Positions 1 through 54,763 of a stretch of 54,763 nt of DNA are shown one piece after another. Numbering within the stretch: position 1 is the stretch's first letter; every line of letters starts with the position of its first letter. Made by a program: the position numbers and the translations under genes. This stretch comes from Bacteroidales bacterium. Its GTDB lineage: Bacteria > Bacteroidota > Bacteroidia > Bacteroidales > F082. The stretch covers positions 1 through 54,763 of the forward strand of contig JAFYNK010000017.1 in assembly GCA_017548125.1 (NCBI GenBank), given 5' to 3'. The notes below the pieces were generated by a model. It made no database searches, was not told the DNA's origin, and saw only the letters and a program-made list of their open reading frames with translations.

Positions 1-2288
1 GCGCTTACTTCGTTGTTCCATTCGTTAGCTGTGAAGTCGCCTGTTTCGAAGTCTTCGAAGCCGTTGCTGTATCTTCTCATACCCCATACCAATTCAACAG
101 CGTCTTCTGTTTCTGTTGCTGTGATATATTTAACAGGGTTGTATGTTTCTGTTAATGAGTAATCAACAACTGCTGCTTCGCTATATAAAGCTGTAAATTC
201 AACTTCTTTATTTTGATAGCCTTCCAAATAAGCTACACCAACATAGTTACCAGCGAGGAGTTCACCTGCATAAGCACCTGTTTCGTCTGCTGTGAATGTG
301 TATGATTGAGCTGTACCAAATTCGTCAGTACCTGTAATAGCAACAACACCACCGTTTAATGGTGTAACGCCATCTTGTTCATACAAGTTACCAGAAACTT
401 CTGTCATACCTGTTACATAAACAAGGATACCATCACATGGATTTGATTCGCCTTCATCATAAACAGCTGATACAGCGATGTAATAACCGTACATATCATA
501 TTCGAGGTTGTCGAATGTGTATGTATTTCCTGTTAAAACATTTTTGTTAACTTTTTGGTTGTTCATATAAACATTATAACCACGGTGTGAACGGTCGTTA
601 ACAGCGTTCCATGTAATTGTTGTTGATTCACCTTCATAGAGGTAATTGCTTGTAGCTGTTAAACCTTGTGGTTCATTGAATGTTGTTGTAAATGCCCAGA
701 TGTCGCCGTATGTTGTACCACTTGTGTTACGAGCATTAACTTGCCAGAAGTAAATCTTGTTGTTGTATAAGTTATTGAAATAGTGATTTACTTTAAGGTC
801 GCTTGTCCAATCAACGATAACATCTTTTGGAGGATAAGCTGTTCCTAATAAAAGTTGGTATTCAACTGTATTAGCACCAAATTCCCAGTCTAATGTTGGG
901 TTAGAAACGCCTGTTTGTTGATTGTATGGATATGGAGAATAAGCTTTTTCTGGAGCTGGGAGAGCTTCAACATTAACATTGATTGAGAAATCGCTTGTTG
1001 AAGAAGCTACGAGGTAATATTTACCAGCAGGAAGAGCTTGTGCTGAAATTTGAGAAGCTCTAGCGCTACCAACTTGGATGCCTTTATAATCATTGTTAGC
1101 CATTGGGCCTTCTTCGCCGTTGAAATCTTCTGTATAAACAGCGATTTTACCGTTTTCACCTGTTACGTTAGCTGTTAAAGCAACGTCACTTGAAAGATTC
1201 AATACATAAACAACGTCGCCGCCGTCTTCACCTGAACCTGGCAATGCGTAGTTGTTGACTAATGTAGCTATTTCATGATTTGCTGTAAATGGATATGCTG
1301 AGATAGCTTCTGCTGTTTCTACTACGTCACCTGTTGATGGTGCATAAGCTAAAGCTGTCATTTCAACAACTTCAACTTCTTCAACAGCTTCTTCACCTGC
1401 GTTAACGTAAGTGATTTCGAGTTGGCCTGTGATTTCGCCTTCTCCTTCACCGCTTGTAACTTGAATTACGAGTGGGTTGCCTTTTTGAACTGTATATGGC
1501 AATTCAACTTCTGATAATTCAAAATATGAATTTGTTGATTCGATAGAATTGATAACAAAATCTTGAGCTCTAGCTTTAATTTGAACTTCAGCTGGTGCCA
1601 TCCATGAACCATTAGGACGGTTGCCAAGTTCTATTGTAGCTGGGCTAACAGCGATATTTTTGAATTCACCTTCAATTGTTATATCGAACTTAACAATATT
1701 CTTTTGGATAATTGTGCTTTTTGCAGCACCTGGGTTAGTGATGTCATATACAGCGTTATCTCTATAAGTGTAAATAGTTTGATAAGCACTTGTTTGATAA
1801 ACATCAAATTCACAACCTGATGATGTGTATGAACCTGTATTGTCGGCTACACATACCAAAAGATTACCGCCTGTGTATTCGAATGGAGTTTGCAATTCCA
1901 TTTCAATCCATCCACCTGCTTGATTTGGAAATTCTACAGAACCTGTATAAACAAGGTCAGCTTCACTTACTGGAATCCAGTCATAAGTTGAAGTAAATGT
2001 AGATTTCTCAATGTTTTGCATATAAACAGAGAAGCTACGTGTATAAGCACCAGCTTTTGTCTGTATGAATGCGATTGAGGTAATAGAACCTGCCAATTCT
2101 TGCATTTCTTCTGCAGTATAAATCTGCTGTGAGAATGAATAATTGTAGTAGGTATAAGTTGGAACGTTTTTGTTGCTGCCTGTGTATTGAGCATCAATAC
2201 CAACGTTTAACTCAACCTCTGTTTGTGCGTTAAGCGAACCAAAGAGTCCGAATAAGCACATCATCGTAAAAAGAAATAATCTTTTCAT
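1..2288 (-). CDS. Secreted adhesin-like multidomain protein, C-terminus off window
   Basis: The reading frame is open from an ATG at 2288 (minus strand) to the window edge, about 762 residues with no stop. The N-terminus is a clear signal peptide (MKRLFLFTMMCLFGLFGSLNA, Q next). A beta-rich region follows, then FN3-like modules near residues 460-600, a carboxypeptidase-regulatory-like segment near 610-710, and the start of a domain (NGFEDFETGDF) typical of cleaved-adhesin/gingipain-adhesin families. Codon use is strongly biased (ACA, GAA, GTT, GCT), as in highly expressed genes. It is probably exported across the outer membrane, perhaps by type IX secretion, but the C-terminal sorting domain would lie outside the window. 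The adhesin function is inferred from domain style. Confidence 0.8.
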   Translation of the reverse strand, partial: MKRLFLFTMMCLFGLFGSLNAQTEVELNVGIDAQYTGSNKNVPTYTYYNYSFSQQIYTAEEMQELAGSITSIAFIQTKAGAYTRSFSVYMQNIEKSTFTSTYDWIPVSEADLVYTGSVEFPNQAGGWIEMELQTPFEYTGGNLLVCVADNTGSYTSSGCEFDVYQTSAYQTIYTYRDNAVYDITNPGAAKSTIIQKNIVKFDITIEGEFKNIAVSPATIELGNRPNGSWMAPAEVQIKARAQDFVINSIESTNSYFELSEVELPYTVQKGNPLVIQVTSGEGEGEITGQLEITYVNAGEEAVEEVEVVEMTALAYAPSTGDVVETAEAISAYPFTANHEIATLVNNYALPGSGEDGGDVVYVLNLSSDVALTANVTGENGKIAVYTEDFNGEEGPMANNDYKGIQVGSARASQISAQALPAGKYYLVASSTSDFSINVNVEALPAPEKAYSPYPYNQQTGVSNPTLDWEFGANTVEYQLLLGTAYPPKDVIVDWTSDLKVNHYFNNLYNNKIYFWQVNARNTSGTTYGDIWAFTTTFNEPQGLTATSNYLYEGESTTITWNAVNDRSHRGYNVYMNNQKVNKNVLTGNTYTFDNLEYDMYGYYIAVSAVYDEGESNPCDGILVYVTGMTEVSGNLYEQDGVTPLNGGVVAITGTDEFGTAQSYTFTADETGAYAGELLAGNYVGVAYLEGYQNKEVEFTALYSEAAVVDYSLTETYNPVKYITATETEDAVELVWGMRRYSNGFEDFETGDFTANEWNNEVS

Positions 2289-2370
2289 AATAATAAGTTT
2301 TAGTTAGTAATATGTTAATTATCTATTTTCAAAATATGTATTATCATTTTCAACATATTTAAAATTTCAC

Positions 2371-2378
2371 AAATATAT
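2371..2378 (-). promoter_or_regulatory. Probable -7 promoter element of the adhesin gene
   Basis: The minus strand reads TATATTTG, matching the Bacteroidota -7 consensus TAnnTTTG, about 80 nt upstream of the adhesin start. I see no clear -33 TTG at the usual spacing. Confidence 0.5.
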
Positions 2379-2427
2379 ATTATTTTTTCATACAATAAAA
2401 ATATTTTTTTGTATTTTTTTAAATACA

Positions 2428-2462
2428 TAAAAGCCTCAGAATCAACAGTTCCGAGGCTTTAA
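2428..2462 (-). terminator. Terminator behind the LytTR regulator gene
   Basis: The inverted repeat AAAGCCTC / GAGGCTTT is followed on the minus strand by T-rich sequence. It separates the LytTR gene from the promoter of the adhesin gene. Confidence 0.7.
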
Positions 2463-2506
2463 CATCATTAAAGTTTGTTTATTTTTAGCTTTATTATTTT
2501 TAAAAA

Positions 2507-3412
2507 TCATATATTATCGTCATTCTTTTTATTCTGCATATTTTCGCCTGAGAAGCGTTTTATAACAGAAGCTGTATATGTCTTTGAAACTGGTATTGGT
2601 TCAATTCCTTCAAAGTCGAAATCCATATAAAAACCGTCCGATTCGTGTCGCAAAACCTTAATTTTTTGTGTATTGACGATATAGGTTCTATGGCAGCGCA
2701 TAAGAGGAGTATTGCTAAATGTATCTTCTATAGTCTGAATCTTGCATCTAATCATATATCTATTAAGAAGACCGTTTTTTGTATAATAAACTATTGTATA
2801 ATTATCTTCTGCTTTTATAAAATAAAGATTATCAAGCTTAACCGATAATTTAAGCACGCCTTTGTTATCTGAAATATTTATAATATCAATGTTGGGAGCT
2901 ATAGCCTCTCCGTCTGAAGCAATATTTTTAGTATCTGTCACGAGCAAAGTATTATGCATAGCTTTAATTGTCAGCCACATAGCAGCAACAACATAGGGCA
3001 CTCCAAGAGCTAAAAGCGTAATCAAGATACTTTTTGTCACGATATAGGAGACTGTATAGCTTGTAATTTTCACATAAACCATAGAAAGTACCGAATGGAA
3101 TACACCTATTAATATTATCTCAGAAAGCAGCCATAACGAATACTTCAAATAAGTCATTTTCACCATTTCCTTAGACATAAAATACATAAAAGTACGGCTC
3201 AGAATGAGGATTAATATTGATACCACCACGAATGTTGTTGTAAGGAGAAAGCTATCGGATTTGGCGACGCCAAACCAAGACGTTTCTGAATATGGAGAAT
3301 ATATTACGAGGAATACCAATGCATACAAAATGGAAAAAGTAAGACTTGTGACTATATTTCCTACCTCAAGAAGGCAAGATGCGAAATTATCTTTCTTACG
3401 TTTCTTCATCAA
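2507..3412 (-). CDS. Membrane-anchored LytTR-family transcription regulator
   Basis: This 301-aa protein has about four hydrophobic segments in residues 15-150, then a C-terminal LytTR DNA-binding domain at about 185-285. Visible features of that domain are DNLYFIKAEDNYTIVYY, MIRCKIQTIEDTF and MRCHRTYIVNTQKIK. There is no receiver domain, so signal sensing probably goes through the membrane part, as in other Bacteroidota LytTR proteins fused to membrane segments. It is transcribed divergently from the fatty-acid operon (start 3586) and ends in a terminator at 2428-2462. Target genes cannot be deduced; the adjacent adhesin or fatty-acid genes are candidates by position only. Confidence 0.85.
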   Translation of the reverse strand: MMKKRKKDNFASCLLEVGNIVTSLTFSILYALVFLVIYSPYSETSWFGVAKSDSFLLTTTFVVVSILILILSRTFMYFMSKEMVKMTYLKYSLWLLSEIILIGVFHSVLSMVYVKITSYTVSYIVTKSILITLLALGVPYVVAAMWLTIKAMHNTLLVTDTKNIASDGEAIAPNIDIINISDNKGVLKLSVKLDNLYFIKAEDNYTIVYYTKNGLLNRYMIRCKIQTIEDTFSNTPLMRCHRTYIVNTQKIKVLRHESDGFYMDFDFEGIEPIPVSKTYTASVIKRFSGENMQNKKNDDNI

Positions 3413-3585
3413 ATGATATATTTTTTGTTATGATTTTGCAAATTTACAAAAATTTCACCCCATATTTTAGAATTTTACCACTTTTTAAGCGAAAAAAATG
3501 GTTTTAATTTATGAACAGCCACATTTTTACCACAAGCATATTTTATGATATTACTTTTGCCGACGAAATTTTAGATTTTAACAAA

Positions 3586-4533
3586 ATGAAAATTATCGGA
3601 ACAGGACGTTCTCATCCTTCATTAGTCGTGACAAACGAGATGCTCTCACAAATTCTCGACACCAGCGACGAATGGATCACAACGAGAACTGGAATAAAAG
3701 AAAGACGCGTCATTTCTTCTGAAAATTTGGAAGACTTGGCTATCGACGCAGCGAAGAAAGCGCTCGCCGATGCCAACATAGACGCCAAAGACCTGGACTA
3801 TATTATATGTGCCAATGTAGTCAACGAATTCATCTCACCTGCGATGAGTTGTCTTATACAAGGAGCCATCGGCGCTACTTGTCCGTGTTTCGATCTCAAC
3901 GGAGCCTGCGTTGGATTTATTTACGCCCTCGAAATCGCAGAATCATTCTACAGAAGCGGAAAATACAAAAACATCCTTGTTGTATGTGCTGAAGAACCAT
4001 CACGAATGGTCAACTGGCACGACCGTACTGCTAGTGTTTTATTCGGTGATGGAGCTGGCGCTGTTGTTTTAACTGAAGGCAACAACATCAAAGCTACCAA
4101 AATGTCCGCTTCCTGCAATTGGGACAGACTCTATCAAAAACATGAATTGCAGTATTCACCTTACAACAGCAAGCCTGACAGCAATCTCCCTTTGGTGATG
4201 CACGGTCAAGATGTATTTGTGTTCGCAACGAAAGCTGCCATAAAAGACATCTCGCACGTATTGAAGCAATCTGGCACAAAGCCAGATGAAGTAAGCCACT
4301 TCTTAATTCATCAAGCCAATTTACGAATTGTCAAGAGCATCAAGGATTTCTTGAGACAACCAGAAGAAAAGTTTCCTCTTAACATTCACAGATATGGAAA
4401 CACGTCATCGGCAAGCATTCCGATTCTCCTTGATGAAGTCAACAAAGAAGGCAAGTTAAAAAGAGGCGATTTAATAGTAATGAGTGCTTTTGGAGCCGGT
4501 TTCGTTTCAGGAGCATGTATTTTAGAATGGTAA
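3586..4533 (+). CDS. 3-oxoacyl-ACP synthase III-like (KAS III) protein
   Basis: This thiolase-fold condensing enzyme (315 aa from ATG 3586) would start acyl chains by condensing an acyl-CoA with malonyl-ACP. The catalytic Cys108 lies in NGACVGF, the His in HQANLRI and the Asn in GNTSSASIP, giving a complete Cys-His-Asn triad; GAGFVSGACILEW is the usual C-terminal motif. An upstream ATG at 3511 would add 25 residues unlike the family, so 3586 is preferred. It is the first gene of an eight-gene collinear operon and ends 3 nt before the KAS II gene. It may be a pathway-specific paralogue and not the housekeeping FabH. Confidence 0.88.
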   Translation: MKIIGTGRSHPSLVVTNEMLSQILDTSDEWITTRTGIKERRVISSENLEDLAIDAAKKALADANIDAKDLDYIICANVVNEFISPAMSCLIQGAIGATCPCFDLNGACVGFIYALEIAESFYRSGKYKNILVVCAEEPSRMVNWHDRTASVLFGDGAGAVVLTEGNNIKATKMSASCNWDRLYQKHELQYSPYNSKPDSNLPLVMHGQDVFVFATKAAIKDISHVLKQSGTKPDEVSHFLIHQANLRIVKSIKDFLRQPEEKFPLNIHRYGNTSSASIPILLDEVNKEGKLKRGDLIVMSAFGAGFVSGACILEW

Positions 4534-4536
4534 ATT

Positions 4537-5772
4537 ATGGAAAAAAGAGTAGTTATAACAGGAATGGGTGCCATCACCCCACTTGGCAATAATGTCGAGA
4601 CTTTGTGGGACAACCTAGTCAACGGAGTTTGCGGCATCGATTATATAACAAAGATAGACACAACAGACATACCAGTCAAAATAGCGGCAGAAGTGAAAGA
4701 CTTCGACCCTATCCAACATGGCGTTGAGCCATCATTTGCACGTCGTAACGACTTATTCTCGATTTATGCTTTGGCAGCGTCTATCGAAGCCATGAAAGGC
4801 AACGAAGGCTGCTTCGAACCAGAGCGTCTCGGTGTTTATGTAGGTTCTGGCGAAGGCGGTTTCGACACTATCATAAAGGAGGTGCTAAAATGGAAAGACC
4901 AAGGTTCAAAATGGGTCTCACCACTTCTCATCCCAAGTATGATTTCAAACATCGCTGCTGGCAACATAGCTATCCGCCATAATGCATGCGGCGTTTGCGT
5001 GCCAATCGTAACAGCTTGTGCAACAGGAACACACTCAATAGGCGAAGCATATCGCGCCATCAAACACGGCTATGCTGACGCCATCATCACAGGCGGCAGC
5101 GAGGCTGCAGTGAACCCTCTCAGCATAGCTGGCTTCACCAACTGCAAGGCATTGTCACGTTCAGAAGACCCTAAGGCAGCATCATTGCCATTCGACAAAC
5201 GCCGCGCTGGTTTCGTCTTAGGCGAAGGCGCAGGCATCATACTCCTTGAAGAATACGAACACGCCAAAGCACGCGGCGCTAAGATCTACGCTGAGGTATG
5301 CGGCTACGGCAACACATGTGACGCTCACCACGTTACAGCGCCTCATCCAGAAGGAAGACAAGCAGCACGCGCCATCAAGATGGCTCTTGAAGAAGCTAAA
5401 TACAACGAAAACGACGTCCTTCATATCAACACTCACGGAACAGGAACGCCGCTCAACGATAGTTCTGAGACAGCAGCCATCAAATTGGCTCTCGGCGAAG
5501 AAGCAGCACGCAAGTCTCACATCAACTCAACGAAATCTATGACAGGTCACTTGCTCGGAGCAGCAGGCGGCGTTGAAGTGATAGCAACAGCATTGGCATT
5601 ATATCACGGCATCGTCCCTCCAACAATAGGTCTCAACGAACAAGATCCATCATGCGACTTAAACTACACTCCTAACGTTGCACAGAAAGCCGACTTGACA
5701 ATAGCAATATCAGAATCATTAGGATTCGGCGGTCATAACGCATGTATCGCTCTAAGAAAAATTAACGATTAA
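4537..5772 (+). CDS. fabF: 3-oxoacyl-ACP synthase II (KAS II / FabF-like)
   Basis: This 411-aa condensing enzyme is of normal FabF length. The catalytic Cys161 is in TACATGTHS and the two histidines are in NTHGTGTPLND and STKSMTGHLLGAAGG; the C-terminal glycine-rich stretch GFGGHNA is intact. It extends acyl-ACP with malonyl-ACP. It follows the KAS III gene by 3 nt and precedes a dehydratase, so two condensing enzymes are co-transcribed with a dedicated acyl carrier protein. It could be a second FabF serving a special lipid and not bulk fatty acids; the symbol reflects family, not proven role. Confidence 0.88.
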   Translation: MEKRVVITGMGAITPLGNNVETLWDNLVNGVCGIDYITKIDTTDIPVKIAAEVKDFDPIQHGVEPSFARRNDLFSIYALAASIEAMKGNEGCFEPERLGVYVGSGEGGFDTIIKEVLKWKDQGSKWVSPLLIPSMISNIAAGNIAIRHNACGVCVPIVTACATGTHSIGEAYRAIKHGYADAIITGGSEAAVNPLSIAGFTNCKALSRSEDPKAASLPFDKRRAGFVLGEGAGIILLEEYEHAKARGAKIYAEVCGYGNTCDAHHVTAPHPEGRQAARAIKMALEEAKYNENDVLHINTHGTGTPLNDSSETAAIKLALGEEAARKSHINSTKSMTGHLLGAAGGVEVIATALALYHGIVPPTIGLNEQDPSCDLNYTPNVAQKADLTIAISESLGFGGHNACIALRKIND

Positions 5773-5806
5773 CAATTTTTAGCCCGAAAGGCTTGAACAG
5801 ATATAA

Positions 5807-5824
5807 CATAGTCGTACGACTATG
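5807..5824. repeat. Perfect 18-bp palindrome at a start codon
   Basis: CATAGTCGTACGACTATG equals its own reverse complement, and its last three bases are the first possible ATG of the dehydratase gene. It could be an operator or a hairpin controlling initiation at 5822. Confidence 0.6.
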
Positions 5825-6277
5825 AACATAACACATAAAACTATGACAAAAGAAGAATTAAAACATTATCTGCCACATCGTGAGCCTATGTTGCTCGTTG
5901 ATGAAATCAACATCGATGAAAACAAAGTGGTACATTCAAAATACCATGTCACTGGTGAAGAATTTTTCTTGAAAGGACACTTTCCTGGACAGCCTACAGT
6001 TCCTGGCGTAATCCTTTGCGAAATAATGGGACAATCGTGCGCTCTTCTCATCCTCGATGATTTGAAAGACAAGATAACATTATATACAGGACTCGACAAT
6101 GTTCGTTTCAAACATCAGGTGGTCCCTGGCGACACTATCGAAGTGGAAGCCACATTATCAAGCCAAAGAGCTAATATGTATTTCTGTGAGGCCAAGGCAA
6201 CAGTAAACGGAAAGCTTTGTGCCAAAGGAAGTTTATCATTTGCATTAATTGAAGACACAAGAAAGAAAGATGAATAA
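5822..6277 (+). CDS. 3-hydroxyacyl-ACP dehydratase, FabZ-type hotdog protein
   Basis: This 151-aa single-hotdog protein carries the FabZ signature HFPGQPTVPGVILCEIMGQ, with the catalytic His in HFPG and the Glu in CEIMGQ. It would dehydrate 3-hydroxyacyl-ACP to trans-2-enoyl-ACP. A second ATG at 5843 (MTKEELKHYLPHREP) gives a length closer to the family, so 5822 and 5843 are both possible; the first overlaps an 18-bp palindrome. Its 3' end overlaps the EtfB start by 8 nt, implying translational coupling between fatty-acid and electron-transfer genes. Confidence 0.85.
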   Translation: MNITHKTMTKEELKHYLPHREPMLLVDEINIDENKVVHSKYHVTGEEFFLKGHFPGQPTVPGVILCEIMGQSCALLILDDLKDKITLYTGLDNVRFKHQVVPGDTIEVEATLSSQRANMYFCEAKATVNGKLCAKGSLSFALIEDTRKKDE

Positions 6278-7142
6278 TAAAGAATTTCAAATAGTTGTGT
6301 TGGCAAAACAAGTGCCCGACACTCATAATGTTGGCAAAGACGCCATGAAAGATGACGGCACCATCAACCGTGCTGCTCTTCCAGCGATCTTCAATCCAGA
6401 CGACTTAAAGGCTCTCGAGATGGCGCTCTCATGCAAAGACGCTCTTAAAGACATCATGCCTGTCAAGGTCACCATCATCACCATGGGACCTTCACGCGCA
6501 GCAGAAATAGTACGCGAGTCTATGTTCCGCGGCGCCGACAACGGCTTCGTAGTGAGCGACAAGAGATTCGCTGGTTCCGACACCTTGGCAACTTCATACG
6601 CCTTATCGGCAGCAGTAAAGAAATTGGGTAAGGTTGACATCGTATTCTCAGGACGTCAGGCTATCGACGGCGACACAGCTCAAGTCGGACCTCAGGTAGC
6701 AGAAAAACTAGAGATACCTCAAATCACTTACGCAGAAGAACTTATATCGATGACAGAAAACGAAATCGTCATCAAAAGACGTCTCGACAGAGGCGTTGAG
6801 ACAGTAAAATCAGCATTCCCCGTCTTGGTGACAGTACACAGCAACGCTAACGACTGCCGCCCTCGTCACGCGAAACGCGTCATCATGTATAAAAACGCTT
6901 CTACCGAATCTGAAGGCCTACAGCCAATAGCCAAAAACCAAAAGCCAACGATCAAAATAGAAGAATGGAACGCCGACGACATCAATCCTGACTTTGAAAG
7001 ATTAGGTCTTAGCGGTTCTCCTACAAAAGTTAAATCAATTGAAAATGTTGTTCTTACAAGTAAAGAGAATAAGAAAATAAATAACAGCGAAAGCGAAATC
7101 AACGAATTAATGAAAGAGCTTATCTCAGCTCACATTATCTAA
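6270..7142 (+). CDS. etfB: Electron transfer flavoprotein beta subunit
   Basis: This FixA/EtfB-family protein is about 290 aa from ATG 6270. Typical features are [14 protein letters not shown] at the N-terminus, ALEMAL, the segment [20 protein letters not shown] and the basic stretch [14 protein letters not shown]. With EtfA it forms the FAD/AMP heterodimer that exchanges electrons with acyl-CoA dehydrogenases. The start overlaps the dehydratase stop. The partner genes in this operon are etfA (7438) and the dehydrogenase (8528); a carrier-protein gene separates the two ETF subunits, which is unusual. Confidence 0.92.
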
Positions 7143-7174
7143 AAAAATTAACAATTTTAAAAAAAGAAATTACC

Positions 7175-7411
7175 ATGGAAACAAGAGAAAAAGTTATAGA
7201 CATTATCGTAAATAAATTAGGTGTTGAACGCGAAGCAGTTGTTGAAAGTGCAAGCTTCACAAACGACCTCGGTGCAGACTCATTGGATACAGTTGAACTC
7301 ATCATGGAATTTGAAAGAGAATTCGAAATCAACATTCCTGACAATCAAGCTGAGAAAATCTCCACAGTAGGCGAAGCTATCTCTTTCGTAGAATCAGCTT
7401 TAAACAAATAA
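7175..7411 (+). CDS. acpP: Acyl carrier protein
   Basis: This 78-aa acidic protein has the phosphopantetheine site [12 protein letters not shown]; the modified serine is Ser36. Length and sequence match AcpP-type carriers. It lies between etfB and etfA in the operon, so substrates of the flanking condensing enzymes, dehydratase, dehydrogenase and reductase are probably bound to this carrier. Whether it is the cell's only ACP cannot be told from the window. Confidence 0.92.
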
Positions 7412-7437
7412 ATAATAACATTTCTAAAACTTGAATC

Positions 7438-8451
7438 ATGAACAACATATTAGTATTCTGTGAGATAACAGAAGAGCAACATGTAGCTGAGGTGAGTTTG
7501 GAGCTTTGCTCCAAAGCTCGCAAGCTCGCCGACAGGCTTAACTCTCGTCTCGATGCTATCGTCATAGGAAACGAGATTAACGATATTGAAGGCCAACTAT
7601 ATCCATACGGTGTTGACTCCATTTTCTATCTTGAAGATCCACGTTTATCGTTTTATCAGACATTGCCATTTTTCAGTGCTGTGACAAAACTTATAAAAGA
7701 AGAGACACCTGATATAGTTCTTTTCGGAGCCACATCAGTGGGCCGCGACCTAGGTCCTCGCATCGCTTCTTATATGCGCTGCGGATTGACAGCCGACTGC
7801 ACAAGCCTAGAAATAGGCGACCATACTGACGCCAAGACACAAACTGTCTATAAAGACATTTTATATCAAATACGCCCTGCTTTTGGCGGCAACATCATCG
7901 CTACAATCGTTTCTCCTGAGACAAGACCTCAGATGGCGACAGTACGCGAAGGCGTTATGAAAAAAGAAATATACAACGAAAACCATAAAGGCGAAGTACG
8001 CATACTTAAAGCCGAAGACTACATCAACGACAGCGACTTCTGTATCGAAGTTATTGAACGTCAGATTGAAGCTCAGAAAATCAACATCAAAGACGCTCCT
8101 ATCATCGTAGCGGGCGGCTATGGCATGGGATCTAAAGAAAACTTCGCTCTCCTCCACGAATTAGCCGACACCATTGGCGGTGAAGTAGGCGCAACACGCG
8201 CCGCCGTCGATGCTGGCTTCACCGAAAACGAAAGACAGATAGGTCAGACAGGTCTCACTGTCCGCCCTAAATTATATATAGCTTGCGGTATCTCAGGCGC
8301 CGTTCAACATCGCGCCGGCATGGACCAATCTGCAAAGATTATCTCCATCAATACCGACCCTAACGCTCCTATCAACAGCATTGCCGACTACACCATCATC
8401 GGCGACGCCATGGACGTTTTACCAAAAATGATTAAAATAATTAGGAGTTAG
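7438..8451 (+). CDS. etfA: Electron transfer flavoprotein alpha subunit
   Basis: This 337-aa FixB/EtfA-family protein has the FAD-binding C-terminal domain intact: GGYGMGSKENFALLHELA, EVGATRAAVDAGF, RQIGQTGLTVRPKLYIACG and GAVQHRAGMDQSAKIISIN. It pairs with EtfB (6270) to carry electrons to or from the dehydrogenase encoded next. The last codons (IIRS and stop) already lie inside a low-complexity TTAGGA-type spacer, so the original C-terminus may have been slightly altered. Confidence 0.93.
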   Translation: MNNILVFCEITEEQHVAEVSLELCSKARKLADRLNSRLDAIVIGNEINDIEGQLYPYGVDSIFYLEDPRLSFYQTLPFFSAVTKLIKEETPDIVLFGATSVGRDLGPRIASYMRCGLTADCTSLEIGDHTDAKTQTVYKDILYQIRPAFGGNIIATIVSPETRPQMATVREGVMKKEIYNENHKGEVRILKAEDYINDSDFCIEVIERQIEAQKINIKDAPIIVAGGYGMGSKENFALLHELADTIGGEVGATRAAVDAGFTENERQIGQTGLTVRPKLYIACGISGAVQHRAGMDQSAKIISINTDPNAPINSIADYTIIGDAMDVLPKMIKIIRS

Positions 8452-8515
8452 GAATTAGGAATTGAGAAATGATAAAATTTAATTCCTCATTCCTAATTCC
8501 TCATTCCTAATTGAA
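8440..8515. repeat. TTAGGAATTAGGAATT / AATTCCTAATTCCT hairpin spacer
   Basis: Short words (GGAATTAGGAATTGAG) are followed by their reverse complements (CTCATTCCTAATTCCTCATT), forming an imperfect inverted repeat between etfA and the dehydrogenase gene. The same word family recurs at 10265-10331, 49534-49560 and 52345-52377. Confidence 0.75.
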
Positions 8516-8527
8516 AAAATAAGAACT

Positions 8528-10258
8528 ATGAATTTCTACAATGATAATAAAAGCTTAAAGTTTTATCTCTCACATCCTGTGATGGATAAGATCATCAAGT
8601 TGAAAGAACGCGACTTCGTTGATAGCGATAATGACATGATGGCTCCTGTCAATGTTGAAGACGCCATCGACAACTACGACAAGGTCCTTGAGATAGTAGG
8701 CGACTTGGCTGCCAACATACTAGAGATCAACTCCGAAGCCGTCGATCATGATGGCCCTCAAGTTGTCAACAACGAGATTGTCTATGCTAAAGGCACACAG
8801 AAAAACCACGAGGTGTTACGCGACGCCGGTCTCTACGGCATGTCGTTGCCTCGTAAATATAAAGGCTTGAACTTCCCTTACGTTCCTTACGTCATGGCTG
8901 CTGAGATAGTGTCACGCGCTGATGCCGGCTTCGCTAATATATGGGGACTTCAAGACTGTGCAGAGACAATTTATGAATTTGCTTCTGAAGAGATAAAAGA
9001 AAAATATTTGCCTCTCATCAACGAAGGCATGACATGTTCGATGGCTCTCACCGAGCCTGATGCCGGTTCTGATCTCCAGTCAGTAAGACTCAAGGCGAGT
9101 TATGATGATAAACACAACTGCTGGAGACTCAACGGTGTCAAGCGTTTCATCACCAACGGCGACGCTGACATCCAGCTCGTCCTCGCTCGTTCAGAAGAAG
9201 GAACGACAGACGGACGCGGCCTCTCTTACTTCCTCTACGACAGAAGAGATAACGCCGTGACAGTGAGACGCATAGAGAACAAACTCGGCATCAAAGGTTC
9301 CCCAACAGCAGAACTCGTTTTCAACAACGCTCCCGCCCTCATCATCGGCGAACGCCGCATGGGACTCATCAAATACGTTATGTCGTTGATGAACGGCGCA
9401 CGTCTCGGCGTTGGCGCTCAGTCAGTAGGCCTCGCTGAAGCCGCTTACCAAGAAGCTATGGAATACGCTCGCCAACGCGAACAGTTCGGAAAAGCTATCG
9501 TCAACTTCCCTCAGGTTTATGAAATGCTCGGCATCATGAGAGCTAAAATCGATGCAACACGCACTTTATTATATGAAACATCACGCTTCGTTGACTTATA
9601 TAAAGCCTACGACTCTATAAGCAAAGAAAGAAGCCTCACTGCAGAGGAACGTCAAGACATGAAATATTCTCAACGTCATGCCGATATGATGACTCCAATG
9701 CTCAAACTCTTCGCTAGCGAATATGCTAACCAAATAGCTTACGACTGCATCCAAGTTCACGGAGGCTCTGGCTTCATGAAAGAATATAAATGTGAACGTC
9801 TTTACAGAGATGCCAGAATATTAAGCATCTACGAAGGAACTTCACAATTACAAGTTGTCGCTGCTATCCGTTTCATCGGTAACGGTTCATATCTCAAACG
9901 CATTGAAGAATATGAAGCCATGCCATTGGCAGAAGAATTGTTGCCACTTCGCCAACGCATAATTAAGATGAAGGAAAGCTACCTCAACATCGTTGCTGCT
10001 GCCGACAAATTCGGCACATCATCAGAGGCTTACGACTTCCTCGCACGCCGCATGGTGGAAGCAATGGGTCACCTTATCATGAGTCATTTGTTGTTGCAAG
10101 ACGTTAATAGAATCTCAGAAGAACAAAACTTCAAAACCTCAGAAGAACAATTCATGAAGTCTTGCAAAATAATGATAGCTTTAGGTGAGTCCGAAATAGC
10201 AAAAATCCTTACATTTGTGGAAAATTTCAAAGAAGAAGATTTACAAATGTATAAATAA
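8528..10258 (+). CDS. Acyl-CoA dehydrogenase family protein, extended form
   Basis: This 576-aa flavoprotein is longer than the roughly 380-aa classic form because of extra N-terminal (about 1-80) and C-terminal (about 460-576) regions. Family motifs include CSMALTEPDAGSDLQS, the substrate/FAD loop near KRFITNGDADIQLV, ARQREQFGKAI, QVHGGSGFMKEY and RDARILSIYEGTSQ; the Glu of YEGTSQ (residue 436) is the catalytic base. With EtfAB it either oxidises acyl thioesters or, in anaerobes, reduces enoyl thioesters. Its placement between dehydratase, ACP and ketoreductase genes suggests the reductive direction, perhaps on ACP-bound substrates (inference). Confidence 0.9.
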   Translation: MNFYNDNKSLKFYLSHPVMDKIIKLKERDFVDSDNDMMAPVNVEDAIDNYDKVLEIVGDLAANILEINSEAVDHDGPQVVNNEIVYAKGTQKNHEVLRDAGLYGMSLPRKYKGLNFPYVPYVMAAEIVSRADAGFANIWGLQDCAETIYEFASEEIKEKYLPLINEGMTCSMALTEPDAGSDLQSVRLKASYDDKHNCWRLNGVKRFITNGDADIQLVLARSEEGTTDGRGLSYFLYDRRDNAVTVRRIENKLGIKGSPTAELVFNNAPALIIGERRMGLIKYVMSLMNGARLGVGAQSVGLAEAAYQEAMEYARQREQFGKAIVNFPQVYEMLGIMRAKIDATRTLLYETSRFVDLYKAYDSISKERSLTAEERQDMKYSQRHADMMTPMLKLFASEYANQIAYDCIQVHGGSGFMKEYKCERLYRDARILSIYEGTSQLQVVAAIRFIGNGSYLKRIEEYEAMPLAEELLPLRQRIIKMKESYLNIVAAADKFGTSSEAYDFLARRMVEAMGHLIMSHLLLQDVNRISEEQNFKTSEEQFMKSCKIMIALGESEIAKILTFVENFKEEDLQMYK

Positions 10259-10264
10259 CAATGT

Positions 10265-10331
10265 GGAATTAGGAATGAGGAATTAGGAATTAATTTCAAC
10301 AACTCCTAACTTCTAATTCCTAACTCCTAAC
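10265..10331. repeat. Second GGAATTAGGAAT hairpin spacer
   Basis: GAATTAGGAATGAGGAATTA is followed after a few bases by CTCCTAACTTCTAATTCC, an imperfect inverted repeat between the dehydrogenase and FabG genes. It is the same word family as 8440-8515. Confidence 0.75.
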
Positions 10332-10344
10332 TAAATTAAAAGTT

Positions 10345-11091
10345 ATGAGATTATTATTAGAAAATAAGACAGCTGTCATCACTGGTGCAGCAAGAGGCAT
10401 TGGCAAAGCTATCGCTAAACGTTTTGCAGAAGAAGGTTGTAACATCGCATTCACCGACTTGAACGAAGAAAGTATCAAAGCAACAGAAGCTGAATTACAG
10501 GCTTTAGGCGTTAAAGCTGTTGGTTATATGTCTAACGCAGCTATTTTTGAAGACGTAGAAAATACTGTAAAACAAATACATCAAGACTTTGGAAGAATAG
10601 ATATATTAGTCAATAATGCTGGCATCACACGCGACACTTTGATGATGAGAATGACTGAAAAACAATGGGACGACGTTATCACCGTCAACTTGAAATCTGC
10701 ATTCAACTTCATCCACGCCATCGTTCCTATCATGGCACGTCAACGTTGCGGCAGCATCATCAATATGGCTTCTGTAGTAGGCGTTTCTGGCAATGCTGGT
10801 CAAGCCAACTACGCTGCATCAAAGGCAGGTTTAATAGGTTTAGCAAAATCTATCGCCAAGGAAATGGGCTCACGCAACATCAGAGCAAACTGTATCGCTC
10901 CTGGTTTCATCATCACCGACATGACAAACCAAATCTCGGAAGAAGCAAGAGAAGAATGGATGAAGATTATCCCATTGAAGAGAGGCGGCACTCCAGAAGA
11001 CGTTGCCGACACAGCATTGTTCTTGGCTAGCGACTTGTCAAGATACGTCACAGGACAAACAATTCACTGCTGCGGCGGCATGAACTGCTAA
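10345..11091 (+). CDS. fabG: 3-oxoacyl-ACP reductase, FabG-type SDR
   Basis: This 248-aa short-chain dehydrogenase has the cofactor motif TGAARGIGKAIA near residues 13-24, NNAG at about 89-92, the catalytic serine in NMASVVG, and Tyr156/Lys160 in YAASKAG. Length and motifs match NADPH-dependent FabG. It would reduce 3-oxoacyl-ACP made by the two synthases upstream, and it closes the operon, followed by a strong terminator at 11122. It could serve as housekeeping FabG or as a pathway-specific reductase. Confidence 0.92.
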   Translation: MRLLLENKTAVITGAARGIGKAIAKRFAEEGCNIAFTDLNEESIKATEAELQALGVKAVGYMSNAAIFEDVENTVKQIHQDFGRIDILVNNAGITRDTLMMRMTEKQWDDVITVNLKSAFNFIHAIVPIMARQRCGSIINMASVVGVSGNAGQANYAASKAGLIGLAKSIAKEMGSRNIRANCIAPGFIITDMTNQISEEAREEWMKIIPLKRGGTPEDVADTALFLASDLSRYVTGQTIHCCGGMNC

Positions 11092-11121
11092 GAGATTTCC
11101 TTTTCATTTTATATTATGTTT

Positions 11122-11151
11122 GGAATCCCTAGATATTGGGATTCCTTTTTT
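11122..11151 (+). terminator. Terminator of the fatty-acid/ETF operon
   Basis: GGAATCCC and GGGATTCC form a perfect 8-bp stem with an 8-nt loop, followed by six T. The prophage begins about 45 bp downstream. Confidence 0.9.
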
Positions 11152-11196
11152 GTTATATTATAAAAAAAAGACGTCACATCACTTTGTAACGTCTCA

Positions 11197-11225
11197 TGAG
11201 CCACATGACGGACTCGAACCGTCGG
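11197..11225. other. Left attachment site (29-bp tRNA-Thr 3'-end copy)
   Basis: These 29 bp are identical to 38290-38318, which is the T-stem/loop and acceptor 3' end of the tRNA-Thr gene. No other tRNA part is present here, as expected for the distal att of a tRNA-integrated element. From here to the first gene at 11402 only the arm-like repeat at 11298 stands out. Confidence 0.93.
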
Positions 11226-11297
11226 AAAACTCGAAAAAGTTAAGTTGTTGATTGTCAAAAGTCTATAGTTTTATTTTTGCCGTTTTTCGTGCTTTTT

Positions 11298-11314
11298 TGC
11301 CGGTCTCCTGCCGG
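11298..11314. other. Candidate integrase arm-binding repeat (left)
   Basis: TGCCGG occurs twice, 11 bp apart (TGCCGGTCTCCTGCCGG). A matching pair with the same 11-bp period (TGCCGGACTCTTGCCGG) lies near the right end at 38207-38223. Symmetric placement at both ends suggests arm-type integrase or excisionase sites. Confidence 0.4.
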
Positions 11315-11401
11315 TGAAAATGTAGTAGAGCGTCCGCTAAAGCGTCTGTTTTTTAACGATTTATGCGTCCATCCTCTTCCCACGGCGTTATTAAATTTTT
11401 G

Positions 11402-12292
11402 TTATTTTCTTAATATTGTACCTATTTCTTTAGGTTCAAACCAATCTTCAATTTTGAAGATGTATAGTTTTTTGTTCTGATCATAATAGAATACATCTTC
11501 ATTTTTCCAATAACAATATTCCTTCGGTTCTCCCATTACTTGTTCCTTGAATCCCATCTTCTTTAATTCAGTTTTTATATAGTGTTTGCTATCGGGATAT
11601 TCTGAAACTATGCCGTTGATTTTATCTGTGCATTTCTGAAGGAATTGTCTTCTGACTAGGTGAAGGATGTTTTCTGCCGATAAAGCTATTAAATCACTAT
11701 GTTGAAAATAAAACTGGTTCCTTATCACATCTTTTATGTGTGATTTTAAAGGGTCTGGAAATGATGATGTATCTAATATTCCACCTTCGCCAGTAAGCAA
11801 CCAATTTACGTTAACGTTTGGCATGCGTCTCTTCAAACGAGCTATTGTTTCGTAAAACTCATTTGCTTCTTTCAATATCTCCTTCTTCTTTTTATAATGA
11901 ACATTGTCAAACTCTGCCTTGTTTGGGACGGCATGTTCTAAAGCCTGTGTGAATCTGCTTTTGAAACCTTTTTGCCATTCTTCAAGTTGCTCATGGCCAT
12001 ACGATGTTAGATAATTTCTCTCATTGTGGTTTGTGCAGAATTTATAAGACCACCAAGTTTCGTCGTAATCTGGAAATATTTTTTTAATTTTGTCGTCCAA
12101 AAAGTCTGGAGATTTTTTCCCGCTTGCCATATCGGCAACAATCTCTTCCCATCCAGCTTGAGGATAACCTAATTTTTCCCCAAGTTCGAGTTCTGAAGAA
12201 ACCTCTCCAAACCTTACCACATTGTCTATAAATGTGTAAATATCTCTTTTTTTGAGGGAACGGTATCTACTTAATTTGTTTTCTTTCTTCAT
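11402..12292 (-). CDS. Repressor-like regulator sharing the replicase C-terminal domain
   Basis: This 296-aa protein starts with a probable helix-turn-helix region (about 10-60), contains NVNWLLTGEGG near 162-171 (the motif seen at the end of the HTH domain of many Bacteroidota phage repressors), and then a C-terminal domain (about 182-296). That domain clearly matches the last about 105 residues of the replication protein at 14975: LKSHIKDVIRNQFYFQHSD against IKHIKDVIKEQFYMQEAD, then LSAENILHLV against LSASVILNLV, then FYYDQNKKLYIFKIEDW against FVYAKDRCYTFRIYDF. Four TGTAGAT boxes lie just upstream of its start. The shared domain may bind those boxes. It could be the lysogeny master regulator or a copy-control protein. 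Confidence 0.7.
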   Translation of the reverse strand: MKKENKLSRYRSLKKRDIYTFIDNVVRFGEVSSELELGEKLGYPQAGWEEIVADMASGKKSPDFLDDKIKKIFPDYDETWWSYKFCTNHNERNYLTSYGHEQLEEWQKGFKSRFTQALEHAVPNKAEFDNVHYKKKKEILKEANEFYETIARLKRRMPNVNVNWLLTGEGGILDTSSFPDPLKSHIKDVIRNQFYFQHSDLIALSAENILHLVRRQFLQKCTDKINGIVSEYPDSKHYIKTELKKMGFKEQVMGEPKEYCYWKNEDVFYYDQNKKLYIFKIEDWFEPKEIGTILRK

Positions 12293-12316
12293 ATTTTTTT
12301 TAGTATTTAAAATCTT

Positions 12317-12407
12317 TGTAGATTTTGTAAATTTTGTAGATAATCACCTTTAAGATGTTGATTTTTATTTACTTATTTATCTACAATTAATAAAATTCAT
12401 TGTAGAT
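12317..12407. repeat. TGTAGAT box cluster upstream of the regulator
   Basis: TGTAGAT occurs at 12317-12323, 12335-12341 and 12401-12407, and its inverse ATCTACA at 12379-12385, in the gap between the two minus-strand regulator genes. The same heptamer is dense at 17284-17472 and appears once in each toxin-antitoxin promoter repeat. Confidence 0.75.
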
Positions 12408-12415
12408 ACTTATTG

Positions 12416-12784
12416 TCATTTTCCTTGTTCAATAATTGACATCAGTTTTTCGATTTGTTTGTCTTTTTCTTTCAATGTCTCTTCCAAAATGGTGATGAGA
12501 CGGGATATTTTGTCGTTTGTTTCTACAGAATTATCATCAATTTGACGACACATTTCACCTTCTCCGGTGATTAACCAGTTCGCAGAAATGGCATAATCGC
12601 TACATAATTTCTGTATAATGTCCATTCCTGCTGCCATTCTCTTATTCAGAATTTCTGAAAATTTAGCGGGCTTTATTCCGATAGATTCTGCTAATAATGC
12701 TTTATTGAGGTTTGGATTTATCTTCAATATATAATTTATCGCCTCAATAACTCTTTCATTTACAACTATTTCAAAATTTTTCAT
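12416..12784 (-). CDS. XRE-type prophage repressor
   Basis: This 122-aa protein has an N-terminal helix-turn-helix (about 12-65: NKALLAESIGIKPAKFSEIL) followed by SANWLITGEGEM, the standard end of this Bacteroidota phage repressor family. A coiled-coil tail (about 90-122: ISRLITILEETLKEKDKQIE) probably dimerises it. It is transcribed divergently from the early operon, and the intergenic region holds two 18-bp direct repeats that overlap the early promoter. No LexA-like peptidase domain is visible, so induction would not be by self-cleavage. Confidence 0.82.
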   Translation of the reverse strand: MKNFEIVVNERVIEAINYILKINPNLNKALLAESIGIKPAKFSEILNKRMAAGMDIIQKLCSDYAISANWLITGEGEMCRQIDDNSVETNDKISRLITILEETLKEKDKQIEKLMSIIEQGK

Positions 12785-12790
12785 AAAAAT

Positions 12791-12833
12791 AATTCAGATT
12801 TTGTGTATTAAATTCAGAATTTATGTATATTTG
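12791..12833 (+). promoter_or_regulatory. Early promoter with paired repressor operators
   Basis: AATTCAGATTTTGTGTAT (12791-12808) and AATTCAGAATTTATGTAT (12811-12828) are near-identical direct repeats spaced 20 bp, two helical turns. They span the -33 TTG (12801) and overlap the -7 TATATTTG (12826-12833) of the rightward early promoter. They also lie just upstream of the divergent repressor start. Confidence 0.7.
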
Positions 12834-12869
12834 CAAACGCAGTTTAATATTAAATCCGAATGTAAATAT

Positions 12870-13058
12870 ATGAAAAAAATCGTAACGACAAAAGAGAACA
12901 TAGAAAAGCTATCGAAGACCTTTGGAGTGAGTATAATTTCGGTCTATAAAGCACTCCGTTTCGTCACCCGTGGCGAGCGTCCTGACAAGATAAGACAGGC
13001 GGCTATGAACATGGGCGCGACACTGTTAGAATCTAAATGTTTAACCAATAAAAATTAA
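12870..13058 (+). CDS. Small HTH protein, first early gene
   Basis: This 62-aa basic protein (MKKIVTTKENIEKLSKTFGV start) contains one helix-turn-helix-like segment (about 9-30: IEKLSKTFGVSIISVYKAL). It is the first gene after the early promoter and opposite the repressor, the position of a Cro-like or excisionase-like regulator. The ATG at 12870 is about 40 nt behind the -7 element. The function is inferred from position and size. Confidence 0.65.
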   Translation: MKKIVTTKENIEKLSKTFGVSIISVYKALRFVTRGERPDKIRQAAMNMGATLLESKCLTNKN

Positions 13059-13063
13059 TAACT

Positions 13064-13468
13064 ATGGAAAGAGAAATTAGAGAACTGTTAAAGTCCATTG
13101 ACAAATTGAATGTAACAGCCGAAAGATTAAAAATGACATTACAGGAAATGCAGATTGAAGAGTGGGATTATATTAGACTGGTTGTTAAAGAGCAGTTTTT
13201 CCGCGCGTGTGTGGAGAATATAAATTTACCAGCAAGGGCTATTTGCATTCTTATTCGTGGTGAATTTAATGTAAATATTAATGCTATGCATGTAAGAAGA
13301 ATACTTAACGACCGAGGATTTAAGGAGAGCTATGGCGTTTCCACAGTCTTTTGTGATTATAGATATGATAATCCTGACACCAGGTTAAGATATAAAGGAT
13401 TATGTTATGAATTTAATGTGAGAAGCATATTAACAGCTGAAGAGCTCCAGGATTTTGAAAGAATATAA
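13064..13468 (+). CDS. Uncharacterised early phage protein
   Basis: This 134-aa protein has an N-terminal coiled-coil-like helix (residues 1-35) and a region resembling a winged or plain helix-turn-helix (about 52-88: LPARAICILIRGEFNV, then MHVRRILNDRGF). I recognise no family. It starts 5 nt after the previous stop, behind the leader AACCAATAAAAATTAATAAC, which is repeated exactly before the next gene at 13488. Confidence 0.6.
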   Translation: MEREIRELLKSIDKLNVTAERLKMTLQEMQIEEWDYIRLVVKEQFFRACVENINLPARAICILIRGEFNVNINAMHVRRILNDRGFKESYGVSTVFCDYRYDNPDTRLRYKGLCYEFNVRSILTAEELQDFERI

Positions 13469-13487
13469 CCAATAAAAATTAATAACT

Positions 13488-13715
13488 ATGAGTACAAAAA
13501 GATCAGTCACTGTAGATTTCGATGAACTGTTTGAAGACATGTGCTACTTCGACCAGATTTCATTCATCGCCGATAAATTATGTGATCAGCGCTTGGAAGA
13601 CAAGCTTAAGATATTACGCAATTCCCTCACAGATGTCGAGATTATGGATTTTATCCATAAGAACGCAGACTTGGCTATCAAGGTTCTTAGAGGTGATGGG
13701 TTTGAGGTTGAATAA
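13488..13715 (+). CDS. Small acidic early phage protein
   Basis: This 75-aa mostly helical acidic protein (VDFDELFEDMCYFDQISFIA) matches no family I recognise. It is preceded by the same A/T-rich leader as 13064 and followed 2 nt later by the next small gene. Confidence 0.55.
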   Translation: MSTKRSVTVDFDELFEDMCYFDQISFIADKLCDQRLEDKLKILRNSLTDVEIMDFIHKNADLAIKVLRGDGFEVE

Positions 13716-13717
13716 TC

Positions 13718-13897
13718 ATGGAAGACAAGAATTTGAAAGAAAAATACGCCCAATTACAGGATGATTATCTTGATTTGGTGGAAAGGCATCATCAGTCGCT
13801 CAGAAATTTTAATGTGATAATCAAGGTGAAAGACAGATGCCTGATTATAGTATTGATATTCATGTTGATTCAATCAGTAATAAATATAGTGTTATGA
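13718..13897 (+). CDS. Small tail-anchored early protein
   Basis: This 59-aa protein starts MEDKNLKEKYAQLQDDYLDL, a coiled-coil-like helix, and ends with one hydrophobic segment (about 42-59: LIIVLIFMLIQSVINIVL). Its TGA overlaps the next ATG (ATGA). The function is unknown; it might anchor a replication or regulatory factor to the membrane. Confidence 0.5.
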   Translation: MEDKNLKEKYAQLQDDYLDLVERHHQSLRNFNVIIKVKDRCLIIVLIFMLIQSVINIVL

Positions 13898-14099
13898 GAT
13901 ACAAAGTAAAATATAAGTTGCGTACAAGAATGACGTGGTTTACTGGATAGAGACCACAGCGATGGATATTCCGCACAAAGATTACTATTTCGAGCACCTG
14001 GCAACGGTGGAAGCAATGAGGATATTGCTTGGCATGGCCGACGAACTGAAGGTCGGCAGGAAAGAATTAGTTGACTATGAAATCGTCTGGGAGGAGTGA
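13894..14099 (+). pseudogene. Small phage gene split by a frameshift
   Basis: From ATG 13894 the frame reads MRYKVKYKLRTRMTWFTG and stops at 13950. In the -1 frame the sequence continues KNDVVYWIETTAMDIPHKDY to a stop at 14097-14099 with sensible coding character (ATVEAMRILLGMADELKVGR). One missing base near 13927-13932 would restore a single protein of about 66 aa. It could be a true mutation, a sequencing error, or separate use of ATG 13962 (45 aa). Confidence 0.55.
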
Positions 14100-14102
14100 A
14101 AG

Positions 14103-14243
14103 ATGGGTGATAAAATTGAAATTGCAGGTTTCGTCGTCGCTCAGATAGGCGAAAAGACCATAAAGCTAGAAATCAAAAATGCTGATGATGTCATGGCGAT
14201 AGTTCCGATATCTAACAACGTAATAACAATAACTAAAAAGTAA
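14103..14243 (+). CDS. Very small phage protein
   Basis: This 46-aa beta-rich protein (MGDKIEIAGFVVAQIGEKTI at the start) lies tightly between neighbours (3 nt after the previous stop, 4 nt before the next ATG). No family is recognised. The tight packing and lack of alternative frames support it. Confidence 0.5.
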   Translation: MGDKIEIAGFVVAQIGEKTIKLEIKNADDVMAIVPISNNVITITKK

Positions 14244-14247
14244 GACA

Positions 14248-14769
14248 ATGAAAAAATTTCCAACAATAGAGAATTTTCTAGAAAACGCGTTCGAGTATGA
14301 AGAACTGGACGATTTGATGAGATATATTAAAGAAATAGGTAACGGATGTCTTAACAGACCGCTTAATATTTACGGCCAAAGTAATTGCGGCAAGACAGTT
14401 TTGGCTCGGCTTCTTAAAGAGATGTTCAAGGATGACGCTGTAATTATGGATAGTTGGCTGTTTTTAAGTAACTTCAACAATCACTGGGCTGACAAGAAAC
14501 TGGTCATCATAGATGAAAGAATAATAACAGATGACAGGTTTATTGAAAAGGTAATAAACACCTATCATTCCGACTACATTCATGTAGAGACAAAGGGAAA
14601 GATGCCACGGGAGGTCTTCAATAATATCACGTTTATAATATTTACAGAACATCCATTGAAGGAGAATGACAATATCGTCACAATGCGAATGAGACTTCCG
14701 ATATTTTATGACAGAATGGTGGCTGAATTGCCTGAGTTTAGCGAATACGTCAAATATTATCGATCATGA
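14248..14769 (+). CDS. Mini SF3-helicase-like P-loop ATPase
   Basis: This 173-aa protein has Walker A GQSNCGKT at 43-50 and Walker B LVIIDERI at about 85-92. The segment LSNFNNHWADKKLVIIDERI parallels LMSKFNGSWAGKLIVSVDES of the large replication protein at 14975, so it looks like a shortened paralogue of the SF3 helicase domain. It has no Toprim part and no C-terminal DNA-binding domain. It may load or inhibit the main helicase, or act as a separate replication ATPase. It overlaps the next gene by 4 nt. Confidence 0.65.
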   Translation: MKKFPTIENFLENAFEYEELDDLMRYIKEIGNGCLNRPLNIYGQSNCGKTVLARLLKEMFKDDAVIMDSWLFLSNFNNHWADKKLVIIDERIITDDRFIEKVINTYHSDYIHVETKGKMPREVFNNITFIIFTEHPLKENDNIVTMRMRLPIFYDRMVAELPEFSEYVKYYRS

Positions 14770-14972
14770 ACTATTATTCCAAACAATTATACATCCACAT
14801 GCAGAATCTTCCTAAGGGAGACTACATAAGGATCCGTGACGAGCTTTGCGGGTTCTTGGGGTGGAGTCTGCCGAAGTTTTATCGGCGGGTAACAGGTGAA
14901 ACAAGAATAAATTACCAGGAGAGAGTTCTGATCGAAACTTTCTTCCAGAAGAAAATTTTTAAAATTGAATAG
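14766..14972 (+). CDS. Small probable DNA-binding protein
   Basis: This 68-aa basic protein has a helix-turn-helix-like core (about 22-55: IRDELCGFLGWSLPKFYRRV). The start overlaps the stop of the ATPase gene (ATGA), and it ends 2 nt before the replication protein. A helicase loader or origin-binding role is possible but not shown. Confidence 0.5.
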   Translation: MNYYSKQLYIHMQNLPKGDYIRIRDELCGFLGWSLPKFYRRVTGETRINYQERVLIETFFQKKIFKIE

Positions 14973-14974
14973 AT

Positions 14975-17182
14975 ATGTCATACTTTGAGGATAGATTGAA
15001 AACACTGCAGATTACAGATAAGGCGAACAGTTATAAGGCTGTCGACATCGACGGCCACGGCATCAACTTCAAGTTCTTTACAGAGACAGACAAAGGCGAC
15101 ATATCAATCAATTATATAGGTCTTGACGGCGTTGTTGAGGTGTACGAGACCGAGAACAGGAAGATCCGCAGCTTCTCCAGAACACGTTTGCAGAATCCTA
15201 AAGGTGATATGAAATATCAACAGCCGGCAGGAACGGAAACCTTGCCATTTGTCACTCCGGAAATCCTGAAGACATACAAGAAAGGCGAAAAGGTCACAAC
15301 GCTATACATCGTCGAAGGTGAGTTCAAGGCGTTTGCCATGTCAAACTTCGGTCTTCCTACATTCGGAATTGGAGGAATCCACAATTTCAAGGACAAGAAG
15401 AAGGACAACATCCACCCATATATATTGGAATACTGTCGTAAGTGCCAAGTCAGTAATATCGTGCTTCTTTTCGACGCTGACTGTTTAAAAGTGGAATGGA
15501 AGGAAGACAAGGAACTAACCACACGTCTGAAGTCATTCTACAGCGCGCTGAACACTTTCAACGAATATCTGAAACCACACGATATAACTTTGTATTTCTC
15601 ACATGTCGTTGCCGATAGTCCAGACAAAGGAATCGACGACGTTTTGTATGGCGGTCGCTCTGATCAGAAACTTGTATTGAGCGAACTGGAAGGACTGCTT
15701 ACAGGCACCAATGAAAGAAAATACATACTTACTTATCTTATTACAGGAACTTCGTCATTCAATATTCAAAGGATTTTCGGTCTTGATAGCGCGAAAACCT
15801 TTTACGAGAATAATATAAAAGTCCTTGAAAACAAGGAATTCATATATAAGGGCAATCCGTATTATGCCGACGAGAACGGCAAACTGGCGGTCAGCTGGAA
15901 AGGTCAACAAAAGAATTATGTCCGTATCGGTACGGAATATTACAAGAAGATTGTTGAAAAAGCACCTAACAAGCAGACCGAAATCAATATAGTTCGTTGG
16001 TCGAAAGAAAACATCAATCAGGACTTCCACAATTCAAAGGAATTCATAAAGATGATTGAGAAATGCGACGCGTTTACAAATATTCCAGAGAATGATCCGG
16101 AGAAATACCAGCAGATTATTATTTCTGAAAAAGACGGAATCACATCACGCCTGTACAACAGATATTCGCCAGTTACACATGTTCCGAAAGAAGGAAGCTG
16201 GAGAAACATAAACAAACTACTTCATCATATCTTTGATTACAAAAATGTCGCTGGTGAGTCATTATACGATTTCGCTTTAGACTATATACAATTGCTATAC
16301 ACACAGCCAATCAAGCACCTTCCAATACTTTGCTTGGTGTCTAAGGAACGCGGAACAGGCAAGACCACATTTTTAAATTTGCTTCGTGCCATATTCGTTG
16401 AGAATATGCGAATTCTCGACAGCGAAAGGCTTATGTCTAAATTCAACGGTTCTTGGGCGGGAAAACTCATCGTGTCGGTTGACGAATCTTTTATTAACAT
16501 GGATGAGAAAAACGGAGCTGGCAACAAACTAAAAATGATAGCGACCAACGCCACAATCCCATGCGAAGGCAAGGGAAAGGACTCGACCGAAGTTCCGAAC
16601 ATATCGAAGCTTATATTATGTTCCAACGACGAATACAACTTCGTTAAAATCGACATGGAAGAAAACAGGTATTGTATCATCAAGGTAAATCCTATTGAAG
16701 ACAGCCGCGACCCTCACATGTTCGACAAGATGGTTGACGAGATACCAGCGTTTTTATATTTCCTAAAGAACAGGCAATTATATTATCTGGAAAAGTCACG
16801 CTTATGGTTTGAAGAAACATTGTTCGAGACAGAAGCCTTGAACAAAATCAAGGAGAGAACCGAAGCGGCATCTATCAAGCACATCAAAGATGTCATCAAG
16901 GAACAGTTCTATATGCAGGAAGCGGATACGATTAAGTTGTCGGCAAGCGTTATTCTGAATCTGGTGAAAGAAGACTATCGTTTCATTACAAAGATGACGG
17001 TGAAGGAATGGCTGAAGGACAACGGCTATAAGAATGGCACTGCAACTAATTTCAAATATAAATACAATTACAACGACGATATGTTCGTATATGCTAAGGA
17101 CAGATGTTATACCTTCAGAATCTATGATTTCTTGACAGAATCAGAAATAGCGGAGTTCTACAAGAATTTATCGGAAAAATAG
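14975..17182 (+). CDS. Replication protein: Toprim-like primase plus SF3 helicase
   Basis: This 735-aa protein has three parts. Residues about 85-235 are Toprim-like, with Glu114 in IVEGEFKAF and Asp167/Asp169 in LLFDADCL. Residues about 400-620 form an SF3/DUF5906-type helicase with Walker A ERGTGKTT (458-465), Walker B KLIVSVDESF and a sensor-like ILCSND. Residues about 634-735 are shared with the repressor-like protein at 11402 and probably bind DNA. It should prime and unwind phage DNA, recognising the iteron region directly downstream. A terminator follows at 17206. Confidence 0.82.
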   Translation: MSYFEDRLKTLQITDKANSYKAVDIDGHGINFKFFTETDKGDISINYIGLDGVVEVYETENRKIRSFSRTRLQNPKGDMKYQQPAGTETLPFVTPEILKTYKKGEKVTTLYIVEGEFKAFAMSNFGLPTFGIGGIHNFKDKKKDNIHPYILEYCRKCQVSNIVLLFDADCLKVEWKEDKELTTRLKSFYSALNTFNEYLKPHDITLYFSHVVADSPDKGIDDVLYGGRSDQKLVLSELEGLLTGTNERKYILTYLITGTSSFNIQRIFGLDSAKTFYENNIKVLENKEFIYKGNPYYADENGKLAVSWKGQQKNYVRIGTEYYKKIVEKAPNKQTEINIVRWSKENINQDFHNSKEFIKMIEKCDAFTNIPENDPEKYQQIIISEKDGITSRLYNRYSPVTHVPKEGSWRNINKLLHHIFDYKNVAGESLYDFALDYIQLLYTQPIKHLPILCLVSKERGTGKTTFLNLLRAIFVENMRILDSERLMSKFNGSWAGKLIVSVDESFINMDEKNGAGNKLKMIATNATIPCEGKGKDSTEVPNISKLILCSNDEYNFVKIDMEENRYCIIKVNPIEDSRDPHMFDKMVDEIPAFLYFLKNRQLYYLEKSRLWFEETLFETEALNKIKERTEAASIKHIKDVIKEQFYMQEADTIKLSASVILNLVKEDYRFITKMTVKEWLKDNGYKNGTATNFKYKYNYNDDMFVYAKDRCYTFRIYDFLTESEIAEFYKNLSEK

Positions 17183-17205
17183 ACGATTTTTGGTGAAAAA
17201 TATAC

Positions 17206-17238
17206 AAAGCGGTAAGGTTTAAGACTTTACCGCTTTAT
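17206..17238 (+). terminator. Terminator after the replication operon
   Basis: AAAGCGGTAA and TTACCGCTTT form a 10-bp stem with a short loop, 24 nt after the replicase stop. It can work in both directions. Confidence 0.8.
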
Positions 17239-17283
17239 TATTGCTTTTGAAATAGGAAAGAAAAATAATTTTTGAAAAAATAT

Positions 17284-17472
17284 TGTAGATTTTGTAGATA
17301 ATGTAGATATAGGTTGTAAGTTATTGTATATTATACAGTTATATATCTACAAATTAAAAATAAATTGTAGATTTTGTAGATGAATCTACAAGTATCTACA
17401 AATATCTACAAAGAAAAATTGATGTAAAATATTATAAATCAACAAGTTCTACAAAATTTTCAAATATCTACA
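17284..17472. repeat. TGTAGAT iteron region, candidate phage origin
   Basis: Ten exact copies of TGTAGAT or its inverse ATCTACA lie in 189 very AT-rich bases: 17284, 17293, 17302, 17366 and 17375 forward; 17345, 17384, 17394, 17404 and 17466 inverse. Several are spaced 9-10 bp. The position directly behind the replicase and the high A/T content fit a replication origin. The non-coding stretch 17183-17702 also holds a terminator, a promoter and a leader hairpin. Confidence 0.7.
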
Positions 17473-17569
17473 ATTTTTTGCAAATCCGCACGGAAAATTA
17501 AAAAGCGAAATCTATTTCGGTAATCTTTCAAGTAAGCCCAAAACTTGGATTTATCCCGATTTTTTGCTA

Positions 17570-17577
17570 TACTTTTG
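17570..17577 (+). promoter_or_regulatory. Promoter -7 element before the first nuclease gene
   Basis: TACTTTTG fits TAnnTTTG. The wider string ATACTTTTGTAGTCT closely matches ATACTTTTGTGGTCT at the virion-gene promoter (24514), so both may belong to one temporal class. Confidence 0.5.
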
Positions 17578-17604
17578 TAGTCTCATAGATTTTGGTTACT
17601 ACAT

Positions 17605-17643
17605 GTTTTCCTGAGGTTGCCATTACGGTAACTTCGGGAAAAC
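17605..17643 (+). ncRNA. Strong leader hairpin upstream of nuclease gene 1
   Basis: Seventeen paired positions, three of them G-U, enclose the loop ATTAC (17622-17626). The G-U pairs only work in the plus-strand RNA, which argues for a folded 5' leader and not a DNA palindrome. It lies between the TACTTTTG promoter and the nuclease start at 17703. It may control translation or stability of the nuclease message. Confidence 0.6.
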
Positions 17644-17702
17644 TAAAAGGAAACACGTTGAGAAACTGAAAGTTGAAAAATGAGAATTGAAAATTGAGAA
17701 TT

Positions 17703-18122
17703 ATGACAGACAAGAAAACTGAAGTAGGAAAATATGGTCCTATCTATGAACAATTTAAAGACAATCCTGTAGGAGCAATCAAGCACCTCCGTAAAATGAA
17801 AAACGGAGAATGTAGAAATGTTATATATAGAGATGATTTGGGTTATGTAGATTTTATATGGGGAGAAGTGACAGATCCTATAAAGCACAAAGGATATGGA
17901 TTGGCTCATATTATAGATAAGCATGAAAATGAAATAAAAAGGTTGCATTATGAACTTGCCACTTTTATTTCGATTGTTATTAAGTATGGGAAGTTTAATG
18001 TTAAAAAATCAACACCACAAAAACGTGTTTACGAAAGTGAAACTTTCAGATTTATTGTCGCTGTTGAAAAAGGAAGGAATTGGCTGTTGACTTCATTTGA
18101 CTTAATAAAAAAGCCCAAATAA
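17703..18122 (+). CDS. BECR-fold nuclease-like protein 1
   Basis: This 139-aa protein has the pattern of phage Barnase-EndoU-ColicinE5/D-RelE (BECR) nucleases found in polyvalent proteins: GYGLAHIIDKHE, then VIKYGKFNV, then FRFIVAVEKGRNWLLTSFD at the end. The histidines in AHIIDKH and the C-terminal LLTSF strand are the usual conserved points. An ATG at 17694 is also possible. It would cleave RNA if active. A folded leader lies upstream and a convergent small-RNA unit overlaps its 3' end. It resembles the proteins at 34423 and, more weakly, 35916. Confidence 0.65.
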   Translation: MTDKKTEVGKYGPIYEQFKDNPVGAIKHLRKMKNGECRNVIYRDDLGYVDFIWGEVTDPIKHKGYGLAHIIDKHENEIKRLHYELATFISIVIKYGKFNVKKSTPQKRVYESETFRFIVAVEKGRNWLLTSFDLIKKPK

Positions 18123-18198
18123 ATGGGCTTCTTTATCTCGGCATTGTTAAAAATATCGACGCTAACAATCTTTCGTTTCCTACGCTGTATGGAAAACC
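18105..18198 (-). ncRNA. Convergent small RNA unit 1
   Basis: On the minus strand a -7 element TATATTTG (plus 18203-18210) is followed by about 90 nt ending in the stem AAGCCCA / TGGGCTT (18111-18130) and a T6 run. An internal hairpin ATTGTTA / TAACAAT is also present. The terminator stem overlaps the last codons of nuclease gene 1. No good -33 box was found, so this is the weakest of the three units. Confidence 0.45.
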
Positions 18199-18253
18199 TT
18201 TGCAAATATACAAATAAAATTATATAAATGTTTAAAAACCAATAAAAAATATT

Positions 18254-18886
18254 ATGGAAGACACAGAAAAAAGAGAAGTATGCCAAGGATATACCATTAA
18301 GATGTATCCTGAGGAAATAGCACGTTTCAAGCGTCTTGCTTCCGAAATGGATAATGTCAAGACCCAGCGCGACGCCTTGAACGCCTTGATGGATTTCTTC
18401 GAGAATCCTAAGACCGTTGTCAAGGACAACCCAGAACTCATCAAGAAAAACCAGGAACTTCAAGATGAAGTTGATGAGTTGAAAGAAGCTAACGACAATC
18501 TTAAAAAGCACATCGAAGATCTTAACGTCAAGGTTGAGGAACTCATCAATTCTGGCAATGAGTCGGCAATGTCGGCACAGAAGATACAATTAGAGCTCGA
18601 AGCACTCAAAGAAGAGTCAGAACACCAGGCTAAGGCTAATGCTAACAGACCAGCCAATATCTTTGAGGTGGAGGTTCATCCTGTACCGTTCCATTTCCTG
18701 AAGAAAATGTCGGAATATCTCACAGCACAGAAAAAGGCTGAAGTCACTCCAGGATATATACTCGTGGATTTGTTCCTGAAAGACCTGCAGAACCCACGCT
18801 CAAACAACCTTCCTTATATCGTCTCGACAGATGAGATTAGAAAGGTTCTGGAAGAGTATCGCAAAGCGCATCCGGAAGAGAATTGA
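18254..18886 (+). CDS. Coiled-coil phage protein
   Basis: This 210-aa protein has a helical N-terminus (about 15-55: MYPEEIARFKRLASEMDNVK), a long coiled coil (about 65-125: NQELQDEVDELKEANDNLKK) and a compact C-terminal region (about 140-205: HPVPFHFLKKMSEYL). No family is recognised. It is the first gene of the block leading to the packaging ATPase, so a scaffold or DNA-organising role is possible. Confidence 0.6.
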   Translation: MEDTEKREVCQGYTIKMYPEEIARFKRLASEMDNVKTQRDALNALMDFFENPKTVVKDNPELIKKNQELQDEVDELKEANDNLKKHIEDLNVKVEELINSGNESAMSAQKIQLELEALKEESEHQAKANANRPANIFEVEVHPVPFHFLKKMSEYLTAQKKAEVTPGYILVDLFLKDLQNPRSNNLPYIVSTDEIRKVLEEYRKAHPEEN

Positions 18887-18919
18887 AAATTGTTTGAAAA
18901 ACTTTAAAAAATCAAAATT

Positions 18920-19219
18920 ATGGATTTGAAAGACAAAATGAAAGCTAAGGCTATCAAAGCAGCTTTGAGTATGCTTCCGCCAGGATTGTTTGACAACGCT
19001 CCTGAAGATATTGAAGGATTTATCGCTTCAATGTTGTCAACTGTTGAAGTAAGCGAGGGCGAATGTGCTGCCGTGCTTATTATAGAAGGCAAAACCGGAT
19101 ATATGGTCAATATCATCCGTCTTGATGCGGAATTGAAAATGACTATTGTCAACCAGATGACTCTGAAAGAATTTTTTGATAAAGTATTAAAAACTATACA
19201 AGATGGCAACATTGGATGA
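18920..19219 (+). CDS. Uncharacterised phage protein
   Basis: This 99-aa protein starts MDLKDKMKAKAIKAALSMLP, then an acidic helix and two beta-strand-like segments (CAAVLIIEGKTGYMVNIIRL). No family is recognised. It overlaps the next gene by 17 nt, showing tight operon packing. Confidence 0.55.
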   Translation: MDLKDKMKAKAIKAALSMLPPGLFDNAPEDIEGFIASMLSTVEVSEGECAAVLIIEGKTGYMVNIIRLDAELKMTIVNQMTLKEFFDKVLKTIQDGNIG

Positions 19220-19844
19220 TTTGATGGGTGGCGGTGCTTCTTCTTCAGAAGAAAACATCATAACTCTTGGTGATATAACAGGTCAGTTCAAAACCAAGAC
19301 GCAGCGTCAGTCGTATTATGAACCTGAACCAGAACCGACTTCTGATCTCGACGCTTCTCTGATAGATCCTGAAGGCGAGACTACAGCATCTGACTACACT
19401 GGCGTATGGTCTCCTGAAGGAGATATGGAAAGAACGGTATCTCCAGAACGTGCACACCGTACAGGCGAACGTATCGCTCGCGTGATAGATACAGGCTTTA
19501 ATTTCCTTGCATCTAATATTGTAGCCAAAGGCAGCGGCAAGGAATACAAGGCCGAAGAGAAAGACCTTGCCGACATAGCCGAGGCATGGGGCGACATAGC
19601 AGAGGAAAAGCAGTGGGAGTTCTCTCCAGGATGGCAGCTTGTAATACTTTACGCCATCGTTTACGGTCCTTTAGCAAAAGAGGCGTTCAACGACAGACGT
19701 ATCATGGAAATAGAGCAGAAGCAATTGGAACAGGAAGCTAAAATGAGACAGATGCAGAATGAAATCGAACAGCTCAATAGAATCAGAGAATACGAAGCAG
19801 CCGAAGCCGCAAGAAAAGCCAAAGCAGAAGCAGGAAACGCGTGA
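19203..19844 (+). CDS. Phage protein with helical C-terminus, before the packaging ATPase
   Basis: This 213-aa protein has a disordered acidic N-terminal half (about 1-90, repeated E/P), then a possible membrane-associated helix (about 143-162: GWQLVILYAIVYGPLAKEAF) and a long charged coiled coil (165-213). It may be a virion membrane protein or ATPase partner. It ends 10 nt before the preferred start of the ATPase gene. Confidence 0.55.
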   Translation: MATLDDLMGGGASSSEENIITLGDITGQFKTKTQRQSYYEPEPEPTSDLDASLIDPEGETTASDYTGVWSPEGDMERTVSPERAHRTGERIARVIDTGFNFLASNIVAKGSGKEYKAEEKDLADIAEAWGDIAEEKQWEFSPGWQLVILYAIVYGPLAKEAFNDRRIMEIEQKQLEQEAKMRQMQNEIEQLNRIREYEAAEAARKAKAEAGNA

Positions 19845-19854
19845 GGTCTTTAAA

Positions 19855-20400
19855 ATGGTGTTCGTGGGCAAACCAGGAACAGGCAAGACAACGGTATTGC
19901 GCAGGATACTTAAAGCAGCTCTCGATGAGGGCAGACGCGCGCTAATCGTGACGCCTCACGAAAACGAGTGGGAAGACATACCTTTCGTCTGTCCGCGTTT
20001 TCCTGAAAGAATACGCACATATAAAGGCGCAAGACGTCTGATATGCCACGGCGAAAAGGATATTCTTGAAAACATCAAGGAAAACTTCGTCAACGGTTTC
20101 CTGATCTTCGACGACTGCAAGGCTTACATCCGTCCAGGCGACCGCGTTTATATGGAGCAGTTCCTGTTGGCCTTGCGACAGAAAGACGTCGATTTCGCCT
20201 GTTGTGGCCATGGATTTACTACCATTCCGCCAGTATTCTACGCCTTTGCAACCAATTTCGTAATATTCGCCACGACGGACAACCCGAAGAAACGCAAGGA
20301 TGACGTGATGAATTATGAAGCTTTGGAAAAAGTAGTGAATGAAGTGAACCTTAAAGCACAGACCAACAAGCATTATTTTAGAATAATAAAGAATCAGTGA
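19855..20400 (+). CDS. P-loop ATPase, probable genome-packaging ATPase
   Basis: From ATG 19855 the 181-aa protein begins directly with Walker A (VGKPGTGKTT, residues 4-13), has Walker B GFLIFDDCKAYI near 81-92, and then LLALRQKDVDFACCGHGF and FVIFATTD, the layout of short FtsK/HerA-superfamily packaging ATPases of tailless phages such as PRD1 P9. A start at 19759 would overlap the previous gene by 86 nt and add an unlikely Q/K-rich leader. No membrane segment is present, which argues against a filamentous-phage Zot protein. The assignment rests on motif layout only. Confidence 0.6.
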   Translation: MVFVGKPGTGKTTVLRRILKAALDEGRRALIVTPHENEWEDIPFVCPRFPERIRTYKGARRLICHGEKDILENIKENFVNGFLIFDDCKAYIRPGDRVYMEQFLLALRQKDVDFACCGHGFTTIPPVFYAFATNFVIFATTDNPKKRKDDVMNYEALEKVVNEVNLKAQTNKHYFRIIKNQ

Positions 20401-20448
20401 TATTCAATGAGATATTAATAGTTAGGAAATGCTTTGCAAATAAAGATT

Positions 20449-20616
20449 ATGGAAGAACCAAGACCAATGACATTGAAGGAACTTGCCGACAGATGGAACG
20501 TGTCTGTTCGTACTGTGCGCAAGTGGCTGGAGCCTTTTGAAGATGAGATTGGACCGCGAGTGGGTAACATATATTCTTCACACCAGGTGAAGATAATACT
20601 TAGCAAATTGGAGTAA
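20449..20616 (+). CDS. Small MerR/excisionase-like HTH protein
   Basis: This 55-aa protein (MTLKELADRWNVSVRTVRKW core) is a single winged-helix or helix-turn-helix unit of the kind found in phage excisionases and small regulators. It could direct excision with the integrase at 36973, or regulate the virion genes. A terminator follows. Confidence 0.65.
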   Translation: MEEPRPMTLKELADRWNVSVRTVRKWLEPFEDEIGPRVGNIYSSHQVKIILSKLE

Positions 20617-20650
20617 TTGTTTTTTTTCATAGATTGGTTATTTAATGTTG

Positions 20651-20680
20651 AAAGTTCCTGGAAACGGGAACTTTTTTTTA
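20651..20680 (+). terminator. Terminator before toxin-antitoxin cassette 1
   Basis: AAAGTTCC and GGAACTTT form a stem followed by a run of T. It insulates the packaging block from cassette 1. Confidence 0.85.
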
Positions 20681-20690
20681 ACAAAAAAAA

Positions 20691-20736
20691 TCATCTACAG
20701 GTAAACCTCAAGGAATGATTTTTGTGTATATTTGCA
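20691..20736 (+). promoter_or_regulatory. Repeated promoter/operator, copy 1
   Basis: These 46 bp are identical to 21351-21396. They hold a TGTAGAT-type box (ATCTACA, 20693-20699), the inner palindrome AGGTAAACCT, an outer inverted repeat AAATCAT / ATGATTT, and a -7 element TATATTTG just before the first gene of the cassette. No -33 TTG is present, so activation or strong repression by a bound protein is likely. Confidence 0.75.
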
Positions 20737-20753
20737 TAATTAAATTATTGAAT

Positions 20754-21053
20754 ATGCCTACGATATTTGAATATTTTGGATTTGTTTTTAAGTTTTATTC
20801 AAACGAACATGAACCGATACACGTTCATGTAATTAAGTCCGGTTGCGAGATTATATTTGATATCATAATGGAGAATGGAAACGTGAAGGAGATAAGACAA
20901 CGCCGAGGAACATTGCCTCCATTATCTGAAAAAGATGCAAAGACAGCATATCAGTTTGTAGAAAAATATGCTTCTAATATTGTCAACAAATGGATTAACT
21001 ACTTCGTATTGAGAAAAACCATTAGAAAAACTGTCATTAGAAAAAAACTTTAG
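20754..21053 (+). CDS. DUF4160 protein, candidate toxin-antitoxin partner
   Basis: This 99-aa protein has the DUF4160 pattern: MPTIFEYFGFVFKFYSNEHE, PIHVHV, IKEIRQRRG-like centre and a helical end (FVEKYASNIVNKWINYF). DUF4160 and DUF2442 genes are very often paired, and the pair is predicted to be a toxin-antitoxin-like module. It starts behind the 46-bp repeat and is followed 4 nt later by the DUF2442 gene. The activity is not established. Confidence 0.8.
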   Translation: MPTIFEYFGFVFKFYSNEHEPIHVHVIKSGCEIIFDIIMENGNVKEIRQRRGTLPPLSEKDAKTAYQFVEKYASNIVNKWINYFVLRKTIRKTVIRKKL

Positions 21054-21057
21054 TACC

Positions 21058-21306
21058 ATGGAAACTCCAATATATATAGTAAAAGTAACTTGTAATGACA
21101 ATATTACAATAGATGTCGTTTTTAACGATAACACAGAAAGAAATATCAATGTCGGAGAGTTCATCAGAGTGCATCCGCATCCTCAATACAACAAATACCT
21201 TAATCCAGCCAACTTTAAAAAAGGGAAATTAATAGATGGAAATGTAGTCTGGGGCAATGACCTTGAATTTCACATCCATGACCTGTATTCAGGAAATTTG
21301 AACTAA
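21058..21306 (+). CDS. DUF2442 protein, partner of DUF4160
   Basis: This 82-aa protein begins METPIYIVKVTCNDNITIDV and has the acidic, beta-rich DUF2442 layout (VVWGNDLEFHIHDLY near the end). It pairs with the DUF4160 gene upstream. A UUCG-loop terminator closes the cassette at 21311. Confidence 0.8.
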   Translation: METPIYIVKVTCNDNITIDVVFNDNTERNINVGEFIRVHPHPQYNKYLNPANFKKGKLIDGNVVWGNDLEFHIHDLYSGNLN

Positions 21307-21310
21307 ATAC

Positions 21311-21340
21311 AAAAGACTGCTTCGGCGGTCTTTTTTTTTT
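21311..21340 (+). terminator. UUCG-loop terminator of cassette 1
   Basis: GACTGC-TTCG-GCGGTC with flanking A and a T10 run. A related TTCG-loop terminator follows the spanin gene at 36904. Confidence 0.9.
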
Positions 21341-21350
21341 AACAAAAAAA

Positions 21351-21396
21351 TCATCTACAGGTAAACCTCAAGGAATGATTTTTGTGTATATTTGCA
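21351..21396 (+). promoter_or_regulatory. Repeated promoter/operator, copy 2
   Basis: An exact copy of 20691-20736, including the ATCTACA box, nested inverted repeats and TATATTTG. It drives the antitoxin-toxin pair at 21423. Confidence 0.75.
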
Positions 21397-21422
21397 ATGG
21401 AAACAAATAAAAACTTAAAGTT

Positions 21423-21641
21423 ATGGCAGAATACATTTTAAGAGTTAATGCAAGATGCAAGAACGCCCGTACTCTCATTGATTATTTGAAGAATCTTGAT
21501 TATGTAGATCTTCAGGAGAAAAAGGAGAATAAATCAATGTTGCCTAAAGAAACCTTACAGGCTATTAGAGAAATGCAGAATGGTGACGTAGTGGTATGCA
21601 CCAGTATGGAAGATTATAAAAGAAAAGTGCGCCATGCGTAA
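21423..21641 (+). CDS. Probable antitoxin of a YafQ/RelE-type module
   Basis: This 72-aa protein lies directly upstream of, and overlaps by 8 nt, a YafQ-like toxin gene, the usual antitoxin-first order. It has a beta-strand N-terminus and a charged C-terminal tail (NGDVVVCTSMEDYKRKVRHA) likely to wrap the toxin. It has no obvious helix-turn-helix, so autoregulation may use another protein on the 46-bp repeat. Confidence 0.75.
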   Translation: MAEYILRVNARCKNARTLIDYLKNLDYVDLQEKKENKSMLPKETLQAIREMQNGDVVVCTSMEDYKRKVRHA

Positions 21642-21924
21642 CATCGTTTACACCAAGCAATATCTGAAGGATTTGGATAAGCTTAGAAAGAGCAAGAAGT
21701 TTGATGAAGATGAATTGGATAAGGTGATTGAGAAACTGGCCAATGACATTAAATTGGATAAGAAATATAAAGATCATAAACTTCAAGGCGAACTCTCCGG
21801 TTTTAGAGATTGTCACATAAAGAATGATTTGGTATTGCTGTATTACAAGACACAGACAAACGAATTGAAAATTCTAACACTTTCCAGATTGGGAAGTCAT
21901 GCTCAGGTTCTTCCTGGGTTCTAA
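21634..21924 (+). CDS. YafQ/RelE-family mRNA interferase toxin
   Basis: This 96-aa basic protein has the YafQ pattern: IVYTKQYLKDLDKLRKSKKF, the central LQGELSGFRDCHI, and the strand DLVLLYYKTQTNELKILTLSRLGSHAQV with the late His in GSHAQV. Members cleave mRNA on the ribosome. It ends 5 nt before a terminator. Confidence 0.88.
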   Translation: MRNIVYTKQYLKDLDKLRKSKKFDEDELDKVIEKLANDIKLDKKYKDHKLQGELSGFRDCHIKNDLVLLYYKTQTNELKILTLSRLGSHAQVLPGF

Positions 21925-21928
21925 TCTT

Positions 21929-21955
21929 AAAGACCTCCTCCAAGGTCTTTTTTTT
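21929..21955 (+). terminator. Terminator of cassette 2
   Basis: AAAGACCT and AGGTCTTT with a T8 run directly behind the toxin stop. Confidence 0.9.
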
Positions 21956-22035
21956 ATCCTCTCAAACGCCTTATTTCTCACGGCTTACGGCTCATAGCCC
22001 ATGGCTCTCCGATGAAAAATTTTTTCAAAAAACTC

Positions 22036-22065
22036 TTGACAAATTGAAAAAACGCCGTATCTTTG
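22036..22065 (+). promoter_or_regulatory. Canonical promoter of the structured RNA
   Basis: TTG (22036-22038), exactly 19 nt, then TATCTTTG (22058-22065): a full match to the Bacteroidota TTG-N19-TAnnTTTG promoter. Transcription would start at about 22071. Confidence 0.85.
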
Positions 22066-22069
22066 CCTC

Positions 22070-22234
22070 GCTAAAGTTTAATTGTAAAGGCGTGAAAAAT
22101 CATCACGTCCGTTCTTGCGGGCTTTTTTTATGCCCTGAAAAGATATATGGTATTCCACCCGTGCATACGTTGTAATGGCGTATGCGAGCCTTTACAATAG
22201 ACTTTAGCAGCGGGTCGGGATACCGTTTTTTTTA
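22070..22234 (+). ncRNA. Compact structured RNA with predicted pseudoknot
   Basis: The closing stem pairs GCTAAAGT (22070-22077) with ACTTTAGC (22201-22208) and ATTGTAAAGGC (22081-22091) with GCCTTTACAAT (22188-22198). Inside lie hairpins CGTGA/TCACG, GGGC/GCCC and GCATACG/CGTATGC. GGTATTCCACCC (22149-22160) inside the stem pairs with GGGTCGGGATACC (22212-22224) outside it, an H-type pseudoknot, followed by T8. It has its own promoter, and the next gene starts 27 nt after the T-run. It is either an independent RNA or a leader regulator. I cannot name a known family. The rest of 21956-22035 is low-complexity spacer. Confidence 0.7.
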
Positions 22235-22260
22235 TTCCGAATGCTAAAAATTATTGTAAA

Positions 22261-22482
22261 ATGGGAAAAGATTTACTTACACAAAATCAGAAGGCGGAAA
22301 TTATCGAAAGCCTTTATGAAATCAGAAAAATCACAACAGATTTTGAAACCGTACTAAAACATGATTACCAATGTTTTCATGGCGACCAGCAGCAAAGATT
22401 TTACTCACAGTTTATGTTTGAGATTTCCCGTTGCTACAAAAGAGCTTTGGATGTCTTGACAATGAAAGGAGGTGCAAGATGA
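22261..22482 (+). CDS. Small helical phage protein
   Basis: This 73-aa helical protein starts behind the structured RNA and begins a tightly coupled run; its TGA overlaps the next ATG. The sequence KAEIIESLYEIRKITTDFET gives no recognised family. Confidence 0.55.
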   Translation: MGKDLLTQNQKAEIIESLYEIRKITTDFETVLKHDYQCFHGDQQQRFYSQFMFEISRCYKRALDVLTMKGGAR

Positions 22483-22724
22483 GAACAATAGAACTCCACA
22501 GAATATCGTTGGTTGACGACTACTGCAAGTCAAAAACAGAAGAAGACAGCAATTTGAGTCTTTGCATAGACATCTTGTCGTCAACAATCCTTTCAATAGT
22601 GAAAGACGCCGATAACGACGACTGCATGGACACCAGACAGCTGTATAATGTCGCGCATGTGCTTCGCACGCTTGAAGAGCTACGCATGGAAGCTAAGGTA
22701 ATCAAGGAAGGAGGTGTGGCATGA
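22479..22724 (+). CDS. Small helical phage protein with strong RBS
   Basis: This 81-aa protein begins MRTIELHRISLVDDYCKSKT. Its ATG overlaps the previous stop and is preceded by AAAGGAGGTG, a Shine-Dalgarno site unusual for Bacteroidota. No family is recognised. Confidence 0.55.
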   Translation: MRTIELHRISLVDDYCKSKTEEDSNLSLCIDILSSTILSIVKDADNDDCMDTRQLYNVAHVLRTLEELRMEAKVIKEGGVA

Positions 22725-22924
22725 AGACGATAAACATAGAGCAGCTTCCGACCTTGGACAACATCCTTACAGGCGACATCATAGAGCATTTCCGCAAGAC
22801 TATAACCGACGTGATGCGCGTCACCAACAGCAACGCCGAGCATATAATAAAGGAGATGCTGTTCACGTTAACGATACTTGAAGACATCCGGGAAGAATAC
22901 TCGGATGTCATGGAAAAAGAATAA
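22721..22924 (+). CDS. Small helical phage protein with strong RBS
   Basis: This 67-aa acidic helical protein (MKTINIEQLPTLDNILTGDI) has its ATG overlapping the previous TGA behind GAAGGAGGTG. It has no known family. It forms a three-gene coupled set with 22261 and 22479. Confidence 0.55.
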   Translation: MKTINIEQLPTLDNILTGDIIEHFRKTITDVMRVTNSNAEHIIKEMLFTLTILEDIREEYSDVMEKE

Positions 22925-22955
22925 CTTTGCAGAATTATTAATTAAAATCAAAATT

Positions 22956-23381
22956 ATGAAGAAACTGAATTATTATTACGGAATGGACGCCTGTATGGCG
23001 TTGTTCGTGGTCTTGCTGTTCTGCAAGAACCTTAAAGGAAGCTGGGCCGTTGCTACAGTGGCCGCATTTGCGCTGCTGTTCACGTTAGCCTATACGTCAA
23101 AATCAAAAGTCACCAACGAAAGCGGCGAGACGGTCAAGGCGAAGCCTGAAGACGCCTGCGAGCCTCTTTTGGATGTGGCACCAGGTGCCGAGCATTACGG
23201 CTTTGACGGCATCAAGGCAGCTGGCAAGGTCTTCAAAGCAGCCAACGGCACACACATAGTTGTGAAGAAAGACGGCAGCGTCAGGACCAGATCCATTACA
23301 GGCAAAATGGTAAATGCAATTCGTGGCGGAGTTCTTGCCAGTGCACCGGATGAATGCTGGGATGAGTTATTTAAAGCGTAA
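22956..23381 (+). CDS. Tandem membrane protein, paralogue 1
   Basis: This 141-aa protein has two N-terminal hydrophobic segments (about 10-25 and 30-46) and a soluble C-terminal domain with KVTNESGETVKAKPEDAC and GVLASAPDECWDELFKA. The same C-terminal domain occurs in the next two genes, so the three are paralogues. It is probably a virion or infected-cell membrane protein. The start is ATG 22956. Confidence 0.65.
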   Translation: MKKLNYYYGMDACMALFVVLLFCKNLKGSWAVATVAAFALLFTLAYTSKSKVTNESGETVKAKPEDACEPLLDVAPGAEHYGFDGIKAAGKVFKAANGTHIVVKKDGSVRTRSITGKMVNAIRGGVLASAPDECWDELFKA

Positions 23382-23393
23382 GGAGGTTCAGCT

Positions 23394-23843
23394 ATGAAGA
23401 AATGTATTAAAAAGAATCTTTATGCAGCGGTCGATGTGATGGCAGTCGTCACCCTGCTGCTGTTGGTCGCTGCAATAGCGAAGAAAGACGAAACATTAGG
23501 AAAATGTTTCTTTGGAAGTCTAACTGTCACTGGTGCTTTAGGGCTGGCTCAAATGATGTTCGGTCATGCCAAGATTGAAAACGAATCTGGCACAGTCATT
23601 CACACCAAGTCGGAAGAAGGCTGTGACGCTGTGGAACTGTCGCCAGGAGGCGCACGCTACGACATCGACGGAGTGAATACCCAAGGTAAAGTTTATAAAC
23701 TTTCCGACGGATGCCATGCCGTAGCACGCAAAGACGGTACTGTTAAAGTGAAATCCCTTACAGGCAAGTTTGTAAACTCAGTAATGGGCGGAGTTCTTGT
23801 CAAAGCACCGGATAGTTGCTGGGACGAGTTGTTTAAAGCGTAA
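23394..23843 (+). CDS. Tandem membrane protein, paralogue 2
   Basis: This 149-aa protein has two N-terminal hydrophobic segments and a C-terminal domain ending APDSCWDELFKA. It shares almost the whole sequence with paralogue 3 except for the membrane segment (about residues 19-55). It is preceded by TAAGGAGGTTC, a Shine-Dalgarno site repeated exactly before paralogue 3. Confidence 0.65.
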   Translation: MKKCIKKNLYAAVDVMAVVTLLLLVAAIAKKDETLGKCFFGSLTVTGALGLAQMMFGHAKIENESGTVIHTKSEEGCDAVELSPGGARYDIDGVNTQGKVYKLSDGCHAVARKDGTVKVKSLTGKFVNSVMGGVLVKAPDSCWDELFKA

Positions 23844-23855
23844 GGAGGTTCAGCT

Positions 23856-24305
23856 ATGAAGAAATGTATTAAAAAAAATCTTTATGCAGCGGTAGATGTG
23901 ATGGCTGTTATTGCCGTACTGCTGCTGGTCGCCTTTGTGGCCAAGAAAGAGAAAAGTTTTTTGGTAGGCGCTGGAGCTTCTGCTGTATTAGGCGGAATCT
24001 CACTCGTTGCACAGGCGTTGTTCGGTCATGCCAAGATTGAGAACGAAACAGGCACAGTCATTCACACCAAGTCGGAAGAAGGCTGTGACGCTGTGGAACT
24101 GTCGCCAGGAGGCGCACGCTACGACATCGACGGAGTGAAGATACAGGACAAAGTTTATAAACTTTCCGACGGATGCCATGCTGTAGCACGCAAAGACGGA
24201 ACTGTAAAGGTGAAATCCCTTACAGGCAAGTTTGTAAACTCAGTAATGGGCGGAGTTCTTGTCAAAGCACCTGATGAATGCTGGGATGAGTTGTTTAAAG
24301 CGTAA
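23856..24305 (+). CDS. Tandem membrane protein, paralogue 3
   Basis: This 149-aa protein is nearly identical to paralogue 2 outside its membrane region (about 19-55), where the sequences differ strongly. The first 18 residues and the last about 90 match almost base for base, indicating a recent duplication with replacement or selection on the membrane part. A terminator follows. Confidence 0.65.
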   Translation: MKKCIKKNLYAAVDVMAVIAVLLLVAFVAKKEKSFLVGAGASAVLGGISLVAQALFGHAKIENETGTVIHTKSEEGCDAVELSPGGARYDIDGVKIQDKVYKLSDGCHAVARKDGTVKVKSLTGKFVNSVMGGVLVKAPDECWDELFKA

Positions 24306-24332
24306 ATTTTAGGACGGACATTTTTTTTTTTG

Positions 24333-24368
24333 AAGCGGCGGAGTCGTGTACTTCGCCGCTTTTTTTTA
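24333..24368 (+). terminator. Terminator after the paralogue cluster
   Basis: AAGCGGCG and CGCCGCTT form an 8-bp G/C-rich stem with a T8 run, just before the tandem array. Confidence 0.9.
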
Positions 24369-24370
24369 TG

Positions 24371-24490
24371 CCCAAATCGTGCATAATCCTACATAATCGT
24401 ACATAATCGTACATAATCGTACATAATCGTACATAATCGTGCATAATCCTACATAATCGTACATAATCGTGCATAATCCTACATAATCAG
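24371..24490. repeat. 10-bp tandem array (unit RCATAATCST)
   Basis: Eleven exact-length 10-bp units (24381 onward) alternate ACATAATCGT and GCATAATCCT, with degenerate units at both ends (24371-24380 and 24481-24490). The unit equals about one helical turn, so bound proteins would stack on one DNA face. It is not a CRISPR: there are no spacers. It lies between the terminator and the virion-gene promoter. Confidence 0.9.
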
Positions 24491-24513
24491 GAACCTGAGA
24501 ATTGCAGTCGATA

Positions 24514-24521
24514 TACTTTTG
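24514..24521 (+). promoter_or_regulatory. Promoter of the virion gene block
   Basis: TACTTTTG inside ATACTTTTGTGGTCT, nearly the same string as at 17570. No -33 TTG is at the usual spacing, so activation from the adjacent tandem array is plausible. Confidence 0.55.
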
Positions 24522-24562
24522 TGGTCTAAATCAAATTTATTAACAAATCAAAAATTAAAAAA

Positions 24563-24703
24563 ATGGACAAAATTTTAAAAAACAACACAGTAATGGGCAT
24601 TGTAGCGATTGCTACATTAGCATTGGTAGCGGTCATGTTTGTGAAAAACCGCAAAAATGAAAAAGCAACATCAGCATTAGCACCAACTGATGAAGAGAAA
24701 TAA
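24563..24703 (+). CDS. 46-aa single-TM virion-type protein
   Basis: This short protein (MDKILKNNTVMGIVAIATLA) is a single membrane helix at about 10-27 followed by a basic then acidic tail (KNRKNEKATSALAPTDEEK). It is the first gene after the tandem array and promoter. Proteins of this shape are abundant minor components of membrane-containing phage virions. It has no signal peptide, unlike filamentous-phage coat proteins. Confidence 0.6.
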   Translation: MDKILKNNTVMGIVAIATLALVAVMFVKNRKNEKATSALAPTDEEK

Positions 24704-24722
24704 AGGATAGGAGGACCGAAAC

Positions 24723-25136
24723 ATGAAAAATAAGACCTTAATATATATAGGTATAGTTCTTCTCATTGTTGCTGGAGCAGCTTTTTTCTTCTTCAAGAAA
24801 AAGAACAGCGGCACAAGCACAGCGTCAGACGCTGGTTCGGCAGATAGCAACAGCTCAAAATTTCTCGATTTGAACGACACAGACAGTATTGTCAGCAACT
24901 TGTCTGTTTCAGACAAGACGGCGCTCAAGAAATGGATCAAGAACATCAAGTCTTGGGTTAAAAATAATGACAAATGGAAGTCTTCTACAATCCAGCAAAG
25001 TGCTGAATCTCGAGAATGGACCTACTCTCAGGCTCTTGTCTTGAGCGCATTATGGCAGATGTATGCTACCGACAAAGTAATTACACGCGCACAGTACGAT
25101 CAGTACGAATCAGAATTGAATTCTTTAAAAAATTAA
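24723..25136 (+). CDS. N-anchored membrane protein
   Basis: This 137-aa protein has one N-terminal TM helix (about 5-22: LIYIGIVLLIVAGAAFFFF), a Ser/Gly/Asp linker and a helical C-terminal domain (about 55-137) with several Trp. GGATAGGAGGACC gives a Shine-Dalgarno site. It lies directly before the capsid candidate; it may link capsid and membrane. Confidence 0.6.
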   Translation: MKNKTLIYIGIVLLIVAGAAFFFFKKKNSGTSTASDAGSADSNSSKFLDLNDTDSIVSNLSVSDKTALKKWIKNIKSWVKNNDKWKSSTIQQSAESREWTYSQALVLSALWQMYATDKVITRAQYDQYESELNSLKN

Positions 25137-25163
25137 AAATTAACACTTAAAATCAATAATCAA

Positions 25164-25766
25164 ATGAACGGATTAAAAAAATCAATGGAGCCTGTAGCTT
25201 CATTCAAAATTCAAAACTCAACAGATAACGAAGTGAAAATTAATTTGTTTCCTGGTCACTATGACACAACGGAATTAGTTAAAGACTCCAACGGAAAACC
25301 TATTATTTCTCACGCTAACCCATCAGCTTTATGCGATGCAGGTTACACTTGCGACCAAGTGGCAGATGATTTCAATACAGAATTTCATGAAGCTAAAGGC
25401 TCAAATGCTTATCCTGTCAAAATTACACCGAAATCCACAAGAACACGTTACCGTGACTTCTTGAACTATATCAAGTATTCAGGTCTCCGCGTTTCTAAAA
25501 TCCGCATTACCGACCTCAATACAGGTGGCAACCATGAAATCTTCGGTCAGGAATTGGAAGTTTCAGCTTCTTCAATCGGCTCAAAAGCAGGTTCAGACTT
25601 CATTCAGTTATCAAGTCACATCGACCCATCCAACTATCTTCAAAACTTCATCGACATCGACTTGGCTCAAAGAAATCTTCTTTTGGATGAGACAACTCTT
25701 GCGTTCTTGACAATTCCAGGTAAAGCTAACTTTTTAATTGACTTTACATTGAGCGAAGTAAAATAA
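25164..25766 (+). CDS. Candidate major capsid protein
   Basis: This 200-aa protein is beta-rich, without TM segments or signal peptide, and is the only soluble protein of its size inside the run of small membrane proteins. It starts after an A-rich leader and ends in its own strong terminator, as expected for a highly expressed gene. Its pattern (ASFKIQNSTDNEVKINLFPG, then RTRYRDFLNYIKYSGLRVSK) would fit a single jelly-roll, but I recognise no family. Double jelly-roll capsid proteins are usually longer. The assignment is an inference from context. Confidence 0.4.
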   Translation: MNGLKKSMEPVASFKIQNSTDNEVKINLFPGHYDTTELVKDSNGKPIISHANPSALCDAGYTCDQVADDFNTEFHEAKGSNAYPVKITPKSTRTRYRDFLNYIKYSGLRVSKIRITDLNTGGNHEIFGQELEVSASSIGSKAGSDFIQLSSHIDPSNYLQNFIDIDLAQRNLLLDETTLAFLTIPGKANFLIDFTLSEVK

Positions 25767-25790
25767 GGTTTGAGAACCGAAAATCGTTTC

Positions 25791-25820
25791 AGGCGGCGAA
25801 AAAGACGCCGCCTTTTTTTG
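25791..25820 (+). terminator. Terminator after the capsid candidate
   Basis: GGCGGCG and CGCCGCC with a T7 run. Confidence 0.9.
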
Positions 25821-25832
25821 TAGAACTTAAAA

Positions 25833-26159
25833 ATGAAATATATGAAAACAGAATCTGACAAATTTGAAAATACAACAGTGATAAGTCATCACGACAACTG
25901 TGGCGATCCTAATTGCACTTTGCCAGATACAGGTGCAAAAACAGATACAGGTTCAAAATGGTGGCAAGATATTGTAAAAGATACGGTGACAACAGGTCTT
26001 GGCGTCGTTTCAAATCTTTTCGGCGGAAGCGGCAATTCCAACACGCCAGCGCCGACGGTCAACAATAACGTCGCGAAAGATAACACTGCATTATATGTGG
26101 GTCTTGGTGCAGGGGCATTGATGTTCATCGTCTTGATTTTGGTCTTACTTAAAAAATAA
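25833..26159 (+). CDS. Tail-anchored membrane protein 1
   Basis: This 108-aa protein has a soluble N-terminal part with two Cys and His residues (ISHHDNCGDPNCTL, a possible metal site), a Gly/Asn/Ser linker, and a C-terminal TM helix (about 87-105) ending in LLKK. The next gene overlaps its stop by one base (TAATG). It is the first of four consecutive proteins anchored only by a C-terminal helix. Confidence 0.6.
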   Translation: MKYMKTESDKFENTTVISHHDNCGDPNCTLPDTGAKTDTGSKWWQDIVKDTVTTGLGVVSNLFGGSGNSNTPAPTVNNNVAKDNTALYVGLGAGALMFIVLILVLLKK

Positions 26160-26410
26160 TGTCTATGAGCAGATTTTCAACAGGCAGCGGAAAGTTTGTT
26201 CCTGTCATCTCAACATACGTCCAGACCCAGAAGGCTGAGGCTGAACTTGGCGAAGATGTCAAGACTATTCATGAAGATGTTATTATTCCGCAAGTACCAG
26301 CTAATCCTGATGCACGTCCAAAACTCATCCAGTATGCCGAAGAATATTTCGGCAGATACTGGTTTGTGACGCTTGCCGTGCTGCTTGTCTTGCTGTTCCG
26401 CAGAAAATAG
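26159..26410 (+). CDS. Tail-anchored membrane protein 2
   Basis: This 83-aa protein has an acidic soluble part and a C-terminal TM helix (about 65-80: WFVTLAVLLVLLF) ending RRK. It starts on the stop of the previous gene. No family is recognised. Confidence 0.6.
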   Translation: MSMSRFSTGSGKFVPVISTYVQTQKAEAELGEDVKTIHEDVIIPQVPANPDARPKLIQYAEEYFGRYWFVTLAVLLVLLFRRK

Positions 26411-26421
26411 GAGGTGTATCT

Positions 26422-26832
26422 ATGAATAATGAAAATAAAGCATATCTGAAAAACAATATCGTTGAGTTGACATCTAAATCTGATAAAAAAATTTATATCA
26501 AGTCTGGTAAAAACAAGACAGGCAGAGAAGTCGCTACGATTTTAAACAATCACAAGTCAGAGCTTACCGGTGGCAATCCATGGAAAAAAGTCAATAAGGG
26601 AGCTTCTTATGAAGACTTTACATTGGTTTTTGACAAGAAAGAGCATGCTGATACATTCAAAAGCAACATTGAAGAGATACTGGGTTCTGAAGTCTTATAT
26701 ATCACCCCATCAGGAACAGACGGCGAATCGTCCAATGTTGGCAGCGATTCATCAAGCAGCATACTGCTTGTGTTGGCAGGAGTCGTTGTTCTTTTTGCAA
26801 TAGGAATAGTGATATGGAAGAAAAGAAAATAA
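26422..26832 (+). CDS. Tail-anchored membrane protein 3
   Basis: This 136-aa protein has a basic soluble domain (about 1-95), a Ser-rich linker and a C-terminal TM helix (about 112-131: ILLVLAGVVVLFAIGIVIW) ending KKRK. It is preceded by AATAGGAGGTG. It overlaps the next gene by 19 nt. Confidence 0.6.
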   Translation: MNNENKAYLKNNIVELTSKSDKKIYIKSGKNKTGREVATILNNHKSELTGGNPWKKVNKGASYEDFTLVFDKKEHADTFKSNIEEILGSEVLYITPSGTDGESSNVGSDSSSSILLVLAGVVVLFAIGIVIWKKRK

Positions 26833-27572
26833 CATATAAGCTTAGTGATACAGGCCATTGGCTGGCACGCTGTGACCATTCTACAGGAGTGATAGAGCTG
26901 AACAGACGTGATTTCTTCAATCTTTCTCCAATGCTCCAAGATTACATCTGGATTCATGAGTGGGTACATCTTAAACATGACGTTTATGATGAAGCCGAGA
27001 CCAACCGTATTACTGATAAGATTTTCATTTCCAGAGCTAAGAATGAAAAGGAACGATTAGAGCGTATAAGCTTCGTTGTTTCTTCTGGTGGCAATCCAAA
27101 CAAAAGCAATATGGATCCGGTTACGATTGGATTGCTGGTGAGTCTAGGAACATCGCTTATAAAGACTGGAGGCGATGTGACGTCAGGCATTATAGCTAAA
27201 CGCAATTCTGGATATTACTCACTCAGCGAAAGCGAAAGAGTTGTATATATTGATAATCTGCTTTCGGATGCATTCATGGCGTCACTCCTTACAGACAAGC
27301 AATCTGCCAAGGATATATTCTGGAGCAAATTGTTACCATATATCCCACGCAAGAATGAACAGACCTATGACGGATGGTATGCCAACAACAAATTCGTGAC
27401 GACATACATTGCTAAATATGAGTCTCAATACGGTTTTGAGTTTGGCGCCATTACGCCAGTCAACCCCAAACGTCATCCCCAATACCAGAAGTCGATGAGG
27501 CTGCTGTCGCTGTCAGCCATAGGCTTGGCATTGCTGATATTGATGATAGTATTATTGAAAACTAAAAAATAA
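26814..27572 (+). CDS. Tail-anchored zincin-like metallopeptidase candidate
   Basis: This 252-aa protein carries the zinc-peptidase motif HEWVH (about residues 43-47) with YIWI before it and an Asp/Glu-rich helix after it (DEAETNR) that could supply the third ligand. Then follow a Gly-rich segment, a helical domain (about 150-215) and a C-terminal TM helix (about 228-247) ending LKTKK. A virion-borne or envelope-acting protease is plausible; catalytic activity is inferred from the motif only. Confidence 0.6.
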   Translation: MEEKKITYKLSDTGHWLARCDHSTGVIELNRRDFFNLSPMLQDYIWIHEWVHLKHDVYDEAETNRITDKIFISRAKNEKERLERISFVVSSGGNPNKSNMDPVTIGLLVSLGTSLIKTGGDVTSGIIAKRNSGYYSLSESERVVYIDNLLSDAFMASLLTDKQSAKDIFWSKLLPYIPRKNEQTYDGWYANNKFVTTYIAKYESQYGFEFGAITPVNPKRHPQYQKSMRLLSLSAIGLALLILMIVLLKTKK

Positions 27573-27577
27573 GAATT

Positions 27578-28105
27578 ATGAATCCATTAATTTTAGCTTC
27601 AGGAATGAAGGCATTAGAGAAGATAAATTTCAACAAAGTTTTTGCAGCCGTCGGTAGCGTGCTGGTTGTGCTTATGATAGTGGTGGTCGTGAAACGCTAC
27701 AGGAAGAAAAACCAGAAGGAAGTTGACGACACGATATATCTCAAGACTGTATCATCTACCGTGAATAAGTCACAGCTCACATACGATCTGTCGTGGTACG
27801 ACACCAAGGCCATTATTTTGGCAGCAGACTTAGACGCCTCATTCGGCAACAACGGCGGATGGTTGGGATGCAACCAGCAGGGAGTCTATGATACCATGAA
27901 GATGATGAAGACAAAATCGGATGTAGGGCAGCTTATCACCGCTTTTGGAACAAAGGAACTCAATGCAAGCTGGCTGAAGAAGAAGACACCTATGACGCTT
28001 CCGTTCGCTATAACCATGCTTATGACCAACGGAGAACGCCGCAAGGTTGACAGCATCCTCAAGGAAAACGGTATCCATGACTCAGAACTAAACATAGGCG
28101 AATAA
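27578..28105 (+). CDS. N-anchored virion-type membrane protein
   Basis: This 175-aa protein has an N-terminal TM helix (about 22-40: VFAAVGSVLVVLMIVVVV) followed by KRYRKKN and a soluble C-terminal domain (about 55-175, SYDTKAIILAADLDASFG-like region). No family is recognised. Confidence 0.55.
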   Translation: MNPLILASGMKALEKINFNKVFAAVGSVLVVLMIVVVVKRYRKKNQKEVDDTIYLKTVSSTVNKSQLTYDLSWYDTKAIILAADLDASFGNNGGWLGCNQQGVYDTMKMMKTKSDVGQLITAFGTKELNASWLKKKTPMTLPFAITMLMTNGERRKVDSILKENGIHDSELNIGE

Positions 28106-28116
28106 AAACTGAAGAC

Positions 28117-28479
28117 ATGAAAACAATAATCAAAAACAAGAAAATTATGATAGCATTAGCAACCATTGTCATTCTGATAGTGACGGCTTTTATTGTCAGA
28201 AGAAGAAAGAACGGCTCAGAAGAATACGGCAGTTCATTGCCAGAGGCATCGTTCCCTTTGCAGCCATACAGCGTAACAGGTGAGTATTCCGCAGCCAAAG
28301 GTTCATACGGACAGCAGATTGCCACCCTTCAGGAGCTTTGCATCACTCAAGGCGCCAAACTGAACGCCGACGGCTATTACGGACCAAAGAGCGAAGCTGT
28401 CTTTCAACAGATCTTCGGAAAGACAAGCATTACCGAAGAGGTCTATGACACAATACTTGAGAAATTTTCAAAAAGATAA
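28117..28479 (+). CDS. Membrane-anchored peptidoglycan-binding protein
   Basis: This 120-aa protein has an N-terminal TM helix (about 10-27) plus RRRKN, then a PG_binding_1-like domain (about 65-115: QQIATLQELCITQGAKLNAD, GYYGPKSEAVFQQIFG). It would hold a virion component or lytic complex to peptidoglycan. It lies two genes before the lysozyme. Confidence 0.75.
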   Translation: MKTIIKNKKIMIALATIVILIVTAFIVRRRKNGSEEYGSSLPEASFPLQPYSVTGEYSAAKGSYGQQIATLQELCITQGAKLNADGYYGPKSEAVFQQIFGKTSITEEVYDTILEKFSKR

Positions 28480-28485
28480 AAAAAT

Positions 28486-28698
28486 ATGCAAACGACAATG
28501 AAATTCAACAGCAGAGGAGACAACGCCAAGAAAGCGTCAAGGATTCTCCGAGACAACAAGAAAGAATATCAACGTATTCTGAAAGCTGAAATAGCTTCTC
28601 AGAAAGGCAAGAAAGACGTGTGCAAGGCAGCCAAGGCAGCAGCCAAGAAGCACAAGAAAATGAGCTGGAAACAAGCCATGAAACAGGCTTCAAAATAA
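28486..28698 (+). CDS. Small strongly basic phage protein
   Basis: This 70-aa protein (62-66 if ATG 28498 is used) is Lys/Arg/Ala-rich (KAAKAAAKKHKKMSWKQAMK). It may condense DNA in the virion. It is the only soluble basic protein within the membrane-protein run. Confidence 0.55.
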   Translation: MQTTMKFNSRGDNAKKASRILRDNKKEYQRILKAEIASQKGKKDVCKAAKAAAKKHKKMSWKQAMKQASK

Positions 28699-28705
28699 GA
28701 TTGCT

Positions 28706-29143
28706 ATGAAAACATCATACATCGGTCGAAACCTCATCAAGACCTTTGAGGGCTACCGTTCCGAGGCCTACATCTGTCCAGCTGGCAAATGGACCATTGG
28801 CTATGGCCATACACGAGGCGTGAAGGAAGGCGACACCTGTACGAAAACAGAGGCTGACATCTTCCTTCAGGAAGACCTCAGAGATGCTGAGAGAACGGTA
28901 GAGGCTACAGGCCTGAGCCTGTCGCAGCTACAGTTCGACGCATTGGTGAGCCTGGTATATAACATAGGTTCAGGCAACTTCCACGAATCAACGCTTCTGA
29001 AGCGTCTGAAGACGAGCACCGCAGCCAGCGAGAGCCTTGAAGAAGCATGGAAACGCTGGAAGTATGCAGGCGGCGAGATACAGAAAGGCCTCATCCGCAG
29101 AAGAGCAGCCGAATGGAGCTTATATAAACGCGGTTTTTTTTAA
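28706..29143 (+). CDS. GH24 phage lysozyme (endolysin type)
   Basis: This 145-aa protein is a T4-type lysozyme: catalytic Glu in FEGYRSEAYICPAGKWTIGYG with the Asp/Thr in GHTRGVKEGDTCTKTEADIF, and LVYNIGSGNF further on. It cleaves the glycan strands. There is no signal peptide or SAR segment, so release depends on the holin (33701) unless it is carried in the virion. Its stop overlaps a 23-aa coupled ORF. Confidence 0.92.
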   Translation: MKTSYIGRNLIKTFEGYRSEAYICPAGKWTIGYGHTRGVKEGDTCTKTEADIFLQEDLRDAERTVEATGLSLSQLQFDALVSLVYNIGSGNFHESTLLKRLKTSTAASESLEEAWKRWKYAGGEIQKGLIRRRAAEWSLYKRGFF

Positions 29144-29214
29144 TGATGCTGCCAGTGATGATATTGGCAGCGACAGTAACAGTAGTACTAATCAGAAAAA
29201 ATAGAATGATATGA
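29143..29214 (+). CDS. 23-aa membrane microprotein
   Basis: MMLPVMILAATVTVVLIRKN plus three residues is one TM helix with a basic end. Its ATG overlaps the lysozyme stop and its TGA overlaps the next ATG (ATGA both times), strong signs of coupled translation. It may be a virion or lysis accessory peptide. Confidence 0.5.
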   Translation: MMLPVMILAATVTVVLIRKNRMI

Positions 29215-29471
29215 ATTTCGGAAATAACATAGAAGCGATGGGCTTCGAGAAAAGCGGATGGTCTAAGATAGCGACCTCTGACAATATCACGTATATGGGC
29301 AAGCCTATGACGCCAGATGCTCTTGATGACGACCCAGTATGGACTATTAAAAAGATAGAGAAAGGAGGCACAGGCAAAGACGGGTTTGAATATATAACTA
29401 TTACCTATAGTCAGAATCGTGTGAAATGGAACGAAAGAGAGAAATTAACTTATAAATATTTCTGGATATGA
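29211..29471 (+). CDS. Uncharacterised small phage protein
   Basis: This 86-aa soluble protein has WTIKKIEKGGTGKDGFEYIT and a basic end. No family is recognised. Its stop overlaps the next ATG by 4 nt. Confidence 0.55.
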   Translation: MNFGNNIEAMGFEKSGWSKIATSDNITYMGKPMTPDALDDDPVWTIKKIEKGGTGKDGFEYITITYSQNRVKWNEREKLTYKYFWI

Positions 29472-29845
29472 AAAAACTTGAATACAATCCATTAAGCGGC
29501 GAGTTTCAGTTCGTCAATTCCGAAACAGTCATAGTTGACAAGACGGATGCGACGGTTGATGTGCTAATAGGGTTCGTCCCAGAAAAAGACTATGAATATT
29601 CTTCATTGCAGGAATATAAATGTAGCGTAGCTCATGAGACCGTAATTTCCGACATTGAGAACAAGGAAGCAAGTGCATATTTCATGATATGCGTGTCTCT
29701 AAGCCATGAGCTGGACTACATCGCATCCAACGGAATGATTATTCCGACGGAATTTCTTAAAAATGAAAATTCTTGCAACGTATATTCTTCTGTCCTGCCT
29801 ATCACCGGTGGGAGGATAGAAAATATATCTATAAAAATCAATTAA
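29468..29845 (+). CDS. Uncharacterised beta-rich phage protein
   Basis: This 125-aa beta-rich protein (PLSGEFQFVNSETVIVDKTD) precedes the fibre-like genes and may be a virion base or connector protein. No family is recognised. Confidence 0.5.
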   Translation: MKKLEYNPLSGEFQFVNSETVIVDKTDATVDVLIGFVPEKDYEYSSLQEYKCSVAHETVISDIENKEASAYFMICVSLSHELDYIASNGMIIPTEFLKNENSCNVYSSVLPITGGRIENISIKIN

Positions 29846-29868
29846 ATTATTAACTAAACAATTAAATT

Positions 29869-31056
29869 ATGTCAAACAACAAAATTAAAATCTACGGACA
29901 GTTAGAGTCCGGTGTGAAAGATGGCTACGTTACCGATTCGGAACAGGTTTGCACATCAAGACAAATTATGGTAGTTGGCGGCCCTTTAGCAGAAGTGGAC
30001 GATGACAAATGGCCTGAAGACTGGAAAGATGCTAAAGGCAACAAATTTATTCCCCAAGGTAAATCTTTGGATGATGTGCTTGGAGAATTGTTTTCCAAAA
30101 CTAAAGATGGCCAAGTTGAGTGGTCTGATGGCATTTGGAATCCTACTATCAACAATCCTCAGATAGACAATTTTAAATTAAGTGGAAACACTATCAGCAA
30201 GACTGGCAATGATTATGTAGTTGAAACTGGTGCAACAATCACTGCTACAATATCTGGAGGAAAAACAGTGTCAGACAATGTCAGAAAATGGACTCTTACT
30301 TTTGACAAAGATTGCGGCTATTATAAAGAAGTCGAAAATGAAAAAGGTCAAACAGAATGGGTTTGGACTGATGAAGACTATACGGTAAGTCAACAAGGTA
30401 CAGATAATTCATCTGATGTAAAATATGTTCTTAAATGGAACAATAGTACTGATGTAGAAGATGGTCTAAAAGTTCAGGATGGTGAAAACGCAATAGAAGT
30501 CACAACAACTCTGTGTACTGCAAGTGTTTCTAGATATAACGAAGAACATATTGTTTATGCGTCAAATAATATGAGAGAAAAGCTTGCCGACATTGAAAGT
30601 TCTATTGGTGATACAGGAGAGGAATCAACGACACTGAAAAATTCATCTGGAGATAATCCTTCTTGCTCAGCAAATGTTTATGGTTCGCTTAATTGCTTCC
30701 TTGGCGGTGTGGCAAAGAAAGTCAAGGCTAATGACACCGATATTTCCGATACAGTACGAAATTTAGGTAAAAAAGAATTCGTTCGTGGCATAACAACAAA
30801 CGGAAAAAGCATATCTTACACATTGACAATACCTGCTCAAGGCACAGGCATTATTGCCGTACCAGCTGGATACGAGTTGTTAGAAATTAAGGCTTTAGGC
30901 GCATTCCAGACAGAATTGTGGAAACAAGGCACCACGCAAAATGTAAAAATTGCTGATGCTGATAGCAAAACCCTACATGAATACACTATTTACATTGTTT
31001 CTAACAACGGCGATGGCAGCGCAGATTACGATAATATCAAAATTAAAAAACAATAA
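29869..31056 (+). CDS. Fibre-like virion surface protein 1
   Basis: This 395-aa protein begins with KIYGQLESGVKDGYVTDSEQ, closely matching the N-terminus of the protein at 31993 (KIFAPLESGCKDGYVTDIRQ). That shared stretch may dock both to the same virion site. The rest is beta-rich and low-complexity, as in Bacteroidota phage surface proteins, ending with an all-beta domain (about 300-395). A receptor-binding or spike role is inferred. Confidence 0.6.
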   Translation: MSNNKIKIYGQLESGVKDGYVTDSEQVCTSRQIMVVGGPLAEVDDDKWPEDWKDAKGNKFIPQGKSLDDVLGELFSKTKDGQVEWSDGIWNPTINNPQIDNFKLSGNTISKTGNDYVVETGATITATISGGKTVSDNVRKWTLTFDKDCGYYKEVENEKGQTEWVWTDEDYTVSQQGTDNSSDVKYVLKWNNSTDVEDGLKVQDGENAIEVTTTLCTASVSRYNEEHIVYASNNMREKLADIESSIGDTGEESTTLKNSSGDNPSCSANVYGSLNCFLGGVAKKVKANDTDISDTVRNLGKKEFVRGITTNGKSISYTLTIPAQGTGIIAVPAGYELLEIKALGAFQTELWKQGTTQNVKIADADSKTLHEYTIYIVSNNGDGSADYDNIKIKKQ

Positions 31057-31068
31057 ATACTATAAGAT

Positions 31069-31932
31069 ATGAGTTCAGCAATTAAAACAGCGTGGGGAAC
31101 AATGTTCGCCACCATGAGCAGACAGCCGTTAGAAGCAGACGTATGTTTCGAGAACGCACAAGCAGCTTTTACATATATCGAAAAAGAAACTGGTACAGCT
31201 TACGAAGGCAAGATAATTTCCATCAAATCAACATCTATCTATAAAGGAGTTGAATACCTTAAAGGCATCTACATGGTGACAGGTTATGGCAATTCCGCTT
31301 CTATCATGTATGCCTGCAACGGCGACAATGCTAAAAACAAGGTTGAAGTGTCGTGTGACACACCTGTCATTGAATATAAAGCGGAAGCAGCACCAGTAAC
31401 ATTTACATTTAACAGCAATAGTACTATTTCTTCAACAAAAGTAACTCAGAAGAATGAGTTAGGTTCAATTATAGTAGAAGAAAGTCTATTGGTTGGTGAT
31501 AGTGTCAATGTGGCATCTAATTTAGGCAAGACTACGCTCGAGTTCAAATTCACTTTTGAAGACGGCACTACAGAGACGCAGGAATATGTTATCGAACAGA
31601 TATTGCCTTTATATATCGGAGTAATGGCAGACGTTACAAACATCACTTCAAAATTAAGTGAACTTGAAATGTTAGTGTCAAAAGACCATGAAATTATAAT
31701 AGGTGCTTTAAATGTTGAAGAAAATGAAAAACTGGTTGTCTTCGCATCTAACGACCAGAGAACATTTAATAGACTCACATCAAGAGGATTCTATGTTCCT
31801 ATGACAGTAAAAGAAGATGAAGTATCTTACAGTATTGGTGAAGAAACCCATACTTTTACCATATATGAATCTGACAAATTGAAAGCAGGCAGTGTTGACG
31901 ACATTGTTTTGTCAATGGAATTTACAAATTGA
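31069..31932 (+). CDS. Fibre-like virion protein 2
   Basis: This 287-aa beta-rich protein has a helical/coiled segment (about 195-215: NITSKLSELEMLVSKD) and a C-terminal beta domain. Such layouts occur in trimeric fibres and their tip proteins. It closes a transcription unit with a terminator at 31945. Confidence 0.55.
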   Translation: MSSAIKTAWGTMFATMSRQPLEADVCFENAQAAFTYIEKETGTAYEGKIISIKSTSIYKGVEYLKGIYMVTGYGNSASIMYACNGDNAKNKVEVSCDTPVIEYKAEAAPVTFTFNSNSTISSTKVTQKNELGSIIVEESLLVGDSVNVASNLGKTTLEFKFTFEDGTTETQEYVIEQILPLYIGVMADVTNITSKLSELEMLVSKDHEIIIGALNVEENEKLVVFASNDQRTFNRLTSRGFYVPMTVKEDEVSYSIGEETHTFTIYESDKLKAGSVDDIVLSMEFTN

Positions 31933-31944
31933 TGTACAACAAGG

Positions 31945-31978
31945 GAGGCCGTCTAACAAGTTTTAGACGGCCTCTTAT
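31945..31978 (+). terminator. Terminator shared with the host chromosome
   Basis: A perfect 12-bp inverted repeat GAGGCCGTCTAA / TTAGACGGCCTC with loop CAAGTT. The same hairpin, in reverse orientation and with one base changed, lies between truB and glyS (49492-49521). Confidence 0.9.
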
Positions 31979-31992
31979 TAAAAAAATGAACT

Positions 31993-33048
31993 ATGGGAAA
32001 TGTTACAAAAATATTTGCTCCTTTGGAAAGCGGCTGCAAGGATGGGTATGTTACTGATATACGTCAAGTCAAAGGTGGCGTGCCAGTTATATATGTACCC
32101 AATAAAAGCAAAATGCCGGATACAAAAGAAAACGGCGTATTGTATATAATAGGTTCAGAACTTACAGACTTGACTGTGGCAACCGTGAAACCTTATAATG
32201 TAACGGAAACGTCTGTCCAATGCGAAGGGAATATCCTATTTGTGCCAGAAAGTCTTGAGGATGTTAGGGTTAGGTTTGGATTTAATTACAAAAGCAGAAA
32301 GGATTCAAGAAGTTTTGTTAAATACGTGGATGAACTAGCTGAAGATAGAAAATTCAATCTTTTATTGGATGAATTGGAAAGCGGCATGACTTATACGATA
32401 AAAGCATTTGGACATGCCAACGGCACGTTCTTTTTCGGGGAAGAATATACTATAACTACTTCTCCCAATACAGGTAATGAAGCAGGATATGATTGGGTTG
32501 ACTTAGGTCTGCCAAGCGGCACAAAATGGGCGACATGCAATGTTGGAGCTTCCAACCCTCAGGACTCTGGAGGGTACTATGCATGGGGCGAGACTGACAC
32601 AAAAGCCACTTATACATCAGGAACGTATAAAGAAGAGCTTCTTAATAAAATTATAGGCGATATTTCCGGCAATGTACAATACGACGCTGCTACAGCGAAC
32701 TGGGGCGGCGACTGGAGAATGCCGACAGGAAATGAAATGTATGAATTGAGAGATAAATGTGAATGGATCTTGACCACAATAAACAATAGACAAGTATTCC
32801 GAATAATAGGTCCTAACGGCAATGAAATATTTTTGCCTATGGCTGGTTACTACGACAAGAACAATCTTATGGACAGCGATTACAGATGTTACTGCTGGAC
32901 TGGAACGGAGTCGGCTGTCGAAGTTTTAAATCGGGCTATTTATGGATATTTCTACAAGAAAAGTGATGGCAAAAACGAGCTCGATGTGACTAATCAAATA
33001 AGTAGATATGTAGGTATGACAATAAGACCAGTTTTAAAAATCAATTAA
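31993..33048 (+). CDS. Fibre-like virion protein 3 with FISUMP domain
   Basis: This 351-aa protein has the LESGxKDGYVTD docking stretch at its N-terminus, an FN3-like middle (about 60-155) and a C-terminal FISUMP domain (about 165-350: WVDLGLPSGTKWATCNVGAS, YAWGETDTK, WRMPTGNEM, FLPMAGYY). FISUMP domains have a C-type-lectin-like fold common on Bacteroidota cell-surface and phage proteins, so host recognition is plausible. Confidence 0.8.
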   Translation: MGNVTKIFAPLESGCKDGYVTDIRQVKGGVPVIYVPNKSKMPDTKENGVLYIIGSELTDLTVATVKPYNVTETSVQCEGNILFVPESLEDVRVRFGFNYKSRKDSRSFVKYVDELAEDRKFNLLLDELESGMTYTIKAFGHANGTFFFGEEYTITTSPNTGNEAGYDWVDLGLPSGTKWATCNVGASNPQDSGGYYAWGETDTKATYTSGTYKEELLNKIIGDISGNVQYDAATANWGGDWRMPTGNEMYELRDKCEWILTTINNRQVFRIIGPNGNEIFLPMAGYYDKNNLMDSDYRCYCWTGTESAVEVLNRAIYGYFYKKSDGKNELDVTNQISRYVGMTIRPVLKIN

Positions 33049-33051
33049 GCT

Positions 33052-33696
33052 ATGCAAATAGATAATGACGTCAACAATATAATTTACGACAACAAACAAA
33101 TATCTGAAGTCTATTACGGAGATGAAAAAATATGGGAGAAGACCGGTATAAAAATATATTGGAACCAGCTGGTTAAAAAGGGTCTTACAAATAATAAAAA
33201 CGGAGTTGAAGTTACTTTTGACGAAACCACAGGATTGATGCACATAAATGGCACTGCAACTAGCGATTGGACTCTTTATGGCATTAAGTCATCTAATGCT
33301 ATATATACAGAACCAGTTCAGGGAAATGTTTTATATAGAAAATTGGAATGTGTTAATATAGGTGATAATAGTTATTTCGGAGGAAGTGATGAGTATATAG
33401 CTCAGGCTTTAAACCGATCTTATTTTGGATTCAGCAACTTTACAAAAACTTTTTTTAGTGGGCAGGGATATAAGCAAAGCATTGAATCTGTGACAGCAGG
33501 ATATAGATATCCTTTATTGAAAATTATAAAAGGTGATGTCTTTGATGATGTTACTTTCAGATGGCTTGTATATGACCTGACTATGATGTTCGGAAAAGGG
33601 AAAGAACCCGAAACAATAGAAAACTTTTACGAAAGAATAGAAGGCATATCAGTAAATATCAATGCTTATGATTCTGGAACTTATATTATAATTTAA
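33052..33696 (+). CDS. Fibre-like virion protein 4
   Basis: This 214-aa protein has an N-terminal linker (DVNNIIYDNKQISEVYYGDE) and a jelly-roll-like domain ending with FRWLVYDLTMMFGKGKEPET, a sequence style frequent at ends of phage fibre domains. It lies between the FISUMP protein and the holin. Confidence 0.65.
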   Translation: MQIDNDVNNIIYDNKQISEVYYGDEKIWEKTGIKIYWNQLVKKGLTNNKNGVEVTFDETTGLMHINGTATSDWTLYGIKSSNAIYTEPVQGNVLYRKLECVNIGDNSYFGGSDEYIAQALNRSYFGFSNFTKTFFSGQGYKQSIESVTAGYRYPLLKIIKGDVFDDVTFRWLVYDLTMMFGKGKEPETIENFYERIEGISVNINAYDSGTYIII

Positions 33697-33700
33697 AAAC

Positions 33701-34150
33701 ATGAACCTCCACCTTAACATAACACAAGACATCGGGCATGGGATCATGGTCATGTTCCTGTGCTTCTGCCTGGTGCTGTTCTCGGTCGTGATAGACCTGT
33801 TCACTGGCATACAGGCGGCGCGCAAGTGCAAGGAGAAGCTCCAGAGCCACATCCTCAGAAGAACCGTCAACAAGGTGATATCATATCTCACCGTCGTATT
33901 CTTCGGAATATTCATCGACATCTTAGGGCTGTGCTTCCCTTGGTACGCCATCCCTTACTGCTGTATCATCACGACATTGGGCGTGATACTCATTGAGGGA
34001 AAGTCGGTCATCGAGAACCACGCTAAGGCGAAGAATCCAGCGGCTCATGTTCCGGAAACAGTCCTTGACATAGCCGAGAAACTGAGGAAATACGACAACA
34101 TCGACACGCTGAAAGAAGCGTTGGAAATAATTGAAAAATCAAGAAAATAA
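33701..34150 (+). CDS. Holin, phage_holin_4 type
   Basis: This 149-aa membrane protein has three or four hydrophobic segments (about 10-33, 56-80, 85-105) and the DxxTGI motif (IDLFTGIQAARK), typical of phage holin family 4. It would release the GH24 lysozyme to the periplasm. Higher G/C and codon use differ from the preceding fibre gene. Confidence 0.85.
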   Translation: MNLHLNITQDIGHGIMVMFLCFCLVLFSVVIDLFTGIQAARKCKEKLQSHILRRTVNKVISYLTVVFFGIFIDILGLCFPWYAIPYCCIITTLGVILIEGKSVIENHAKAKNPAAHVPETVLDIAEKLRKYDNIDTLKEALEIIEKSRK

Positions 34151-34180
34151 TATTTATTAACAATTTAAAAATCAAAAGTT

Positions 34181-34420
34181 ATGGCAACAACAGCAAAAAA
34201 GACATCAACAAAGAAAGCAACAGCTAAACCAAAACATCGTATTTTAACAGCTGCAGAATTGAATAGTATGAAAAAACCATTGCAAAGTGCTATTCGAGCT
34301 TACACTAAAATCATTGAAAAAGGAGTGGCATTCCCTGATAAGGAAAAACAGATTAAAAAATTAAGAAGCAAATTGATTGAGGTTAACAATCAATTCGGTT
34401 GGACTGTAGCAATCCAATAA
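34181..34420 (+). CDS. Small basic cargo-module protein
   Basis: This 79-aa protein begins with a Lys/Thr/Ala tail (MATTAKKTSTKKATAKPK) and continues as a helical domain. The leader before its ATG (AACAATTTAAAAATCAAAAG) is repeated exactly before 35010. Similar basic tails start the next gene and the protein at 35916. It may bind DNA or serve as a packaging tail. Confidence 0.55.
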   Translation: MATTAKKTSTKKATAKPKHRILTAAELNSMKKPLQSAIRAYTKIIEKGVAFPDKEKQIKKLRSKLIEVNNQFGWTVAIQ

Positions 34421-34422
34421 CC

Positions 34423-34890
34423 ATGCCCACAAAAGCCAAAACCACATCAAAGGCTTCTGTGAAGACGCAGAAGCCTTTGGATAATCTATCATTAAAAACT
34501 CAAATGTTTTGTAACGAAGTCGATTATTCGGTATTGACAGAAGAACAAAAAAGAGTTTATAATGCTTTTGTTCACAGAAGGTCAAAGCCATACAATTTTG
34601 AGATAACCGACAAATACAATAACACCGTAAGGTTTGTATTATACACCAATAAACGTGACGATGGCGTTTTACATATCTTGTTAAAACATTATAAAGGTGT
34701 TGGAAGGGTAACAGCTTTAGAAATATTGAATTTCTGTGATGTTATTAGGAAAGGTGACTTTGATGTAGTAGATAATAAGATTGTATATACGTTAAAGCAA
34801 AGAGGATTGACTTATCAATTGACGGTTGCCCTAAAGGAAAGCAAAACAGGAACAAATATTTTGAAGAGTTTTTACTCTGATAGAAAATAA
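34423..34890 (+). CDS. BECR-fold nuclease-like protein 2
   Basis: This 155-aa protein starts with a basic tail (MPTKAKTTSKASVKTQKP), then the same pattern as the protein at 17703: GVLHILLKHYKG, then DVIRKGDFDV, then LTYQLTVALKESKTGTNILK and SFYSD at the end. This is the BECR nuclease core layout known from polyvalent phage proteins. The ATG at 34423 is 2 nt after the previous stop. A convergent small RNA with a canonical promoter overlaps its 3' end. Confidence 0.62.
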   Translation: MPTKAKTTSKASVKTQKPLDNLSLKTQMFCNEVDYSVLTEEQKRVYNAFVHRRSKPYNFEITDKYNNTVRFVLYTNKRDDGVLHILLKHYKGVGRVTALEILNFCDVIRKGDFDVVDNKIVYTLKQRGLTYQLTVALKESKTGTNILKSFYSDRK

Positions 34891-34957
34891 AAAACTCTAT
34901 AACAGCCGGTAGCAGGAAGATACTTAGAACCCTGTGGTGCCAATTATAGAGTTTTAT
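34886..34957 (-). ncRNA. Convergent small RNA unit 2
   Basis: Minus-strand promoter: TTG (34992-34990), exactly 19 nt, then TATCTTTG (34970-34963), a full consensus match. About 70 nt later the transcript ends in the 12-bp stem AAAACTCTATAA / TTATAGAGTTTT and a T-rich run just inside the stop of nuclease gene 2. The promoter string GCAAAGATACAACAATTTTA (plus strand) is identical in unit 3. Confidence 0.75.
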
Positions 34958-35009
34958 GCCCGCAAAGATACAACAATTTTATTTATTAACAATTTAAAAA
35001 TCAAAAGTT

Positions 35010-35114
35010 ATGAAGATTAAAAAGCCTATTTGCAACAAGAAAGAGACTGCGACAACGAAATATCCAGTCTTGAAAAAGAAAACATCAAGTGCAACCAAAA
35101 ACAAGAAGAAATGA
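35010..35114 (+). CDS. Basic 34-aa leader peptide
   Basis: This peptide is Lys/Thr-rich (MKIKKPICNKKETATTKYPV start) and resembles the basic tails of neighbouring proteins. Its TGA overlaps the ATG of the next gene (ATGA), so translation is coupled. It could be a detached N-terminal tail of the next protein. Confidence 0.45.
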   Translation: MKIKKPICNKKETATTKYPVLKKKTSSATKNKKK

Positions 35115-35908
35115 AAGGCAAATTAACAGACACAAATAATACCATCAATAAGGGTGGTAGAGCTGAAAAATATTGGAGACATAAATCGGTTAAATCTAAA
35201 GCATCTTCTCCGGTTAGAAATAAAGATGAGATAGATCTTCAGAAAATACTTCAGAGGTATAATCTGAAAGGTTTTGAGTTTGGCAACTGGCTGAATAACG
35301 ATGAACGTTACGACCGTGTCCTTGCTTGTGAAGACTCTTTAGCTGAACTTGCAAAAATAATGGGTACAAATAATCTTGGCATGAATGCTCTTGTTGGTAT
35401 TGCTTTCGGTGCACGCGGATCCAAAGGTGCATTGGCGCACTATGAACCTGATTATAATATGATCAATATCACCAAAGAAAAAGGTGACGGATGTTTGGCT
35501 CATGAGTTTGGTCATGCCTTGGATTACAATATCGGAAGATATGTTGATCAACATAAACATTACAATTATCTTTCAGGTGGACGCTCCATAGCGGTCTCTC
35601 TTGATGATAATATTGGCGGTAAAATTCGTAATAATATGAATCTTGTTGTTGAATTGGCAGCCAAAATACTCAAAGATCGTATTAAAGATTTTCCAGACTA
35701 TTGGCATCGTAGAACTGAAATATTCGCACGTTTATTCGAGCAATATTGCGCATATAAACTCAAACAAGAAGGTTACAGAGATAAATTCTTGACTTCATCA
35801 TGGCAAGATTACGTTGATTCTCCTGTTTATTGGAGTTCTGCTGAATTTGCGAAACTTCTTCCAGCAATGGATACGTTGATTAAAAATATGAAAGTTGCAA
35901 TGAAATAA
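35111..35908 (+). CDS. Zincin-like polyvalent-protein domain
   Basis: This 265-aa protein has the metallopeptidase motif HEFGH (about residue 136) preceded by the typical stretch ALAHYEPDYNMINITKEKGD, and a C-terminal helical region with RRTEIFARLFEQYCAYKL, where a Glu may be the third ligand. This matches the LPD1-type zincin-like domain of large polyvalent phage proteins, here as a single protein. A start further upstream (TTG 35030) would overlap the leader peptide. It may cleave host proteins early in infection. Confidence 0.72.
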   Translation: MKGKLTDTNNTINKGGRAEKYWRHKSVKSKASSPVRNKDEIDLQKILQRYNLKGFEFGNWLNNDERYDRVLACEDSLAELAKIMGTNNLGMNALVGIAFGARGSKGALAHYEPDYNMINITKEKGDGCLAHEFGHALDYNIGRYVDQHKHYNYLSGGRSIAVSLDDNIGGKIRNNMNLVVELAAKILKDRIKDFPDYWHRRTEIFARLFEQYCAYKLKQEGYRDKFLTSSWQDYVDSPVYWSSAEFAKLLPAMDTLIKNMKVAMK

Positions 35909-35915
35909 TATCACC

Positions 35916-36338
35916 ATGCCCACAAAAACCAAAATACCAATAGGAGACAGCAGGGAAGACATCAGGGCAAGAGAGAGGATAATATCTAACTTTTATCATG
36001 AATGGTATGAAAATAATCCTGGCAAAAAGGTTTTCAACATTCATCTGAAAGATTATATCAACGTCAGATTTGTTTCAATAAATGAAACAATCAGGCACGC
36101 TTCAAAAAGTTATTATTCCACTCTTGCCGTCCTTCAGCTTGATGCTGTCTTGTCAAACGCTGTCAAATTCGGCAAACGTATGCCGATAAAGCAAGATGTC
36201 AAGAACCAGCAGCCGTTCTCTTATATGATAGAAATGCGTTGTGTTTTGCCATATATTGGAACTGCAAAACTTATGGTGGGAGTCAAGAAAAGTTCAAAGG
36301 AGAAAATACAATATTGTATTACCACTATAAAGACATAA
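35916..36338 (+). CDS. BECR/LPD3-like nuclease candidate 3
   Basis: This 140-aa protein has a short basic start (MPTKTKIPIGDSREDIRARE) whose ATG context matches that of 34423 (CCATGCCCACAAAA). Its C-terminal part (INETIRHASKSYYSTLAVLQ, LSNAVKFGKRMP, FSYMIEMRCVL, IQYCITTI) resembles LPD3/BECR-like domains of polyvalent proteins: a His helix, a hydrophobic core and a late Thr strand. It is followed by convergent small RNA unit 3. The nuclease call is less certain than for the other two. Confidence 0.5.
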   Translation: MPTKTKIPIGDSREDIRARERIISNFYHEWYENNPGKKVFNIHLKDYINVRFVSINETIRHASKSYYSTLAVLQLDAVLSNAVKFGKRMPIKQDVKNQQPFSYMIEMRCVLPYIGTAKLMVGVKKSSKEKIQYCITTIKT

Positions 36339-36404
36339 AAAAATCCTGTTGGATATTATGGGCTGATTGTCCGATCTTTCCCATCCAACAGGATTGTTTT
36401 TCTT
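36334..36404 (-). ncRNA. Convergent small RNA unit 3
   Basis: The minus-strand -7 element TATCTTTG (plus 36410-36417) lies in the same 20-bp string as unit 2. A TTG is 16 nt upstream, shorter than consensus. The transcript ends in the 13-bp stem AATCCTGTTGGAT / ATCCAACAGGATT with a T7 run at the stop of nuclease gene 3. Confidence 0.65.
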
Positions 36405-36447
36405 GCCTGCAAAGATACAACAATTTTAATTATCAACACCTTAAACC

Positions 36448-36900
36448 ATGAAAAAAATAATATTCCTGCTTCTTAGCTTGTTTATTGGCTCACTTTTTAG
36501 CTCCTGCAACACCACTAAGCGAGCCGAAAAACGTATTTATAACATAGTCGAGAACCATCAGGAACTGATGAAGAAAGACACCGTTAAAATAGACACGGTT
36601 CTTACTGTTCCTGTAATGGAAGATTCCGTAATTTTCGCTTTAGACACTATCGTTGAAAATCAGACACATACAATTCGCACCGAAAGAGGAGAGTTCGGCA
36701 TCACAATTCTTCCTTCTAAAGAAGTGAAGATTAATTACCTTCCAGATTCCGTCGATATCCATTTCAGAACTGAAAAGATTTACGACCATATTGTAATAGA
36801 ACAACCCAAAGAAAAATGGCGTGATGTGTTTTTTGCAATCATCGTCGCTTTTATCGGAATGCTGTTCCTGAAGATGTTTTTTGAACGGATGATGAAATAA
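36448..36900 (+). CDS. Unimolecular spanin (u-spanin) candidate
   Basis: This 150-aa protein has a lipoprotein signal (LLSLFIGSLFSSC, lipobox with Cys20), a long charged periplasmic region and a C-terminal TM helix (about 130-146: FFAIIVAFIGMLFLKMFF). Lipid anchor at one end and inner-membrane helix at the other is the layout of u-spanins, which fuse or disrupt the outer membrane after lysis. It completes a holin-lysozyme-spanin set. Confidence 0.75.
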   Translation: MKKIIFLLLSLFIGSLFSSCNTTKRAEKRIYNIVENHQELMKKDTVKIDTVLTVPVMEDSVIFALDTIVENQTHTIRTERGEFGITILPSKEVKINYLPDSVDIHFRTEKIYDHIVIEQPKEKWRDVFFAIIVAFIGMLFLKMFFERMMK

Positions 36901-36903
36901 AAG

Positions 36904-36930
36904 AAGATCGTTTCGGCGGTCTTTTTTTTA
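36904..36930 (+). terminator. TTCG-loop terminator after the spanin gene
   Basis: GATCG-TTTCG-GCGGTC with a T8 run, similar to the terminator at 21311. Confidence 0.8.
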
Positions 36931-36972
36931 TTTCTTTTCTTAAAAATAGCGTTTTATGCCATATTCTTAAAA

Positions 36973-38157
36973 TTAAAACTTCGGCGCATTTGTAAATATC
37001 CTTTCGTTCAGATTAGGGTCGTGATGGTTGGTGTATATTGCCTGGATAGATAAATCGCTATGGTCGTAATGCTTCTGCACAGAAAGCTCGTCAACGCCTG
37101 CATGAAGCAAGTCTATCATTCCAGTGTCGCGCAGACTATAAAGCTGCATTTCTTGCGGAAGTTTTAATATCGTCCTCATATCATCCCACATCTTACGGAA
37201 CTTCGACAAGGCACATCGTTTAGCAGCTGGTTTCAGGTCCTTATTCATTCCGAACAGATAATAGTTATCTGGAATGTTCTTTATCAACGGACGTAAATAC
37301 TCTATCACATCCGCTGTGATCGTCGCACAACGTGACTTTTTATTTTTAGCGTTATCTTCCGTGACAACGATATAACGATGTTCCAGTCTGATATTTCCAA
37401 TCTGTATGTTAGCAATCTCTTTAGGTCGCATCGCACTGTTATAAACCAGCTGGCAGACTATCAGGAACTGAGGATTCTTGACTCTAAGATATTCCGATAT
37501 CTTCTTCCGGCTCTTCTCGTCGACAAGGATACGTTTCTTTGCTTCCTTGGTCTTTGTCTTGATATTGGCAAAAGGATTTTCTTTACAGTAACAATGTTCC
37601 ACCGCCCACGAAAACAAGGCTCTCATTCCTTTGAGCGTGTTGTTATACGATCTGTTTGTGTAGCCTTTGTCATAGACATAATCCATGTAACAAATAGCGT
37701 CATAGCGCAAGAAGTTTCCTGTCACCTTTCCAGAACGGTTGCTACCTTCAATCCATTCGTTGAACATATTAGTCATCGAGCTGTAAGACCTCATCGTATC
37801 AGGTCGTACATCACGTTTTTTATTATTCAGGTAAAGGTCACGGAGTTCAAGAAGCGGAGTGTAATATCTCTGGTTCTCGGTCTCGAAGAGAGGCGTCCAT
37901 CCGTTCTTGAGCTTATCGTTAAGCTCGTGGACTATTCGCCTGGCGTGGTTTATTCCGTCGCTCTTCTTCTGGTAAGAGTTAACTATCCTGTTAAGATAAT
38001 AGCGTTTGCGAATCAGTTTATTAGCGATTTTATCTCTGAAATGGTACTCAATAAGGTAACCTTCCGACTTGGTGTTTTTCAGCACAGCCGGAATAAAATC
38101 CACAAGAATGTTCTTCTCTTGTTTTTCTCTTAGATCTTCGTGTTGATTTGTAGGCAT
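36973..38157 (-). CDS. Tyrosine-recombinase integrase
   Basis: This 394-aa protein of the phage integrase family has an N-terminal SAM-like core-binding part (about 80-200), and catalytic residues in SAMRPKEIANI (Arg), ENAKNKKSRCATIT-like strand (Lys region), YSLRDTG (Arg), and KHYDHSDLSIQAIYTNH (His and the nucleophilic Tyr). It recombines the tRNA-Thr att site; the tRNA starts about 135 bp away. Transcription is leftward, opposite to most of the element. Confidence 0.92.
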   Translation of the reverse strand: MPTNQHEDLREKQEKNILVDFIPAVLKNTKSEGYLIEYHFRDKIANKLIRKRYYLNRIVNSYQKKSDGINHARRIVHELNDKLKNGWTPLFETENQRYYTPLLELRDLYLNNKKRDVRPDTMRSYSSMTNMFNEWIEGSNRSGKVTGNFLRYDAICYMDYVYDKGYTNRSYNNTLKGMRALFSWAVEHCYCKENPFANIKTKTKEAKKRILVDEKSRKKISEYLRVKNPQFLIVCQLVYNSAMRPKEIANIQIGNIRLEHRYIVVTEDNAKNKKSRCATITADVIEYLRPLIKNIPDNYYLFGMNKDLKPAAKRCALSKFRKMWDDMRTILKLPQEMQLYSLRDTGMIDLLHAGVDELSVQKHYDHSDLSIQAIYTNHHDPNLNERIFTNAPKF

Positions 38158-38206
38158 TTTTTTTTGGAAGAAGTGAAAAAAGCACTACTTCACAAAAAAT
38201 AAAACG

Positions 38207-38223
38207 TGCCGGACTCTTGCCGG
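38207..38223. other. Candidate integrase arm-binding repeat (right)
   Basis: TGCCGG occurs twice 11 bp apart (TGCCGGACTCTTGCCGG), the counterpart of 11298-11314. Confidence 0.4.
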
Positions 38224-38291
38224 GATTTTTTGATACTTTTTCGATTTTTAACCTCGTAAGTTGCTAACTTACAACATTATACAAGGTTTTG

Positions 38292-38364
<73 letters not shown>

Positions 38365-38372
38365 TTCTTTAA

Positions 38373-38426
38373 CTATTGGCTGTTGGCCGTTGGCTTTTGT
38401 TCTTGCCAATGGCTAATAGCCAATAG
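38373..38426. repeat. CTATTGGC-type hairpin spacer
   Basis: CTATTGGCTGTTGGCCGTTG at the left pairs with GGCTAATAGCCAATAG at the right, an imperfect inverted repeat of about 22 bp between the tRNA and glnS genes. It is one of several low-complexity hairpin spacers in the window. Confidence 0.8.
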
Positions 38427-38468
38427 TTTCATATTGCAAAGATACACTTTTTTCTTTTTTTCCAATAA

Positions 38469-40208
38469 TTATTTTTGTGGTAATTGGAATGTATCTTTAA
38501 GTGTCACTGTTCTGTTGAAGACGAGGTGTTCAGCTGTGCTGTCTTTATCAGCTGTGAAGTAACCTATTCTTTGGAATTGGAAATGATCGAGAGGTTTTGC
38601 GTCGGCGAGGTATTGTTCGACGTAGCATTCTGTTCTTATTTCCAATGAGTTAGGATTGATTACTTGTTTCATTGCTTCGAGAGCCGAGCATTGTTGCTCT
38701 TCTTGGATAGCAGCGATTGCTTCGCGAGGGTTGGCTTCTTTCCACAATCTGTCATACATTCTCACTTCAGCTTTGATGCAATGATCGCAGCTAACCCAGT
38801 GTAATGTGCCTTTCACCTTGCGGTTAGCTCCAGCCATGCCGCTCTTTGTATCTGGATCGTATTCTGCATAAACTTCAACAACATTGCCGTCTTTGTCTTT
38901 CTTGCAACCTGTACATTTTACGATATAAGCATTCTTCAAACGTACTTCGTTGCCAGGTGTCATGCGGAAATATTTCTTTGGAGCGTCTTCCATAAAGTCT
39001 TCACGTTCCATCCATAATTCACGGCTGAAAGTGATGTTGTGTACGCCTGAGTTTTCATCTTCAGGATTGTTGACAGCTTCCATTTCTTCTGACTGACCTT
39101 CTGGATAGTTAGTGATAACCAATTTCACAGGATTTACAACAGCAGAGACGCGTGTCGCACGAGCGTTAAGGTCTTCACGGATTGTACTTTCAAGAAGTGC
39201 GAAGTCGTTGATAGCTTCGTATGTTGTATAACCAATCTTATCAATAAGTTTATGAATTGACTCTGGAGTGTAACCACGACGACGGAAACCGCAGATAGTA
39301 GGCATTCGAGGATCGTCCCAGCCATTTACAAGACCTTCCTTAACAAGGATGAGAAGGTTACGCTTGCTCAATAAAGTATAGTTGAAATTCAATTTATTGA
39401 ATTCATATTGACGTGGACGATGATCATCAAGGTCTTTTTGTTCTTTCAATTCATCGATGAAATAATCGTATAATGGACGGTGAACAACGAATTCAAGCGT
39501 ACATAATGAGTGTGTAACACCTTCAAAATAATCGCTTTCACCATGAGCGAAGTCATACATCGGATATGCGTTCCATGTTGTTCCAGTGCGATGGTGAGGT
39601 GTCTTAACAACGCGATAAATGATAGGGTCGCGGAAGTGCATATTTGAATTTGCCATGTCTATCTTGGCACGAAGAACCATCTTGCCTTCTTCAATCTCGC
39701 CATTGTTCATCTTATGGAAAAGTTCCAACGACTCTTCTACCGGTCGGTTACGATAAGGGCTTTCTGTTCCTGGAACTGTTGGCGTTCCTTTCTGAGCAGC
39801 AATTTCTTCTGAACTTTGCTCATCTATATATGCTTTACCTTCTTTTATCAAACGGATTGCAAAATCCCAAAGCTGTTGAAAATAATCTGATGCATAATAT
39901 TCATTAGCCCATTTATATCCAAGCCATTGAATATCTTCCTTGATAGCATCTACATATTCTGTATCTTCTTTTGTTGGGTTGGTGTCATCAAAACGAAGAT
40001 TACATACGCCATTATATTTTTCAGCAATGCCAAAGTCAAGGCAAATAGCTTTAGCATGACCAATATGAAGATAACCATTTGGTTCTGGAGGGAATCGTGT
40101 TTGAACACGTCCATCGTTCTTACCATTTTGCAAATCTTCTACCACCTTTGCTTCAATGAAGTTCAGTGATTTCTTTTCTTCTTTTTCAGTTTCTTTAAAA
40201 TCAGTCAT
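38469..40208 (-). CDS. glnS: Glutaminyl-tRNA synthetase
   Basis: This 579-aa class I synthetase has HIGH at about residues 48-51 (PPEPNGYLHIGHAKAI) and the KMSKS-type loop LLSKRNL. The start at 40208 (MTDFKETEKEEKK) is chosen over an ATG at 40229 that adds only MQQIFID. It charges tRNA-Gln directly. It is the first host gene right of the prophage. Confidence 0.95.
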   Translation of the reverse strand: MTDFKETEKEEKKSLNFIEAKVVEDLQNGKNDGRVQTRFPPEPNGYLHIGHAKAICLDFGIAEKYNGVCNLRFDDTNPTKEDTEYVDAIKEDIQWLGYKWANEYYASDYFQQLWDFAIRLIKEGKAYIDEQSSEEIAAQKGTPTVPGTESPYRNRPVEESLELFHKMNNGEIEEGKMVLRAKIDMANSNMHFRDPIIYRVVKTPHHRTGTTWNAYPMYDFAHGESDYFEGVTHSLCTLEFVVHRPLYDYFIDELKEQKDLDDHRPRQYEFNKLNFNYTLLSKRNLLILVKEGLVNGWDDPRMPTICGFRRRGYTPESIHKLIDKIGYTTYEAINDFALLESTIREDLNARATRVSAVVNPVKLVITNYPEGQSEEMEAVNNPEDENSGVHNITFSRELWMEREDFMEDAPKKYFRMTPGNEVRLKNAYIVKCTGCKKDKDGNVVEVYAEYDPDTKSGMAGANRKVKGTLHWVSCDHCIKAEVRMYDRLWKEANPREAIAAIQEEQQCSALEAMKQVINPNSLEIRTECYVEQYLADAKPLDHFQFQRIGYFTADKDSTAEHLVFNRTVTLKDTFQLPQK

Positions 40209-40472
40209 ATCTATAAAAATTTGTTGCAAAAATAATAATAAATAAGGTATTTAATATTCTCACTTATATATTTTTTTTAAGACATTTTCTATTTATCAAA
40301 ACAACTTGACTTCTTATCTTAAAACAATAAAATCTTAATTGAAATTAACAAAAATCCAACTCAATATCCAATACTACATAAAAATCATATCTTAATGATT
40401 ATTCGTCAATTATATTTTTAATTTATACTACAAGATTGTGTATCTTTGCAAATCGAAACAAATCATCACAAA

Positions 40473-42248
40473 ATGAGAAAAATATTATTTATATTCATCG
40501 CTTTATTTTCCTTTTTAGAGATATATGGACAAGGAAAAGAAAAAACAAATAACAACAACGATATAAACAGAATAATATTACATGAAAACAGATTCGACAA
40601 ACTTATAGATCTGGCCGAATCTTATATGAAAACCAATCCCGAATTTGCCTTTAGCTGCGCATATAAGGCTGAAGAAATAGCAAACCAAACAAACGACAAA
40701 AAGAAACAAGCTTGCAGCAAGATAACAATCGGCGACATTTTTAACAAAAACAACATCTACTCTCTATCGGTTGGATATTACGAAAACGCAGTCAATGACT
40801 TGCTCAGCATCAAGGACTACGTCACCATTAATGAGATTTACATAAAAATCGCAGAACTCTATAGAAACAACTATATTGACAGCAGATGGAGCAACGAGGC
40901 AATGGAGAACGCTCTCCATTACGCACAAATGACCAATAACCAAAACATCATAATCAAGACAAATATAGAATATGCAGAAATTCTATTGTCGCAGAAAAAC
41001 CATAAAGACGCTTTAAAGTATTACAACAAAATACTTAAATATGACATCAACGACAATACAATCAACAAAATAGCGAAAGCATTAACAAGTATAGCCAACA
41101 TCAAAGCAGCCGAAAAGAATTATCAAGAAGCACTGATTTTGGCCGACTCTTCCTTAAAACTGTCAAAAAATAAAGACAAAATATTGACAATAAACAATTA
41201 TGGACTCAAAGGTCACGTCTTCGACTCTATCATGATGTTCGATTCTGCGAAAAACTACTACAATAAAGCCGCAGCTCTCGCTTTTGAAACAGAAAATTTC
41301 GACTTATGCTCCGAATATATGCATAAAATAGGCTTGCTCAATATAAATCACAACAAAATAAATGAAGCTATAACAGTATTTAAGATACTTAGCGACAGCA
41401 CCGAGAAATTCAAAATGTACGACTATTGCAACAACGCATTCTATCAATTATCGAAATGTCATGCAATACTCGGCAACTACAATGAAGCTTATAGATTGTT
41501 AAATAAATATGACATATACAATACTATAGCCAACAATCAAAGACAAGAAAAGAAAATCAAAGACATCAACACCAATTATCTTCTAGCATTAAACTTCAAT
41601 GAGATAAAAACTAAAGAAATCGAGAGTGAAAATATCAAAAAAAACAAACAAAATATGATAATATTGACTTTAGGCGCAATCATCTTTCTCACATCGATTA
41701 TGGTCATTTTGATACTTTTCACCAAAAACAAATATCTGCAGCATAAATCTATGGAGACATCATACGAGCAGCAACTCAAGATTGATAAAATGGAAAACGA
41801 ATTGATGGAGATACAGTTGAAAAGCAATAAAGAGTCGCTCATCAATCTGGCTCTGCACTTCAAGTCATATATAGAATACATCAATCCGCTAAAAGCCAAA
41901 CTGAAAGAAGCCATCGATGCGCCTGAAAACGAGCAAAAAGTCAAGCTGAAGAATATCTATATGGAAATGCAAAACAACAATGGCTTGTTTAACAACACAG
42001 AAAATCTGTACAAGCAAATCAATGACATTTATAAAGATTTCATCGATAGGCTTGAGCAGAAATATCCTACTATAACAAAGTCTGAAAAACGACTTTGTGC
42101 TATGTTATACATCAATATGTCGAGCAAAGAAATAGCCGTCATATCCAACACTACAATTCGAAGCGTTGAGACATCACGCTACAGATTGAGAAAAAAATTC
42201 AATCTATCACGAGATGAAGACATGGTAAACTTCCTAAGAACGATATAA
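40473..42248 (+). CDS. TPR-containing membrane regulator with LuxR-type HTH
   Basis: This 591-aa protein has a signal peptide (MRKILFIFIALFSFLEIYGQ), tetratricopeptide-like repeats (about 25-365), a TM helix (about 395-415: MIILTLGAIIFLTSIMVILI), a coiled coil and a C-terminal helix-turn-helix (about 540-590: LYINMSSKEIAVISNTTIRS, SRYRLRKKF). This periplasmic-sensor layout is common in Bacteroidota. The -7 element TATCTTTG lies at 40441-40448. The target genes are unknown. I see nothing else in 40209-40440. Confidence 0.85.
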   Translation: MRKILFIFIALFSFLEIYGQGKEKTNNNNDINRIILHENRFDKLIDLAESYMKTNPEFAFSCAYKAEEIANQTNDKKKQACSKITIGDIFNKNNIYSLSVGYYENAVNDLLSIKDYVTINEIYIKIAELYRNNYIDSRWSNEAMENALHYAQMTNNQNIIIKTNIEYAEILLSQKNHKDALKYYNKILKYDINDNTINKIAKALTSIANIKAAEKNYQEALILADSSLKLSKNKDKILTINNYGLKGHVFDSIMMFDSAKNYYNKAAALAFETENFDLCSEYMHKIGLLNINHNKINEAITVFKILSDSTEKFKMYDYCNNAFYQLSKCHAILGNYNEAYRLLNKYDIYNTIANNQRQEKKIKDINTNYLLALNFNEIKTKEIESENIKKNKQNMIILTLGAIIFLTSIMVILILFTKNKYLQHKSMETSYEQQLKIDKMENELMEIQLKSNKESLINLALHFKSYIEYINPLKAKLKEAIDAPENEQKVKLKNIYMEMQNNNGLFNNTENLYKQINDIYKDFIDRLEQKYPTITKSEKRLCAMLYINMSSKEIAVISNTTIRSVETSRYRLRKKFNLSRDEDMVNFLRTI

Positions 42249-42461
42249 TCTATATTTTTCAGATAAAAAAACAAGATAATAAATACGACTATAGTATTTG
42301 TAAAAATAAAGTAAAAATAATTAAAATATCGTATATATTTTTTAGCTAATTCATTATTATTCAATATATGATTATATTTTTTGTAGTATTATTTTCAGCA
42401 TAAAATACATTAAAAAAATGAAGAGAAAATTCAAAAACATCGTATTTTAACCACAACACTA

Positions 42462-42491
42462 TTGACAGAAAAATATTTTGACCTATATTTG
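42462..42491 (+). promoter_or_regulatory. Canonical promoter of an orphan RNA unit
   Basis: TTG (42462-42464), exactly 19 nt, TATATTTG (42484-42491). It drives the small RNA 42497-42576 only. Confidence 0.8.
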
Positions 42492-42496
42492 CATCA

Positions 42497-42576
42497 CACA
42501 AGTACTAAACATTCTCTATAGCTTTGTAAGTAGTTTGGTTTATTAATGCAATTGGGCGCTCCCCGCGCCCTTTTTT
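42497..42576 (+). ncRNA. Orphan chromosomal small RNA candidate
   Basis: About 80 nt between a canonical promoter and the terminator GGGCGC-TCCCC-GCGCCC plus T6. No start codon with a meaningful frame is present, and the next gene (42640) has its own -7 element TATATTTG at 42615-42622. The region 42249-42461 is otherwise AT-rich without visible signals. Confidence 0.7.
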
Positions 42577-42639
42577 ATTTTCATCAAAAACAATATGTAA
42601 TATACATTATTTATTATATTTGCCGAAAATAAATGCATC

Positions 42640-43926
42640 ATGAAAAAACTCATCTACAGATTCACACTACTCCTTTTATTAATCACATCATTTTCATTTA
42701 AATCAAATGCGCAATATGATGTATATTTCGAGAACCAGCAGCTAAGAATAGACTATTATATATTTGGCAATGCCGATTCTTGTTATTACGCTCTCGACAA
42801 ATACGTAATGGAGCCTGTCTGGGGCGGAGCACGCAACAATCTAATCGACAGTTTAGGTTATGGCGACTATTCATTCGAGGTTTACCTTAACGATTCTGAC
42901 GTGATGATTTATTCGAGAGGATACTGCAATCTTTTTGGAGAATGGCAGACAACACCTGAAGCTGAAGTCATCACAAAAGGCTTCAACGAATCTGTCATCA
43001 TGCCTTATCCTAAAGAAACAGTAGATGTGGTATTCTACATGAGAAACTACGACGGTCTGATGATTGAAAAAATGAGACTCACAATAGACCCTAAAAACTA
43101 TTTCATCCAAGACCCTCAAAAATACAATTATTCTATCCTTAACGTCCACGGCAGCTATTCTCCAGACAAAGCCGTTGACATCGTAATACTTCCTGACGGA
43201 TACACAGAAGAAGAAATGGGCAAATTCGTGCTCGACTGCAATTTCTTCAAAGAATGTCTCTTCTCTTACGAACCTTATACATCATATCAAGACAGATTCA
43301 ACATCAAAGCCATTATGGTTCCTTCAAAAGATTCAGGAATCACTATTCCAGCTGAAGACATTTGGAAAAACACCGCTGTCAACTGTTCATTCTATACATT
43401 TGATTCTGAACGTTATTGTATGTCGTACGACAACCAATCTATCAGAAATCTGGCAGGCATGGTTCCTTACGACCAGATTTACATCTTAGCCAACACCTCA
43501 AAATATGGAGGCGGCGGAATCTATAATTTCTATTGCGTAAGTTCAACCGACGACCATTTCTCTTCAGATGTCATCATACACGAATTCGGCCATGGTTTCG
43601 CTGGCTTAGGCGATGAATATTACGACGATTCAGGCTCATACGAAGAGTTCTACAATTTAAGCATAGAACCTTGGGAACCTAATATTACAACATTAGTCGA
43701 TTTTGACAGAAAATGGAAAGACATGTTAAAAAAGAAGACACCTGTTCCAACACCAGAAGACAATAAATATATAAATGAAGTCGGTGTTTTTGAAGGCGGC
43801 GGCTATGAGCCTAAAGGCGTCTATCGTCCAAAAATGGATTGCCTCATGAAGACATTCAAAGGAGACAAATTCTGTGAAGTCTGTCACAAGGCAATCGAGA
43901 AAATGATTTTATATTATACAGAATAA
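42640..43926 (+). CDS. Peptidase M64 family protein
   Basis: This 428-aa exported protein has a signal peptide (about 1-24, ending FKSNAQ), a beta-rich N-terminal domain and a metallopeptidase domain with HEFGHGFAGLGDEYYD; the first zinc His is residue 314. This is the M64 (IgA peptidase-like) pattern. Several Cys in the C-terminal part (CLMKTFKGDKFCEVCH) may form disulphides or bind metal. Members are secreted or surface proteases; the substrate here is unknown. Confidence 0.88.
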   Translation: MKKLIYRFTLLLLLITSFSFKSNAQYDVYFENQQLRIDYYIFGNADSCYYALDKYVMEPVWGGARNNLIDSLGYGDYSFEVYLNDSDVMIYSRGYCNLFGEWQTTPEAEVITKGFNESVIMPYPKETVDVVFYMRNYDGLMIEKMRLTIDPKNYFIQDPQKYNYSILNVHGSYSPDKAVDIVILPDGYTEEEMGKFVLDCNFFKECLFSYEPYTSYQDRFNIKAIMVPSKDSGITIPAEDIWKNTAVNCSFYTFDSERYCMSYDNQSIRNLAGMVPYDQIYILANTSKYGGGGIYNFYCVSSTDDHFSSDVIIHEFGHGFAGLGDEYYDDSGSYEEFYNLSIEPWEPNITTLVDFDRKWKDMLKKKTPVPTPEDNKYINEVGVFEGGGYEPKGVYRPKMDCLMKTFKGDKFCEVCHKAIEKMILYYTE

Positions 43927-43931
43927 ATCTT

Positions 43932-44582
43932 TTAAAGAGCTTTAGCGAAAGCATCTACAAGATTATAAGCGTCTTCGTAGATGTCTTTTAAAGTTGATTC
44001 TAACATAAAACACGGCGTGGTGAAAATCTTGTTTTTCAAATCAGATGTCACTCCGCCGTTTTTTGTAGCTTCATGATGCGCACCCATCTTTACAATATCC
44101 TTTGCAGGGCCACATTCATCATTTCCAAGAGTGATAGTAATATCCTTCAAAACATTAGCAAGCAAAACAGGAGCTATGCACATAGCTGCTATAGGTTTGT
44201 TTTGTTCATGAATCTTCACGATAGCATCTCTAACTTCAGGAAGTACAGTCATTTGCATCCCATCAATAAAATATGTGAAAAGATTATTAGCGACGCCTAC
44301 TCCACCAGGAATTGCGAGTCCGTCAAAGTTATCAGCCTTAAATTCCGTCATAGGAAGGATTTCGCCTCTAACAATACGAGCTGCCTCAAGCATCATATTA
44401 CGTTCTTCATTAACGACTTCTCCAGTAACATGATTTACAACATGATATTGATTCATATCTGGTGCAAAACATTGATATTTAATGCCATGTTGATCAAGAG
44501 CGAGCAACAATGTAACCGTTTCATTTATTTCAGAACCGTCTTTAGTTCCGCAACCTGCCAAAATAACTGCTATGTTTTTCAT
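43932..44582 (-). CDS. elbB: Isoprenoid biosynthesis glyoxalase ElbB
   Basis: This 216-aa DJ-1/PfpI-superfamily protein has VILAGCGTKDGSEI at the N-terminus, GLAIPGGVGVANNL, and the nucleophile elbow region IAAMCIAPVLLANVL with Cys near residue 135. Length and sequence match ElbB/GlxA-like proteins. It ends 5 nt behind the M64 gene on the opposite strand and lies just before cvpA in a minus-strand run. Confidence 0.9.
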   Translation of the reverse strand: MKNIAVILAGCGTKDGSEINETVTLLLALDQHGIKYQCFAPDMNQYHVVNHVTGEVVNEERNMMLEAARIVRGEILPMTEFKADNFDGLAIPGGVGVANNLFTYFIDGMQMTVLPEVRDAIVKIHEQNKPIAAMCIAPVLLANVLKDITITLGNDECGPAKDIVKMGAHHEATKNGGVTSDLKNKIFTTPCFMLESTLKDIYEDAYNLVDAFAKAL

Positions 44583-44590
44583 TTTATTTC

Positions 44591-45130
44591 TTATTTAGTT
44601 AAACTTGTTTCAATAACATCTTCTATTCTTTCAAGGCCGTTGTCGATAGATTCTTTCACCACATCGTGATTTTTATAAAGAACACTAGCAATACCTTCTA
44701 CTTTTGGATATAAAAAAGAATCTGTTTTTATTTCATCTAATATTGATGAAAATCCTAACACATTTAATATCAATATAAAGACACTTGTTATCAATGCTCC
44801 TTTAACAGCTCCGAAGACAAAACCTCCAATTTTATCCAAGAATCCAAGGCTTACAGCTTCCACCAAGGAGCTAATCAAACGTCCCAAGAATCTCACTAGA
44901 ATCAACACCGCGACGAATGTAATGATGAACGCCACTATTGCGACAATGTCGTTATTGTCTTTAATGAATCCTGACATCCAAGCTGCTACCGTGTCAGAGA
45001 AGAACATTGCGCCATAGATACCAACAATATAAGAAGCCAAATAAAAAGCCTCGATAATAAGTCCTTTTCTTAATCCTGCAAAAGCAAAAATCAAAAGAAT
45101 CAGTCCGATAATTACATCTAATACACTCAT
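44591..45130 (-). CDS. cvpA: CvpA family membrane protein
   Basis: This 179-aa protein has four hydrophobic segments and the CvpA start MSVLDVIIGLILLIFAFAGL with RKGLIIEAFYL. The family is linked to envelope stress and colicin V production. It sits between elbB and the ABC transporter genes. Confidence 0.88.
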   Translation of the reverse strand: MSVLDVIIGLILLIFAFAGLRKGLIIEAFYLASYIVGIYGAMFFSDTVAAWMSGFIKDNNDIVAIVAFIITFVAVLILVRFLGRLISSLVEAVSLGFLDKIGGFVFGAVKGALITSVFILILNVLGFSSILDEIKTDSFLYPKVEGIASVLYKNHDVVKESIDNGLERIEDVIETSLTK

Positions 45131-45140
45131 AACTAATAAT

Positions 45141-45890
45141 TTAAATAGATTTTATTCTTTTTGTTAATTCTGTTGAGAACAAGAAATCATTCAATTCCTT
45201 ATTATCTGATTTCATGACAGATTTGTTATCACCTCTCCACCACATTTTACCTCCATAGATAAAATTAATCGTCTGACCAATTTTAATAACGGAATTGATA
45301 TCGTGAGTGTTAATAACAGTCGTCATATTATATTCTTCTGTAATTTCCTTGATAAGGTCGTCGATGAGTTCAGCCGTAAGAGGGTCGAGTCCGGAATTAG
45401 GTTCGTCGCAGAACAGATATTTCGGGCTGTTGGATATTGCCCTTGCGATGGCGACGCGTTTCATCATGCCGCCGCTGAGTTCTGAAGTTGCCAATTTATT
45501 TATTCCACTGAGATTCACTCTATTAAGACAAAAATTCACTCTTTCAAGTTTCTCTTCATAACTCATGTCGGTAAACATATTAAGAGGGAACATCACGTTT
45601 TCTTCCACATTCATAGAGTCGAAGAGAGCGCCGCCTTGAAAAAGCACTCCCATTTCCTTACGGATATCTATTTTATGTTTTTCCTTAGTGTTCGAAAAAG
45701 GACGATTGTCGAAACTGACATTTCCTTTGTCAGGCTCAAACAATCCAGTACAAATCTTCATCAACACTGTCTTTCCTGAACCACTTTGACCAATGATAAG
45801 GTTTGTCTTTCCTCTTTCAAAGGTAAGTGTAACGTCATCCAAGACAAGTTTTTCACCAAATTTCTTTGTTATATTCTCTACCTTTATCAT
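45141..45890 (-). CDS. mlaF: ABC transporter ATPase, MlaF-like
   Basis: This 249-aa ATPase has Walker A GQSGSGKTVL, signature LSGGMMKRVAIARAI and Walker B LFCDEPNSGLDP. It pairs with the permease gene that overlaps by 4 nt, and probably moves phospholipids between membranes as in the Mla/MCE system. No MCE-domain (MlaD) gene is in this operon; it may lie elsewhere. Confidence 0.88.
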   Translation of the reverse strand: MIKVENITKKFGEKLVLDDVTLTFERGKTNLIIGQSGSGKTVLMKICTGLFEPDKGNVSFDNRPFSNTKEKHKIDIRKEMGVLFQGGALFDSMNVEENVMFPLNMFTDMSYEEKLERVNFCLNRVNLSGINKLATSELSGGMMKRVAIARAISNSPKYLFCDEPNSGLDPLTAELIDDLIKEITEEYNMTTVINTHDINSVIKIGQTINFIYGGKMWWRGDNKSVMKSDNKELNDFLFSTELTKRIKSI

Positions 45891-46621
45891 GTCAAAAGCA
45901 TCTGTGTTAAAATCAAATCAAAAATTATAATTGCTATACTGCTTACGACAACAGCTTTAGTGCTTGCCTTTCCTACTTCGACCGAGCCGCCTTTAACCAC
46001 ATAACCCACATAACTCGAGATTGACGTGATTAAAAAAGCGAAGACGACAGTCTTTATCATAGCGAATGTCAACGAGAAAGGTTCAAACCAAGACCTCAAT
46101 CCGACGACATAGTTTGTCGGAGTGATGACGCCTGTGAAAACACAAGCCAGCCAGCCACCTAAAATACCGATGACGATACTAAAGACAATAAGAACCGGGA
46201 TGAAGAACAGACAGGAAATGATTTTAGGCAGGATAAGATAATTGGCAGGATTTACTCCCATCACCTTAAGTGCGTCAATCTGTTGAGTAACACGCATTGT
46301 TCCAAGTTCAGAAGCTATCTGAGAGCCGAGCTTGCCCGCAAGAATAAGACTTATCATCGTTGGAGAGAACTCAAGGACAATCATCTGACGAGCCGAAAAA
46401 CCGATGAGCTTTTCTGGCAAAAGAGGATTGTCGGTATTATACGCGACCAAGATAGTGGCAACAGCTCCGACAAAGACAGAAAGAATCAAAACAATTCCTA
46501 TTGAAGTAAAACCGAGATTATAGAACTCATGCAACAGTCGCTTCCTGAATATTAACGACTTGTCAGGCTTACGAAAAACCTGAGACATCAATATGACATA
46601 ATCGCCTAATCTTTTCAACAT
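45887..46621 (-). CDS. mlaE: ABC transporter permease, MlaE-like
   Basis: This 244-aa permease from ATG 46621 (MLKRLGDYVILMSQVFRKPD) has five or six TM segments and the typical QMIVLEFSPTMISLILAGKL and GSQIASELGTMRVTQQIDAL stretches of MlaE. An ATG at 46675 would add 18 residues before this point and is less likely. Its ATGA overlap with mlaF shows coupling. Confidence 0.88.
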   Translation of the reverse strand: MLKRLGDYVILMSQVFRKPDKSLIFRKRLLHEFYNLGFTSIGIVLILSVFVGAVATILVAYNTDNPLLPEKLIGFSARQMIVLEFSPTMISLILAGKLGSQIASELGTMRVTQQIDALKVMGVNPANYLILPKIISCLFFIPVLIVFSIVIGILGGWLACVFTGVITPTNYVVGLRSWFEPFSLTFAMIKTVVFAFLITSISSYVGYVVKGGSVEVGKASTKAVVVSSIAIIIFDLILTQMLLT

Positions 46622-46694
46622 AATGTCTGTTTTTTGAATGCGTAAAATTACATCTTTTTTAATTATGTACATCACAACAATAAAATTTTGCGTT

Positions 46695-46726
46695 TTGATT
46701 TTTTTAGAAATAAATAATTATCTTTG
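46695..46726 (+). promoter_or_regulatory. Promoter of the ftsX-uppP-truB operon
   Basis: TTG (46695), 21 nt, TATCTTTG (46719-46726), about 18 nt before the ftsX start; divergent to mlaE. Confidence 0.75.
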
Positions 46727-46744
46727 CAAAGAAATAAATTACGG

Positions 46745-47626
46745 ATGTATTCTGAAAATAAGTCAACAAAAAGAAGATTTGCTGGTTCGTATTTTGTCTC
46801 GCTGATGAGCATTATGCTGGTGCTTTTCATGCTTGGCATGTACGCATTTATCGTCATTTATGCCGATAGAATGTTGACATACGTCAAAGAAAACATCGGA
46901 TTTGAAGTCGTCATAAAAAGCAACACAAAAGAATCTTCAATAATAAGCCTAAAAGACGAAATCAGCAAAAAAGATTATATCAAATCGATAGAATATATCA
47001 GCAAAGAAGAAGCGACAAACAGGCTGAAAGAAGACCTTGGTGAAGACTTCCTCAAATGGCTCGGCGATGTAGAAAACCCTTTACTTCCTTCATTAGACAT
47101 CAGATTCATAGCCGATTACGCCAACAGCGACAGCATGGCAATGGCAGAAAGATGGATCAGCAAAAAACCAATAGTCAAGGAAGTCATCTACCAAAAGACT
47201 CTGACAAACACCATCAACGACAATATCAACAAGATTAAAATCGTCTTGTTCGTCATAAGCCTCATCTTGCTTCTTATCGCAATAACATTGATCAATCACA
47301 CTATCAGACTTTCTATTTATTCAAAACGATTTATCGTAAGAACGATGCAACTTGTCGGCGCAACAAAAGGATTTGTCATGAAACCGTTCTTGAAAACATT
47401 CATGACACAAGGTCTCATCGCCGCACTCATCGCACTGACACTCATCACATTAACTATAATAGGAATAAACGATTATTTGCCTGAATTTGATATGGATAAA
47501 GGCAACGGATACATAATGACGATTTATGTCTCCGTCATTTTCACAAGTCTTGTCATAACTTCGTTATCCACATATTTTTCGATGAGAAAATATCTCAATG
47601 CCGACATTGACAAATTTTACATGTAA
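46745..47626 (+). CDS. ftsX: Cell division protein FtsX
   Basis: This 293-aa protein from ATG 46745 has the FtsX layout: one TM helix near 20-42, a periplasmic domain, then three TM helices in the second half with the FtsX/MacB-type loop VRTMQLVGATKGFVMKPFL. It works with FtsE to activate cell-wall hydrolases. Gene order with DUF3098, uppP and truB is common in Bacteroidota. Confidence 0.9.
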   Translation: MYSENKSTKRRFAGSYFVSLMSIMLVLFMLGMYAFIVIYADRMLTYVKENIGFEVVIKSNTKESSIISLKDEISKKDYIKSIEYISKEEATNRLKEDLGEDFLKWLGDVENPLLPSLDIRFIADYANSDSMAMAERWISKKPIVKEVIYQKTLTNTINDNINKIKIVLFVISLILLLIAITLINHTIRLSIYSKRFIVRTMQLVGATKGFVMKPFLKTFMTQGLIAALIALTLITLTIIGINDYLPEFDMDKGNGYIMTIYVSVIFTSLVITSLSTYFSMRKYLNADIDKFYM

Positions 47627-47643
47627 CAAATAAAACATTAAAT

Positions 47644-47916
47644 ATGAGTAAGTTAGATAAAAACAACAAAAACATTAAAAACGAACAGGAAAACGGAACA
47701 GAAATGCCTTTTGGCCGTGATAATTACCTTTGGGTCATAATAGGATTGGCATTTCTACTCATCGGATTCTTATTGATGATAGGAGGCGGTTCCGACAACC
47801 CTGACGTTTTCAACGAAGCTATTTTCAACTTCCGCCGACTCACCTTGGCTCCAATACTCGTACTGATTGGATTCGGCATACAGATTTATGCCATCATGAA
47901 AAAACCTAGGAATTAA
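47644..47916 (+). CDS. DUF3098 membrane protein
   Basis: This 90-aa protein has two TM helices (about 30-48 and 66-84) and the DUF3098 core PFGRDNYLWVIIGLAFLLIG. Its function is unknown; it is regularly found between ftsX and uppP in Bacteroidota. Confidence 0.88.
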   Translation: MSKLDKNNKNIKNEQENGTEMPFGRDNYLWVIIGLAFLLIGFLLMIGGGSDNPDVFNEAIFNFRRLTLAPILVLIGFGIQIYAIMKKPRN

Positions 47917-47932
47917 TTAAAAAACTAAAATC

Positions 47933-48736
47933 ATGAATTGGTTAGAAGCTTTATTATTAGGAATACTTCAAGGATTAACAGAATTTTTACCTGTTAGCAG
48001 CAGCGGACATTTGACAATAGGACAAGAATTATTAAACCTCAACACATCGGCTGCCGACAATTTATTATTCACAGTGACAGTTCACGCAGCTACAGTATTA
48101 AGCACCATTGTTATCCTCTGGAAAGAGATAGAAGACTTGTTCAAGGGAACATTCTTCAACATGAAATGGAATGCAGAGAAAGAATATGTATCTAAGATTT
48201 TACTTTCAATCATTCCTGTGATGATTGTAGGATTGTTTTTCAAAGACCAAATTGAAGCCATCTTCGGCAGCGGCTTGCTGATTGTAGGATGCTGTCTTCT
48301 TCTCACGGCGACATTACTTACATTTGCATATTACGCAAAGCCTCGCAAAAAAGAAACCATCTCCTACCGCGACGCTTTCATCATCGGTTTAGGTCAAGCC
48401 TTGGCTGTATTGCCAGGTCTGTCACGTTCTGGAACCACCATCGCTACAGGTCTTATCCTCGGAAATAAAAAGGAAAGCATCGCACAATTCTCATTCCTCA
48501 TGGTATTGATTCCTATATTAGGCGAGACATTTTTGAATGTCATCGACATGATAAAAGAACCAGCTCTCTTAGGTGGAATCGGAGCCATGCCATTATTAGT
48601 AGGATTTATGGGTGCGTTCCTTTCTGGATGTCTGGCATGTAAATTCATGATTAACTTGGTCAAGAAAGGCAAGCTGATTTATTTCGCAATATACTGCGCT
48701 ATCGCTGGTGTAATAACAATAATCTTCGCTTTATAA
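47933..48736 (+). CDS. uppP: Undecaprenyl-diphosphatase UppP (BacA)
   Basis: This 267-aa multi-TM protein has the signatures [16 protein letters not shown] near 13-28 and [20 protein letters not shown] near 150-170. It recycles undecaprenyl diphosphate for cell-wall synthesis and confers basal bacitracin tolerance. It precedes truB by one base. Confidence 0.95.
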
Positions 48737-48737
48737 T

Positions 48738-49448
48738 ATGTTTCATTTTGAAGAAGGAGAAGTCTTTCTCATCGACAAGCCATTAGACTGGACATCATTT
48801 GATGCCGTCAATCTCATCCGTGCCGTCATAAAACGCTATCACGGAATAAGAAAGTTGAAAGTCGGCCACGCTGGCACTTTAGATCCATTGGCGACAGGAC
48901 TGCTCATCGTCTGCACAGGAAGGATGACGAAGCAAATAGACAATTTTCAGGCACAGGAGAAAGTTTATACAGGAACTATGCTTTTGGGACAGACGACGCC
49001 GTCATACGACTTGGAAAGCGAACCTGACGCATTTTATCCAACCGATGGCATCACCGAAGAGATGATGGAAGAAGCGAGAAAATCGTTTCTCGGCGACATC
49101 ATGCAGCGTCCTCCTAAGTTCTCAGCCATCAAGATACAAGGCAAGAGAGCCTTTGAATACGCACGTTCTGACAAAGAAATAGCGCTGAAAGAAAGGCTCG
49201 TACATATTGAAGATTTCAAGCTTGACACAAGCAACTTCCCTGTTATCAATTTCGAAGTAAAATGCAGCAAAGGGACATATATCCGTTCTTTGGTCAACGA
49301 TTTCGGCAAGGCGCTCGGCAACGGAGCCTGCATGACATCGCTGAGAAGAACCCAAATAGGCGACTTCTCCGTTGAAAACGCATACGACCTTATGGAACTG
49401 AAGAAACAGATTATAGAACAAGCTCCGCAAGAGATGACTAATGACTAA
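48738..49448 (+). CDS. truB: tRNA pseudouridine-55 synthase TruB
   Basis: This 236-aa synthase has the catalytic Asp in GHAGTLDPLATGLL and the later motifs YTGTMLLGQTTPSYD and CSKGTYIRSLVNDFG. It makes pseudouridine 55 in the T-loop. It is the last gene of the ftsX operon. Confidence 0.95.
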   Translation: MFHFEEGEVFLIDKPLDWTSFDAVNLIRAVIKRYHGIRKLKVGHAGTLDPLATGLLIVCTGRMTKQIDNFQAQEKVYTGTMLLGQTTPSYDLESEPDAFYPTDGITEEMMEEARKSFLGDIMQRPPKFSAIKIQGKRAFEYARSDKEIALKERLVHIEDFKLDTSNFPVINFEVKCSKGTYIRSLVNDFGKALGNGACMTSLRRTQIGDFSVENAYDLMELKKQIIEQAPQEMTND

Positions 49449-49491
49449 AGGCAAATGACTAAAGGTTAAAGGGGATTAGATATTAAACCAA

Positions 49492-49527
49492 GAGGCCGTC
49501 TAAAACTTGTTAGACAGCCTCTTTTTT
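49492..49527. terminator. Bidirectional terminator between truB and glyS
   Basis: GAGGCCGTCTAA / TTAGACAGCCTC with loop AACTTG and flanking T6. It is the reverse complement of the prophage terminator at 31945 except for one base. Confidence 0.88.
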
Positions 49528-49533
49528 GTAGGA

Positions 49534-49560
49534 CTCATTCCTAATTCCTAATTCCTAATT
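49534..49560. repeat. CATTCCTAATTCCTAATT low-complexity spacer
   Basis: Three near-perfect CCTAATT words just before the glyS stop; same family as 8440-8515. Confidence 0.7.
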
Positions 49561-49563
49561 AAA

Positions 49564-51090
49564 TCAGATTTTTTTAGGAGCTATTTTATTTCTGATAATT
49601 GTATAAAGTTCATCAGCGTTGACTCTGATTTGTTCCATAGTGTCACGGTCGCGGACTGTCACTGTATTGTCTTCCAATGTCTGATTGTCGATTGTCACGC
49701 AGAGAGGTGTACCGATAGCGTCTTGTCTTCTATAACGTTTGCCGATAGAGTCTTTTTCTTCGTATTGGCACATGAAGTCAGGTGTGAGTTGATCCATGAT
49801 TTCGCGTGCTTTTTCTGGGAGACCGTCTTTCTTGACGAGCGGCAAGATAGCGACTTTATAAGGTGCCAATGCTGCTGGGAATTTCATCACAACGCGTTCT
49901 GAGCCATCTTCGAGTTTTTCTTCTGTATAAGCGTGGCTCAACATAGCGAGGAACATACGGTCTAAACCGATTGATGTCTCGATGACGTAAGGAACGTAGC
50001 TTTCGTTAGTCTCTGGGTCGAAGTATTGAAGCTTCTTGCCTGAGAACTTAGAATGGCTGCTGAGGTCGAAGTCGGTACGGCTGTGGATGCCTTCCAATTC
50101 TTTGAAGCCGAATGGGAACTCGAATTCGATGTCGGTTGCTGCGTTAGCGTAGTGAGCCAATTTTTCGTGATCGTGGTAACGATATTTTTCTGCTGGGATG
50201 CCGAGTGAGAGATGCCATCTGAGACGTTCTTCTTTCCAGTGTTTGAACCATTCGAGTTCAGTGCCAGGGCGTACGAAGAATTGCATTTCCATTTGTTCGA
50301 ACTCTCTCATTCTGAAGATGAACTGACGAGCCACGATTTCGTTACGGAAAGCCTTGCCTGTCTGTGCTATACCGAAAGGCACTTTCATTCTACCTGTCTT
50401 TTGGATGTTAAGGTAGTTAACGAAGATACCTTGAGCTGTCTCAGGACGGAGATAGATTTCGTTAGCGCCTTCAGCGAGAGAGCCCATTTGTGTAGCGAAC
50501 ATAAGGTTGAATTGACGTACGTCGGTCCAGTTGCGTGAGCCAGAGATAGGACAAACGATGCCGAGGTCTTCAATGAGCTGTTTGATGTCAGCGAGGTCGT
50601 TGTTTTCCATCGCTACATAAAGACGATGACTGATGGTTTCAATCTCTTGTTTATAACCGACAACGCGAGGGTTTGTTGTTACGAATTGTTCCTTATCGAA
50701 AGCGTCGCCGAAACGTTTCTTGGCTTTCTCTACTTCTTTGTTGATTTTATCTTCAATCTTAGCGATATGGTCTTCAACGAGGACGTCAGCGCGATAACGT
50801 TTCTTGCTGTCTTTGTTGTCAATCATAGGGTCGTTGAAAGCATCGACGTGGCCAGAAGCCTTCCATACTGTTGGATGCATGAAAATAGCTGCATCAACAC
50901 CGACGATGTTTTCGTGCATCTGCACCATCGCTTTCCACCAGTATTGGCGGATGTTATTCTTCAATTCAACGCCATTTTGACCATAGTCATAAACAGCTGA
51001 AAGTCCGTCATAAATATCACTTGAAGGAAATACGAAACCATATTCCTTAGCGTGAGCTGTTATCTTCTTGAAAAATTCTTCTTGATTCAT
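49564..51090 (-). CDS. glyS: Glycyl-tRNA synthetase (dimeric type)
   Basis: This 508-aa class II synthetase begins MNQEEFFKKITAHAKEYGF. Recognisable features are GFVFPSSDIYDGLSAVYDYG, the class II motif 2 region RNEIVARQFIFRMREFEQME and the motif 3 region VPYVIETSIGLDRMFLAML with a C-terminal anticodon-binding domain. An upstream start at 51135 would read through the CACAAGAC repeat spacer and is rejected. Confidence 0.95.
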   Translation of the reverse strand: MNQEEFFKKITAHAKEYGFVFPSSDIYDGLSAVYDYGQNGVELKNNIRQYWWKAMVQMHENIVGVDAAIFMHPTVWKASGHVDAFNDPMIDNKDSKKRYRADVLVEDHIAKIEDKINKEVEKAKKRFGDAFDKEQFVTTNPRVVGYKQEIETISHRLYVAMENNDLADIKQLIEDLGIVCPISGSRNWTDVRQFNLMFATQMGSLAEGANEIYLRPETAQGIFVNYLNIQKTGRMKVPFGIAQTGKAFRNEIVARQFIFRMREFEQMEMQFFVRPGTELEWFKHWKEERLRWHLSLGIPAEKYRYHDHEKLAHYANAATDIEFEFPFGFKELEGIHSRTDFDLSSHSKFSGKKLQYFDPETNESYVPYVIETSIGLDRMFLAMLSHAYTEEKLEDGSERVVMKFPAALAPYKVAILPLVKKDGLPEKAREIMDQLTPDFMCQYEEKDSIGKRYRRQDAIGTPLCVTIDNQTLEDNTVTVRDRDTMEQIRVNADELYTIIRNKIAPKKI

Positions 51091-51104
51091 TGTTTTTATT
51101 TTAA

Positions 51105-51147
51105 AGGCCACAAGACCACAAGACCACAAGACCACAAGTCAACAAGT
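51105..51147. repeat. CCACAAGA tandem spacer
   Basis: GGCCACAAGACCACAAGACC and further CACAAG words repeat upstream of glyS. An AT-rich TTCTAAAG-type repeat follows at 51175-51210. Confidence 0.75.
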
Positions 51148-51208
51148 CTTATTCATCTTGAAGCATAATTAATATTCTAGAATTCTAAAGTTCTAAATTT
51201 CTAAAGTT

Positions 51209-52258
51209 TTATAAAATGAGCATTGCGTCACCGTATGTGAAGAAACGATATTTCTCAGCTACTGCCACTTTATAAGCTTTCATGAGCAAGTCATAGCCAG
51301 CGAATGCTGCCACTTCCATCATCATTGGTGATTTAGGGAGGTGGAAGTTGGTGATAAGCGCGTCGGCTGTATTGAAATCGTAGTGTGGGAATATGAACTT
51401 GTTGGTCCATCCTTTGAAAGGATTGACATGACCTTTTATATTAACACATGTTTCCAGAGCTTTGAGAGATGTTGTTCCCACAGCGAAGACTTTATTGCGT
51501 TCATTTTTTGCAGTATTGATGATGTCGCAAGCCTCTTGTGTTATTTCCATCTCTTCTGAGTCGGTCTTATGTTTTGTCAAATCTTCAACTTCGATGTCTC
51601 TGAAGTTACCTACGCCGGTATGGAGAGTGAGTTCTGCGAACTGTACATCGCGGAGTTCGAGATGTTTCATGAGCGATTTGCTGAAGTGCATACCTGCTGT
51701 TGGGGCAGCCACAGCGCCTTCACATTTAGCGAAGACCGTCTGATAATTTTCTGCGTCTTCTGGTTCTACAGGGCGTCCGATTTCTGGAGGAAGCGGCGTA
51801 TTGCCCAAGTCTGTTATTGTCTTTTTAAATTCTTCGTGAGTGCCATCGAACAAGAAACGTAATGTTCTTCCTCTTGATGTGGTGTTGTCTATGACTTCAG
51901 CAACGAGGTCGTCGTTATCGCCGAAGTAAAGCTTGTTGCCTATACGAATCTTACGTGCTGGATCTACGAGGACGTCCCAGAGACGGCTTTCATGATTCAA
52001 TTCACGGAGCAACATGACTTCAATCTTAGCGCCTGTCTTTTCCTTTTCGCCATAGAGACGAGCCGGGAACACCTTAGTGTTGTTCAAGACGAAAACATCG
52101 CCAGCATTGACATAATTCAAAATGTCTTTAAAAATACAATGCTCGATGGAACCATCTCTACGATTAACGACCATCAAACGTGATTCATCTCTATTCTTTG
52201 CTGGATAGGTAGCAATAAGATTTGAAGGGAGGTTGAATTTGAATTGTGATAACTTCAT
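51209..52258 (-). CDS. queA: S-adenosylmethionine:tRNA ribosyltransferase-isomerase QueA
   Basis: This 349-aa enzyme has [60 protein letters not shown] and [16 protein letters not shown], all typical of QueA. It makes epoxyqueuosine in tRNA. It has a consensus promoter on the minus strand at 52296-52326. Confidence 0.95.
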
Positions 52259-52295
52259 TGTATATAATGATTTTATGTTGATTTTTCAAAAACCA

Positions 52296-52326
52296 CAAAT
52301 ATAATATCAGAATGAAGTTTTGTCAA
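52296..52326 (-). promoter_or_regulatory. queA promoter
   Basis: Minus strand TTG (52326-52324), 20 nt, TATATTTG (52303-52296). Confidence 0.8.
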
Positions 52327-52443
52327 GACCTTTTTATAAAAAATTAGAAATGAGGAATGAAGAATTAGTAATTATGGTAAAAATTTCAATTATTCTGATA
52401 ACCTCATCCCTAAAAACGCCTCACCTCCTAAACTCCTGAATAC

Positions 52444-53460
52444 CTAATTCCCAATCAACAAATCTCCTTCTTTAATCCAGTTTAATTTTCTGAATATCTC
52501 GCCGAATATCCATGTGAGTAGAGCTGGCATCACGAAGCAGACCAATAGTATTCCGAGCCACATTTTTGTTCCGCCGTCTGGCATTGCCGTTATTATTCCG
52601 AAAGGTCCTACTAGTCCGCAGGTTCCCATTCCGGCACCGATGGGTACGTTTTCGAGTTGAAAGACACATGTCGCTATCGGGCCTGTGATGGCGGCTGCCA
52701 ATGTCGGCGGCATCCATGTCAAAGGATTTTTTATTATGTTAGGCATCTGCAGCATTGATGTCCCGATTCCTTGAGAGACAAGTCCGCCCCAGCGGTTTTC
52801 CTTGAACGACATCACGGCGAATCCAACCATCTGAGCGCAGCATCCTGCTGTAGCGGCGCCAGCTGCTATTCCCGACAGGCCTATCGCTATGCATAAGGCG
52901 GCGCTGCTGATAGGAAGAGTGAGCGCCATGCCCACTGACACCGAGACGATTACGCCCATGATAAACGGTCGCAATTCGGTGGCGTTTTCTATGAACCTGC
53001 CGAAGGCTTCCATAAAAGCGTTGATGCCAGGACCTACGAACATAGCGAGAAGCACGCCGCTGATTATCACGACAGATGGCGTGACGAGAATGTCTATCTT
53101 TGTTTCTTTTGATACTATCTTGCCGAGTTCAGTGCTGACGACTGCTGCGATATATGCGCCTACAGGTCCGCCGAGAGCGTTACCTGCGATGCCGCATACC
53201 GTCGCGGAGAAAAGAACGAGAGACGGCGCCTTGAGAGAGAAAGCTATCGCCACACCGATGGCAGCGCCTGTGGCTTGCTTGGCATATTTGGCAATATCGA
53301 CCAAAAGAGGAAAGTTCAACTTATCACCTAAGGTGGTGAAAATAGTTCCAATCAATAATGATGCGAAAAGGCCGAAAGCCATAGCGCCAAGAGCATCGAG
53401 GAAATAAGCCTTGGCACTGATATTGACATCTTTTTTCTTAAGAAATTCTTTAAACTTCAT
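52444..53460 (-). CDS. PTS EIIC-type membrane transporter (PTS_EIIC_2 family)
   Basis: This 338-aa integral membrane protein has about nine hydrophobic segments and many Gly/Ala pairs (GAAIGVAIAFSLKAPSLVLF, GNALGGPVGAYIAAVV, GPFGIITAMPDGGTKMWLG). It matches the PTS_EIIC_2 group, often standing alone without EIIA/EIIB partners, as here. The substrate is unknown. Confidence 0.8.
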   Translation of the reverse strand: MKFKEFLKKKDVNISAKAYFLDALGAMAFGLFASLLIGTIFTTLGDKLNFPLLVDIAKYAKQATGAAIGVAIAFSLKAPSLVLFSATVCGIAGNALGGPVGAYIAAVVSTELGKIVSKETKIDILVTPSVVIISGVLLAMFVGPGINAFMEAFGRFIENATELRPFIMGVIVSVSVGMALTLPISSAALCIAIGLSGIAAGAATAGCCAQMVGFAVMSFKENRWGGLVSQGIGTSMLQMPNIIKNPLTWMPPTLAAAITGPIATCVFQLENVPIGAGMGTCGLVGPFGIITAMPDGGTKMWLGILLVCFVMPALLTWIFGEIFRKLNWIKEGDLLIGN

Positions 53461-53549
53461 ATCCCTAATTTAATGATGCAAAGATATAAAGAGAAATCAA
53501 AAGTTGAAGATATTTATGCAAAATAACACTTTTTCGAGGATAATATCAA

Positions 53550-54512
53550 TTACAAGCCGATTCCCAACCCAGCATTAAAAGGGACAGACTTGAGGTCGGA
53601 GCCAAACATCTGTGTCAAGCCGAAGCGTCCAAAAAGAACGAAATCATGAAATTTCAAGGTTGTTAAGACATTTACTCCTAAAGGATTGTAATTAATATCA
53701 TCAGCAACGACATGTTTTTCTCCATCATATCTTGCTATCGACCTCATGCCAAAACGCCATTCTAATTCTGGACCAACAGAAAGCGCCATCACTTTATAGC
53801 TCAGCCTCCATTGTATCTGCAGACTCACAGGCAGGCGCAAGCTCCAATAACGGAGAAAACTCTTATCAACGTATGTTCTATCGCACATTCCTTCTGGAAC
53901 ATTTTCTCCTCCATCGTTAAAATTATAAATATAAGGAACGCCATCATTTGTTGCCAATACAGTTTTGTTATTCAAGAAATTATATGTATTGGAAATGCCT
54001 AACGCTGTCACAAGACCCAATGTCCTGCTTTTGTTATAACACAAATCCTCTGAGAAGAGATACATTCCCCATTCGAATGAATTAGGTCTTTGAGAAAAGG
54101 CAGAGCTCTCAAACATGAAAGAATCGTCATACATCTGAGAATAGGAATAATAGATAGAAGGGTATGCGGCTTCAAAATATTTGATTTTATATTGTCTCTC
54201 TTGATTTTCAGTTTCTTTTACAACGACATTTTGTTTTTTAACAAAGCCAGGGACTATAGGAAGTTGTATGTAAGTACTGTTTTGTGACTTTTCACTTACG
54301 AAAGGTCCTTCATAACGGCTTTCATAATATGGATTTAGGGCGACATATCCGTCTGGCGTCATTTCATAAACTTTTATTTTCAGTCCATTCTGACCACCAA
54401 TAACTTGTATTTTATTAGAATTAACCACAAATGTTGTATCGGTTTTTATCTCCTGAGAAAAGGCATTTCCGAACAAAGCCATCATGACCGAAATTAATAC
54501 CAATCGTTTCAT
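53550..54512 (-). CDS. Exported probable outer-membrane beta-barrel protein
   Basis: This 320-aa protein starts at 54512 with a signal peptide (MKRLVLISVMMALFGNAFSQ); an ATG at 54551 adding 13 residues is less likely. The N-terminal third is periplasmic-like; the rest shows alternating polar/hydrophobic strands rich in Tyr and Phe (LRYWSLRLPVSLQIQWRLSY, FGRFGLTQMFGSDL), as in Bacteroidota outer-membrane barrels. No family is recognised. Confidence 0.7.
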   Translation of the reverse strand: MKRLVLISVMMALFGNAFSQEIKTDTTFVVNSNKIQVIGGQNGLKIKVYEMTPDGYVALNPYYESRYEGPFVSEKSQNSTYIQLPIVPGFVKKQNVVVKETENQERQYKIKYFEAAYPSIYYSYSQMYDDSFMFESSAFSQRPNSFEWGMYLFSEDLCYNKSRTLGLVTALGISNTYNFLNNKTVLATNDGVPYIYNFNDGGENVPEGMCDRTYVDKSFLRYWSLRLPVSLQIQWRLSYKVMALSVGPELEWRFGMRSIARYDGEKHVVADDINYNPLGVNVLTTLKFHDFVLFGRFGLTQMFGSDLKSVPFNAGLGIGL

Positions 54513-54587
54513 CGTTATAAAGTTTGAATTTATTTTATTTTTCAATGACATAAACGCAATAAAATCAAAAACGCTGCATCAAAAACA

Positions 54588-54616
54588 AAAAAACGCCCAA
54601 TAAAAATTGAGCGTTG
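54588..54616. terminator. Probable terminator near the right edge
   Basis: AACGCCCAAT / ATTGAGCGTT form a stem with an A-rich loop. Further right, a small hairpin ACATAGC/GCTATGT (54699-54714) lies in repeat-like sequence; no gene is visible in 54513-54763. Confidence 0.5.
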
Positions 54617-54763
54617 TCATTTTAGGGGATTTCTATAAATTGCTTTGCAAATGATTTATGAATTTTTCTTTGAGAAGATTTTTGTTTTTCTTGAAAGAAC
54701 ATAGCGAGCTATGTGATTGAAAGAAAGGCGAAAAGATTCCAAGAAAAAACATAAAGCATGCAA

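Follow-up and report, generated by a model that had tools for sequence, protein, structure and literature searches.

Toxin-like genes and opposing units at the locus

The window, by which we mean the whole 54,763-nucleotide stretch of Bacteroidales DNA that was analysed, carries three toxin-like genes on the plus strand. Gene 1 (17703..18122, + strand; 139 amino acids) was assigned to PBECR1 (PF18809; Pfam E 8.4e-19, 68.4 bits against a gathering cut-off of 27.6) and has homologues in 52 of the 173 genomes of the source's family, its own genome counted. Gene 2 (34423..34890, + strand; 155 amino acids) has no Pfam family, and gene 3 (35916..36338, + strand; 140 amino acids) belongs to LPD3 (PF18798; E 3e-8, 34.1 bits, above the gathering cut-off of 27). 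A first-pass annotation had called all three genes BECR-like. Pfam bears this out for gene 1; for genes 2 and 3 the predicted folds gave weak structural matches to BECR/RelE nucleases, the gene 2 comparison having started from a Foldseek ranking only, and a BECR fold is possible for both on these models. The predicted LPD3 model weakly resembles RelE-type toxins, and if the cassettes are indeed toxin systems this would hint at an RNase fold for LPD3. At E values up to 10, Pfam returned PBECR1, LPD3, weak unrelated matches or nothing for the window proteins, and the ToxN, CptN and TenpN families were absent from the three toxin-like proteins. When the PBECR1 profile was run against PDB sequences, nothing came out below E 0.01; CdiA (7m5f_C) stood at 0.14. 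Between genes 2 and 3 lies an LPD1-domain gene (35111..35908, + strand; Pfam LPD1 E 7.6e-11), whose product is similar to parts of phage polyvalent proteins by its PHROG matches; it lacks an RNA unit of its own because gene 3 comes directly after it.

Each toxin-like gene is met by a candidate RNA unit on the minus strand with a TAnnTTTG promoter, at the positions originally proposed for the genes starting at 17703, 34423 and 35916. The ends of the three units are estimates, and the final stem of each overlaps or abuts the stop codon of its gene. Unit 1 (18105..18202, - strand; class A1) has two predicted hairpins closed by a short stem and then a terminator stem (18111-18130) that spans the gene 1 stop codon; its -7 promoter element TATATTTG (18203..18210, - strand) occupies the same place in relatives. 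Unit 2 (34884..34961, - strand; class B) is predicted to form a long stem from its two ends with conserved internal loops. Its promoter (34963..34992, - strand) consists of TTG (34992-34990), 19 nt and TATCTTTG (34970-34963), which is the perfect TTG-N19 spacing described earlier. Unit 3 (36337..36408, - strand; class C/F) has an outer stem, a GGG/CCC stem and a small inner hairpin, and its -7 element TATCTTTG (36410..36417, - strand) lies inside a 20-bp string, GCAAAGATACAACAATTTTA, identical to that of unit 2 (34962-34981 and 36409-36428), again as first reported. Exact matches to the core of this string, TTGTTGTATCTTTGC, occur in the 2.73-Mb genome only at the unit 2 and unit 3 promoters. 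Covariance models matched unit 1 at 18134-18205 and unit 2 at 34885-34958, each model containing the unit's own sequence, and unit 3 was matched at E 6e-7 by a model made without window sequence. Repeats near the three genes were short-period only (7-19 nt), and Rfam 15 found only tRNA in the window.

The stems had been read as minus-strand terminators. They are present at the gene ends, but the terminator scan flagged only the plus strand at unit 1; it flagged nothing at units 2 and 3, where the loops are longer than the scan allows. Unit 1 had folding z-scores of -1.45 on the RNA strand and -1.53 on the opposite strand; in the same order, the scores were -1.43 and -2.90 for unit 2 and -4.75 and -4.06 for unit 3. 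Taken singly, only the unit 3 sequence folds convincingly, and folding leaves the strand unsettled; the case for RNA units is carried by recurrence, promoter and covariation.

Recurrence of the gene-unit pairing

Of 152 distinct homologues, 149 have an opposite-strand promoter no further than 300 nt past the gene end, compared with 11 of 150 control gene ends. Absence of recurrence had been named beforehand as the outcome that would speak against the idea, and the pairing was found outside the source's family too. The strict promoter motif is missing in three of the 152 homologues, with L148 the sole clear case without a unit; outside the family, genome G356 holds an LPD3 gene without one. PBECR3 genes at two loci have the same layout, and the gene-unit cassettes occur in clusters. 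A median dN/dS of 0.049 over 50 pairs shows purifying selection on the proteins. Six cassette proteins gave one marginal PADLOC match (SAVED, E 0.009) and had no NCBIfam model.

Relatives were also sought among phages. A viral contig collection yielded no relatives of the three window proteins in a single-protein search, which finds close relatives only, and patterns written for three RNA classes (A1, B and E) matched no stretches there. Among phage records LPD3 had no match, and PBECR1 matched 110, all below 60% identity, including a protein annotated as DarB-like and Helicobacter phage proteins. We do not put the cassettes forward as characteristic of sequenced phages. Ten proteins picked by eye at five loci were scanned with PADLOC, and clear defence names were obtained at four of them (SspB/SspD, PbeA, type IIG and PDC-M); L158, where one protein was scanned, gave no defence name. 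The surroundings of L159 and L161 appear to be housekeeping genes, judged from the ORF list, and we make no claim that the cassettes are enriched near defence genes.

Covariation and strand

Compensatory changes were found in all three classes tested, and in each the covariation score exceeded that of 500 of 500 shuffles. Two-sided changes occurred in 9 of 17 pairs for class A1 (15 sequences), 8 of 23 for class B (7 sequences) and 5 of 14 for class C/F (14 relatives). Model R2, the one that matched unit 3, was built from alignment A6, excluding L018, L019, L028 and window unit 3, the last because alignment A5 had it out of register. Class E showed one pair with a two-sided change. Alignment A9 (class D) had a poor consensus fold and was kept out of the claims. 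Nineteen relatives jointly holding 16 classes had no match in Rfam 15 at the gathering score (E up to 1). Co-varying stems, together with gaps of one and two bases in alignments A4 and A7, argue against the minus-strand unit being a gene for a small antitoxin peptide; antitoxins are often proteins, but we consider this reading scarcely credible here.

Fold energy was clearly better on the RNA strand for class E, about equal for A1 and B, slightly better on the opposite strand for F and clearly better there for D, and so leaves the strand unsettled. A strand assignment from G-U pairs (112 G-U against 5 A-C) was dropped, since prediction on the opposite strand likewise gives more G-U than A-C. 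Palindromic stems that fold about equally on both strands in several classes, and the clustering of cassettes, would suit units with no RNA function, the stems being bidirectional terminators or DNA-level sites of cassette recombination. This is very unlikely in our judgement: the promoter is conserved beside the unit and mostly absent at control gene ends, and a terminator needs neither conserved unpaired loops nor a class that matches the gene.

Pairing of the RNA with the toxin mRNA, through overlapping 3' ends or read-through, would block or destabilise the message as in type I systems. Some type I pairs consist of convergent genes whose 3' ends overlap at the terminator; here too the genes converge with overlapping ends, and a terminator common to both would permit antisense action. 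Across 102 cassettes, native RNA-mRNA pairing had a mean z of 0.51 against 0.16 for non-cognate pairs (one-sided p 0.042), relative to shuffles that preserve base composition only. The excess is small, however, with a mean rank among non-cognate RNAs of 0.466 for the mRNA and 0.446 for the start region (0.5 meaning none), and complementarity at window units 1, 2 and 3 gave p values of 0.11, 0.81 and 0.29. Co-varying stems and promoter-side modules of other classes fit action in trans on the protein better, and antisense control appears unlikely.

RNA classes, rows and orphan RNAs

We sorted the RNAs into 16 classes, and on the protein tree genes with the same class of adjacent RNA group strongly together. 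For PBECR1, four named classes require three changes on the tree, which is the minimum; for LPD3, six named classes require six changes (minimum five), or, in a finer division, ten require eleven (minimum nine). Class CF, the only one testable at the promoter side, shows four changes in 15 rows at the gene side (0 of 500 shuffles as low) and is scattered at the promoter side, with six changes (63 of 500 shuffles as low) in seven rows, which are few. None of the classes CF, D and J forms a single clade, and J shows four changes in seven rows. The class match is limited to the named part, because 30 of the 152 units hold no classed module.

Two named modules occur in 17 of the 152 units, of unlike classes in 16 of these and as two Lm modules in one. 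When the gene-side class was compared with that of the most similar single-module toxin, 11 agreements were found, only four of them clean (all to L012), because the other seven run via L004, L140 and L147, in which an unclassed segment itself lies between module and promoter.

An intact own toxin is missing for 9 of 29 A1-type RNAs (R1 matches) and for 2 of 12 R3 matches, with two more at contig ends. The orphan RNAs L195, L196 and L210, at which no promoter was seen, may be mere remnants. These counts bear on whether the RNA could instead be a working partner of the protein, serving a ribonucleoprotein effector as substrate, sensor or guide, with the effector triggered for example when a phage alters the RNA. 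Such a role would suit the pairing of RNA class with protein type and the defence proteins near four of five scanned loci. An antidote is simpler, because orphan RNAs are not rare and toxins without RNA are, and we regard the working-partner role as quite unlikely.

Interpretation

We favour, with a probability of roughly 0.63, a toxin neutralised by a trans-acting structured RNA from a convergent gene, in a type III-like mode that forms rows. The toxin would be a stand-alone PBECR1, PBECR3, LPD3 or related domain, probably a BECR-fold RNase, and the RNA (about 70-100 nt per single module) would be transcribed from a dedicated Bacteroidales promoter of constitutive type, TTG...TAnnTTTG, to a terminator stem common to the toxin gene end. 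The RNA is probably an antidote because, behind small genes of this kind in bacteria and prophages, it has a near-constant position on the opposite strand, its own promoter, a type that tends to agree with that of the enzyme and, in some cases, a place in a row. By analogy with type III systems, the class-specific fold would most likely bind and block the cognate toxin protein. Loss of a neighbouring toxin gene by deletion could leave its RNA in place, fused behind the next promoter, and such fusions would line up antidotes one after another, the gene-adjacent module being the cognate one. The antitoxin or control role first put forward for these RNAs gains sequence-level support from recurrence, the association of class with toxin, RNAs without an intact toxin and purifying selection.

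More tentatively, and rather improbably, rows of unlike modules might form a cumulative, heritable antidote memory, with RNAs of lost toxins neutralising incoming nucleases of the same family. Those nucleases might arrive with phages or conjugative elements, including as PBECR/LPD3 domains inside injected polyvalent proteins, and a row would then be an RNA immunity array without Cas proteins. If the favoured antidote reading is true, Bacteroidales hold a large, overlooked set of toxins with RNA antitoxins (four toxin types, 16 RNA classes), stand-alone PBECR and LPD3 domains gain a partner and a testable role, and antidote-RNA rows would allow specificity to be read out by cross-neutralisation.

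Comparison with known systems

No description of the opposing toxin-RNA layout was found in the literature searched. Type I toxins are usually small hydrophobic proteins with an antisense RNA; the cassette proteins, in contrast, are domains of 139-155 amino acids, and their mRNA complementarity is weak. Polyvalent proteins contain PBECR and LPD domains of the same families as the cassette proteins. The available part of Iyer et al. 2017 (PMC5512222) mentions solo PBECR versions in phages, calls the precise functions of LPD domains elusive and, in that part, has no RNA partner; here, by contrast, LPD3 occurs in cassettes built like those of PBECR1. AbiF-RCd22 of Clostridioides difficile, a toxin gene with a structured RNA in a prophage lysis module, is alike in joining a prophage-type toxin gene to such an RNA. 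In the sections of PMC12373285 consulted, however, RCd22 lies upstream of a protein of the Abi_2/AbiD/F family, is suggested to be co-transcribed and has two copies of one motif.

Type III systems (ToxIN, CptIN, TenpIN) are described in the accessible text of PMC5086642 on chromosomes, plasmids and one prophage, where a repeat-built RNA gene precedes the toxin gene on the same strand, a single promoter serves both and a terminator stands between them; the repeats of known families measure 34-50 nt in the text available from PMC12373285. The cassettes share with them an endoribonuclease-type toxin, its activity putative here, and a small structured RNA. They differ in that the RNA gene comes after the toxin gene, faces it from the opposite strand and has a separate promoter, is single or a row of mostly unlike modules rather than repeats, and accompanies PBECR/LPD3 proteins instead of ToxN, CptN or TenpN. 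The best reading is that the cassette would work like a type III system but departs from the layout that defines one.

Results

The first-pass annotation had placed three nuclease-like genes in the window, each met by a convergent small-RNA unit on the minus strand, and all six were found in the sequence at those places. Genes 1 (17703..18122), 2 (34423..34890) and 3 (35916..36338) face units whose -7 elements lie on the minus strand at 18203-18210, 34963-34970 and 36410-36417, respectively. The promoter string said to be common to units 2 and 3 amounts to 20 identical bases around the -7 element, and its 15-base core has no further exact match in the 2.73-Mb genome. Pfam identifies gene 1 as PBECR1 and gene 3 as LPD3, and assigns gene 2 to no family. 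Genes 2 and 3 lie near the apparent right end of an integrated element, with a holin-like gene (33701-34150), an integrase (36973-38157) and a tRNA-Thr (38291-38364) nearby and an LPD1-domain gene, similar to pieces of phage polyvalent proteins (35111-35908), between the two cassettes.

The stretch 17570-17645 ahead of gene 1 begins with a TAnnTTTG-type element belonging to this gene (TACTTTTG, 17570-17577); the leader after it, before the start codon, reads by eye as a hairpin, TTTTCC...GGGAAAA. Farther upstream, iteron-like short repeated units such as ATCTACAAAT (17280-17485) follow a DUF5906/DUF3854 gene (14975-17182). A 12-pair palindrome near the start of gene 2 (34448-34479) scores as a minus-strand terminator.

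Relatives were sought in 173 genomes of the window's family, and homologues of genes 1, 2 and 3 occurred in 52, 9 and 69 of them, counting the window's own genome. The loci examined were the matches listed (at most 30 per query) and 80 further stretches, with the remaining places covered in part; profile searches among them yielded 180 genes, which reduce to 152 distinct cases whose downstream sequence extends for 120 nt or more. The pairing of gene and RNA recurs in related genomes: GCAAAnnTA, which is TAnnTTTGC on the other strand, was present within 300 nt downstream in 149/152 distinct cases (PBECR1, 51/51; gene-2 type, 8/8; LPD3, 90/93) and at 11/150 control gene ends, the controls being ORFs 120 aa or longer from the window and nine context stretches. 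A looser earlier promoter test had given 67/68 versus 38/201 controls. Among the three exceptions, L144 retains the -7 element with T in place of the C after it, and its RNA groups with the L145 RNA; L074 is a weak match of 81 aa; and L148 is the one clear case lacking the promoter motif. Sequences aligned on the -7 element show GTTGTAnnTTTGCAG, preceded by T-rich and TTG-like stretches.

Covariation supports a structured RNA in the three window classes, as judged against shuffles that ignore relatedness. Class A1 (unit 1; 15 sequences) had 96.9% of cells paired, two-sided changes in 9/17 pairs (1/500 shuffles as high) and a covariation score of 0.354 versus 0.135 shuffled (0/500 as high). Class B (gene-2 type; 7 sequences) had such changes in 8/23 pairs (1/500) and a score of 0.348 versus 0.142 (0/500), and class F (gene-3 type; 14 sequences, window excluded) in 5/14 pairs (15/500) with a score of 0.313 versus 0.149 (0/500). 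Scores fell in all three when partners were slid by 1 to 3 columns. Counts of further pair types were not above shuffles in class A1 (148/500) or class F (330/500). Unit 3 was recovered at E 6e-7 by a class F covariance model from which the window had been left out. Class E sequences hardly vary, and there is little covariation among them. One- and two-base gaps in two alignments (labelled A4 and A7) argue against a coding reading, in which the units would encode small peptides. Rfam gave no credible family match for the window units or for relatives holding the classes.

Using profiles, we divided the modules into 16 classes of our own (A1, A2, A3, A4, B, CF, D, E, G, H, I, J, K, Lm, M and N), of which A2 and A4 are distantly alike. 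Mapped on the protein trees, the gene-side class required 3 changes for 4 classes in PBECR1 (12/48 unclassed toxins excluded) and 6 changes for 6 classes in LPD3 (24/88 excluded). With the unclassed added as one group, PBECR1 required 5 changes versus a shuffled mean of 27.0 and LPD3 13 versus 52.9. For 92 LPD3 rows, 10 named classes required 11 changes, and all groups 16 versus 60.9 shuffled; on the LPD3 tree, classes E, H, G, M and I changed once each, CF and J four times and D three times. Close copies favour all such counts, which therefore show clustering rather than a rate.

Two named modules lay between the stop codon and the first promoter in 17/152 promoter-bearing units, and were of unlike class in 16 of these 17 rows (for example, gene side first, CF+M, M+CF, J+CF, A1+A4 and A4+A1). 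A further five units combined a single named module with a long unclassed stretch, and 30/152 held no named module. Fifteen LPD3 rows were compared with the most similar toxin bearing a single named module, which carried the gene-side class in 11, seven of which rest on comparators with an unclassed stretch of their own, and the promoter-side class in one (L019). CF was clustered on the tree when at the gene side (4 changes in 15 rows; 0/500 shuffles as low) and not when at the promoter side (6 changes in 7 rows; 63/500). Rows could have arisen from two neighbouring cassettes through a deletion that removed the first promoter, the second toxin and everything between them; neighbouring cassettes are present in L056, L029, L025, L059, L082 and L080.

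RNAs were also sought directly with covariance models, and the surroundings of class A1 matches were assigned by comparing the toxin search results with fetched loci. The A1 model gave 29 matches in 27 genomes: 20 adjoin a full-length PBECR1 match, two are promoter-side modules in rows adjoining another PBECR1 (G072, G076), one adjoins an LPD3 gene (G077:C3:69042, L162), one a truncated toxin (G133) and three toxin remnants (G084, G112, G122), and beside two no toxin was recognised (G135:C8 and the weak match G137:C8). Orphan A1 RNAs retain the promoter in L194 (G084) and L212 (G112) and lack it in L195 (G135) and L196 (G137). Of 12 class B matches, eight lie beside a gene-2 homologue, two at contig ends and two without a homologue; of these orphans, L211 has retained its promoter along with stem and terminator, and L210 lacks a promoter. 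The class F model gave 38 matches, 21 of them adjoining a gene-3 homologue (two broken, G061 and G091:C17). The remainder comprised 13 loci examined and four weak matches left out; seven of the 13 adjoin diverged LPD3-like genes (L200, L201, L205-L209, with L206 and L208 assigned by likeness to L207 and L209), and in the other six no intact toxin was recognised among the ORFs listed. Toxin loss is therefore common and RNA loss rare, as would fit a toxin and its antidote.

A PBECR3 gene of 157 aa, followed by a convergent unit with promoter, occurs at L155:13078-13551 (E 1.3e-15) and L161:11414-11887 (E 1.3e-18); by sequence, this is a fourth putative toxin type in the same convergent layout. 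Class K, whose seed came from beside PBECR3 (L155, after 13551), also adjoins a diverged PBECR1 in L094, and this one RNA class may therefore act with nucleases of both families or be carried as a passenger.

PBECR1 occurred in 11 and LPD3 in 10 of 295 genomes sampled from the order, the window's own genus supplying four of each. Outside the family, 10 homologues were counted, all in ORFs no longer than 220 aa and with downstream DNA present; G378 matches in two frames and G213 only in the last third, and a broken second copy in G208, a copy cut by the contig in G431 and three domains within long ORFs (626 aa or more) were left out. Within 260 nt, the opposite strand carried CAAAnnTA in 9/10 and GCAAAnnTA in 8/10, with neither in G356. 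By eye, G388 closely repeats classes A1 and E, and a likeness to class D is seen in G462, G378 and G213. In a named genome collection, 29 stretches matched the A1 pattern. The record titles of 28 give Bacteroidales, Bacteroidia or Bacteroidetes, and many mention herbivore-gut samples; the remaining match, in Phyllobacterium, is probably due to chance. Cassettes in L156, L157, L162 and L163 have SspB, SspD, PbeA, type IIG and PDC-M proteins nearby, which suggests chromosomal defence islands.

Discussion

In the literature examined, mostly as titles and abstract openings and with little coverage of subscription journals or bioRxiv, no paper was found that pairs PBECR or LPD3 genes with a convergent RNA. 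Microbiome RNA candidates are listed in PMC8040213. In their putative working, the cassettes come closest to type III toxin-antitoxin systems, defined in PMC5086642 by an upstream RNA, one promoter and repeats; AbiF-RCd22 has this layout (PMC12373285). The cassettes, tested for these three features of the type III layout, depart from it, and have instead a toxin-like gene facing a convergent RNA unit with its own promoter.
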